A stretch of 41,880 nt of DNA from Bacteroidales bacterium (GTDB taxonomy: Bacteria; Bacteroidota; Bacteroidia; Bacteroidales; UBA932), in assembly GCA_017446775.1 (NCBI GenBank), contig JAFSQE010000002.1, positions 1 to 41,880 on the forward strand, read 5' to 3'. Both the position numbers and the translations under genes were made by a program. Below are positions 1 through 41,880 of the stretch, piece by piece (position 1 is the first letter of the stretch; the number at the start of each line of letters is the position of its first letter). Under the pieces are notes generated by a model. That model made no database searches, had not been told where the DNA came from, and was given only the letters and a program-made list of their open reading frames with translations.

Positions 1-264
1 GTCGGCGACAAGATAGTTGTGGCTGTAAAGAGCGCTATCCCCGGCGGTAACACCAAGAAGGGCACCGTTTCCAATGCAGTCGTAGTCCGCACAAAGAAAG
101 AGATTCGCCGTCCCGACGGTTCCTATATCCGTTTCGACGACAATGCTTGTGTTCTGCTCACTAAGGCCGGTGAGGTTGTGGGTACCCGTATCTTCGGTCC
201 CGTTGCCCGCGAGCTTCGTGAGAATTATATGAAAATCGTTTCACTTGCCCCCGAGGTAATTTAA
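1..264 (+). CDS. rplN: 50S ribosomal protein L14 (5' end missing)
   Basis: Large-subunit protein uL14, which binds 23S rRNA near the subunit interface. The reading frame is open from base 1, so the gene begins outside the window; 87 of about 121 residues are visible, ending in the family's typical C-terminus ([22 protein letters not shown]-like). The internal GTG at 19 is not the start. The next gene, rplX, follows after 14 bases, which is the standard spc order. Confidence 0.97.
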
Positions 265-278
265 TTATCGACGCGATT

Positions 279-599
279 ATGAAAAAGTTACATATTAAAA
301 AAGGTGATACGGTTTACGTTAATGCCGGCAACGACAAGGGTAAAACCGGTCAGGTGCTCGAAGTGATCAAAGATAAGGATCGCGCTATCGTAGAAGGCAT
401 CAATATGGTAAGCAAGCACACCAAGCCCAACGCACAGCACCCTCAGGGTGGTATTATTAAACAGGAAGCTGGCATACACATTTCCAATCTTCAGGTTGTT
501 GATCCTGTCAAGGGTGGTCCCACAAGAATCGGCCGCCGCATTGGCAAGAATGGCAAACTTGTACGCTATGCTAAAAAATCAGGGGAGGAGATCAAATAA
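279..599 (+). CDS. rplX: 50S ribosomal protein L24
   Basis: Assembly-initiating large-subunit protein uL24 with an N-terminal KOW motif (roughly residues 5-35, containing [17 protein letters not shown]). Its 106 residues are normal for the family. The stop codon TAA (597-599) shares one base with the ATG of rplE (599-601), so the two are probably translationally coupled. Confidence 0.98.
581..590 (+). promoter_or_regulatory. Shine-Dalgarno-like site that supports the long rplE start
   Basis: A purine-rich AGGGGAGGAG lies 8 bases before the ATG at 599. No comparable site stands before the alternative ATG at 779, where the L5 core begins, so this favours the long form of L5. Bacteroidota rarely use such sites, which makes it notable. 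Confidence 0.55.
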
Positions 600-1324
600 T
601 GGCAACTAAGAAAGAAGCACCTGCAGTACAGCCGGAAGAGGTAAAGGCTGCTGCAAAGCCCGCAGCAAAGAAGGCTGCAAAACCTGCTGCTGAAGCTGCC
701 CCCAAGGCAGAGAAGAGCGCAAAGGCAGAAAAGCCCGCTGCAAAACCGGCCAAAGCTGCTCCCAAGGCTAAGGCTTATATGCCCACCATGCAGAAGAAAT
801 ATCGCGAGGAGATCGTTCCCGCTCTGATGAAGCAGTTCTCTTACTCCTCCATCATGCAGGTTCCCCGTCTGGTGAAGATCACCCTCAACGAGGGCGTCGG
901 CCAGGCTACCCAGGACCGCAAGCTGGTTGAGGTTGCACAGCAGGAACTTACCGCAATCACCGGTCAGAAGGCCGTGCAGACAGTATCCCGCAAAGATATT
1001 TCTAACTTCAAGCTCCGTCGTGGCATGCCCATCGGCGCTAAGGTTACCCTCCGTGGCGACAAGATGTACGAGTTCCTCGAGAGGCTCATCGCTGTTTCCC
1101 TGCCCCGTATCCGCGACTTCAAGGGTATCGCAGAGAACTTTGACGGCCGTGGCAACTACACCCTCGGTATCAAGGAGCAGATCATCTTCCCCGAGATCGA
1201 TATCGACAAGATCGTGAAGATGATGGGTATGGAGATCACCTTCGTGACCACCGCACCTACCGACGAAGAGGCACACGCACTGCTGCGTGAATTTGGATTA
1301 CCGTTTAAAAACAACAAGAAATAA
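599..1324 (+). CDS. rplE: 50S ribosomal protein L5 with long basic N-terminal tail
   Basis: Large-subunit protein uL5, which contacts 5S rRNA and the P-site tRNA. The conserved core starts at about residue 61 ([16 protein letters not shown]) and runs to the end, about 180 residues, the usual whole length of L5. Residues 1-60 are an extra low-complexity tail made mainly of Lys, Ala, Pro and Glu, similar in composition to histone H1 tails. The long start is supported by the one-base overlap with rplX and by a purine-rich site 8 bases upstream; the alternative start is ATG at 779. What the tail does is unknown: rRNA contact or extraribosomal binding are both possible. Confidence 0.93.
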
Positions 1325-1330
1325 CAGAGT

Positions 1331-1600
1331 ATGGCAAAGGAATCAATGAAAGCCCGCGAGGTAAAGCGCGCGAAATTAGTTGCCAAATATGCAGAGAAAC
1401 GTGCAGCGCTCAAGGCTGCAGGCGACTGGGCTGCTCTAGACAAACTCCCGAAGAACTCGAGCCCCTGCCGTATGCATAACCGTTGTTCTCTTACCGGCCG
1501 TCCGAAAGGATATATGCGCCAGTTTGGTATCAGCCGTATTCAGTTCCGCGAGATGGCTTCCAATGGCCTGATCCCGGGAGTGAAGAAAGCAAGTTGGTAA
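1331..1600 (+). CDS. rpsN: 30S ribosomal protein S14 (long, zinc-independent form)
   Basis: Small-subunit head protein uS14. At 89 residues it is the long form without the paired CxxC zinc ligands of the short form; the C-terminal [19 protein letters not shown]-type signature is clear. It starts 6 bases after rplE within the spc operon. Confidence 0.97.
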
Positions 1601-1632
1601 ACCAATAGATAATAATAAAAAGATATAATAAT

Positions 1633-2028
1633 ATGACTGATCCTATTGCAGATTTGCTTACGAGAATTCGCAATGCTTATGCAGCGGGCCACAAGACGGT
1701 AGAAATCCCCTCTTCGAAGCTCAAATGCGAGATCGTTCGCGTATTACACGAGAAAGGTTATATCCTCGCGTACAAGGTTGTTGAAGGTACCCCTTCCAAC
1801 ACCATCAAGATCGCTCTCAAGTATCACCCCCAGACTAAGAAGGCCGCTATCAAGAAGATTGTACGCGTGAGCCGTCCCGGTCTTCGCCGCTACACCGGCG
1901 CAGATGATATGCCAAGAGTACTCAACGGAATGGGCATCGCCATCATCTCCACCTCCAAGGGTGTCGTTACAGACAAAGAGGCCAAGGATTTGAACGTAGG
2001 CGGTGAGGTTCTCTGCTATGTTTATTAA
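1633..2028 (+). CDS. rpsH: 30S ribosomal protein S8
   Basis: Small-subunit protein uS8, which binds the central domain of 16S rRNA; in many bacteria it also represses translation of the spc operon. The N-terminus MTDPIADLLTRIRNAY and the C-terminal ISTSKGVVTDKEA motif are diagnostic. The 131 residues are typical. The upstream gap is AT-rich and has no Shine-Dalgarno sequence. Confidence 0.98.
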   Translation: MTDPIADLLTRIRNAYAAGHKTVEIPSSKLKCEIVRVLHEKGYILAYKVVEGTPSNTIKIALKYHPQTKKAAIKKIVRVSRPGLRRYTGADDMPRVLNGMGIAIISTSKGVVTDKEAKDLNVGGEVLCYVY

Positions 2029-2044
2029 TTAAAACTTTACAATA

Positions 2045-2605
2045 ATGTCACGAATAGGAAAATTACCTGTACACCTTCCCGCCGGCGTTACCGTTGAGGT
2101 AACTCCCGACAACGTGGTTAAGGTTAAAGGCCCCTACGGCGAGATGTCACAGAAAGTAGATCCTGACATCGAAGTCAAAGTCGAGGGGAATCAAATCACT
2201 CTGTCTCGTCCGACAGACCAGCCCCGCCACCGTTCCATGCACGGTCTTTACCGCGCACTGATCGCAAACATGGTGACTGGCTGCCACGAGATGTTTACCA
2301 TCAAACAGGAATTGGTGGGTGTTGGTTATCGTGTCGATGTCCAGGGTCAGATGCTTACATTCAGCCTTGGTTATTCCCACGATATCGCTTTCCAGCTTCC
2401 CAAGGAGGTCAAGGCCGAGGCCGAGGCTGTCAAGAAGGGCGCCAACCCGGTACTGGTTCTCAAAAGCTGCGATAAGCAATTGCTCGGACAAGTGGCTCAC
2501 AAGGTTCGTTCGTTCCGCAAGCCTGAACCTTACAAGGGCAAGGGTATCAAGTTCGTAGGTGAACAGCTGCGTCGCAAGGCCGGCAAGTCTGCCGCCGCCA
2601 AATAA
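2045..2605 (+). CDS. rplF: 50S ribosomal protein L6
   Basis: Large-subunit protein uL6 near the GTPase-associated centre. Two related L6 domains are visible, with the C-terminal signature PEPYKGKGIKFVGE at about residues 160-173. The 186 residues are typical, with a short Lys/Ala end. Confidence 0.98.
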   Translation: MSRIGKLPVHLPAGVTVEVTPDNVVKVKGPYGEMSQKVDPDIEVKVEGNQITLSRPTDQPRHRSMHGLYRALIANMVTGCHEMFTIKQELVGVGYRVDVQGQMLTFSLGYSHDIAFQLPKEVKAEAEAVKKGANPVLVLKSCDKQLLGQVAHKVRSFRKPEPYKGKGIKFVGEQLRRKAGKSAAAK

Positions 2606-2606
2606 C

Positions 2607-2612
2607 AGGAGG
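2607..2612 (+). promoter_or_regulatory. Canonical Shine-Dalgarno sequence of rplR
   Basis: A perfect AGGAGG sits 8 bases before the ATG at 2621. This is the strongest such site in the operon and unusual for Bacteroidota, where most genes lack one. Confidence 0.7.
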
Positions 2613-2620
2613 AATGCATT

Positions 2621-2980
2621 ATGATGACTAAACAAGAAAGAAGACAAAGAGTTCACTACCGCATCCGCAAGGTCGTTAACGGTACCCCCGAGCGTCCCCG
2701 CATGGTAGTGTTCAGAAGCAATAAGCAGATCTATGTTCAGGTGGTAGACGACACCAAGGGCGTCACACTTGCATCGGCATCTTCGCTGGAGAAGGCTCTT
2801 GCTGAGAAGTGCAACGGCCTGAGCGGCATCGAGGCTGCCAAGGTAGTGGGCGGCTGCATCGCGCAGCGCGCACTTGAGAAAGGCATCACCACGGTCTCTT
2901 TCGACCGCGGAGGCTATCTCTATCACGGAAGAGTTAAAAGTTTGGCAGACGCTGCCCGCGAGGGTGGTCTTAAATTCTAA
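2621..2980 (+). CDS. rplR: 50S ribosomal protein L18
   Basis: Large-subunit protein uL18, which carries 5S rRNA together with L5. The family pattern is clear: basic N-terminus [12 protein letters not shown], then [20 protein letters not shown], and the C-terminal [20 protein letters not shown]. Length is 119 residues. ATG codons at 2621 and 2624 are adjacent; the first fits the AGGAGG spacing well. Confidence 0.98.
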
Positions 2981-2985
2981 GCGCT

Positions 2986-3504
2986 ATGGCAGATATCAAT
3001 ACCAAGAAAGTTAAAACCGTCGATCTGGAACTTAAGGACAGACTGGTAGCGGTTCAGAGAGTGACCAAGGTCACCAAGGGTGGTCGTCACTTCAGCTTTG
3101 CAGCAATCGTCGTTGTAGGCGATGAGAATGGTGTCGTTGGCTATGGCCTTGGAAAGGCAAACGAAGTAACGACAGCTATCTCCAAGGGTATAGAGGATGC
3201 CAAGAAGAATCTGGTTAAGATCCCTCTGAGCAAGAAGACTATCCCTCACGAGCAGGAGGCCAAGTTCGGCGGCGCACGCGTGTTCATGAAACCCGCAGCT
3301 CCCGGTACCGGTGTAAAGGCCGGTGGTGCGATGCGTGCCGTGTTCGAGGCAGTCGGTGTTCACGATGTCATTGCAAAAAGTAAAGGTTCATCCAACCCTC
3401 ACAACCTGGTGAAAGCCACTGTTGCGGCTCTGTGCGAAATGCGCGACGCCTATACGGTAGCAGGCCTTCGCGGCATCCCCATGGAAAGGGTATTTAACGG
3501 TTAA
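2986..3504 (+). CDS. rpsE: 30S ribosomal protein S5
   Basis: Small-subunit protein uS5, involved in decoding fidelity. The dsRNA-binding-like N-terminal half (about residues 15-80) and the C-terminal S5 fold, with [19 protein letters not shown], are clear. The 172 residues are typical. The stop TAA overlaps the AAGGAG site preceding rpmD. Confidence 0.98.
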
Positions 3505-3508
3505 GGAG
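3503..3508 (+). promoter_or_regulatory. Shine-Dalgarno-like site of rpmD
   Basis: AAGGAG overlaps the rpsE stop codon and lies 9 bases before the rpmD ATG at 3518, an arrangement compatible with translational coupling. Confidence 0.5.
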
Positions 3509-3517
3509 ATCCAGACT

Positions 3518-3700
3518 ATGGCAAAAGTAAAAGTAACTCAGATTAAGAGCATAGCCAGTGCAACCAAGCGTCAGCAGGCCAACATGCAGTGCCTGGGCAT
3601 TCACAGAATGAACCAGACCGTTGAGGTCGAGCTCACCCCTGTAACCGCTGGAATGATAGAAAAGGTTCGTCATCTTGTAAAAGTTGAAGAAGTAAAATAG
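3518..3700 (+). CDS. rpmD: 50S ribosomal protein L30
   Basis: Small large-subunit protein uL30, 60 residues, with the usual pattern of basic residues followed by LGIHRMNQTVEVE and a C-terminal IEKVRHLVKVEE helix. It lies in its normal place between rpsE and rplO. The rplO gene follows after 13 bases with a GGGAGA site (3700-3705). Confidence 0.97.
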   Translation: MAKVKVTQIKSIASATKRQQANMQCLGIHRMNQTVEVELTPVTAGMIEKVRHLVKVEEVK

Positions 3701-3713
3701 GGAGAAGACAGCA

Positions 3714-4160
3714 ATGAAATTACACAATCTCAAACCGGCAGAAGGTTCAACGAAGAAGCCCAAACGCATCGGTCGCGGCGAAGGTTCGGGACATGGCGGA
3801 ACAGCCACCCGTGGTAACAAAGGCGCCCAGGCCCGCAGCGGTTATTCGCACAAAATCGGATTCGAAGGCGGTCAGATGCCTATTCAGCGCCGTCTCCCCA
3901 AATACGGATTCAAGAACCCCACAAGAGTAGAATATGCAGTAGTTAATGTCTCCGCTCTCCAGGCACTCAGCGAGAAGATCGGGTCGACCACCATCACCAT
4001 AGACGATATGGTAGTGGCTGGGCTCGTATCCCCGACCTCCCTGGTCAAGGTGCTTGGCAACGGCGAGCTTACTGCAAAGCTGGATGTCAGTGCAAATGCA
4101 TTCAGCAAGAGCGCAATCGCCAAGATAGAGGCTAAAGAGGGCACAACAACAGTTCTTTAA
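3714..4160 (+). CDS. rplO: 50S ribosomal protein L15
   Basis: Large-subunit assembly protein uL15. The Gly/Arg-rich N-terminal extension that threads into 23S rRNA (about residues 12-50, GRGEGSGHGGTATRGNKGAQAR) and the globular C-terminal part are both present. The 148 residues are typical. The secY gene follows after 5 bases. Confidence 0.98.
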   Translation: MKLHNLKPAEGSTKKPKRIGRGEGSGHGGTATRGNKGAQARSGYSHKIGFEGGQMPIQRRLPKYGFKNPTRVEYAVVNVSALQALSEKIGSTTITIDDMVVAGLVSPTSLVKVLGNGELTAKLDVSANAFSKSAIAKIEAKEGTTTVL

Positions 4161-4165
4161 CGACT

Positions 4166-5491
4166 ATGGCAAGTTTTACTCAGACATTAAAGAATATTTG
4201 GAAGATTGAAGAGCTTCGCAAGAGGATTCTTTACACAATCATGCTGATAGCGGTCTACAGACTTGGCTGCTATATCGTGATTCCCGGTATCGATGCCTCG
4301 CAGCTCGCCAATCTCAAGCAACAATCATCCGAGGGCCTGCTCGGCCTTATGAACATGTTCTCGGGTGGTGCTTTCGGCAACGCGTCGGTGTTTGCACTGG
4401 GCGTGATGCCGTACATTTCTGCGTCCATCGTAATCCAGCTTCTGGGTGTGATGTTCCCGTTCTTCCAGCGCCTGCAGCGCGAGGGTGAGAGCGGCCGCAG
4501 AAAAATGAACCAGTACACCAGGTACCTTACAATCGCGATTATCGCAATCCAGGGTCCCGCTTACATCGCCAACATGCGCGCACAGCTTCCCGCAAGCGCG
4601 TTCCTGGCTCCGTTGGGCAGCGGCTGGTATGCCTTTTTGGCTACCCTGATCCTGCTGGGCGGGTCGATGTTTGTAATGTGGCTCGGCGAGCGCATCACCG
4701 ACCGCGGTATCGGCAACGGTATCTCCCTGATCATCATGATCGGTATCGTGGCACGTCTCCCTCAGGCTCTCTATCTGGAGCTGATGGAGAAGTTCACCAA
4801 GACCACCGGCGGTATTCTGATGTTCATCGTAGAACTCGTGGTACTCTTCTTCGTGTTCGTTGCCACCATCGCGCTGGTACAGGCTGTCCGCAAGGTGCCC
4901 GTACAGTATGCTAAACGTGTGGTCGGCGGCAAGATGTACGGCGGTGTGAAGAACAACATCCCCCTGAAGGTGAATGCGGCAGGCGTCATGCCTATCATCT
5001 TTGCCCAGGCGATGATGCTCATCCCCCTGCTGTTCACCCGCTTCAACGTCACCAAGGGTCTGGCAGCGGTGCTTAACAACTCCGTTGGATTCTGGTACAA
5101 CTTCATCTTCGCCCTGATGGTGATTATCTTCACCTACTTCTACACTGCGGTGACCATCAACCCCACCAACATGGCAGAAGATCTCAAGAAGAACGGTGGT
5201 TTCATCCCCGGCGTAAAGCCTGGCAAGAAGACTGCCGACTATCTTGATGCGATAATGTCCCGCATTACGCTTCCCGGCTCCATTTTCCTGGCGCTTGTGG
5301 CTATCCTGCCCGCATTCGCACAGCTGCTCGGAGTAAACAACCAGTTTGCACACTTCTACGGCGGCACCTCGCTGCTGATTCTCGTGGGCGTGATACTGGA
5401 TACCCTCCAGCACATCGAGAGCCACCTGCTTATGCGTCACTACGACGGTCTCATGAAGACAGGACGTCTCCAGGGCCGGTCTGGAATGTAA
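4166..5491 (+). CDS. secY: Preprotein translocase subunit SecY
   Basis: Channel subunit of the SecYEG translocon in the inner membrane, which exports the many secreted proteins and lipoproteins encoded in this window. It has 441 residues with about ten hydrophobic segments. Family signatures include the YRLGCYIVIPGID region near residues 30-40, GVMPYISASIVIQLL in the second helix region, and the basic cytoplasmic loop VQAVRKVPVQYAKRVVGG, which binds SecA or ribosomes. It sits between rplO and map as usual. Confidence 0.99.
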   Translation: MASFTQTLKNIWKIEELRKRILYTIMLIAVYRLGCYIVIPGIDASQLANLKQQSSEGLLGLMNMFSGGAFGNASVFALGVMPYISASIVIQLLGVMFPFFQRLQREGESGRRKMNQYTRYLTIAIIAIQGPAYIANMRAQLPASAFLAPLGSGWYAFLATLILLGGSMFVMWLGERITDRGIGNGISLIIMIGIVARLPQALYLELMEKFTKTTGGILMFIVELVVLFFVFVATIALVQAVRKVPVQYAKRVVGGKMYGGVKNNIPLKVNAAGVMPIIFAQAMMLIPLLFTRFNVTKGLAAVLNNSVGFWYNFIFALMVIIFTYFYTAVTINPTNMAEDLKKNGGFIPGVKPGKKTADYLDAIMSRITLPGSIFLALVAILPAFAQLLGVNNQFAHFYGGTSLLILVGVILDTLQHIESHLLMRHYDGLMKTGRLQGRSGM

Positions 5492-5514
5492 CATTCTTTA
5501 TATATTCGTAAGGG

Positions 5515-6282
5515 ATGATCAGAGTAAGAACCGAAGAAGAGATAGCGCTGCTTAGAGAGAATGCGATACTTGTCTCTAAGACGCTGGCAGAGGTGGGCAA
5601 GCGCATTGCGCCCGGCGTCAGGACAAAAGAGCTGGACGCGGTTGCTGAGGAGTTTATCCGCGACAACGGCGCTACCCCCGGCTTCCTCGGTTACGGCGGA
5701 TTCCCTTACACCCTGTGTATCTCGGTCAACGAGTATGTTGTCCACGGTTTTCCGTCGGACTACGAGCTCAAGGAGGGCGATATCGTCTCCGTCGACTGCG
5801 GTACCACATACAAGGGGTATAACGGAGATTCGGCCTATACCTTCGCATGCGGGCAGATTAGTGCGGCTGACCAGGCATTACTGGATACTACTAAGAGCTC
5901 GCTGTTCAAGGGCATTGAAAGGGCCGTCGCCGGCGCCCGTACGGGCGACATCGGATATGCTGTGCAAAGCTATTGCGAAGAGCGCGGTTATTCGGTGGTT
6001 CGCGAACTGGTAGGGCATGGCATCGGGCGCAATCTGCACGAGAGCCCCGAAGTGCCCAACTACGGACGCCAGGGTCACGGAATGAAGCTCCCGGAGAACG
6101 CCGTGATATGCATCGAACCCATGATTAACCAGGGGGTGAAAGATGTCTATCTCGACGATAACGGCTGGGGCGTTTATACTGCCGACCGCAAGAAGTCGGC
6201 TCACTTCGAGATGATGGTCGTCGTCAAGAAAGGCGTTGCAGAAAGATTGACCACATACGAATATATAGAGAATAATAAATAA
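5515..6282 (+). CDS. map: Type I methionine aminopeptidase
   Basis: Removes the initiator methionine from new proteins in the cytoplasm. The 255 residues have the pita-bread fold metal ligands in order: two Asp in VDCGTTYKGYNGDSAY (about residues 92-107), His in GHGIGRNLHE, Glu in CIEPMI and Glu in HFEMMVVV. There is no N-terminal zinc-finger extension, so it is the short bacterial form. It lies 23 bases after secY; the adk gene often found here in other phyla is absent. Confidence 0.98.
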   Translation: MIRVRTEEEIALLRENAILVSKTLAEVGKRIAPGVRTKELDAVAEEFIRDNGATPGFLGYGGFPYTLCISVNEYVVHGFPSDYELKEGDIVSVDCGTTYKGYNGDSAYTFACGQISAADQALLDTTKSSLFKGIERAVAGARTGDIGYAVQSYCEERGYSVVRELVGHGIGRNLHESPEVPNYGRQGHGMKLPENAVICIEPMINQGVKDVYLDDNGWGVYTADRKKSAHFEMMVVVKKGVAERLTTYEYIENNK

Positions 6283-6311
6283 CAATCAATATCAACGGAT
6301 AAGTCTTAAAT

Positions 6312-6530
6312 ATGCCAAAACAGTCATCAATAGAAAAGGACGGTACCATCATAGAAGCTCTGTCTAACGCGATGTTCAGAGTCGAGTTGGACAACGGCCA
6401 TGTGATAATCGCCCACATCTCGGGCAAAATGCGTATGCACTACATCCGGATCCTGCCCGGTGACAAGGTTAAAGTAGAGATGTCCCCGTATGATTTGACC
6501 AAAGGAAGAATTTCCTTCAGATATAAATAA
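6312..6530 (+). CDS. infA: Translation initiation factor IF-1
   Basis: A 72-residue single OB-fold (S1-like) protein that binds the 30S A site during initiation. The core [22 protein letters not shown] and the C-terminal [18 protein letters not shown] are diagnostic. It is placed between map and rpmJ, as is usual in Bacteroidota. Confidence 0.98.
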
Positions 6531-6550
6531 CATTAAATACTCAAATCAAA

Positions 6551-6667
6551 ATGAAAGTTAAGACTTCCATCAAAAAGCGTAGTGACGATTGCAAGATCGT
6601 TAAGCGTAAAGGCCGCTTGTATGTTATTTGCAAGAAGAATCCGAAATTCAAAATGCGTCAAGCATAA
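6551..6667 (+). CDS. rpmJ: 50S ribosomal protein L36 (incomplete zinc site)
   Basis: A 38-codon frame between infA and rpsM encodes bL36 ([19 protein letters not shown], then [18 protein letters not shown]). It is too short for most ORF lists. Zinc-binding L36 has ligands at Cys11, Cys14, Cys27 and His33; here only Cys14 and Cys27 remain, with Ser at 11 and Phe at 33, so zinc is probably not bound. L36 without zinc is, as far as I recall, common in Bacteroidota. Confidence 0.96.
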
Positions 6668-6702
6668 TTTTTAACCGAATAATCAATAAAGTAATATAAA
6701 TT

Positions 6703-7080
6703 ATGGCACGTATAGCCGGAGTTGACTTACCAAAAAACAAGCGCGGAGTTATAGGTCTGACCTATATCTACGGTATCGGTCGCAGCTCTTCCACCAAGAT
6801 TCTCTCTGAGCTTAACATCGACGAGAACATCAAGGTTAAGGACTGGAACGACGACCAGATTGCAGCAATCCGCTCAAAGATTGCTGAGGAGTACAAAATC
6901 GAGGGCGAGCTTCGCTCTGCGGTTCAGATGAACATTAAACGACTGATGGATATCGGTTGCTATCGCGGCATCCGCCACCGTGTCGGCCTTCCCGTTCGCG
7001 GACAGAGCACCAAAAACAATGCGCGTACCCGCAAGGGCCGCAAGAAAACTGTCGCCAACAAGAAGAAAGCTACTAAATAG
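6703..7080 (+). CDS. rpsM: 30S ribosomal protein S13
   Basis: Small-subunit head protein uS13, which contacts the P-site tRNA and the intersubunit bridge to L5. [26 protein letters not shown] at the start and the basic [22 protein letters not shown] near the end are diagnostic. The 125 residues end in a Lys-rich tail. A GGAG-type site (7078-7083) overlaps its stop and precedes rpsK. Confidence 0.98.
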
Positions 7081-7092
7081 GAGACTTGAATT

Positions 7093-7482
7093 ATGGCTAA
7101 AAAGACAACTACAAACAAGAAAAGAGTTGTTAAGGTTGATGCTTACGGACAGCTTCATGTCTCTTCAACTTTTAACAATGTTATCGTTACCATCACCAAC
7201 TCTACCGGTCAGGTTATCAGCTGGTCTTCTGCCGGTAAGATGGGCTTCAGGGGTTCCAAGAAGAACACTCCCTATGCAGCACAGGTAGCAGCACAGGACG
7301 CTGCGAAGGTCGCTTACGATCTTGGTCTTCGCAAGGTCAAGGCTTATGTCAAGGGTCCCGGTTCCGGTCGTGAATCGGCTATCCGCACCGTGCACGGCGT
7401 GGGTATCGAGGTCACCGAGATCATCGATGTAACTCCGCTGCCGCACAACGGTTGCCGTCCCAAGGGTCGTCGTAAAGTTTAA
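7093..7482 (+). CDS. rpsK: 30S ribosomal protein S11
   Basis: Platform protein uS11 of the small subunit, 129 residues. The body [20 protein letters not shown] and the C-terminal [16 protein letters not shown] are invariant family signatures. The N-terminus carries a short Lys/Thr-rich extension before the conserved part. Confidence 0.98.
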
Positions 7483-7503
7483 TCTTTTAAATCGAATCAG
7501 AAT

Positions 7504-8109
7504 ATGGCAAGATATACAGGGCCCAAGACCAAAATCGCCCGTAAATTTGGAGAGCCGATCTACGGACCGGACAAATATCTGGACAAGAAGAACTATCCTC
7601 CGGGACAGCACGGCTTGGCAAAGAAACGCAAAAAAACTTCTGAGTACGGTACTCAGCTGGCAGAGAAGCAGAAAGTTAAATATACCTATGGCCTGCTTGA
7701 GCGTCAGTTCAGCTCTATGTACGAGAAGGCATCCAGGATGAAAGGACGTACCGGTGAGAACCTCATCATGCTCCTCGAGTCCCGCATCGACAATCTGGTG
7801 TACCGCATGGGCATCGCTCCCACAAGGGCAGCTGCGCGTCAGCTGGTGAGCCACTGCCACATCACCCTTGGCGGTGAGGTGTGCAGCATCCCCTCCACCA
7901 TCGTCCGTCCCGGCCAGGTAGTGGGTGTTCGCGAGCGTTCCAAGAGCCTCGAAGTTATTCAGGACAGCCTCTCTCACGGTACCGGCAAGTACTCCTGGAT
8001 CGAGTGGGACGCCGACAAATGCGCCGGCAAGTTCCTCAACGTTCCCGAGCGGAGCGAGATCCCCGAAACAATCAACGAGCAGCTTATCGTCGAGTTGTAT
8101 TCCAAGTAG
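7504..8109 (+). CDS. rpsD: 30S ribosomal protein S4
   Basis: Primary 16S rRNA-binding protein uS4, 201 residues. The N-terminal domain lacks the CxxC zinc site of some bacteria. The S4 RNA-binding domain (about residues 90-155, with [10 protein letters not shown]-type and [15 protein letters not shown] sequences) is intact. It lies in the alpha operon before rpoA. Confidence 0.98.
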
Positions 8110-8149
8110 CAGCGTGAAGCAACACTAACACAAAAAACCGAATTAACTT

Positions 8150-9148
8150 ATGGCAATATTAGCATTCCAAAAACCTGACAAGGTCATAATGCTGGACGCT
8201 ACCGATACCTTCGGCCGCTTCGAATTCCGCCCTCTGGAGCCGGGATACGCAACCACCGTGGGTAACGCGCTTCGCCGCATTTTGCTCTCGTCTCTGGAAG
8301 GATTTGCCATCACAAGCATCCGCATCGAGGGTGTCAAGCACGAGTTTGACACAATCCCCGGCGTGGTGGAAAATGTGGTGGACATCATCCTCAATCTCAA
8401 ACAAATTCGTCTGAAGAGAATGATAGAGACAGAAGAGGGCGAAACTGCTACCGTAACTGTTAGTGGAAAGACCGAATTCACCGCTTCCGACTTGGCAAAG
8501 AGTCTCTCTTCGTTCACTGTGCTCAATCCCGACCTGCACATCTGCACCATGGAGCCCGACGTGAAAATCGTTATGGACTTCACCATCGGCAAGGGTCGCG
8601 GATATGTCCCCTCTGACGAGAATAAAGACGACAAGGCGCCCGTCGGCACCATTGCAATCGACTCGATATTCACCCCCATCAAGAATGTGAACTACCGCAG
8701 GGAAGACTGCCGCGTAGAGCAGAAGACCGACTATGAGTGTCTGATTCTCGAAATCACCACCGACGGCAGCATTTCTCCCAAGGATGCCCTCAAAGAGGCA
8801 GCCAAGATACTTATCTATCACTTCATGCTGTTCTCCGACGACAAGATCACCCTTGAAGAGAATGTAACTCCCGAGAACAAGAATCTCGACGAGGAGTCGC
8901 TGCGCACCCGCCACCATCTTATGACCAAACTGCAGGATCTGGAGATTTCAGTCCGCGCTCTCAACTGCCTCAAGGCTGTCGAGATTGAGACCATCGCCGA
9001 CCTGGTTTCGCATAAGAAAGAGGAGCTGATGAAGCTGCGCAACTTTGGTAAGAAATCCCTTACCGAGGTGGTATTCCTGGTAGAGAACAAGCTCAAGCTC
9101 AACTTTGGGATGGATGTTTCTAAGTACAACATTGATAAAAAAGAATAA
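8150..9148 (+). CDS. rpoA: DNA-directed RNA polymerase subunit alpha
   Basis: The 332-residue alpha subunit that nucleates RNA polymerase assembly. The N-terminal dimerisation domain (about residues 1-235) includes [22 protein letters not shown]; a flexible Glu-rich linker follows; the C-terminal domain (about 255-325), with the helix-hairpin-helix [12 protein letters not shown], contacts UP elements and activators. The rplQ gene starts 6 bases after its stop. Confidence 0.99.
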
Positions 9149-9154
9149 GAGAAT

Positions 9155-9667
9155 ATGAGACACAATAGGTCAATTAATCATCTGGGACGCAAAAGCGGTC
9201 ACCGCAAAGCTATGCTTGCCAACATGGCCTGCTCTCTTATCATGCACAAGAGAATAGAGACCACTGTGGCTAAGGCTAAGGCTCTGAGGATGTACGTCGA
9301 GCCGCTGATCACCAAATCGAAAGACGATTCGACACACTCCCGCCGTACCGTTTTCAGCTATCTGAAGCAGAAAGAGGCCGTTAGCGAGTTGTTCCGCGTA
9401 GTGGCTCCCAAGATCGCCGACCGTCCGGGCGGATACACCCGCATCGTGAAGACCGGTTTCCGCGAGGGTGATGCTGCTGATATGGCAATCATCGAGCTGG
9501 TTGACTTCAACGAGGCTGCACTTGCAGCAACTGAGAAAGCTGCCAAGAAGCCTGCTACCCGTCGTAGCCGCCGCAAAGCTGCCGAGGCTCCCGCAGCCGA
9601 GACTCCCAAGGCAGAAGAGGCTCCCGCAGCAGAGCAACCCGCTGCAGAAGCACCCGCAGCAGAGTAA
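9155..9667 (+). CDS. rplQ: 50S ribosomal protein L17 with Ala/Glu/Pro-rich tail
   Basis: Large-subunit protein bL17. The core (about residues 1-120) has [21 protein letters not shown] and the C-terminal [24 protein letters not shown]. About 50 extra residues follow, first basic ([14 protein letters not shown]) and then repeats of Ala, Pro and Glu. Such acidic tails are seen on L17 of many Bacteroidota. It is the last gene of the ribosomal cluster, followed by a terminator. Confidence 0.97.
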
Positions 9668-9687
9668 TCTGCCATAAGGGGTAAACA

Positions 9688-9735
9688 ACGCGACGCATAC
9701 CTGGTTTCTGCCGGGTGTGCGTCGTGTTTTTTGTT
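9688..9735 (+). terminator. Intrinsic terminator of the ribosomal operon
   Basis: Arms at 9688-9701 and 9714-9727 pair over 14 base pairs, allowing G-U pairs, around a 12-base loop. They are followed by a T-rich tract (TTTTTTGTTTT). It lies 20 bases after the rplQ stop. Confidence 0.88.
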
Positions 9736-9783
9736 TTGCGCCATAAAATGCATACCTTAGCACCAAAGGATAAAATTAAAAAG

Positions 9784-11283
9784 ATGAAAAAGCTTTTTCT
9801 GGAGGCGTTGTGCCTTGTATCCCTTTCCGGCGCGCTGCCTGCACAAGATATCAAAGACATAGCGTCGTATCAGATAAACGTCTCCCGCGATCTGTGGTAT
9901 AATTCTGCCAATACCGCAGGCCTCGCGCTGGGTCAGACAGGGCAGTGGCGTAACCTCTCTCTGGGCTATGGCCTGCAGCAGGGGTCGTTTACAGATTCGT
10001 GGCAGGCAAAGTCACAGAACGGTTTCTCTCTGAACGGCGACATGCTTATGAATCTGGGCGGTTTCAAGCTTAAAGCCGGTGTCAATGCAGAGCGTAACAG
10101 CCTTGAGCAGTGCATGTACAACACCTCTGTCTATGACGTGGCGTGGGATATGCCCTTCTATGTGGCGATGAACACTGACGAGCGCTTCCCCCTTACCAAA
10201 AGCAGTGCCGATATAGATATAGCGGCAGCATCGCCCCTTTTGCTTGACGGTGCGCTGGCGGTGGGCCTTGAGGCAAAGGCTATCTGTCGTGCGGCAAGCA
10301 GAGCAGAGGATATAGTATCCAATTATTCTTCTTTCGGGTATGAAATAGCCCCGTCTGTGACATATTCCATAACGGAAGACAATATCCTTGGACTTGCGCT
10401 GCGTTTTAGCCACCTGCCTGCCCAGAGCACCGTGACGACCTACGATAACAGCGAGATCGGCGTGGTGTTCCTGCAGGGCCTTGGTTCTTACTCTGCCCGC
10501 TGGGCCGGCGGGGTAATCGCCCTCAAACCGCTGGAATACAGTACCGACATGCGCGCAGTCGCGCTTGAATACAATCACCTTGGCGAGAAGTCAGAATGGT
10601 TGCTGGAGATATCCCTGGACAAGGGGTCCACAACCGTTGAGGAGCAAAGCGGAGGGCGCGCTACAGGCCGTGTGGACAGGTTTATAACCGGCGCCTCTAT
10701 CCAGGGGCTGTTTGGCGAGAACCGCTCCCGCAAGCTTAATCTTGATTTCAGGTACAATCTGAACTACTGGCTAAACGGTAGCACCGCTTTCGCTCAGAAC
10801 AGCATTATAGATGCCGACCTTAGATATACCGTATATACCGGCGTGGATGTCAAGCCTGCATACGATTTTGTGCTGGGCGCCGGGCTGGACTTCTTTTCCT
10901 TGAATTCCACCAGATATACGCCGGACGGGAGCCTGAAAAATCTTTCTATGCTGCCGTATGCCTTCCTTGGCAAGAACACCCGTATCGGCACGGCCGGTTC
11001 GCTGCTGCTCCGCCTGGATGTGGGGTACCGTTTCTCTGCAAATACCGCTTATGCCTACACCGGAGAAAATGCCACTACCAACTACATCGTCAATTATATG
11101 TTCGACGATGAGGTCGATTATCTGAAGGCCTATTACATCCGAACCACGGCCATGGCCTCCTACACGCATCGCCTCAGCGAGAAGCTGGCTGCGTACGCAC
11201 GGGTAGACGGCGGCTACAACAGGCCTATGAACGGAAACGGCAACCGTGTGGCTGCCGCATTATCGATTGGGTTGATGTTTTAA
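9784..11283 (+). CDS. Predicted secreted outer-membrane beta-barrel-like protein
   Basis: A 499-residue protein not assigned with confidence; a DUF6850-type outer-membrane barrel is a possibility from memory only. The N-terminus MKKLFLEALCLVSLSGALPAQ is a good type I signal peptide with cleavage after Ala20 or nearby. The rest is rich in alternating hydrophobic/polar stretches with aromatic residues and many Gly turns, and ends in AAALSIGLMF, a Phe terminus typical of outer-membrane barrels. The start at 9784 was chosen because the signal peptide begins there; the longer frame from 9715 overlaps the terminator. Its stop lies 2 bases from the end of the convergent kinase gene. Confidence 0.75.
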   Translation: MKKLFLEALCLVSLSGALPAQDIKDIASYQINVSRDLWYNSANTAGLALGQTGQWRNLSLGYGLQQGSFTDSWQAKSQNGFSLNGDMLMNLGGFKLKAGVNAERNSLEQCMYNTSVYDVAWDMPFYVAMNTDERFPLTKSSADIDIAAASPLLLDGALAVGLEAKAICRAASRAEDIVSNYSSFGYEIAPSVTYSITEDNILGLALRFSHLPAQSTVTTYDNSEIGVVFLQGLGSYSARWAGGVIALKPLEYSTDMRAVALEYNHLGEKSEWLLEISLDKGSTTVEEQSGGRATGRVDRFITGASIQGLFGENRSRKLNLDFRYNLNYWLNGSTAFAQNSIIDADLRYTVYTGVDVKPAYDFVLGAGLDFFSLNSTRYTPDGSLKNLSMLPYAFLGKNTRIGTAGSLLLRLDVGYRFSANTAYAYTGENATTNYIVNYMFDDEVDYLKAYYIRTTAMASYTHRLSEKLAAYARVDGGYNRPMNGNGNRVAAALSIGLMF

Positions 11284-11285
11284 TC

Positions 11286-11900
11286 TTAGAAGAGGCCGTT
11301 AAGCTGGGCATCTATCAGATCGCACACTGTCCTTAAGTCCGCAGGATTCTCTTCAAAATCGTATTTGTCCACATCCAGTATCAGGAGCTTGCCATCGGTA
11401 TAGTTCTCGATCCATTTCTCATAGCGGTCGTGCAGCCCTTTGAGATAATCTATGCGGATGCTGTTCTCATATTCGCGGCCGCGTTTCTGGATCTTGGCCA
11501 CGACGTTGGGGATGGAACTGCGCAGATATATAAGCAGATCTGGCGCCTTTACCAGCGAAATCATCAGGTTGAACAGGTCTTTGTAGTTCTCAAAGTCGCG
11601 GGTGGCCATAAGCCCCATGTCGTGCAGGTTGGGGGCAAAGATGTTGGCATCCTCATAAATTGTGCGGTCTTGCACGATTACATCGCTGCTTCGGCTTATC
11701 TCCACGACATCGCGGAAGCGCTTGTTCAGAAAATATATCTGAAGGTTGAACGACCAACGCTCCATGTCTTCGTAAAAATCGGCCAGATAGGGGTTATGGT
11801 CTACCGGTTCGAACCGGGGAATCCATTTGTAATGCTCGCAAAGCAAACGTGTCAGGGTGGTTTTGCCGCTACCGATGTTTCCTGCTATCGCTATATGCAT
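11286..11900 (-). CDS. Deoxynucleoside kinase family protein
   Basis: Cytoplasmic dNK/dGK/dAK-type kinase that phosphorylates deoxynucleosides for salvage. The 204 residues contain the P-loop GNIGSGKTT (residues 7-15), the DRT of QDRTIYED (78-84), equivalent to the family's DRS motif with the sugar-binding residues, and an Arg-rich lid region (KRGREYENSIR, about 150-160). The start is the ATG at 11900; the longer frame upstream is not protein-like. It is transcribed divergently from the hydrolase at 11961. Which base it prefers cannot be told from sequence. Confidence 0.92.
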   Translation of the reverse strand: MHIAIAGNIGSGKTTLTRLLCEHYKWIPRFEPVDHNPYLADFYEDMERWSFNLQIYFLNKRFRDVVEISRSSDVIVQDRTIYEDANIFAPNLHDMGLMATRDFENYKDLFNLMISLVKAPDLLIYLRSSIPNVVAKIQKRGREYENSIRIDYLKGLHDRYEKWIENYTDGKLLILDVDKYDFEENPADLRTVCDLIDAQLNGLF

Positions 11901-11927
11901 AATAAATACAGATTTTCTGTCATCATA

Positions 11928-11935
11928 CAAATTTA
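11928..11935 (-). promoter_or_regulatory. -7 box for the deoxynucleoside kinase gene
   Basis: Read on the minus strand this is TAAATTTG, a full match to the Bacteroidota -7 element TAnnTTTG. A start about 5 bases further on would leave a leader of about 23 bases. No clear -33 TTTG was found. Confidence 0.5.
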
Positions 11936-11948
11936 GCAAAAGACTTTG

Positions 11949-11956
11949 TAATTTTG
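11949..11956 (+). promoter_or_regulatory. -7 box placed directly before the MBL-fold gene
   Basis: TAATTTTG matches TAnnTTTG exactly and ends 4 bases before the ATG at 11961. If this box is used, transcription would begin at or within a base or two of the start codon, giving a leaderless mRNA. Confidence 0.45.
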
Positions 11957-11960
11957 CGGT

Positions 11961-12593
11961 ATGTACAAAGTTTTTTATTTCAACCCGCTGCGAGAGTGTA
12001 CCTATGTCGTCAGCAATAATGCCCGCGAGTGTGTGATTATCGATCCCGGTGCAATAACGGAACGGGAGAGGGAGCGGCTGGCCGGCTATATAGGGGAAGA
12101 GAAGCTGCAAGTGCGTGCGGTGCTGCTCACACACGGTCATTTTGACCATATCTTCGGGTTGAAAGATGCTGTAGAGCGCTGGTCCGTACCGGTGTATATG
12201 CACCCTAAAGACCAGTCGGTGTTCGAGGGGGCGGCGGGCTTCAGCCATATGGTGGGGCTGCCGTACGAGCCATACGAGGGGCCTGTTCTGGATATAATGT
12301 CCTGCAACGATGCCCTCCCGCAGGGGTTGCGTTTCGAGGTGATAGAGACCCCCGGCCATACCCAGGGCAGTGTATGCCTCTATCAGATTGGACAGGGAGT
12401 GATGTTTTGCGGCGACACCATATTCCGCGGCGCCGTGGGGCGTACCGACCACCCGGGCGGCGATTTTGACCAGATGATGGAGAGCATACGGCGGTGTATA
12501 CTGCCGCTGCCGCCTGCAACAAGGCTGATTCCGGGCCACGGGCACGAAACGACCGTTGGCGAAGAGAAACAGACGAACCCCTTTTTACTGTAG
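11961..12593 (+). CDS. MBL-fold metallohydrolase (glyoxalase II-like)
   Basis: A 210-residue metallo-beta-lactamase-fold hydrolase, probably cytoplasmic and of the glyoxalase II-like thioester hydrolase branch. Metal ligands are visible: THGHFDH (residues 57-63), His133 in PGHTQGS, Asp152 in FCGDTIF and His193 in PGHGHET. The natural substrate cannot be deduced. The uvrA ATG follows 17 bases after its stop, so the two may be co-transcribed. Confidence 0.9.
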
Positions 12594-12610
12594 AAACGCG
12601 AAACGGAGTG

Positions 12611-15418
12611 ATGGATACAATAGACATAATTGGCGCACGGGCGCATAACCTCAAGGACATTTCGCTCTCTATCCCGCGGAATGCGCTGGTGGTTGTGACC
12701 GGTGTGAGCGGGAGCGGCAAGAGCTCGCTCGCGTTTGACACCATATATGCAGAGGGGCAGCGCCGCTATGTCGATACCCTTAACACCTATGCCCGTCAGT
12801 TCATGGGGATGCTGGAGCGTCCTGATGTAGATGACATCCGCGGCCTGAGCCCGATTCTGGCGATTGAACAGAAAACTACCGGTCGCAATCCCCGCTCTAC
12901 CATCGGCACTGTAACCGAGATTTACGACTTCTTCCGCCTGCTGTTTGCCCGCGCTTCGCAGGCCTACTCTCCCGCTACCGGCAAAGAGATGGTGCGCTAT
13001 TCCGATGCCATGATAGTGGATCTTATCCTTAGCGGGTATGCAGGCAGGAAGATATTGCTTCTTGCGCCACTGGTAACGGGGCGCAAAGGGCATTACAAAG
13101 ACCTTTTCGAACACCTTGTAAAAAAGGGATACACACAGGTTATGGTAGACGACCAGCTGTGTGACCTATCCACGATAGAGCCGCTGGACCGCTACAAATC
13201 GCACTTCATCTATCTGGTTGTGGACAAGCTGCAGCCAGACGAAGGCAGTCGCAGCCGAGTCTTCTCTTCTGTACAGACGGCGCTGGGGCAGGGCAAGGGT
13301 AGTATCGCCATAATGGAATACGGTGGCGGGCCGCTGCGCTTCATGAGCAAGAATTATGTCTGCCCCGACACAGGGATGTCGTTCCCCGTGCCCGCTCCGC
13401 ACACCTTCTCTTTCAACTCACCGCAGGGGGCATGTCCGCACTGCGGCGGTCTGGGCAAGATAGTGAGCATGGATTATGCAAAGCTGATTCCCAATCCGCA
13501 CCTCTCTCTGGCGTCGGGCGGTATCGCTCCGCTGGGGGTCTATCGCAAGAGCTCTGTATTCGAGGTGGTGGAAGCCATCGCCAAGAAATACGGCTTTTCA
13601 CTTAACACTCCCGTAGAAGATATCCCGCAAGAGGCGATGAGTGTGCTGCTCTACGGCTCCGAGGAGCTATTCCGCATTGGCAGCGGTGCCAATCAGCAGA
13701 TGGTCTCTTTCGAAGGGATTATCCCCCGCACCATGGCCTCCGGGAGCGAGAGCGACGAATCTCTGGCCCGCAAAGAGCGGTTTATGGAGGAGACGGTTTG
13801 CCCTGTGTGCGGCGGGACGCGATTGAAAAAAGAGTCGCTTTGCTTCAAGATAGCAGGGCTCGACATAGCCCAGGTGGCGGCGATGGACATCGATACGCTG
13901 TACGACTGGGTCCGGGGACTCCCGGAGCATTTGAGCGAGCGGCAGAATTTGATAGCGGAGGCGCTGCTCAAGGAGATTTGCGACAGGGTGGGGTTCCTCA
14001 AGGAGGTCGGTCTGGGATATCTCTCGCTGGACAGGCCCACGGCGACCCTCTCTGGTGGAGAAAGCCAGCGCATCCGGCTGGCGACCCAGATCGGCAGCAA
14101 GCTGGTTAATGTGCTCTATATCCTGGATGAGCCCAGCATCGGTCTGCATCAAAGGGATAACGACAAGCTGATAGATTCGCTCAAGAAGCTGCGCGACGAG
14201 GGGAACAGCGTGATGGTGGTAGAGCACGACCGCGAGATAATGGAGCAGGCCGACTGGCTGGTGGATATCGGCCCCGGAGCCGGGGAACAGGGTGGAGAAC
14301 TGCTTTATAACGGTTCTCCGGCGGGGATTGGCAAGGCAGGACTCTATACGCCCACCCTGGATTATCTGCTGGGAAGGCGCTGCATCGATGTCCCCGGCCA
14401 TCGCAGGGCAGGCAACGGCTCTTTCCTGGTGCTGCGCGGTGCCCGTGGCAACAATCTCAAAGATGTTACGCTCTCGCTGCCGCTGGGGTGCCTGATAGGT
14501 GTGAGCGGGGTCTCCGGCAGCGGAAAATCGTCGCTGGTAAGCGAGACGCTGATGCCTATCCTCAGCAATAAGCTGTACCGTTCGCTATATCCGGTGTTGC
14601 CATACGATACCCTCGAGGGAATCGGCAATATAGACAAGGTGATAGAGGTGGACCAGCAGCCCATCGGACGTTCGCCCCGCAGCAATCCCGCTACATATAT
14701 CAACGTGTTCACCGCCATCCGCGAGCTGTTCGGAGCGACCCCCGATGCCAAGATCCGCGGCTTCAAGGCGGGGCGTTTCTCTTTCAACACCGTCGGCGGA
14801 CGATGCGAGTCGTGCAAAGGTGCTGGGGTGCAGGAGATAGAGATGCGCTTTTTGCCGCCGGCCCATGTAACCTGCAAGGAGTGCGGTGGCAAACGCTACA
14901 AGCCAGATACGCTTGCCGTGCGTTATAAGGGGAAAAACATCAACGATGTGCTGGAGATGACAGTGTCCCAGGCCTGCGAATTCTTCCACAGCCATCCGTT
15001 CATTTATCCCAAGCTCAAGGCGATGGAAGATGTCGGGCTGGGATATGTCAAGCTGGGGCAGCCCTCAACCACACTATCGGGAGGAGAGAGCCAGAGGGTG
15101 AAACTGGCGGCAGAACTCAGCCGCAAGAGTACCGGCAACACCCTCTATCTGCTGGACGAACCCACCACCGGCCTCCATTTCGACGATATAAAGCGGCTCA
15201 TGGAGGTCCTTGGCAAGATTGTAGACCAGGGCAATACGGTGGTGATAATAGAGCACAACCTGGATGTGCTCAAATGCGTCGATTATCTTGTGGATATGGG
15301 GCCTGAAGGGGGCGCCGCGGGTGGCCATATCGTATGTGCCGGCACACCCGAGGATGTAGCCGCCTGCCCCGAATCCTACACCGGTCGGTATCTGGCAAAG
15401 GTCCTGGGCCAGAAGTGA
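12611..15418 (+). CDS. uvrA: Excinuclease ABC subunit UvrA
   Basis: Damage-recognition ATPase of nucleotide excision repair, 935 residues, the normal length. Both ABC halves are present: Walker [10 protein letters not shown] at 31-39 and again near 633-641, and signature LSGGESQR near 480 and 823. The insertion and C-terminal zinc modules are intact ([14 protein letters not shown] paired with CKECGG). In the first module the usual CPxCG reads CPDTG, losing one Cys, while CPHCGG remains; I recall this variant from other Bacteroidota UvrA. The start at 12611 was chosen because conserved sequence begins there ([16 protein letters not shown]); an upstream frame overlaps the preceding gene. Confidence 0.98.
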
Positions 15419-15461
15419 TTGCGTTCCCCGTGGTGCCAAACTCGCTGACTCCCAGCATCTT

Positions 15462-15495
15462 AAACAAAATTGCTTGCGTTATTTTACGCAAGCAA
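15462..15495 (-). terminator. Intrinsic terminator of the serpin gene
   Basis: A perfect 10-bp stem (15470-15479 with 15486-15495) has a 6-base loop. On the minus strand it is followed by TTTTGTTT, and it lies about 60 bases after the serpin stop. On the plus strand it may also slow uvrA transcription but has no T tract. Confidence 0.75.
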
Positions 15496-15558
15496 GATGT
15501 TGTAATGTGTTGAGAGACAGGCGTTTTGATGCCACAGGCGATGCCCGCAGGGCCGGGA

Positions 15559-16812
15559 CTATAGCGACTGTTTGATGCCTGCAAAGAGTATGGCGCCGGT
15601 ACTCTTCTCGCTTATGAAGTAGAGGAACGGGCGGTCCGCCTTGAAGTAGAAGACCTCGCTTGCAGGCGCTATGGCTGTGAGACGCATGCCGATGTAGGTA
15701 ACAGCTGCCGCCTCGGTGCCCTCCTCGTCCACTTTAATCTTGGCTTTGTGGCGGACCTCGTCTATGCACATCGGGGTGTCGCTCATGGCAGAAAAGTCGG
15801 CAGAACCGGAGAAAGCAAGCTGCATCCCCATATCCTGCAGAATCTCTATGCACAGCTTGTCGGCTGCATACTCCTGCTCAAAGCGTGGCATGGAGAACAC
15901 CGCATCATACAAATATCCGTCGTAGAGGAAATTCAGCCAGCGGTCCCTGTCCAGTCCTTCCAGCACTTTCTCTACCGTGGTGCCGCTGCGGGGCACAACT
16001 ATCGTCATGGCAAACGCTTCGTTGCCGTAGGGGATGCTCATCGCCTCAACATACTCGTCGCTGTAGACGCGGGCGTTGTTGAAGGTTCGGTTCATGAAGG
16101 TCTTTTTTACGGTGCTGCCGTCCCAGTTTGTAAACTTGTCGTCTTTGCTAAGGCTCTTGTCAAACGGTTCTGACCAACTCCCCTTGAAGTAGATTGCGTT
16201 CAGCAGGCTCACCATAATGTCGTCGTCAATCTGGTCCACAATCCTGTCTATCATACCGTGGGTGCGCTCTTTACACCATCCGTTAATCTCTGCAACCGCC
16301 TGCTGACCGTTGTCGGGCAGATCGCGCACCTCTGCAAAGAAGTTCTCCTTTATATCGTTTGTATAGTCGTCTTTAACAACGATTATTGGCTTTGACCAGA
16401 AAGAGTTGGCAATCTCGAAGGTGGTGGTGTTATCCACATCCTGCAGCGCCGGAATCAGGTAGCGGTAGAATCCGCCAACCTCGGCGCTCGAGAAATCGTT
16501 GAAGCCGATTGCGGAGTACATCTCGCCCTGAGTGTCCCCAACTGCTCCGGCGGCCGCCATACTAAGGGCCATCTGTATGCTGAACGGGGATACGAAGATG
16601 TTCTTGCCCGCCTGCTCCTTGTTGCAGGCAGCCTTCAGGAATTCAAACGTAAAGGCATTGGCATTGTAGCTGATCTGCTGCTGGACCTTGGTGAGGACGA
16701 TATCCGCACGTTCCTTGGGCTGGTTGGTCTTCTCCGGTTCTTTTTCGCACGAGAGAGAGAGCAGAGTCGCTGCCATAATCACGAGAGTGTTGAGAATCAT
16801 ATATCTTTTCAT
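15559..16812 (-). CDS. Serpin-family protease inhibitor lipoprotein
   Basis: A 417-residue serpin, a suicide inhibitor of serine or cysteine proteases. The N-terminus has a signal peptide ending at Cys22 followed by acidic residues (CEKEPEK), which suggests a lipoprotein, perhaps surface-displayed. Serpin landmarks include NIFVSPFSIQMALSMAAAGA, the breach/shutter region NAIYFKGSWSEPF, and the inhibitory hinge EEGTEAAAVT followed by the reactive loop and ADRPFLYFI. The hinge has the small residues needed for loop insertion, so real inhibition is likely. P1 cannot be fixed because the loop is a few residues longer than in antitrypsin; candidates are small residues (Thr/Ala). The start at 16812 matches the signal peptide. 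Confidence 0.93.
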   Translation of the reverse strand: MKRYMILNTLVIMAATLLSLSCEKEPEKTNQPKERADIVLTKVQQQISYNANAFTFEFLKAACNKEQAGKNIFVSPFSIQMALSMAAAGAVGDTQGEMYSAIGFNDFSSAEVGGFYRYLIPALQDVDNTTTFEIANSFWSKPIIVVKDDYTNDIKENFFAEVRDLPDNGQQAVAEINGWCKERTHGMIDRIVDQIDDDIMVSLLNAIYFKGSWSEPFDKSLSKDDKFTNWDGSTVKKTFMNRTFNNARVYSDEYVEAMSIPYGNEAFAMTIVVPRSGTTVEKVLEGLDRDRWLNFLYDGYLYDAVFSMPRFEQEYAADKLCIEILQDMGMQLAFSGSADFSAMSDTPMCIDEVRHKAKIKVDEEGTEAAAVTYIGMRLTAIAPASEVFYFKADRPFLYFISEKSTGAILFAGIKQSL

Positions 16813-16844
16813 AATAATACGCTTATAACTGTTAAATGCCAAAA

Positions 16845-16890
16845 CCGGGCGGATATCACATCGGATATCACGTTTCGTGCCCGGATTTTT
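16845..16890. promoter_or_regulatory. Repeat and hairpin between serpin and rhamnosidase genes
   Basis: The 10-base sequence CGGATATCAC occurs at 16850-16859 and again at 16862-16871, a 12-base step. Both copies lie in the loop of an inverted repeat (CCGGGC at 16845-16850, GCCCGG at 16879-16884) with a T run after it on the plus strand. This could be an operator for one or both divergent genes, or a leader hairpin of the serpin mRNA. Confidence 0.35.
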
Positions 16891-16951
16891 TGTAATTTAG
16901 CGCTACGGGTCCGTTTGCCCGCAAAAATCGTGCACGCTATCATTTTCTGCC

Positions 16952-19039
16952 ATGAAACGACTTATTCTGACATCCATCTGTCTTTTGGTATTGCTAACTG
17001 TATGTACGGCTTCCAAACGGCCGTCCGGTCTGAGAGTTGACCTTATGGAGTTCACCGATACCGATTTCGGACACGGGCGGATGGCTCTTGTGGCATCTTC
17101 CCGCCCCATGTTTTCCTGGGTGGTGCCTTCGGCAGGTAACGGCACGGTTCAGACTGCATACAAGATTGTGGTTAACAAGGGGGAGACGGAGCTTTGGAAC
17201 AGCGGCTGGGTAGAGAGCGGCGCCAGTGTTGCGGTGCCGTATCAGGGGCCGGAGCTGGAGAGAGATACCTATTACAGCTGGTCTGTTCAACTGCAGCTTG
17301 TCAATGCCAGGGGTAAACGTGTAAAAACGTCAGAAAGCGTTTATAAACGTTTTAAAACGGCTGGCAGCCTGCAGGAATATTCTACGCCTTCGTATCCGCT
17401 GATAGCCAAAGAAGAGATCTGCAAAAAGGCGGCCGGCGGTATTTACGATTTTAAAAAAGCCGCGTTCGGCATGTTGGAACTGACGCTCAACTCTGCCAGG
17501 AACGACAGTATCACCGTGATTATCGGAGAGCGGCTTAAAGATGGCCTGATAGAGCACACTCCGAGTGTCAGTTCTGTGGTTTATGATGAAATCGGCCTGA
17601 GGGTAAAGGCCGGTACACATACCTATCTGGTAGAACCCAACCGCGATGGCCGCAATACCGGACCGCAGGCTGTGCCTCTGCCGGAATATGCCGGAGTGGT
17701 GGCTCCCTTCAGGTATTGCTCCATTGCGGGGGATGCAGAACCGGTTTGTGTGAAGCGCATAAGCTATCACTATCCTTTTGATGAACAAGCGGCATCTTTT
17801 CGCTGCAGCAACGATACCCTTAACGCCATCTGGGACCTGTGCCACTACAGCCTTGAGCCATGTTCTTTTCTGGGAATCTGGGTGGACGGCAACCGCGAGC
17901 GCATACCCTACGAATACGATGCCCTTATCGCGCAGTTGTGCCACTATGGCAGCGACGCAGAGTATTCGATAGACCGTCGGACGCTGGAGTGGTTGCTACA
18001 GAAGCCCACCTGGCCCACGGAGTGGATACTGTATGCTGTAGAAATTGCCTGGAACGATTATCTCTGGACCGGCGACGACAGGGCGCTGAGGGCGAATTAC
18101 GAAGTGCTTAAGGCACATGGCCTTGATGCCTTGCGCAAACCCAACGGCCTGATCAGTACCAGACAGGGGCAGAGCCCTGAATTTTTGGCCAGCATCCGCC
18201 GCGGTGCCATCACCGATATCGTGGACTGGCCTCACAACAAGATAGAGGACGACGGCTTTGTCTACACCGATTTCAATGCGGTTGTGAATGCCCTCTACTA
18301 CCGCACGCTGCTGCGCCTTGCATCGATTGCCGACAGGGTGGGGGTTAAAGCCGATGCGGATTTCTTCTGCGAGGAGGCGGCCGCTACCCGCGAATCCTTC
18401 CGCGAGGCATTTTACGATGCGGATAAAGGCGTGATAAAGGATGGCATCGATACCGACCATGCGGCGCTGCATTCTAATATGATGGCGATACTGTGCGGCC
18501 TTCTTGACGACTCCGAGATTCCGGCGGTTGCTGATTATGTCCAGTCCCGCGGCCTTATGTGCAGCATCTTTGGCGCACACAATATGCTGGAGACACTCTA
18601 TGCCGCCGGCCGTGGCGATTTTGCCCTCAAGCTGATGACCAACGACAGCATGCGTGGCTGGTACAACGGTCTGCGTCTGGGAACTACCATCACCCTTGAG
18701 GCCTGGGACGACAGCTTCAAGCCTAACCAGGACTGGAACCATATCGCCGGCGCCGCCCCGGGTAACGCCATCCCGTTCTCCCTGATGGGCATCCGTCCCG
18801 CAGAGCCGGGCTTTTCACGCGTCGATATCCGCCCCCAGCCAGGCGATCTTACCTGGGCCGAGATATCGCTGCCCACCATCCGTGGCACCATAAAGATGCG
18901 TATCGACAAGAAATACCTTGAGGTCACCATCCCTGCCAACATGACCGCCGACATCTGGCTCCCCGGGGAGATAGCCGGTGCAACACCATTCGTCACGGTG
19001 GGCAGCGGGACCCATCGCCTCAAAATAGTTTCCAAGTAA
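16952..19039 (+). CDS. GH78 family alpha-L-rhamnosidase, secreted
   Basis: A 695-residue glycoside hydrolase that releases terminal alpha-L-rhamnose from plant glycosides or polysaccharides. It has a signal peptide (hydrophobic residues 3-17; Cys18 is not in a good lipobox), beta-rich N-terminal domains (about 25-290), an (alpha/alpha)6 barrel (about 290-610) and a C-terminal beta-sandwich. Expected GH78 catalytic positions are seen: Glu316 in DGNRERIPYEYD as general acid and Glu583 in TITLEAW as base. It is shorter than most GH78 enzymes (often above 850 residues), so an N-terminal accessory domain is probably absent. No SusC/D pair lies beside it. Confidence 0.9.
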   Translation: MKRLILTSICLLVLLTVCTASKRPSGLRVDLMEFTDTDFGHGRMALVASSRPMFSWVVPSAGNGTVQTAYKIVVNKGETELWNSGWVESGASVAVPYQGPELERDTYYSWSVQLQLVNARGKRVKTSESVYKRFKTAGSLQEYSTPSYPLIAKEEICKKAAGGIYDFKKAAFGMLELTLNSARNDSITVIIGERLKDGLIEHTPSVSSVVYDEIGLRVKAGTHTYLVEPNRDGRNTGPQAVPLPEYAGVVAPFRYCSIAGDAEPVCVKRISYHYPFDEQAASFRCSNDTLNAIWDLCHYSLEPCSFLGIWVDGNRERIPYEYDALIAQLCHYGSDAEYSIDRRTLEWLLQKPTWPTEWILYAVEIAWNDYLWTGDDRALRANYEVLKAHGLDALRKPNGLISTRQGQSPEFLASIRRGAITDIVDWPHNKIEDDGFVYTDFNAVVNALYYRTLLRLASIADRVGVKADADFFCEEAAATRESFREAFYDADKGVIKDGIDTDHAALHSNMMAILCGLLDDSEIPAVADYVQSRGLMCSIFGAHNMLETLYAAGRGDFALKLMTNDSMRGWYNGLRLGTTITLEAWDDSFKPNQDWNHIAGAAPGNAIPFSLMGIRPAEPGFSRVDIRPQPGDLTWAEISLPTIRGTIKMRIDKKYLEVTIPANMTADIWLPGEIAGATPFVTVGSGTHRLKIVSK

Positions 19040-19050
19040 TAGCCGTAACT

Positions 19051-19085
19051 GGACGAGGTCCTCTACAAAGGCAGGGACCTCGTCC
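19051..19085. repeat. Perfect inverted repeat after the rhamnosidase gene
   Basis: GGACGAGGTCC at 19051-19061 pairs perfectly with GGACCTCGTCC at 19075-19085 around 13 bases. The same arm sequence recurs in the next hairpin (19126-19178). There is no T tract, so it is not a standard intrinsic terminator. Confidence 0.6.
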
Positions 19086-19125
19086 GCGATAAAATCGTAA
19101 CATGCGTTAAATCAGCGATGTACAA

Positions 19126-19178
19126 AAAGAAGGTGGACGAGATACCCCCACCCTGTAGGGGACCTCGTCCACTTCTTT
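19126..19178. terminator. Probable bidirectional terminator between convergent genes
   Basis: A long imperfect hairpin pairs left arm 19126-19149 with right arm 19158-19178, about 20 pairs with small bulges. On the minus strand it is followed by TTCTTTTT, which suits the esterase gene; on the plus strand the stem itself ends in TTCTTTG. Its arms share GGACGAG/CTCGTCC with the preceding inverted repeat. Confidence 0.7.
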
Positions 19179-19194
19179 GTATGTGGTGGCGGGG

Positions 19195-20646
19195 CTACTC
19201 TGTGGTGAACGGCAGCAGCGGCATGCGGTAGTTGTTCCAGAGGTGTCCGATAGCAAAGTCGTGCCAGAGGTAGCGCACCTTCTTGATGTCGGAAACCTCG
19301 TCTGAGGTAATCACAACCACGTTCCCGCCGCAATCCTTGATGCGCGCAGGGTGCCAGGTTCCGTCGGCGCCTGCCACTTCAAAACCCTCCACGCCATTAA
19401 ACTCCCAGCCATTGTCACCGTGTATGCCGTTGTGGCAGTTGTGGAACACAACCCTTGCAGAAGAGCCTTCATAGATAACCCTGTCCAGGTCGGGGCAGGC
19501 ACTGCCGTAGCCCTTGAAGCCATACCAGTTCTCAAGCGCCAGATAGGCCAGACGGTCCCCCACGGCCTTTTTCTGGCGGGGATGGATAATACCCTCCTCA
19601 AAGTCGTAGACCAAATCGCAGGTGCCAGTCATAGCCGAGTTAGGCACCAGAGCGGCCGCAGCCTTCTGACGGTCGCGCAGCAGCGGGGCCAGCCCGGAAT
19701 CGCCTTCGCCGCTGTAGGGGTGCGGCGCTATCTGAACATAGTAGAACGGAAGGTCTCCCCGGCAGAAAAGCCTGCGCCAGAGGGTCACCATCGCCGCCTG
19801 ATACTTTGCGTAGTCCTGCGCGAATACCTTGCCCACGTTAGAGCACCCTTGATACCAGATAAAGCCGTTTACGGTATAGTGGCGCAGCGGATAGAGCATC
19901 GCGTTGTACAGCACGGTATATCGGTTCCCGGCCCAGCCGCCTTCGCGCGGGGCGATGCTTTCATCTATGCTTGCATCGGTTTCGCCCACACTCTTGAGGG
20001 CGTCGCGGTCCATCCAGCACTCTATCATGGTGCCGCCCCAGCAAGAGACGATAAGTCCGATGGGCACATTGAGCTCCTGAGCCAGCCGTTTGCCAAAGAA
20101 ATATGCGGTGGCACTGAAGCCCGGGGTGAATTCGCTGCCAGCGCAACGCCAGGTGCCGTTGCAGTCCTGTTGAGGCTGGGGAGATTCTGTCCTCTCCATA
20201 TAAATCATCCTCACAAAAGGGTAGTGGTTGCTCTCCCGGATCTCTTCTGCACCGTTCTCTATCGGCTGGATGCTCCAGCCCGCCATCGGCATCTCCATGT
20301 TTGACTGCCCGCTGCACAGCCACACCTCACCAATGAGCACATTCTCCAGCGTGAGCGACTCCTTGCCGGAAGCGATGGTTACGGTGTATGGGGTAAAGGA
20401 TGCCGCAGGAGTGGCCACAGCTACCTTCCAGAAGCCGTCTTCGCCAGCGATGGCGGTATATTTGGTCTTGTTCCAGCCCACCGACACTTTGACGCGCGCC
20501 CCGGCGTCGGCCCAACCCCAGATGTTGGCATCGGCATCCTGCTGTAAAACCATGTCGCTGCCGATGCAGTGCGGCAGACGCAACCCTTCTGCCCAGAGGG
20601 AAATGCCCGTTAGCAGGCAAATGAGAACCAGGATGATACGTTTCAT
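19195..20646 (-). CDS. Sialate O-acetylesterase-type SGNH hydrolase, secreted
   Basis: A 483-residue carbohydrate esterase expected to remove O-acetyl groups from sialic acids or other sugars outside the inner membrane. It has a type I signal peptide (residues 1-19, cleavage near WAE), a beta-rich N-terminal domain (about 22-105) and the SGNH domain: block I GQSNM with nucleophile Ser115, a GG oxyanion region in SCWGGTMIECW (201-211) and catalytic His355 in IIHPRQKK. The WYQGCSN stretch (264-270) has Cys where many relatives have Glu; I believe this form is common in Bacteroidota. Substrate is not proven; xylan-type acetyl groups are an alternative. Confidence 0.88.
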   Translation of the reverse strand: MKRIILVLICLLTGISLWAEGLRLPHCIGSDMVLQQDADANIWGWADAGARVKVSVGWNKTKYTAIAGEDGFWKVAVATPAASFTPYTVTIASGKESLTLENVLIGEVWLCSGQSNMEMPMAGWSIQPIENGAEEIRESNHYPFVRMIYMERTESPQPQQDCNGTWRCAGSEFTPGFSATAYFFGKRLAQELNVPIGLIVSCWGGTMIECWMDRDALKSVGETDASIDESIAPREGGWAGNRYTVLYNAMLYPLRHYTVNGFIWYQGCSNVGKVFAQDYAKYQAAMVTLWRRLFCRGDLPFYYVQIAPHPYSGEGDSGLAPLLRDRQKAAAALVPNSAMTGTCDLVYDFEEGIIHPRQKKAVGDRLAYLALENWYGFKGYGSACPDLDRVIYEGSSARVVFHNCHNGIHGDNGWEFNGVEGFEVAGADGTWHPARIKDCGGNVVVITSDEVSDIKKVRYLWHDFAIGHLWNNYRMPLLPFTTE

Positions 20647-20674
20647 GTTTCTGAATCGTGGATTTCTACAGACT

Positions 20675-20682
20675 CAAAGGTA
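20675..20682 (-). promoter_or_regulatory. -7 box for the sialate esterase gene
   Basis: On the minus strand this reads TACCTTTG, an exact TAnnTTTG match. It would give a leader of about 24 bases before the ATG at 20646. No convincing -33 element was found. Confidence 0.5.
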
Positions 20683-20730
20683 GCATTTTAAGGCGGGAAA
20701 TTATTACTTTTACGGCAAAATGTACTCCAG

Positions 20731-21396
20731 ATGAAAATGATTATGCGGATAGCGTTTTTGGCGACGGCGCTGCGTTGCGTTTTGCTGTCTGCGGCCAATG
20801 CGCAGCCGGTGGCGGTGGATATGGGCCTAAGCGTGAAATGGGCCGACAGAAACCTTGGCGCCGACGCTCCTGAAAGCTATGGCGATTATTTTGCGTGGGG
20901 CGAAACTGCACCCAAGGAGAATTACTCATGGAGTACATACGCCTGGGGCAACGGAGCCATGACCAAATATGCAGAGGGCTTTATCCTTAACCGGCAGCTC
21001 GATGCAGAAGACGATGCGGCACAGGTTCGCCTTGGCTGCGGCTGGCGCATGCCAACCTTTACCGAAGTTCAGGAACTGGTATATCAGTGCGACTGGCTTC
21101 TGGTCTCGCAGAACGGAGTGACGGGGTACAAAGTTACCAGCAAGGCCACCGGAGAGAGCATATTCCTGCCGGCGGCCGGTTATATGGAGGGGACTAAGCG
21201 ACACTTCCCCGGTACCGCCGGCCGTTACTGGAGCGCCACCCGCCATCCCTATCATCCGCAATGCGGGATGAATATCTTCTTTAGCGAAGAGTTTTACTAC
21301 GCTTATTTCTACGGACGCTTCCGCGGCTACCCCATCCGCCCTGTTATACAGGGGGATGACGCCCCTGAAACCCCTACCGCTTCAGGCTTGCCATAG
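20731..21396 (+). CDS. Secreted FISUMP-type domain protein
   Basis: A 221-residue exported protein of unknown function. It has a signal peptide (residues 1-24, cleavage after ANA) and then a domain resembling the Fibrobacter succinogenes major paralogous (FISUMP) family: DMGLSVKWADRNLGAD, YFAWGETAPKENYSWSTY, GCGWRMPTFTEVQEL, the GYWSAT-like GRYWSAT and the C-terminal GYPIRPV. In Bacteroidota these domains occur in cell-surface proteins, often as many paralogs. The protein carries one such domain only. It is divergent from the sialate esterase, and its stop is 24 bases from the convergent esterase at 21421. Nearby ATG codons make the start uncertain by a few residues. Confidence 0.78.
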   Translation: MKMIMRIAFLATALRCVLLSAANAQPVAVDMGLSVKWADRNLGADAPESYGDYFAWGETAPKENYSWSTYAWGNGAMTKYAEGFILNRQLDAEDDAAQVRLGCGWRMPTFTEVQELVYQCDWLLVSQNGVTGYKVTSKATGESIFLPAAGYMEGTKRHFPGTAGRYWSATRHPYHPQCGMNIFFSEEFYYAYFYGRFRGYPIRPVIQGDDAPETPTASGLP

Positions 21397-21420
21397 CACA
21401 GGTTCTCCCTGCTCTGGGGG

Positions 21421-22275
21421 TTATTCTCCGAAATGTATAGATGCCCAGGGGAGGGCGTAGTGGAGCACCATGGGCCAGTAGTACCAATCGTGATTGCCAT
21501 CGCGCACGCGAAACTCGTGCGGTATGCCGCGCCGGTTCATCTTGTAGTGCATATCCACAGAGAGCGGCAGCAGCCAGTCATCGTCGCCGATATCAAATGT
21601 CCACTTGACAGTGCGCAGCGCCGCCACAGTCTCTTCGCTGGCATTACCCACAAAATCCAGGGCAGAATTCTCCCGTACAGAGCGGCATACCACGGCCAGA
21701 AAGTCGCCGTTGCCATCACCGCCGACCTCGCCGCCCTTCTCGTCCAGCCAGGGACTCATCGCATAGCAGCTGGAGAACATCTCAGGGTGGTGCTGGCAAT
21801 AAACTGTGCTTCCGCCGCCGCCCATGGACAGTCCCATGATGGCGCGGTGCTTCTTATCGCCGATGCAGCGGTATTTGCTCTCCAGTTGCGGCATCAGCTC
21901 CTGGAAGAAGAAATCCTCGTAATTGCGCCCGGGCGTGTTAAAATAGCCATTAAGCACAGCCCTGGGATTGGGATGGCCGGCGTTGGGCATTATAATCACC
22001 ATCGGCATGGCCTGCCCGGCAGCAATCAGCCGGTCGGCAATCATCTGCATGTGACCGTGCTCTACCCAGCCGGCGTATGTGTCGCTTAGGCCGTGCAGCA
22101 GATACACCACAGGATAGCTCTTGCCGGAGGTCTCAAACCCGTCGGGGAGATAAACATTGCACCTGACATCGCAGCCCAGAATCTTGCTGGGGATGCTGTC
22201 CAAAACAACAGTGCCGCCCGCAAATGCCCTCACAGACAATGCCGCACACAAAAGGAATAAGAAGAACCGTTTCAT
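21421..22275 (-). CDS. Secreted CE1/esterase D-type alpha/beta hydrolase
   Basis: A 284-residue serine esterase of the putative-esterase family (feruloyl or acetyl esterase-like). It has a signal peptide (1-19, AFA cleavage), the HGLSDTYAGW oxyanion region (61-70), nucleophile Ser150 in GLSMGGGG, an acid probably among Asp231-Asp233 in DIGDDDW and His262 in DGNHDWYYW. It is the complete single-domain relative of the esterase at 23154. It lies just after the terminator of the large minus-strand operon, so it probably has its own promoter; only a weak -7-like TAGCTTTA (22295-22302, minus) was seen. Confidence 0.88.
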   Translation of the reverse strand: MKRFFLFLLCAALSVRAFAGGTVVLDSIPSKILGCDVRCNVYLPDGFETSGKSYPVVYLLHGLSDTYAGWVEHGHMQMIADRLIAAGQAMPMVIIMPNAGHPNPRAVLNGYFNTPGRNYEDFFFQELMPQLESKYRCIGDKKHRAIMGLSMGGGGSTVYCQHHPEMFSSCYAMSPWLDEKGGEVGGDGNGDFLAVVCRSVRENSALDFVGNASEETVAALRTVKWTFDIGDDDWLLPLSVDMHYKMNRRGIPHEFRVRDGNHDWYYWPMVLHYALPWASIHFGE

Positions 22276-22302
22276 GGATAAAAGATATTTTCTGTAAAGC
22301 TA

Positions 22303-22345
22303 CAAAAAAAACGACTGCCCGGAACACGCGGTGCCGGACAGTCGT
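22303..22345 (-). terminator. Intrinsic terminator ending the ribose/ADP-ribosyl operon
   Basis: The arms 22311-22322 and 22334-22345 pair over 12 positions with one mismatch. On the minus strand they are followed by a run of eight T. It lies 18 bases after the stop of the DUF4595-like gene and marks the end of the long operon. Confidence 0.88.
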
Positions 22346-22363
22346 AGAAAAAGCTGACGTGGA

Positions 22364-23134
22364 TTATTTGATTGCTTCCCAGGTGAAGGTGAATTCGCAG
22401 TCAAACTCAAGAGCGCCGGGTTCGCCATAGCTCTTGGTCTCCTTGGTGATGGCACCGGTAGCTGCATCATACTCATATGCGTACTCTGCAAGTGCAGTTC
22501 TGTCTGCCCACTGTGCGGTAGCGCAGCAGTATCTGGAAGCACGGCCAACGATACCGGACTCATAGAGCCATCTCTTGAGACCTGCATCCTCTGCCCACTC
22601 GGTGTGAACGGCGCCGACGTTTTCTTTATCGGTGTAGGTGTGCTCTTTGTGACGCCATGTGTCACCGTCGCCCTTTCTGGTCCAGTAGTCAACGCACTCG
22701 TTGGTAACGCTCTGCTGGGTAGCGTCTTCGCCGTCAACCTTTGCGGTTGCGATAAAACCGTCTACATAAGTGAGATCTACGGTCTTGTTCTTGTCGTAGT
22801 CTTTGATCTTGATTGCGAGACCATCTGCATTGAGGTCGATGTCAAAAGCGGCTTTGTCGCCATCCTTAACGGTGCACTTGTTGCCTTCGTATGTGAAGGT
22901 GAAGTTGCTGTAAACCTCGCCATTCCAGGAAGCGGCAACAGTAGCTACACGACCCTGTGCATCATAAGTGTATGCCCAAGTCTCATTGTCGTCGCCATAG
23001 ACAGCAACAAGAGTCTTCATCCTTGCAGTCTGCTTGAAAGCCTGCTCTTCGTCTTCGTTGTTGTCCTTGTCGCAGGAAACAAACATTGCTGCTACTGCGA
23101 ACAGCACGAGTGAAATGCTAAAAATCTTTTTCAT
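22364..23134 (-). CDS. DUF4595-like lipoprotein of unknown function
   Basis: A 256-residue lipoprotein: signal peptide with lipobox FVSC (Cys21) followed by a strongly acidic stretch DKDNNEDEE, which fits the Bacteroidota surface-export signal. The rest has repeated beta-strand units such as YTYDAQGRVATVAASWNG and YEYDAATGAITKETKSYG, resembling YD/RHS-type strands and the DUF4595 family. No catalytic motif is visible. It starts 19 bases after the esterase stop and is the last gene before the terminator, so it is co-transcribed with the DraG/Sus genes. A substrate-binding or structural surface role is possible but unproven. Confidence 0.8.
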   Translation of the reverse strand: MKKIFSISLVLFAVAAMFVSCDKDNNEDEEQAFKQTARMKTLVAVYGDDNETWAYTYDAQGRVATVAASWNGEVYSNFTFTYEGNKCTVKDGDKAAFDIDLNADGLAIKIKDYDKNKTVDLTYVDGFIATAKVDGEDATQQSVTNECVDYWTRKGDGDTWRHKEHTYTDKENVGAVHTEWAEDAGLKRWLYESGIVGRASRYCCATAQWADRTALAEYAYEYDAATGAITKETKSYGEPGALEFDCEFTFTWEAIK

Positions 23135-23153
23135 AAGTGTTAAATAAGATTGG

Positions 23154-24659
23154 TTAATAAATAAAAGTATTATGTAGAGTGAAAATGCAATTGATAATAT
23201 CCTGTCCGGAATCGTTTACTGAGTTGATAACCCTGTATTCGAACGGAATGCCGCCCCGCTTGCAGGTGCGGTAGAGCGTCCCGAAGTCGCGATACGATGC
23301 AGAGTCATCGGTGCAGCAGAAGCAGTACGTCTGCTCTTCGGACAAAGTGGCGGGAATGGTCCCTAACTTTGCCTCTACGAAATACAGGTTGTTGAACGAC
23401 TGCCGGTTGGCAAAAACCTTTATGCCGGCATCGCCTATGGCCATCACGCCAAGCCGCTCATAGCTGTATCCACTCAACGTTTCTGCCAAAGTCTCCTTGA
23501 AAGTGCCTTTGGAGACATCCATCGGTACTATGGCGTAAGGTTTCAGGGAATATTCCTTGAACATTGCGCCAATCAAGCTCCGGATTTTGTCTGCATCGAG
23601 CCCGTCATGGGCAAGAACCATAACGAGTTGCCCCTCTGTTACGGCATTGTATCTTTCCGAAACAAATGCTCCGGAGCTTTGAAGTGTGATTTCCGGAATA
23701 TTGTGTGTCTCTTCCAGACCGGGCCACTGGGAACCTCCGTTCATATAATAATCGAACATCGGTAAAACCTCCGTCAATGCGCCGAGCCAGTACTTGGAGG
23801 TGTGGGCTCCGTCTCCGACCCTGTATTCGTGCCTGATGCCGTTGTCGCGCATTTGAACATGGAGCGTATCGTTGGCGATAAGCAGCTGCTCCTCGTCGTC
23901 GCCGCAGGTAAAATACCAATGTACCTTCTCCAGCTCTGCCCTGTTTTCCGGTACAAACTGATAATAAGGGCAGTGCTCCATGTAATAGGGGGTTATGCGG
24001 GCTTCGCCATCCTGTCCTTTACCGCCAAAGATTCCCCCCCACTGATTGTCCCAGCCGCTCTGGGATTCGGCCATATACTGGTCGTCGGTGCGGAAAGACA
24101 TGCTTAGCGGGGCGCTGCAAAGGAAAGTTTCCGGATGCTTGAGGGCAAGTGCCATGGCGCCAAAGCCGCCCATCGAGTAACCTGTAACGGAGCGGTGCTC
24201 ACGGTCTGCTATGGTGCGGTATGTGGCGTCGATATGGGGAATCAATTCCTGGATGAACATATCCATATAGTTGAACGCCCCCGTGTAGAAGTTGCAGTAA
24301 TATGTTGTGAACCCCTGCGGGTACACATAAATCATATCAGAAAGACCCTGGTTCTCCAGTGCGAATATCTTGTCGTTGCCGTGCAGCCAGTTGCCGTTCC
24401 AGGAGTTATTGTCGTCGCCATAGCCGTGCAGCATATAAACCACGGGATACCGGCGCTCTTTGTCCGTGACGTAACTCTTGGGCAGAGTGATTGAGAAATT
24501 GACCTTACGGCCAAGAATCTGGCTCTGGATAGACAAGTCGGTGGTGTATCTCTGGAAATTCTCTCCCGGATCGGGTCCGTCCGGCTTGTCGGCATCGCAC
24601 GCGCATGCGGATACGAACGCAAGCAGCGTAATCAGTAACAGATATGGTTTATTCTTCAT
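23154..24659 (-). CDS. Lipoprotein esterase with a second, degenerate esterase domain
   Basis: A 501-residue lipoprotein (Cys19 in VSAC, then acidic residues). Residues about 40-315 form a CE1-type serine esterase: HGYGDD (78-83), nucleophile Ser162 in GYSMGGFG, acid Asp254 or 255 in CGDDEE and His286 in DGAHTS. Residues about 330-501 look like a second copy of the fold that has lost its catalytic residues: GVMAIGD (404-410) in place of GYSMGG, and EYRVINSVN (474-482) in place of EYRVGDGAH. The ATG at 24659 overlaps the end of the preceding DraG gene by 11 bases; the adjacent ATG at 24662 is also possible. The substrate may be an acyl or O-acetyl group on a ribose-containing molecule, which is inference only. 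Confidence 0.86.
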   Translation of the reverse strand: MKNKPYLLLITLLAFVSACACDADKPDGPDPGENFQRYTTDLSIQSQILGRKVNFSITLPKSYVTDKERRYPVVYMLHGYGDDNNSWNGNWLHGNDKIFALENQGLSDMIYVYPQGFTTYYCNFYTGAFNYMDMFIQELIPHIDATYRTIADREHRSVTGYSMGGFGAMALALKHPETFLCSAPLSMSFRTDDQYMAESQSGWDNQWGGIFGGKGQDGEARITPYYMEHCPYYQFVPENRAELEKVHWYFTCGDDEEQLLIANDTLHVQMRDNGIRHEYRVGDGAHTSKYWLGALTEVLPMFDYYMNGGSQWPGLEETHNIPEITLQSSGAFVSERYNAVTEGQLVMVLAHDGLDADKIRSLIGAMFKEYSLKPYAIVPMDVSKGTFKETLAETLSGYSYERLGVMAIGDAGIKVFANRQSFNNLYFVEAKLGTIPATLSEEQTYCFCCTDDSASYRDFGTLYRTCKRGGIPFEYRVINSVNDSGQDIINCIFTLHNTFIY

Positions 24660-26163
24660 CATAAACAACCATTTCAGATGCGTAAATCTCGTAATCGGGG
24701 TGGGGATTGTTCAAGCGCAGGGTGAGGGTGTGTTCTCCACTTGCAAAACAGTATTTTGAGAAAATCTCGTACTTGCGTTTGATATAGTCTATCGGCATGT
24801 TAAAGTTCTCTACCTGCTCGCCGTCTATCAGGGCGGTTATGTTGGCAACGTAGCTGTCGTCGGCATGGCCGGTTTTGCGCACTGAGCCCTCCACCACTAT
24901 GCTGTTGCCCTTGAAACTGAGCGAAACACTGTCGGTGAAAGCCTTCTTGAGCACCCGCTTCTCTACCGGTTTAATCCCCTCAAAACTTTGCTCCCAGCGT
25001 ACTGCCTGCGGAGTTTCCAACTCTATATAAATGCAATCGTCCCCCTCTTTCTCACTTTTTGGCGCAATAATTTTCACAAGTTCCAGGTTGGCCCAGCAAA
25101 CATCTTCCAGACACAGTCTGGTGTAGGGGAAGTTGATATACTTGATGCGCTCGACTCCCTTCTTCCACTCGTCGGGGATGGCGTCGTAGCCGTACATCAC
25201 TCCCAGAATACCTGCAGCCGATGCCGGATTGCAGTCGGAATCGTTGCCGCACCGGGTGGCGATGTCCATCGTTTTAAAAAAGTCTCCTGCACCGTAAAGC
25301 AGGCCGATAACCACAAACGCAGAGTTGATAGTGGCGTCTATGTTGAAGCCGTTCCAGACCCCCTCGGGGCAGCCGATGTCGTTGGCGTGGCGGTTGGTGA
25401 CCTCGAACCAGCACTGCTTCCAGTCGTCGGGATACATCTTCCAGTATTTGATGACATCGGATATGGTACTGTGGAACTTGGTCCCCTCCGGGATGGTCTT
25501 CAGCGCTTCGCAGACCACGGTGGGGATGTCATCGCACACATACGCCAGACAGTACATGGCACCGATATACACGCCGCCGTACCATCCGTCGCCGTAGTTC
25601 ATGATATGCCCGATGCGGTCGGAGAGTTCCGATGCCTTGTTCACCTGCCCGGGATAGAGCATGCCTATGAAATCGGCCTCAATCTGGAAGTCGATATCAT
25701 CTGCGTGTGGATTGTACATCCAGTGACCCGATTCGGGGGCGCCACGGCCGTTAAGGATGTTGTACCGCGCCGCCTGGTTGGCGTGCCACAGCTTGTAGTC
25801 GGCATTCGCAAAGGCCTCGGCATAACAGTCGGCAGGGGCGTCGATGCCATACTCCAGCATCGTCTCCAGAAAGGTCAGGTCCATGTACACGTCATCGTAC
25901 AGGCCGGGGTCTTCGATAAAGGTATCGTAGATGTAATCGTCGTACCAGGGGATGGGAATCTCTTCCATTATGATTCCACCCTTGTACTTGAACTCTGTGG
26001 GGCCGCCGTAGGTGCAGCCTATGGTCTGGCCGTACCACCCGCCGCGTATCTTGTCCATCAGTGTGGCGGAATCCATTTTGACCGTCTCCCCATAGGGGAT
26101 TGCGGGCTTACAGGTGCAGGCCGTCAGGATAAGGAGAGAAAGAAGTATGTAGAATTTTTTCAA
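24649..26163 (-). CDS. ADP-ribosylglycohydrolase-family lipoprotein (copy 1)
   Basis: A 504-residue DraG/ARH-type protein; family members cleave N- or O-glycosidic bonds to ADP-ribose using two Mg ions. A lipobox LTAC at Cys16 predicts membrane anchoring outside the cytoplasm. The catalytic domain spans about residues 32-340. Metal-site motifs are GLYDDVYMD (Asp90, Asp91, Asp95) and GNDSDCN (Asp308, Asp310); compared with the canonical TDD and DxDT, the Thr positions are Tyr and Cys. HANQAARYNI and NPHADDIDFQIEADF are shared with copy 2. A C-terminal beta-sandwich (about 370-504) resembles that of copy 2. It starts 7 bases after copy 2. A substrate other than protein-bound ADP-ribose is possible. 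Confidence 0.88.
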   Translation of the reverse strand: MKKFYILLSLLILTACTCKPAIPYGETVKMDSATLMDKIRGGWYGQTIGCTYGGPTEFKYKGGIIMEEIPIPWYDDYIYDTFIEDPGLYDDVYMDLTFLETMLEYGIDAPADCYAEAFANADYKLWHANQAARYNILNGRGAPESGHWMYNPHADDIDFQIEADFIGMLYPGQVNKASELSDRIGHIMNYGDGWYGGVYIGAMYCLAYVCDDIPTVVCEALKTIPEGTKFHSTISDVIKYWKMYPDDWKQCWFEVTNRHANDIGCPEGVWNGFNIDATINSAFVVIGLLYGAGDFFKTMDIATRCGNDSDCNPASAAGILGVMYGYDAIPDEWKKGVERIKYINFPYTRLCLEDVCWANLELVKIIAPKSEKEGDDCIYIELETPQAVRWEQSFEGIKPVEKRVLKKAFTDSVSLSFKGNSIVVEGSVRKTGHADDSYVANITALIDGEQVENFNMPIDYIKRKYEIFSKYCFASGEHTLTLRLNNPHPDYEIYASEMVVYDEE

Positions 26164-26170
26164 GGGATAA

Positions 26171-27778
26171 TCAGTTATGATAATAAACGTCTTCTATAGG
26201 TTTGTCGCCGTAATACTGTATGGCGTTGATTCGTAGCAGATAGGTGTCGGGCTTGGGGTTGCGCCATACCATCTTCACGTTGTGGCGGCCCGGTTCCATG
26301 CAGTATTTCCATGCCGGCTCCAGTTTGCGGGATGTACCCTTCATAGGGAGCATGGAAACCTGGTCCAGGGAGCCGTCTATCCAAACCTCAATCTCCGCCA
26401 CGTAATCGTCGTCTTCTTCTGCCAGGGCAAAGACCTCGCTGCCCACGTGCTTCTTGCTCACACGGGCGGCGTAGTCTGCGGTGATGCCTCGCAGGCATAC
26501 CAGATTGCCCCAGATTACGAAGCCGTTGCCCAAGAAGTCAAACTCGTAGGTGTCGCTCATCCAGTCGTCTTTCTGGTCGCGGTAGATGGGATAAGTGTCG
26601 GTGAAATTCTGCTCCAGTGGGAGTATCTCAACCGGTTTAAGCGGTATGGTGACGGAACTGTCGGTAACCTCGCCGCCGGAAAGTGAAATCAACTGCAGCG
26701 CCTGGTTAAAGGAGTATTCGCTCCCCTTGGCCAGCGAGACATCGGTCCCTTCAAAATCGAGGTCCCAAATCTCCATTACTGGATCTTTCCAGAATGCAGG
26801 CATCCCCTCCAGACCGAGCACTACGCCCAGCACGCCACCCACGGTGGCGGGGTTGCAGTCGGAGTCCTGACCGCAGCGGGTCGCAATCTCCAGGGAGCGG
26901 CCAAAGTCACCGCCGCCGTACAGCAGACCCATAGCCACGTAGGCAGAATTGATCTTGGCGTCGATGTCAAAGCTCAGGAAAACCCCCTTGGGACAACCTG
27001 TGTCGCAGCCCCACTTTTTGAGAATCTCAAACCAGGCCTGCTTCCAGTCAGAAGGATACTTCTTGTGGAATACGCGCACATCGTTCACGCACTGCCAGAA
27101 GGTACTCTCCTGTGGAATTCCCTCCAGCGCCATGTCAACAATCTTTGCCGGGTCGCTCTCTATGAAAGCGGCGCTGTAGAGGCCCGCCACAAAGGCTCCG
27201 CCGTAAAAGCCGTCGCCGCTGTTCATTATGTGCCCCACGCGGTTGGCAATATCCAGCGCCTGATCAAGCATCCCGGGCGCCATCAACCCCACAAAGTCGG
27301 CCTCGATCTGGAAGTCGAGATCGTCTGCATGCGGATTGTTCTTCCAGTTACCCGATTCGGGCGGCATGATGCCCTGGCGGATATTGTAGCGGGCGGCCTG
27401 GTTGGCGTGGGCCAGATGATACGGAGCGTATGCGAACCGCATTCCCAACTGCTCGGAAGTGGCATCCAAGCCCAGTTGTTCGAAGGCCTCTGCAAAGGTA
27501 AGGTCGTTGTAAACGTCGTCGAACAGGCCCGGCTTGCGGTCCCACCAGTATTTGACATATCCCTCGCCCCAGCTGATGGGCTGGCTGTCCGGAATCAGGG
27601 TACCGGTGAACTTGAATTCGGTTGGAGCTCCGTACACCACGCCTATCGTCTGGCCTGCCCACCCGCCGCGTATTTTGTCCATAAGGGCTTCGCGAGAAAG
27701 GTTAACGCTCTGCGGAGCCTTGGGGGCGCAACCGGCAAGTAGCAAAAGCGCCAGAAGTATTATGCTATTTCGCTTCAT
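26171..27778 (-). CDS. ADP-ribosylglycohydrolase-family lipoprotein (copy 2)
   Basis: A 535-residue close paralog of copy 1, with a very good lipobox LAGC (Cys17). The catalytic domain (about 30-340) contains LMDKIRGGWAGQTIG, GLFDDVYND (Asp87, Asp88, Asp92) and GQDSDCN (Asp305, Asp307). The C-terminal sandwich (about 385-535) has the same IDG...RK...KYC...GxH...NPKPD pattern as copy 1 but with an insert of about 30 residues near 445-475. Its start overlaps the end of copy 3 by 14 bases, so translation is probably coupled. Residues after Cys17 are basic (APKAP), suggesting periplasmic rather than surface location. Confidence 0.88.
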   Translation of the reverse strand: MKRNSIILLALLLLAGCAPKAPQSVNLSREALMDKIRGGWAGQTIGVVYGAPTEFKFTGTLIPDSQPISWGEGYVKYWWDRKPGLFDDVYNDLTFAEAFEQLGLDATSEQLGMRFAYAPYHLAHANQAARYNIRQGIMPPESGNWKNNPHADDLDFQIEADFVGLMAPGMLDQALDIANRVGHIMNSGDGFYGGAFVAGLYSAAFIESDPAKIVDMALEGIPQESTFWQCVNDVRVFHKKYPSDWKQAWFEILKKWGCDTGCPKGVFLSFDIDAKINSAYVAMGLLYGGGDFGRSLEIATRCGQDSDCNPATVGGVLGVVLGLEGMPAFWKDPVMEIWDLDFEGTDVSLAKGSEYSFNQALQLISLSGGEVTDSSVTIPLKPVEILPLEQNFTDTYPIYRDQKDDWMSDTYEFDFLGNGFVIWGNLVCLRGITADYAARVSKKHVGSEVFALAEEDDDYVAEIEVWIDGSLDQVSMLPMKGTSRKLEPAWKYCMEPGRHNVKMVWRNPKPDTYLLRINAIQYYGDKPIEDVYYHN

Positions 27779-29531
27779 AAACCTGCAATTCGGTAATGGA
27801 GATAAAGGCGCTTACATCCTTGGTATACTTATGCCAGTGAATCAGAACGGCATCGTCGCCGATAACACGTACGGCCGTGGTGGTAACGGCGGGGAAGGTG
27901 AACACGAATTCGGCGTTGTGCGGCTGGAAGAATACTTCGTCGCAGAAAGGCCAGTCGGGGGTAACGGCGGCCTCAACCGGTTGCCAGTTGCCCGCCTCGT
28001 CGAGATATTCAACGTGCAGGTTGCTGTACCAGCCGCCGAACTCCTCCAGCGGACCGTAGTGGAACGATACCATGTCGGTGGTAATGGGGTTATCCCAGCG
28101 GTAGCCGAAATAATCCTGTTTTGGTGCGTTGGATTTCTCTCCGAGTGAGTAGAATGCAGCCCCGGGGCCACCCACAACACCGTCGTTGATAACATCTACC
28201 GTGTATGCACGGTATGTCTTGGGTATCGTAAGCCAGCAGGAATCAAGGGTCGCCACATCGGTTTCGCGGGTCAGCGCCAGTATTTCTGCCGCTTCGCCTG
28301 CCATATTGCGTCCGCGTTCGGCAGGGAGTTCGAAGTTCATCGCAGACTCCTTTGCGGGCTGGAAGCGGGCCTTTGTGTTGATGGTGTAAATCGTCTCACC
28401 GTTCTCTTGACGCACCTTGCCGCCGCGCTCCAGAATATTCTTTTCTGCGATCACAACGGTCCGCTCTATGATATCTTCTATAGACGCATCGGGCATGTCG
28501 TAGCGGGTTACATTGATATAGCGGTCGTTGAACGGCTTGGTCCAATGCTCATAGGGCATGGCACGGTCCAGCGGGACGCTGCCCACACCGTTGATGACGC
28601 CCAGCAGGCCGCAGATTGTGGCGGTCTGGTTATCGCAGTCAAAGCCCAGGGCGCAGCCGATATTCAGGGTTTTCTCGATGTCCCCGTCGCCGTACAGCAG
28701 GGCCAGGATGCCCATCGCACCGTTGAGGTCGGCGTTCCAGATGCTACGGGTGATGTCGGGTTCGTTTACGTACAGCTCGTCTGCAATCACTTTCCGGGAA
28801 GCTTTCCAGTCGTCGGGATGCAGCTGCCAGAGTTCCAGGCATTCATCGATAATGGCGCGGAAGCGGTCCCCCTTGGGGAGATACCCCTTGGCGTGACGTA
28901 CCAGAGTGGGGATATCACTCTCGAAGAAAGCTTCGGAATACATCGATCCGTAGACCACGGTGGGAGATGCGGCCCAGTCGTCGCTGGTGATGCGGGCTGC
29001 CCAGTCGGAGATGCCGGCGGCGTAGTCCGGCATGCCCGGGGCGGTATATGCCCAGATCTCGTTGATAAGCTGAGGGTCGATCTGGAACCAGTGCGGGTTA
29101 TACTCCTTTTTGCCGGTGTAGGGTGGCTTGAGGCCGTAGTGCATCAGCCCGAGGGCGGCACGGTTGGCCAGCCAAACCCGGTCGCGGATATGGTACATCC
29201 AGCTCTCCTTAACCTGATCGTATGTGGGGTTTACGCCGTGCTTCTCCATCATCAGCAGGTAGAGATACTCCACGTCTGTGTCATCGTCAGAAAAGGCACC
29301 GTCCACCGCCTCCATCTTGCGCATCGCCTTGTTGAACACAAACGGCCCCTGGCCTGGCTCATCCACAAACTTGTTTTCGTATTCAAGCCCGTAGATGTTG
29401 CCCACCATCTGGCCGATCCAGGCACCGGCAATCTTCTCCCTGAGCTCTGTGCGGGTAATCTCCTTCTTGCCGCAATCGGCACAGGAGGCCAGCATCAGGC
29501 AGAGAATTGATATGGTGAATAATCTTTTCAT
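27765..29531 (-). CDS. ADP-ribosylglycohydrolase-family lipoprotein (copy 3) with C-terminal discoidin-like domain
   Basis: A 588-residue divergent member of the family, lipobox LASC at Cys17. The catalytic domain (about 27-345) has the first metal motif in near-canonical form, SDDDTD (81-86), and the second as GFDCDNQTA (Asp298, Asp300, with Asn301 where Thr is usual). It lacks the HANQAARYNI block typical of copies 1 and 2, having WLANRAALGLMHYG instead. The C-terminal region (about 420-588), ending in FISITELQVYEAK, looks like an F5/8 type C (discoidin) sugar-binding domain. Its ATG shares one base with the SusD stop codon (TAATG), indicating coupled translation. Confidence 0.88.
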   Translation of the reverse strand: MKRLFTISILCLMLASCADCGKKEITRTELREKIAGAWIGQMVGNIYGLEYENKFVDEPGQGPFVFNKAMRKMEAVDGAFSDDDTDVEYLYLLMMEKHGVNPTYDQVKESWMYHIRDRVWLANRAALGLMHYGLKPPYTGKKEYNPHWFQIDPQLINEIWAYTAPGMPDYAAGISDWAARITSDDWAASPTVVYGSMYSEAFFESDIPTLVRHAKGYLPKGDRFRAIIDECLELWQLHPDDWKASRKVIADELYVNEPDITRSIWNADLNGAMGILALLYGDGDIEKTLNIGCALGFDCDNQTATICGLLGVINGVGSVPLDRAMPYEHWTKPFNDRYINVTRYDMPDASIEDIIERTVVIAEKNILERGGKVRQENGETIYTINTKARFQPAKESAMNFELPAERGRNMAGEAAEILALTRETDVATLDSCWLTIPKTYRAYTVDVINDGVVGGPGAAFYSLGEKSNAPKQDYFGYRWDNPITTDMVSFHYGPLEEFGGWYSNLHVEYLDEAGNWQPVEAAVTPDWPFCDEVFFQPHNAEFVFTFPAVTTTAVRVIGDDAVLIHWHKYTKDVSAFISITELQVYEAK

Positions 29532-31090
29532 TATTTCTTATCGTATCCGGGGTTTTGTCCAAGGTTGGGGTTTGCACCGCGGGCAAGCTCGGGGATAGGG
29601 AGCAGCAGCATGTAATCCTGCCCTGCATCGGGCTTTGCCCACCAGGGCTCGAGATATTTTCCGAAGCGGATAAGGTCTTCCCGCTCCCAACCCTCTATGG
29701 CCATCTCGTGCGCACGTTCAATGAAGAATCTATCCAGGGTGCAATCTGCCGCGGTGAAAGGTTCCAGGCCTGCGCGGGTGCGGATCTGGGCAAATTCGGG
29801 CACCATAGCGGCTTCGCCGGCCCTGTTCTCCCGTATGAGAGTCTCTACATACATAAGCACAACATCGGAATAACGCATAAGATAGAAGTCGTTATCCATG
29901 CTTACGGTGTAGTTGGTGAGGCTGCCGTCGCTCTGATAAGGCCACTTGATGATGCGGGCGCCATCGGTCTTGGCAAGGCCGGCTCCATATCTCTCCTCCG
30001 GAATATTGATGTCTTCCAGAATAAGGTCTTTCATGATGGGTTTCTTGTCGGCATCCACACCATCCTGATACTGCACCTTGTTGCCGCTCAGATCGTAAAC
30101 CTGTCCATAGAGCCAGCAGGCGCTTTTTCTAAGGTCACCGGGTTCGTATGTGGCCATAAAGTCGGGCTGGCCCATAAAGGTCCCGTCCCAGGTGCTGCCT
30201 ATGTTCCAGATATCCTTGAGGTTGTCGTTGAGGGTAATCACGTAAGGGTAGAACGCCTCTTTGGTGTATACGCTGCTGTGGGGGATTGCGAATATGGCCT
30301 CGGAGCCGTTTTCGTTATCGACCTTGAAGTTGTCTTCGTATTTCTTGGCAAGGCTGTAGTTGCCGCTGCCCATGATAGCCTCGCAGGCCTCCCTTGCCTT
30401 GTCCCACCTGGGTGTGCCTGTCCATACCTCGGCGTTGAGATAGAGCTTTGCAAGCAGGAAGTTGGCCATATCCAGCGTCACGCGGCCATAGTTGGCGTTG
30501 GTGCGCTGGCTGTCCAGTAGCGACATGTTGGCCTTTATCTCCTGCTCCAGCCATACATACATCTCCTGACGGGTCTTGGTGGTAGGGTAGTCAGTCTGGG
30601 TTTTATCAATGGAAAATGGCACCATGCCCCAGCAGTCAACGGCAAGGAAATAGTAGAAGGCGCGGAGAATCTTTATCTCCTGGACCGATTTCCTGAGAAA
30701 TTCGGTATCACCGGCCCTCTCCATCTCGAAGATGGCATCGTTGCAGGCGGCGATCCCGTCGAAACAGAAGTCCCATCCCTTGCGGACGAGTTTGTTTGAT
30801 GTGGGGATCGCATGTTTCTGGAGCTCACCGTAGCGGGTCTCGCCCCATGCGCCGGAGTTGGATTTAGGCACAGCCACCTCGTTGGAGAGCTGCATGATCA
30901 AGGTCCACATGCTCTGCTCGGAACCCCATTTCTGGAGCGCTGTGTATGGCCGTGTCGTATAGAGTACCAGATTCTGGTCGTCGCTCAGGAATTCTTCTTT
31001 GGACATCTGAGAATAAATCTCTTCGTCAAGGTTGGTGCACGATGCCAGGGAAAGCATCACACCCATTATTGCGAATATAACTTTTTTCAT
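29531..31090 (-). CDS. susD: SusD/RagB-family substrate-binding lipoprotein
   Basis: A 519-residue surface lipoprotein that caps its SusC partner and captures ligand. Lipobox LASC at Cys18 is followed by acidic residues (CTNLDEEIY), as usual for surface SusD proteins. SusD landmarks are the TPR-like helices (KSVQEIKILRAFYYFLAVDCWGMVP, about 135-160) and the C-terminal FFIERAHEMAIEGWEREDLIRFGKY. It starts 12 bases after the SusC stop. Given neighbouring ribokinase and nucleoside hydrolase genes, the ligand is probably ribose, a nucleoside or an ADP-ribose derivative; RusD of Bacteroides is the likely functional relative. Confidence 0.94.
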   Translation of the reverse strand: MKKVIFAIMGVMLSLASCTNLDEEIYSQMSKEEFLSDDQNLVLYTTRPYTALQKWGSEQSMWTLIMQLSNEVAVPKSNSGAWGETRYGELQKHAIPTSNKLVRKGWDFCFDGIAACNDAIFEMERAGDTEFLRKSVQEIKILRAFYYFLAVDCWGMVPFSIDKTQTDYPTTKTRQEMYVWLEQEIKANMSLLDSQRTNANYGRVTLDMANFLLAKLYLNAEVWTGTPRWDKAREACEAIMGSGNYSLAKKYEDNFKVDNENGSEAIFAIPHSSVYTKEAFYPYVITLNDNLKDIWNIGSTWDGTFMGQPDFMATYEPGDLRKSACWLYGQVYDLSGNKVQYQDGVDADKKPIMKDLILEDINIPEERYGAGLAKTDGARIIKWPYQSDGSLTNYTVSMDNDFYLMRYSDVVLMYVETLIRENRAGEAAMVPEFAQIRTRAGLEPFTAADCTLDRFFIERAHEMAIEGWEREDLIRFGKYLEPWWAKPDAGQDYMLLLPIPELARGANPNLGQNPGYDKK

Positions 31091-31102
31091 ATGCTCAAAG
31101 TG

Positions 31103-33997
31103 TTAGAAGTTGACTTTTGCGCCAAGGGTGAATACCCGTGTGCGTGGATAGTATGCAAGAGGCTCGATGCCGGGAGCCAGGCCGCTGAGCGATACCTCCG
31201 GGTCTACACCCTTGTAGCCTGTGATTGTGAGCAGGTTCTGCCCGGTGAGGTACAAAGATGCCCCCTTGAGCAGGCTCTCCTTCCTGACAGGGATGATGTA
31301 CGACAGCGAAACGTTGTCGAGCTTTACGAAAGAAGCATCTTCAAGATAGTAGTCAGAATAGGTAACCTTGCCCACGAAATCGGTGTGATCCAGCCATGAT
31401 GCCAGGATATTCTTCTGTCCGAGCTCTGAGATATTCTCATATACGGCTCTCATCTGGTTGAAGACTTTGCCCCCGATAGAGCTGCGGAGAGTGGCGCTGA
31501 GCGAGAAGTTGCCAAACCTTACGGCGTTGCTCCAGCCCAGTGTGAAGAGCGGATATGCGCTCCCAAGCTTTATCCAGTCGGTCTCGCGGTTTTGCTTAAC
31601 CCTTACAGAGCCGCCGCCGTTGAGTCCGTTGTACTCCGGCCCGTAGAAGGTGCCGATGCTTTCGCCCTCGATAAGCCTCTGGCTGTATGCGCCCACAGGG
31701 GTGTTGATCCAGCCTACCCTGTATTCCTGGCCCTGGAACTCCTCGTTGGTAAAGCTTATCAGCTTGTTGGCGTTACTTGCAAATACAAGGGATGTATTCC
31801 ACTCAAGCCTGTCGTTTTTGACGGGAATGCCGGCCAGAGTGACCTCGATACCGCGGTTGCTGATGGCGCCCACGTTTGCGAAGTAGGTGCTGTAGTCGTA
31901 TGGCGGGACAGGGACCTCGTAATTGTAAAGCAGGTTGGTGGTCTTGCGGTAATAGTAGTCGATGGATCCGGAAATCCTCCCCTTAAGGAAAGAGAAATCG
32001 GCTCCGGCATTGAACTCGGCCTTCTTCTCCCAAGCGAGGTCCGGGTTGGCGTTGCTTGCGGGAGCATAGGCGTGAGCCCACTGTCCGTCGTAATAGAAGC
32101 TGCCCGATGTCTTCACAAGGAAGAGTGACTTGTAGCTGGCAAAGTCCTGGTTGCCTGTAACGCCGTAACCAGTCCTGAGCTTGAGGTCGTCGAGCCAGCT
32201 GACATCTTTCAGGAAATCTTCCTGGGACATGCGCCAGCCGATGCTCACTGCGGGGAATAGACCCCACTTGTTGTTTGCGCCAAACTTGGAGGAGCCATCG
32301 TAGCGCAGCGATACGGAAGCGAGGTATTTCTCATCGTAATTATACATTGCACGACCGAAGAAGGCGATATATCTGCTGGATTCACGGTAAGAATCCATGC
32401 TTGCCTTGCCGGCCTTGAGTGCAGAACCAGCCTCGATGTTGTTGGTCTTGAAGAAGTCCACGTCAAACCCGTAGTTGCTCATATAGGACTCTGTCTCCCC
32501 GAGCTGCTGGTATGCATAGCCGCCCACTACCTGAATGGAGTGGCGGTCTATCTTCTTTCTGTATTGAACGGTACTTTCCCACTGGAGATCTTCCCAGTTG
32601 TGCCCGGAAATCTCTGCGATACCCTTGTTGCCGGTCTCGCCGGGATAGTAACGTGTCTTGTAGTCGTGGTTCTCGAAGCGTCCGTTGTTGTAGCTGATAA
32701 AATTTTCCCACTTGAGTCCGGGAACCGGAAGGATGTTGAGTGTAAACCTGCCGTTGACGCCGATTCGGTTGACCTTGGACTGACTCTGGCGTTCGTTAAG
32801 CATTGCCACGGGATTGTAGTAATCCATACCCTCTACGGTAAAGTAGCCGCCGTTTCTGGTGTTTGTCTCGTCGTAGACGGGCTCCGTGGGGTTGTGGAAG
32901 AACGCCTGGCGGAAGATGCCGGAGCGGGTCCCTTCATACACCCTGTGTGTATAGAGCATATTGATGTCCACGGTCAGCCACCCCTCAAGCGACTCCTGGT
33001 GGATGTTGGTCTTGAAGAGATATTTGTCGGCGTTGTTGTTGCGGAGCATACCCTGGTTCTGCTCTATGTTGAGCACGGTGCGGTGGGAGAAAGACTGGGA
33101 ACCGCCGGATATTGCAAGGCTGTGCTTGTGGCTTATAGGTGTTCTGGTAACTTCGTCGAACCAGTCGGTTTCGGCACCGTACAGGGAAGCGGCCGATGCG
33201 GGTTTATAGGTTTCTATGGTCTGTTTGAACTGGCTGGCAGTCATCGGAACCGCACGGGAGAGAAGCGTCTGGACAGAGATCTGACCGTCGTAATCTACCT
33301 GTGTCTTGCCAGCTTTCGCCCTTTTTGTGGTGATGATAATCACACCGTTGGTACCACGGGTACCGTAGATGGCAGCGGCAGAACCGTCTTTGAGGACGTC
33401 GAAGGTCTCGACCTCCTGGAAGTTGATGGTGCTCAGATCGGCACCAACCACGCCGTCTATGATAATCAGGGGTCCCTGGCCGGCAGAGAGGGTGTTGGTT
33501 CCGCGGAGAAGGATCTCGTAAGAGCCGTTGGGGTCGCCACCGTTGGGGTTGGAGATGGTAAGACCGGCCACCTTGCCCTGCAGCATCCCCGATACATCGG
33601 AGAATGCGCCTTTATCCAGTTCGTCGCTCCGGATGGAGGTTACACTGCCGGTAACCTCTTTCTTGGTGGTTGTGCCGTAACCGATTACCACCGTTTCGTC
33701 AAGCATGAGCGCCTTGGAAGGGGTCATCTTTATATCGATGGGGGCCATCTTCTCTGTAATGGCAAAGGTGAAATCTTCGTAGCCCATGTAAGAGACCACG
33801 ACCTTTTCGCCTGCTCTGGCCTTGAGCATGAACTTACCATCCAGATCGCTGGTGGCATAGTCCTTACCCGCAATCAGCGCCGCACCGGGCAGCGGCTCTC
33901 CGTTCTCGTCGGATACACGCCCGGTCACGGTCACGTTCTGCGCAATCGCCGTCCAAGCCAAAAGGACGGCGGCAAAAGTGAGTAAAAGCTTTTTCAT
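31103..33997 (-). CDS. susC: SusC/RagA-family TonB-dependent outer-membrane transporter
   Basis: A 964-residue TonB-dependent importer. In order: signal peptide (1-19, AIA cleavage), carboxypeptidase-regulatory-like domain (about 22-100, GRVSDENGEPLPGAALIAG and DGKFML), a Ton-box-like DETVVIGYGT (about 100-109), plug (about 115-235, with LRGTNTLSAGQGPLIIIDGV and AAIYGTRGTNGVIIITTK) and a 22-strand barrel ending in RVFTLGAKVNF. It is paired with SusD directly downstream. It follows the inner-membrane transporter by 12 bases. The inferred cargo is ribose or a riboside. Confidence 0.95.
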   Translation of the reverse strand: MKKLLLTFAAVLLAWTAIAQNVTVTGRVSDENGEPLPGAALIAGKDYATSDLDGKFMLKARAGEKVVVSYMGYEDFTFAITEKMAPIDIKMTPSKALMLDETVVIGYGTTTKKEVTGSVTSIRSDELDKGAFSDVSGMLQGKVAGLTISNPNGGDPNGSYEILLRGTNTLSAGQGPLIIIDGVVGADLSTINFQEVETFDVLKDGSAAAIYGTRGTNGVIIITTKRAKAGKTQVDYDGQISVQTLLSRAVPMTASQFKQTIETYKPASAASLYGAETDWFDEVTRTPISHKHSLAISGGSQSFSHRTVLNIEQNQGMLRNNNADKYLFKTNIHQESLEGWLTVDINMLYTHRVYEGTRSGIFRQAFFHNPTEPVYDETNTRNGGYFTVEGMDYYNPVAMLNERQSQSKVNRIGVNGRFTLNILPVPGLKWENFISYNNGRFENHDYKTRYYPGETGNKGIAEISGHNWEDLQWESTVQYRKKIDRHSIQVVGGYAYQQLGETESYMSNYGFDVDFFKTNNIEAGSALKAGKASMDSYRESSRYIAFFGRAMYNYDEKYLASVSLRYDGSSKFGANNKWGLFPAVSIGWRMSQEDFLKDVSWLDDLKLRTGYGVTGNQDFASYKSLFLVKTSGSFYYDGQWAHAYAPASNANPDLAWEKKAEFNAGADFSFLKGRISGSIDYYYRKTTNLLYNYEVPVPPYDYSTYFANVGAISNRGIEVTLAGIPVKNDRLEWNTSLVFASNANKLISFTNEEFQGQEYRVGWINTPVGAYSQRLIEGESIGTFYGPEYNGLNGGGSVRVKQNRETDWIKLGSAYPLFTLGWSNAVRFGNFSLSATLRSSIGGKVFNQMRAVYENISELGQKNILASWLDHTDFVGKVTYSDYYLEDASFVKLDNVSLSYIIPVRKESLLKGASLYLTGQNLLTITGYKGVDPEVSLSGLAPGIEPLAYYPRTRVFTLGAKVNF

Positions 33998-34009
33998 GGT
34001 ACAGTATAA

Positions 34010-35023
34010 TTACATTCCGGCCATGACCACACAGGCCAGACCTGCCACAAACAGGGCGAACATGAGTGCCAGCAGCCAGTAAACCTTGGCCGGCGCACCC
34101 TTGAACTCCTTCCAGACGAATACGCCCCAGATGGCAGCCACCATGGGAGCCCCCTGGCCCAGGGCGTAAGATACTGCTGCACCGGCGGTGCCTGCGCAGA
34201 TATAGTTAAGCGATGTACCCAGCGCCCAGATGCAGCCGCCCAGCACGCCTACCAGATGGGTCTTGAGATTACCCGCAAAATATTGCTTGTAGGTTACAGG
34301 TTCTCCAACAAAGGGTTTCTTCATCACAATGGTGTTCACGATAAAGTTGCTCAGGAATACGCCAAGCGCAAAGATTACCATTGCGGTGTAGGGGGTCATC
34401 TTGCCTGCGGCGGGAGCTGCAAAGTTGTCCAGGTCCACACCGTTGTAAACCAGTGCAGAGAAGAACGACATGATGATACCTGCCAGAAGTGCCAGTATGA
34501 TGCCCTTGCGGTTCTGTTTGGGGTCACGCTGCTCAGACGATACCTTGCCGGAAGCGATGCCGTTGAACACGACCGCCAGCACAACCAGCACTACGCCGAC
34601 CCAGAGCAGGGTGGTGTTCTGGCCTGCGGTGGGGTGGAGCAGCAGGTTGTTGAGCACGCCCATAACCAGTGCGATGCCCACACCCAGCGGGAAAGCTACC
34701 GCCATGCCTGCCAGCGATACCGATGCGGAGAGCAGGATGTTGGAGACGTTGAACACGACGGCGCCAAGAACGACCCATCCGATGCTTGCCCAGCTAACCT
34801 GTGCAAGGTCCTGGACAAACGGGCGTCCCTGGCTGCCGATGCTGCCGGCGGTGAATGCCAGAATCAGCGAGAAGATGACCATGCCGATAACATAGTCCCA
34901 ATAGAAAAGTTCGTATCTCCAGCTCTTTGCGGCGAGCTTCTGGGTGTTGCCCCAGGAACCCCAGCAGAGCATGGTGACAAAGCAGAATATTACTGCAAGT
35001 GTATAACTGCCAACGATGTACAT
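34010..35023 (-). CDS. Ten-helix sugar transporter, probable ribose transporter (RusT-like)
   Basis: A 337-residue inner-membrane protein with about ten hydrophobic segments. It resembles the DMT superfamily glucose/ribose-porter and RhaT-type sugar transporters (CWGSWGNTQKLA near residue 20, AVAFPLGVGIALVMGVLNN near 108, ALGTSLNYICAGTAGAAVSYALGQGAPMVAAIWGVFVWKEF near 265-305). It lies between ribokinase (21-base gap) and SusC, the position expected for the transporter that moves ribose from periplasm to cytoplasm in rus loci. Family membership is from recognition; L-rhamnose specificity is less likely because no rhamnose catabolic gene is nearby. Confidence 0.85.
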   Translation of the reverse strand: MYIVGSYTLAVIFCFVTMLCWGSWGNTQKLAAKSWRYELFYWDYVIGMVIFSLILAFTAGSIGSQGRPFVQDLAQVSWASIGWVVLGAVVFNVSNILLSASVSLAGMAVAFPLGVGIALVMGVLNNLLLHPTAGQNTTLLWVGVVLVVLAVVFNGIASGKVSSEQRDPKQNRKGIILALLAGIIMSFFSALVYNGVDLDNFAAPAAGKMTPYTAMVIFALGVFLSNFIVNTIVMKKPFVGEPVTYKQYFAGNLKTHLVGVLGGCIWALGTSLNYICAGTAGAAVSYALGQGAPMVAAIWGVFVWKEFKGAPAKVYWLLALMFALFVAGLACVVMAGM

Positions 35024-35044
35024 AGTAGTATTTTTTAATTGTTA

Positions 35045-35944
35045 TTATTCAAGTTCTTTACGGGTAGGTATGGAAGGCTGCGCGCCCATGCGGGTCACGG
35101 AGATAGCTGCCGCCTTGCTTGCGAAGCTCACTGCCTTCTCCAGCGGCTGGCCTTCCGACAGGGCTACCATAAGCGCCCCGTTGTAGGTGTCGCCGGCGCC
35201 CGTGGTGTCCATCGCCTTGACCTTCATGGTGGGCACTACGCTGCTGCCGGAAGGAGTCCTTACGTAGGAACCCTTGCTCCCGAGCGTAATCACCACATTC
35301 TCCACGCCCTTTGCCATGAGGCACTCTGCGGCGCGGTCCAGGTCGGCGTCGCTTTGGATGTCGATGCCCGTGAGCTGGCGGCACTCGGTCTTGTTGGGGG
35401 TAATCAGATACAGCCCCTTGAGCAGTTTGTCGTTGAGGTATGCCGCAGGAGCGGGGTTGATGATGACCTTCTTGCCATACTTTTTGCCCAGCGCAGCAGC
35501 GTATTCGATCACCGGCATGGGGATTTCAAGCTGCATGAGGATGTACTCCGCTTCGCGGAAAAGTGCGTCGGCAGCATCGATATCGGCGGTGCTGAGGGCG
35601 TAGTTGGCGCCCGATGCCACCACTATGGAGTTTTCGCCGTCGGCAGCCACGCTGATAAGCGCCACACCGCTGGGAGATGTCTCGTCCATACGGATATGCG
35701 AGATGTCCATATTCTCTTTCTTGTAGTTCTCGATGGACTGACGGCCGTACATATCGTTACCTACGCAGGCGATGAAGGCAACGTCACCGCCCAGTCGCGA
35801 TGCCGCCACGGCCTGGTTGGCACCCTTGCCACCTGCCGCCATCATGAAATTGTCACCCAGTGTGGTTTCTCCCGGCTCCGGGATATGGCTGGTTTTTACA
35901 ACAAGATCGGTATTTGAACTACCGATGATAAGGATTTTGCTCAT
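35045..35944 (-). CDS. rbsK: Ribokinase
   Basis: A 299-residue PfkB-family sugar kinase that phosphorylates ribose to ribose 5-phosphate in the cytoplasm. The N-terminal sugar-binding sequences (GSSNTDLVVKTSHIPEPGET and GGKGANQAVAASRLGG at 38-53), INPAPA (162-167) and the C-terminal anion hole with catalytic Asp252 in DTTGAGDTYNGAL are all intact. Length and motifs fit RbsK better than fructokinase. It is the only cytoplasmic catabolic enzyme in the operon and the strongest pointer to ribose as end product. Confidence 0.93.
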   Translation of the reverse strand: MSKILIIGSSNTDLVVKTSHIPEPGETTLGDNFMMAAGGKGANQAVAASRLGGDVAFIACVGNDMYGRQSIENYKKENMDISHIRMDETSPSGVALISVAADGENSIVVASGANYALSTADIDAADALFREAEYILMQLEIPMPVIEYAAALGKKYGKKVIINPAPAAYLNDKLLKGLYLITPNKTECRQLTGIDIQSDADLDRAAECLMAKGVENVVITLGSKGSYVRTPSGSSVVPTMKVKAMDTTGAGDTYNGALMVALSEGQPLEKAVSFASKAAAISVTRMGAQPSIPTRKELE

Positions 35945-35991
35945 AGTATGTGATATTATTCTGTTATTCGAATCAAAGTGGCTATAGATTA

Positions 35992-35999
35992 CAAATATA
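35992..35999 (-). promoter_or_regulatory. Internal -7 box before ribokinase
   Basis: On the minus strand this is TATATTTG, an exact TAnnTTTG match, placed in the 71-base gap between the nucleoside hydrolase and ribokinase. It would give a leader of about 43 bases. It suggests that the kinase-transporter-Sus-DraG part can be transcribed separately from the three genes before it. Confidence 0.5.
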
Positions 36000-36015
36000 A
36001 AAAAAAGATGCCTTT

Positions 36016-37011
36016 TTAATGCATGTTGGCCGGTTTGCGGGTCAGGATCTCCACAAAGTGACCTTTGATTGCAGCGGCCTGCTGGGGGGTAACGGCCAAA
36101 AAGCGGCGGTTGCCGGCCGGTTCGGGTGTAAATACGGCCACGCCATCTTCGCCCACATCAATCCTGCCGGGCTCCGACAGGGTGAACCACTCGCCCCCCT
36201 CCACAGCAAACAGCGTTGCGGTCAAGTCCCAGCAAGGGCGGTCGTGAGGCATCGGGCAGTAGGCCAGATAGCCCTCGCGCATCGGGTGGGGGATGCCCCA
36301 GTCAAGGTCGTTCTCTATGCTTTCGCCGGGGTAACATACTGCGATGCCCACCTCGAAGGGCGATGTCACGATCTCCGTGGGCCATTCGGCGAACACTTTT
36401 CTGCTGGCATAAAGATCGCCCAGAAGGTTGAATTCCCCGTTGGGAGCAGACAGGCAGCCAGCCATGGTGGTAAGGGAGATGACTTTCTGCGCTACCAGCT
36501 GCGGTTCGCTCTCCAGAAGCGCGGCCAGATTGCCCAGGAAGCCTACGGAGATGATTTTTACCGATTCGTCCGGCATCCCGGAGAGGATTCTGCGGTAGAG
36601 CGTCAATGCATCCGGAAATGTGTCGCAGCGATTCAGGGTGCGCTTGAATACCGGCTGCCCTGTATCGTCTTTCATGTCAGAAATCACCTCCGCAAAGTTT
36701 ACTCCCCCTGTCTCTGCCGGAGCGCCGCCGCATCGGACTGCTATCGGTACCTGATGGCCGTAGAAGGTGTTCATTATATCCACAAACTCTGCCGGAGCAC
36801 CGCCCTCCTTGTTTATCATTATGGCCAGCAGATTGACCTTGCCATCATCGACATACTTGTAGAGCATGTCCAGCGCCATGGCGTCGTCTATGTCGTTGCC
36901 CATATCGGTCTCGAAGATGACATTGACCGGAGCGTCGGCCAAATGCCCCGGGTGGCAACAGGTCGCCAGCATCAGCACCAGCAGGGCAGAAAACAAGTGT
37001 TTTTTATCCAT
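36016..37011 (-). CDS. Nucleoside hydrolase lipoprotein (IunH family)
   Basis: A 331-residue hydrolase expected to split ribonucleosides into base and ribose. The Ca-binding Asp cluster is seen in ETDMGNDIDDAMALDML (Asp36, Asp40, Asp42, Asp43); later conserved stretches include SVGFLGNLAALLE and a C-terminal CWDLTATLFAVEG. The N-terminus is a lipoprotein signal with LATC at Cys18 (a second Cys follows), so it acts outside the inner membrane, unlike cytoplasmic IunH of enteric bacteria. It begins 2 bases after the EEP-family gene. This matches the nucleoside hydrolase of rus loci. The preferred nucleoside is not predictable. Confidence 0.9.
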   Translation of the reverse strand: MDKKHLFSALLVLMLATCCHPGHLADAPVNVIFETDMGNDIDDAMALDMLYKYVDDGKVNLLAIMINKEGGAPAEFVDIMNTFYGHQVPIAVRCGGAPAETGGVNFAEVISDMKDDTGQPVFKRTLNRCDTFPDALTLYRRILSGMPDESVKIISVGFLGNLAALLESEPQLVAQKVISLTTMAGCLSAPNGEFNLLGDLYASRKVFAEWPTEIVTSPFEVGIAVCYPGESIENDLDWGIPHPMREGYLAYCPMPHDRPCWDLTATLFAVEGGEWFTLSEPGRIDVGEDGVAVFTPEPAGNRRFLAVTPQQAAAIKGHFVEILTRKPANMH

Positions 37012-37013
37012 CT

Positions 37014-37904
37014 TTATTTCTTGCGGGTGAAGCGGATCTTTACCACTACCGGCAAGTGGTCTGAGGTATCCTTGTAACTGATGATGCCGGTGGGAAGGGT
37101 GTTATCTGTAACCTCTACCTGTGCGGCTCCCTTGTAGCAGAAGACATAGTCCAGGCACATGGTAGGGTAACTCGACGACCAGCTGAGCTCCGGTTTGGAA
37201 AGGCGTGTCCAGCAGCGGTCCATCTCGTTTATGGTGGCGGTGCCGGGGTCGGTGTTAAAGTCGCCGGCAATTATCACCGGCTTGGAGTATCCGTCGTAAT
37301 GCTCTTCGAACCACTGGTTAATATACACCGCCTGCTCGTAAGAGGGTTCTCCCGGAGGGCCGAAGTCCAGATGGGTAGCGCAGAACACAATATCCTTAGT
37401 CTCAACCACGGCCACGCTGCGAGGCTCGTGACCGCTGCCGCGGGGGATGGGCAGGGTATAGGCATCCAGCAGCGGAAAACTGCATATTGCTCCGTTGCCG
37501 TATCCGCCGCCCGCAAAATCGAATGCAGAGGCAAAGTGGTAACTCCACCCTCCCAGCTTTTCTGCCACATCCCTCAGCTGGAAGTTGCTGTGGCGCTGGT
37601 TGCAGCTGTCCACCTCGTTCAGCCCGGCAAAATCGGCGCCGACCTGCTCCAGGAAGAGGGCGATGTCGTCCAGTCGGTCGCCTCCGTGACCCATATTGGC
37701 CACGTTGTAGGTTACCAGCGTAAGCGATACCTCTTCCTCGTTGTGGCTGCGGTTGTACGGGATATGCCGCTCGCCGCCCCGCGGACGGGCCCAGATAGAG
37801 CCTATCTGTTCAAACTCGTCCGGGTCCCAGCTGCCGGAATCGCAGCTGGCAGAGGCGAGCCACAGCATCAGTATTGCAGAGATAAAATGCAGGACAGGGT
37901 GCAT
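37014..37904 (-). CDS. Endonuclease/exonuclease/phosphatase-family lipoprotein
   Basis: A 296-residue member of the DNase I-like superfamily (nucleases, phosphodiesterases and phosphatases). Lipobox SASC at Cys21 is followed by DSGSWDPDEFE, an acidic run that favours surface export. Catalytic signatures are present: VTYNVANMG, Glu in GLNEVD, His in CATHLDF, GDFNTDP and the final SDHLPV. It could cut extracellular nucleic acid or remove phosphate from nucleotides, feeding the adjacent nucleoside hydrolase, but sphingomyelinase-like activity cannot be excluded. The start at 37904 was chosen for the signal peptide; the 71 residues upstream in frame overlap the thioesterase gene and are not protein-like. 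Confidence 0.88.
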   Translation of the reverse strand: MHPVLHFISAILMLWLASASCDSGSWDPDEFEQIGSIWARPRGGERHIPYNRSHNEEEVSLTLVTYNVANMGHGGDRLDDIALFLEQVGADFAGLNEVDSCNQRHSNFQLRDVAEKLGGWSYHFASAFDFAGGGYGNGAICSFPLLDAYTLPIPRGSGHEPRSVAVVETKDIVFCATHLDFGPPGEPSYEQAVYINQWFEEHYDGYSKPVIIAGDFNTDPGTATINEMDRCWTRLSKPELSWSSSYPTMCLDYVFCYKGAAQVEVTDNTLPTGIISYKDTSDHLPVVVKIRFTRKK

Positions 37905-37915
37905 ATCAGTTGTAT

Positions 37916-38665
37916 TTATTGTTTCCAGATGATTTTTGCGCGGGCACAGTCGCTGCCGTCGGCGGCCTGCACGGCGAAAAGGGTGGAGCCGTCGTCCATG
38001 TCGCGGTAAAGGATATCCACCGTTTCCCCGTAACGGACCTCCTGGGCATAAATAATCTCCAGGCGGGCGATCTGTCGTCCATATACCTTCTCTATCGGGT
38101 ATGAGTCCAGCATCCACTGCAGATATTGGACGCTGTTGGTGTGGCCGTTGTAATCTATGTCGCTGTAAGATACCTTGATGGAATGTCTGCTGGTGGCCTC
38201 CGCTGTCGTCAGGTGCTTCAGGCGGCCGGGCATCGCCACCGGTACGCTTATTCCCGTGGCGCAGTCAGAGATGGTGGTATCGGAAGTAATTGACACCGGG
38301 TGACGGGTCTCCAGATCCAGGATCGCCCATTCGCTGGTTGCGTGGCCTACCGGCTGGCCGGCTTCATTGCGGATTGCGAAATTACGGGATGTGATAAGGC
38401 TGTTCACCTTCTCTACCCAGGTCTCGATGGTTATAAGGTCGTCTTCCTGCGGCATCTGGCTTATCTCAAAGGCCATTTTCAGCAGGATCCAGCTCACTCC
38501 GCCGGTATCCATCAGCTTGAAAGTGCCAAAATTGCGGTCGTTTGCGGCGCGGCCGGCGGTGTTCATCAGCACCCGCTCCATGGCCACCGCACGGAAGTGG
38601 CGTTTGCCGTCGAGGTCCTGCGGCAACACCCGGTAGGTGTAGGTGTTTGTCTTTGAAGAGTCCAT
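37916..38665 (-). CDS. Acyl-ACP thioesterase family protein
   Basis: A 249-residue cytoplasmic protein with two hotdog domains that releases fatty acids from acyl carrier protein. The N-terminal half (about 10-145) has AMERVLMNTAGRAANDRNFG and the central WVEKVNSLITSRNFAIRN; the C-terminal half has the conserved DIDYNGHTNSVQYLQWMLD, whose Asn and His match the FatA/FatB catalytic pair. The start at 38665 fits the overlapping divergent promoter region; the upstream in-frame extension runs antisense to tsaE and is rejected. It precedes the EEP-family gene by 11 bases, so a lipid enzyme seems to lead a ribose-scavenging operon, perhaps by chance. Confidence 0.88.
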   Translation of the reverse strand: MDSSKTNTYTYRVLPQDLDGKRHFRAVAMERVLMNTAGRAANDRNFGTFKLMDTGGVSWILLKMAFEISQMPQEDDLITIETWVEKVNSLITSRNFAIRNEAGQPVGHATSEWAILDLETRHPVSITSDTTISDCATGISVPVAMPGRLKHLTTAEATSRHSIKVSYSDIDYNGHTNSVQYLQWMLDSYPIEKVYGRQIARLEIIYAQEVRYGETVDILYRDMDDGSTLFAVQAADGSDCARAKIIWKQ

Positions 38666-38673
38666 AACAAACA

Positions 38674-38681
38674 CAAATTTA
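38674..38681 (-). promoter_or_regulatory. -7 box for the thioesterase gene
   Basis: On the minus strand this reads TAAATTTG, an exact TAnnTTTG match, 8 bases before the ATG at 38665. It abuts the plus-strand -7 box of tsaE. The leader would be only about 4 bases. Confidence 0.5.
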
Positions 38682-38689
38682 TATCTTTG
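38682..38689 (+). promoter_or_regulatory. -7 box for tsaE
   Basis: TATCTTTG matches TAnnTTTG exactly and gives a leader of about 15 bases before the ATG at 38709. It lies back to back with the thioesterase -7 box, so the two promoters must compete or be opened together. Confidence 0.5.
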
Positions 38690-38708
38690 CAGGTGGATTT
38701 CAAGCGAA

Positions 38709-39125
38709 ATGAAAGAGATTATTTGCACATTGGACAATATGGCGGCGGCAGCGGCAGAGTTTCTGGATGCGGTGGGCGATAACCGCCTGATAGCTTTCCA
38801 CGGCCATCTGGGGGCGGGGAAGACCACCTTCATCAAGGCCTTGTGCGACCTTCTTGGTGTTGTCGACAATGTCTGCAGCCCCACCTTTACCATTGTGAAC
38901 GAATACCGTGCGGCCGATGGCCAGAGCGTGTTCCATTTTGACTTCTACCGCATAGATGACCTGCGGGAGGCGCAGGACCTTGGCCTGGAAGAGTATTTTT
39001 TCAGCGGATGCTTCTGCTTTATGGAGTGGCCCGAAAAGATTGCCGATCTGCTGCCGGAAGAGGTCCTGGATGTGGAGATCGAGCCGATAGACCAGAATAC
39101 AAGAAGGATAAGGCTATGTTTGTAG
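38709..39125 (+). CDS. tsaE: tRNA threonylcarbamoyladenosine biosynthesis ATPase TsaE
   Basis: A 138-residue P-loop ATPase needed with TsaB and TsaD for the t6A37 tRNA modification. Walker A HLGAGKTTF (about 33-41), SPTFTIVNEY and HFDFYRIDD, then EYFFSGCFCFMEWPEK are family signatures. The start at 38709 (MKEIICTLDN) fits both family alignment and the -7 box; an earlier frame from 38643 would overlap the divergent gene. Its end overlaps the next gene by 10 bases. Confidence 0.95.
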   Translation: MKEIICTLDNMAAAAAEFLDAVGDNRLIAFHGHLGAGKTTFIKALCDLLGVVDNVCSPTFTIVNEYRAADGQSVFHFDFYRIDDLREAQDLGLEEYFFSGCFCFMEWPEKIADLLPEEVLDVEIEPIDQNTRRIRLCL

Positions 39126-39619
39126 GGCTTATTTCCGACACGCACGGCACCTTTGATTGCGAAGTGCAGCGGTTCCTGGAGCCGGTGGATGTAATCTGGC
39201 ACGCCGGGGACTTCGGGGGCATCGCCTGTGCCGATACCATAGCGGCGTTCAAGCCCCTGATAGGGGTATACGGCAACTGCGACGGATGGGATGTGAGGGC
39301 GTCGTACCCTTTGACCCAGGTGTTTATGGCAGAGGATGTGAAGGTGGCGATGACACATATAGGCGGCTTTCCCGGCCGGTACGACTGGGAGGCGTTCAAC
39401 CTGATAAACCACAACAAACCGCGCATATTTGTATGCGGGCACTCCCACATACTGCGGGTGATGGGCGACAAGAAGTTTGACATGATGGTGTTCAACCCCG
39501 GCTCCTGCGGATTCCAGGGGATACACACCGTGCGCACCGCCCTGCGCTTCAAGATAGACGGAGCCGATATCCACGACATGGAGGTGGGGGAGTGGCCCCG
39601 CAAAGAGGTTTGCCAATAA
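39116..39619 (+). CDS. YfcE/MJ0936-type metallophosphoesterase
   Basis: A 167-residue calcineurin-like phosphodiesterase. Dimetal-site motifs appear in order: SDTHG (residues 7-11), HAGDFGG, GNCDGWD, a His in THIGGFPGRY and GHSHILRV. Proteins of this family act on artificial phosphodiesters; the natural substrate is usually unknown. ATG at 39116 overlaps the tsaE stop by 10 bases, so the two are probably translated together. A longer frame from 39008 lies inside tsaE and is rejected. Confidence 0.9.
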   Translation: MFVGLISDTHGTFDCEVQRFLEPVDVIWHAGDFGGIACADTIAAFKPLIGVYGNCDGWDVRASYPLTQVFMAEDVKVAMTHIGGFPGRYDWEAFNLINHNKPRIFVCGHSHILRVMGDKKFDMMVFNPGSCGFQGIHTVRTALRFKIDGADIHDMEVGEWPRKEVCQ

Positions 39620-39623
39620 CGCT

Positions 39624-40346
39624 ATGGAACTGTTTTTCTCAAGAGAAATCGCCGCCGGGGCGCGGGAACTGGACCGCCAGGAGTCGGGCCACTGCATCAA
39701 GGTGCTGCGTCACCGCGAAGGCGACATGATACATATTGTTGACGGCAGCGGAGGCCTTTATCGCTGCCGGATAACAAAGGCCGATGCGGGCGCGACTGCT
39801 TTTGAGGTAGAAGAGAAGATAGAGGGCTACGGTTCCCATCCCTACCGCCTCACCATGGCTGTGGCTCCGCCCAAGAACATAGACCGCTTCGAGTGGTTTT
39901 GCGAGAAGGCCACAGAGATAGGTGTAGACGAGATTGTGCCGATAGTGGGCGACTATTCAGAACGGAAGGTGTTCAAGGGCGACCGCTGCGAACGCATCAT
40001 CATATCGGCGGCGAAACAGTCTCACAAAGGGGCGATACCCTCTTTGGGCGCGCTGACGCCGGTGCGCGGGTTCCTTACACGTGATTTCGGGGCAGATACG
40101 CACAAGTATATCTGCTATTGCAGTGATGTGGATGGGGCGCAGAAGATTCACATCCGCCAGGCTCTGGCCACCGCCGGCGACACAAATGACTTTGTGGTTA
40201 TGATTGGCCCGGAGGGCGATTTCTCTCGCGATGAGATTGCGCTTGCGCTGGAAAACGGCTGGCAGCTCATTTCTCTTGGCGACAGCCGTCTCCGTATAGA
40301 GACAGCGGCACTTACAGCGGTTGCGGCGGTGTATCTCAGCCGGTAA
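39624..40346 (+). CDS. rsmE: 16S rRNA (uracil-1498-N3)-methyltransferase
   Basis: A 240-residue SPOUT-fold methyltransferase that modifies U1498 of 16S rRNA. It has an N-terminal PUA-like part (about 1-70, including SGHCIKVLRHREGDMIHIVDG), then APPKNIDRFEWFCEKATEIGVDEIVP and the knot motifs MIGPEGDFSRDE and ISLGDSRLRIETAAL. It follows the phosphoesterase by 4 bases in the tsaE operon. Its stop is 6 bases from the convergent miaB stop. Confidence 0.96.
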   Translation: MELFFSREIAAGARELDRQESGHCIKVLRHREGDMIHIVDGSGGLYRCRITKADAGATAFEVEEKIEGYGSHPYRLTMAVAPPKNIDRFEWFCEKATEIGVDEIVPIVGDYSERKVFKGDRCERIIISAAKQSHKGAIPSLGALTPVRGFLTRDFGADTHKYICYCSDVDGAQKIHIRQALATAGDTNDFVVMIGPEGDFSRDEIALALENGWQLISLGDSRLRIETAALTAVAAVYLSR

Positions 40347-40352
40347 AGGTTT

Positions 40353-41714
40353 TTAATCAACAATCTCACACAGGAGTGTGGCTGCGGTGCAGGAGAGCAC
40401 GCGTACGGTGACGTATTCGCCTATGGCGTGACCTGCGGCGGGGAATACGCACGCCTTGTTCTGCGATGTGCGCCCCATAAGGTCGGCGTCCGACTTTTTG
40501 GAATGACCCTCTATAAGCACCTCGAAGCACCTGCCTAAATCGCGGCGGTTGCTCTCAAGCGACATTTCGCTCTGGAGTGCGATTATCTTCTCCAGCCGCT
40601 CCGTCTTGGCCTGGGGCGGTACATCATCGGGGAAATGCCGCGCCGCCTTGGTGCCGGGACGCTCGGAATACTGGAACATGAACGCCGCATCAAACCGTAC
40701 GGTGCGCATCAGATCCAGCGTATCTTCAAAATCGTCCTCTGTCTCGCTGCAGAAACCGGCTATCACATCGGTGGTAATGGCGCAGTCTGGCATCACCTCC
40801 CGGATTCTGGCCACCCGTTCCAGATACCACTCGCGGGTGTGGCGCCGCCCCATCTTTTCCAGTATGGCATTGCTGCCCGACTGTACCGGCAGGTGGATAT
40901 GGCGGCAGATATTGGGATAGCTGGCCATAGTGAGCAGCACCTCGTCCTTCATATCCTTTGGATGGGATGTGGAGAAACGCACCCGCAGCTGTGGGGAAAC
41001 CTGTGCAACCCGTGCCAGCAACTGTGCGAATCCGGTATCGCCGTAGCGGTAAGAATCTACATTCTGGCCAAGCAGCGTGACTTCCCGGTAGCCCGCATCA
41101 AAGACTTCGCCAACCTCCCGCAGTATGCTTTCGGGGTCACGGCTGCGCTCTGCACCGCGGGTGTACGGCACCACGCAGTAAGAACATACGTTGTTGCATC
41201 CGCGCATAATCGAAATAAAGGCACTCACGCCGCCAGGGTCCATACGCACCGGAGAGATGTCGGCATAAGTCTCTTCATGAGACAGCAGCGTGTTTATCTG
41301 CTTGCTGCCGGAACTGCCCAGTATGCCTATCAGGCGAGGCAAATCGCGATATGCGTCGGGCCCGGCCACCAGATCTACGGCGGGATGCTCCAGCAGGGAA
41401 TCTTTAAGCCGCTCAGCCATACATCCGAGCACCCCCACTATCAGTCGCGGGTTTTTCTTTTTGAGAAGGCGGTAAAAATCTAACCTGCCCAGAATCCGCT
41501 GCTCTGCATTGTCGCGGATAGCGCAGGTGTTGATAAGCACCAATGTGGCATCTTCCGGCTGCGAACATAATGTGAATCCTGCCCCCTGAAGGATAGAAAG
41601 CACAACCTCGCTGTCGTTCACATTCATCTGACAGCCATAGGTTTCTATGAACACATGAGGGGCGGCCGAATCCAGAACTGGCCTTACGGAACGGAAATTG
41701 ATACTGCTTGCCAT
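40353..41714 (-). CDS. miaB: tRNA-2-methylthio-N6-dimethylallyladenosine synthase
   Basis: A 453-residue radical-SAM methylthiotransferase that converts i6A37 to ms2i6A37 in tRNA. The N-terminal UPF0004 domain carries three cluster cysteines (Cys28 in ETYGCQMN, then INTCAIRD and GVLGCMAER); the radical-SAM CxxxCxxC is in GCNNVCSYCVVPYTRG; a TRAM domain follows at the C-terminus (about 385-453). The ETYGCQMN form favours MiaB over RimO or MtaB. A near-match -7 box (TAACTTAG, 41722-41729 minus) lies 8 bases before the ATG. Confidence 0.96.
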   Translation of the reverse strand: MASSINFRSVRPVLDSAAPHVFIETYGCQMNVNDSEVVLSILQGAGFTLCSQPEDATLVLINTCAIRDNAEQRILGRLDFYRLLKKKNPRLIVGVLGCMAERLKDSLLEHPAVDLVAGPDAYRDLPRLIGILGSSGSKQINTLLSHEETYADISPVRMDPGGVSAFISIMRGCNNVCSYCVVPYTRGAERSRDPESILREVGEVFDAGYREVTLLGQNVDSYRYGDTGFAQLLARVAQVSPQLRVRFSTSHPKDMKDEVLLTMASYPNICRHIHLPVQSGSNAILEKMGRRHTREWYLERVARIREVMPDCAITTDVIAGFCSETEDDFEDTLDLMRTVRFDAAFMFQYSERPGTKAARHFPDDVPPQAKTERLEKIIALQSEMSLESNRRDLGRCFEVLIEGHSKKSDADLMGRTSQNKACVFPAAGHAIGEYVTVRVLSCTAATLLCEIVD

Positions 41715-41880
41715 AATGCCGCTAAGTTAGTTTTTTTATTATCTTTTCGATTCCTGCCAGAAAAGAAGAGAGGTGGCAGGGAATAAGATGTAGATCAATT
41801 TCTTACAGCGCTCTGTTCCGTTTTGTCTTCGGTAAGAAGGGACAAAAACGGGACAAAAATCAGATTTATCAAATCAAAGA
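41715..41880. other. Non-coding window end with short tandem repeat
   Basis: No gene was recognised here. The decamer GGGACAAAAA occurs at 41839-41848 and 41850-41859, one helical turn apart, which could be a protein-binding site for a gene beyond the window, or chance. Confidence 0.4.

Follow-up and report, generated by a model that had tools for sequence, protein, structure and literature searches.

Gene content and organization of the locus

The window analysed here is a 41,880-nucleotide stretch of DNA (contig JAFSQE010000002.1, positions 1 to 41,880) from a rumen Bacteroidales bacterium. A run of minus-strand genes extends from a promoter-like box (35992–35999) to a hairpin terminator (22303–22345), and all of the genes named in the initial annotation were recovered on that strand by Pfam or NCBIfam matches. 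The core comprises, from 5′ to 3′, a ribokinase (RK), a sugar transporter (RT), SusC, SusD, three DraG-family lipoproteins (G1, G2 and G3), an esterase lipoprotein (EstA) and a small variable lipoprotein (YD). Recomputed intergenic distances bear out the tight packing previously described: 71 bp separate RK from the nucleoside hydrolase-like gene (NH) upstream of it, and all other distances fall between −20 and +21, including 11 between the TE and EEP genes (see below) with the EEP start placed at 37904. The intrinsic terminator is likewise borne out by folding (−27.9 kcal/mol, z −5.3, none of 200 shuffles as good), and is missing from the list of a simple scan. No Rfam match was found in positions 20000–41880.

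RK (35045–35944, minus strand, as are all genes given here) matches the NCBIfam ribokinase models PRK11142 (368 bits; cut-off 341) and TIGR02152 (367 bits; cut-off 299.65). It adjoins RT (34010–35023), a RusT-like GRP family sugar transporter of the GRP/ureide-permease type (Pfam Ureide_permease, 80.5 bits; cut-off 27) which is 55% identical to the Parabacteroides distasonis GRP transporter adjoining rbsK and a BT2802-family gene. The SusC-type TonB-dependent transporter (31103–33997; NCBIfam TIGR04056, 719 bits) is followed by a SusD-type lipoprotein (29531–31090; Pfam SusD_RagB, 73.7 bits). For the SusC tree, the window's own genome and the fetched loci were joined by a sample of 295 genomes, in each of which two candidates were scored. 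SusC proteins of three-DraG cassettes from other families are among the six nearest to that of the window in this sample, which supports a place for SusC in the ribose-utilization (RUS) clade within the range of sequences compared. The grouping with pairs for unrelated glycans that the initial annotation had proposed to look for was not seen in this limited sample. Against plasmid records, SusC gave short matches only at the DNA level.

EstA (23154–24668) carries a PF00756 esterase domain and a C-terminal domain without a Pfam match, in agreement with its earlier description as a two-domain esterase, and its residues S165 and H289 are invariant in the 21 aligned rows. YD (22364–23134) is of the DUF4595/YD-repeat type. 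Its description as DUF4595-like stands in part: a relative in one sister locus (L042) matches DUF4595 (37.3 bits; cut-off 34.2), the sole such match among five copies scanned, but the copy in the window matches RHS_repeat instead (24.1 bits; cut-off 22). A crude charge count for surface-export signals did not set EstA and YD apart, and the export signal was dropped as support for their surface location.

Variable upstream neighbours

Three further genes lie upstream: NH (36016–37011; Pfam, 54.1 bits; cut-off 34.2), a lipoprotein; EEP (37014–37904), an endonuclease/exonuclease/phosphatase lipoprotein; and TE (37916–38665), an acyl-ACP thioesterase that is probably an unrelated housekeeping gene. 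TE falls within the interval of the initial annotation, where it went unmentioned. That annotation read everything from 38681 downward as a single ribose operon. An NH gene accompanies the operon in only 6 of the 26 sister loci, on the opposite strand in one (L075), and EEP is found upstream in one of 26 (5′ of the operon in L052) and downstream in one of 27 (3′ of YD in L042). In L043, L044 and L046 a divergent RbsR-like LacI gene stands between NH and RK. Because TE, EEP and NH vary and sit beyond the divergent gene in those three loci, the one-operon reading from TE to YD is unsupported, and the variable placing rules it out as an ancestral unit; all three are best described as accreted neighbours.

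These counts also bear on the functional model of the initial annotation, in which EEP to YD form one operon degrading nucleic acids, nucleosides, NAD or ADP-ribosylated protein, with EEP acting as a nuclease or pyrophosphatase, NH active and the DraG proteins removing ADP-ribose. EEP and NH are 2 bp apart and just upstream in the window, 11 of the 35 RT places that lack the three-DraG cassette have an NH gene nearby, and the DraG fold is the ADP-ribosylhydrolase fold. Against the model stand the rarity of NH and EEP among the sister loci, the LacI gene that parts NH from RK, and six second-group (other-family) loci whose labelled stretches contain neither NH nor EEP (one, L189, is cut off at RK). 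We regard this model as unlikely.

Promoter-like box and regulators

The promoter-like element TATATTTG (35992–35999, minus strand) begins 55 nt before the RK start and matches TAnnTTTG, the Bacteroidota −7 box consensus. Of the 28 sister loci listed, 20 have such a box starting 38–77 nt 5′ of the ribokinase; a search of the window for a box paired with a −33 element gave none. A σ70 promoter scan was set aside, as it models sites of another type.

The 71 bp gap (35945–36015) is filled, in L043, L044 and L046, by the operator and the divergent RbsR-like LacI gene. A CG-centred palindrome, the predicted LacI operator, lies upstream of most sister operons, and the LacI gene was not found in 9 of 26. 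The window has neither the gene nor the palindromic operator, so its operon is probably outside the control of the LacI repressor, through a presumed loss. In five other families a divergent BT2802-family 'ribose utilization protein' gene adjoins the same cassette (identified by NCBIfam scan in one of the five and with a purpose-built model in the rest). In most sister loci the RbsR-like LacI gene and operator hold the place of this gene. BT2802 itself is RusR. No match to its family was found in the genome of the window, the control genomes being silent too.

It could be argued that the kinase, transporter and regulator serve another pentose or a pentitol, with no role for the operon in ribose use. 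The PfkB kinase family is a promiscuous one, the match of RT to NCBIfam RhaT is below the cut-offs and the sister-locus LacI is below that of RbsR; moreover, five distinct sister loci have downstream a gene belonging to one and the same cluster, of which the L043 copy, the one scanned, is of the GH127 β-L-arabinofuranosidase type. This alternative seems very doubtful, given that RK exceeds the cut-offs of the ribokinase equivalogs and that the 'ribose utilization protein' gene accompanies the same cassette in another family.

Three DraG-family lipoproteins

G1 (27765–29531; motifs SDDD and DxDN), with a C-terminal extra part, G2 (26171–27778; motifs FDD and DSDCN) and G3 (24649–26163) all match PF03747 at 98–134 bits (cut-off 26.2). 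The ARH fold is indicated for G3 by a structure model, in which an ARH3-like domain is joined to a jelly roll resembling CE2/CBM36, and for G1 and G2 by Pfam alone; the G1 model was poor (pLDDT 53.9) and was set aside. Searches of PDB sequences with G3 or G1 alone returned nothing, as did a profile of G1, and the best hit of the G3/G2 profile had E = 0.0085.

The initial annotation had treated the three DraG genes as an expansion made by this variant. In the DraG tree, which carries a warning of long branches meeting, G2 forms a single clade (98/98), G3 is grouped at 100/99 with one single-DraG row (L038) included, and the 12 rows of G1 form a group with support of just 55/89, which a Flammeovirga sequence joins at 100/100. 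The sequences thus represent three old lineages and no local expansion, and a recent expansion in this genome is ruled out by the tree. G3 is nearest to the lone DraG of simpler RUS loci.

Two motifs form the DraG/ARH metal site, each with a pair of Asp residues flanked by Thr. Of 37 cassette rows, 36 retain the Asp residues and the remaining one is a fragment. The Thr positions are occupied by Ser/Asn in G1 and by Phe or Tyr/Cys in G2 and G3, and since Thr is replaced in all three, catalysis is not assured.

Probable matched exchange of surface genes

Across 20 loci, SusC–SusD and EstA–YD co-vary as a matched set, with a G1–G3 block of other history between them. L051 and L074 are 93–97% identical in G1–G3, RK and RT versus 59–72% in SusC, SusD, EstA and YD. 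L049 and L076 show the reverse, their surface genes being 99–100% DNA-identical and G1 and G2 only 84–87%. The data of each block reject the tree of the other. EstA follows SusC–SusD less closely than YD does, the exact trees of SusC–SusD and EstA–YD are mutually rejected too, and in two of the seven close pairs similarity is as high among the surface genes as in the core.

A matched set of outer-surface genes appears to have been swapped round fixed enzyme genes in the relatives; SusC–SusD and EstA–YD would have been exchanged across strains by recombination. Surface proteins generally evolve fast, and the pattern might reflect their quicker evolution with no exchange; the sister loci are moreover MAG contigs, among which chimaeras can mimic mosaics. 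The reversed pattern of L049/L076, the steep contrast in L051/L074 and the mutual rejection of trees make this explanation highly improbable. The LacI operator and the matched co-variation are new in this analysis; for the matched exchange, we make no claim of absence from print.

Proposed function

As one explanation, we consider it rather probable that RK to YD constitute a RUS variant in which ribose is released by DraG proteins and the surface set is exchanged, an ester-decorated α-riboside being the likeliest substrate. The SusC/SusD pair would capture and import a ribose-bearing ligand, with EstA and YD as putative partners because they are co-inherited. G1–G3, as non-redundant enzymes, would free ribose from α-riboside linkages, as family, G3 fold and metal-site Asp suggest; RT and RK, by their families, would move ribose into the cytoplasm and phosphorylate it, respectively. 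The α-riboside linkage is suggested by ARH chemistry together with the missing nucleoside hydrolase. Nucleosides or ADP-ribose, previously put forward as the likely source, are disfavoured: second-group cassettes lack NH, few sister loci have it, and nucleosides are for that reason no obvious substrate; an ester-decorated α-riboside or ribose-bearing glycoconjugate is likeliest.

A more specific version is offered tentatively as a possibility: a RUS subtype for an α-ribofuranoside glycoconjugate, in which SusC, SusD, the esterase and the DUF4595-type lipoprotein would form one surface machine, its alleles being traded between strains as one matched set, over two separate tracts, around an untouched block of three DraG-fold exo-ribosidases.

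For the operon in general, three old DraG lineages and the lack of NH in the cassettes of other families mark out a RUS subtype and point away from nucleosides as its source of ribose; lipoprotein DraG-family enzymes would gain a testable role. The matched exchange would predict which lipoproteins contact SusCD and provide a natural experiment on surface-allele selection by ligand, phage or immunity.

Comparison with known systems

RbsR/LacI repressors resemble the sister-locus LacI protein, whose best NCBIfam match is an RbsR model and which has a CG-centred palindrome upstream; however, it scores 178 bits, short of the equivalog cut-off of 382, and the window is without any such repressor. 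Unlike the ARH3/DraG ADP-ribosylhydrolases, the DraG proteins of the window have a lipoprotein signal and a replaced metal-site Thr, and G3 has a C-terminal jelly roll. The rbsK–DraG–NH–GRP cluster of P. distasonis (NZ_OY725755.1) shares a BT2802-family gene, a ribokinase, a G3-type DraG and a GRP transporter with these cassettes, but contains one DraG with NH inside the cluster, and no SusC/D, G1, G2, EstA or YD was seen in the 23.8 kb fetched.

The earlier RUS reading is supported at the sequence level, the three-DraG operon appearing as a RUS variant by gene content, by SusC clade and by the presence of a BT2802-family gene next to such cassettes in other families. The RUS paper is cited in PMC13253324 and PMC11697453. 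The comparison with Bacteroides thetaiotaomicron is one of gene content. The Rus PUL of B. thetaiotaomicron (BT2803–2809, regulator RusR) has in common with the window a ribokinase, a RusT-type transporter, SusC/D and a DraG-family protein. That locus contains a second ribokinase, a single DraG and a nucleoside hydrolase, whereas the operon of the window, in a genome with no BT2802-family match, combines one kinase with three DraG lineages, an esterase and YD.

Gene run and upstream boundary

The initial annotation had described a minus-strand gene run ending in a clear terminator on this contig (C25 of a 2.0 Mb genome in 35 contigs), and both were borne out: the run gene by gene, which establishes the gene families, and the terminator as an established, strong fold 3' of the operon's last gene. 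An acyl-ACP thioesterase (TE) gene, absent from the earlier gene list, stands at the upstream end. SusD, the three DraG/ARH-family lipoproteins (G1, G2 and G3) and the PF00756 esterase lipoprotein (EstA) match a strict lipobox-type pattern; the endonuclease/exonuclease/phosphatase lipoprotein (EEP), the nucleoside hydrolase (NH) and the DUF4595/YD-repeat-type small lipoprotein (YD) match under a looser pattern only. A serpin gene (15559–16842; Pfam, 295 bits) adjoins a rhamnosidase-type gene on the same contig.

A scan of named genomes with G1 as the query yielded 40 sister loci (L042–L081), titled nearly all as Bacteroidales or Bacteroidia metagenome-assembled genomes (MAGs), many from the rumen or other ruminant gut compartments; L077 (85% match) is the only one titled Clostridia. 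Open frames were labelled by BLAST against the window genes. The order SusC-SusD-G1-G2-G3-EstA-YD is established in 23 of the 27 loci that cover 12.5 kb or more from the start of SusC, the four deviants having G1 in two frames, G2 in two frames, two EstA genes or a second SusC after EstA. Before SusC, the 26 sister loci with at least 4.8 kb there (L077 included, whose SusC is a 40-residue fragment only) carry ribokinase (RK) in 25 cases, the RusT-like GRP-family transporter (RT) in 24, a LacI gene by motif detection in 17, NH in six, TE in five and EEP in one; L042 has an additional EEP downstream of YD. The order in L043, L044 and L046 is TE, NH, divergent LacI, RK, and their LacI gene occupies the position of the window's 71 bp gap. 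Because of these upstream counts and this LacI position, the ribose-linked unit most likely begins at RK, NH, EEP and TE most likely being neighbours packed close in the window's lineage. The operon first proposed is real and its kind was rightly recognised, but its upstream boundary was wrongly placed, NH, EEP and TE being variable neighbours.

Two kinds of RK were observed, one about 90% identical to that of the window (35045–35944) in L042, L043, L044, L046, L052 and L065 (partial), the other, in the remaining sister loci, about 50% identical, although the adjoining RT is 67–96% identical. Downstream of YD in L042, L043, L044, L046 and L067 lies a gene of one cluster, the L043 copy being of the GH127 β-L-arabinofuranosidase type.

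Promoter and operator

A TAnnTTTG box begins 38–77 nt 5' of RK in 20 of 28 sister loci. The palindrome GCGCAANCGNTTGCGC, established in the relatives, lies 43–59 nt 5' of the first gene and was found (≤2 mismatches, 400 bp upstream) in 20 of the 31 loci having 400 bp available: in 18 of 19 with a LacI gene (the exception is L079) and in two of 12 without a detected one (L048 and L069). The best NCBIfam match of the LacI protein is the RbsR family (178 bits, under the cut-off of 382), and its HTH Pfam match is slightly under cut-off; the window's genome holds two LacI relatives, 27 and 29% identical. The window contains zero copies of the palindrome at ≤2 mismatches and retains the TATATTTG box at −55 without an operator; the same holds for L042, whose box is at −55, and for L052, where it is at −52. 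These three loci appear to have lost control by the sister-type LacI. In L056, L057, L079 and L080 a variant palindrome lacking the central CG was seen by eye upstream of RK, and the LacI-cluster gene shares the operon's strand.

SusC relationships

In a SusC tree of 43 rows, one clade (support 100/96) unites nine window-group rows, five rows of three-DraG cassettes from other families, the second SusC of L079 and L039, a locus of the window's family with the order SusC-SusD-RK-G3-RT. The nearest outsider in the window's genome, L138, is 41% identical, and the later genes of its locus are amylase-like (labels by eye). In a search of the order sample that scored two candidates per genome, the six best SusC matches outside the window's genome (48–51%) all belong to three-DraG loci, one of which, L189, is without RT between EstA and YD; identity then falls to 37–41%. 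Given this clade and these matches, the grouping with SusC/SusD pairs for unrelated glycans that the initial annotation had named as counter-evidence was looked for and not found within the sample.

A fourth DraG-family gene of the window's genome (L036, G000:C6:75548-76498), beside SusC/SusD and esterase-type genes, groups with two divergent single DraGs on a long branch.

Probable matched exchange of surface genes

Across 20 loci (the window and 19 others; 190 non-independent pairs), median protein identity is 0.84–0.89 for RT, G1, G2 and G3, and 0.63 for SusC, 0.52 for SusD, 0.46 for EstA and 0.29 for YD. After regression on the mean of RT/G1/G2/G3, SusC, SusD, EstA and YD are inter-correlated at 0.67–0.96 (Mantel p 0.001 for each of the six pairs, 999 permutations). 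The separate block histories are established by mutual tree rejection between concatenated SusC+SusD+EstA+YD and RT+G1+G2+G3 (p-AU 6e-56 and 3e-63). The exact trees of SusC+SusD and EstA+YD also reject each other, by 364–436 log units, against 3097–5418 for the conserved-block tree. EstA is looser than YD, being the odd one in 20 of 28 discordant pairs among the 190 under cut-offs that we chose.

Seven pairs have conserved-block identity of at least 0.92, with mean surface identity of 0.46–0.64 in five and at least 0.90 in two. Between L051 and L074, DNA identity is 93–97% for RK, RT and G1–G3 and 72, 70, 64 and 59% for SusC, SusD, EstA and YD; upstream 400 nt windows are 81–98% identical, about 2 kb directly 3' of YD is barely alignable and farther windows reach 91–96%. 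L049 and L076 show the opposite pattern, with SusC, SusD, EstA and YD at 99–100% and G1, G2, G3 and RT at 84, 87, 93 and 90%. The mosaic edges lie close to gene boundaries, apart from the first L051/L074 break, which is inside SusC; these mosaics may possibly be artefacts of chimaeric MAG contigs. As whole loci, both pairs are two-tract mosaics, SusC-SusD and EstA-YD together against a G1–G3 block of opposite pattern.

Substrate and relation to ribose-utilisation systems

RT is present in 37 of the 295 genomes sampled from the order. Among 40 RT places retrieved, five, from five other families, carry SusD-G1-G2-G3-EstA-EstA-RT-YD, with RK, SusC and a divergent gene (open frame about 512–533 residues) upstream; this cassette has no NH or EEP among its genes. 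An unannotated protein 51% identical to RT was also seen in NZ_CP141089.1, in a plasmid collection under the doubtful-looking label of a 4.9 Mb E. coli plasmid.

SusC, SusD, EstA and YD would form a surface complex in which EstA may remove esters; G1–G3, the G3 fold being established by a structural model, would release ribose, to be taken up through RT and presumably phosphorylated. ARH enzymes act on α-ribosyl bonds. Because of this, and because the other-family cassette is without NH and EEP, an α-riboside is preferred over nucleosides as the substrate; ADP-ribosyl groups are a possible alternative. The main interest of the operon lies in its three old DraG lineages and the matched surface exchange, more than in nucleoside use.

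The divergent gene of L131, one of the five cassettes, scores 656 bits (cut-off 550) against the NCBIfam BT2802-family 'ribose utilization protein', and its counterpart next to the rbsK cluster of Parabacteroides distasonis reaches 636 bits against the same cut-off; Pfam gave no match for the divergent gene of L131 or L132. A BT2802-family model (six genes, the five included) matched at seven further places among the 40. In one search, neither the window's genome nor the control genomes gave a match to the BT2802 family. Within the bacterial family to which the window belongs, six of 99 genomes had a match over cut-off, and the loci retrieved from two of these six both have the order regulator-SusC-SusD-RK-G3-RT. 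The Rus PUL of Bacteroides thetaiotaomicron comprises, according to PMC12596196, BT2803–2809 with the regulator RusR and has its highest activity on ribose.
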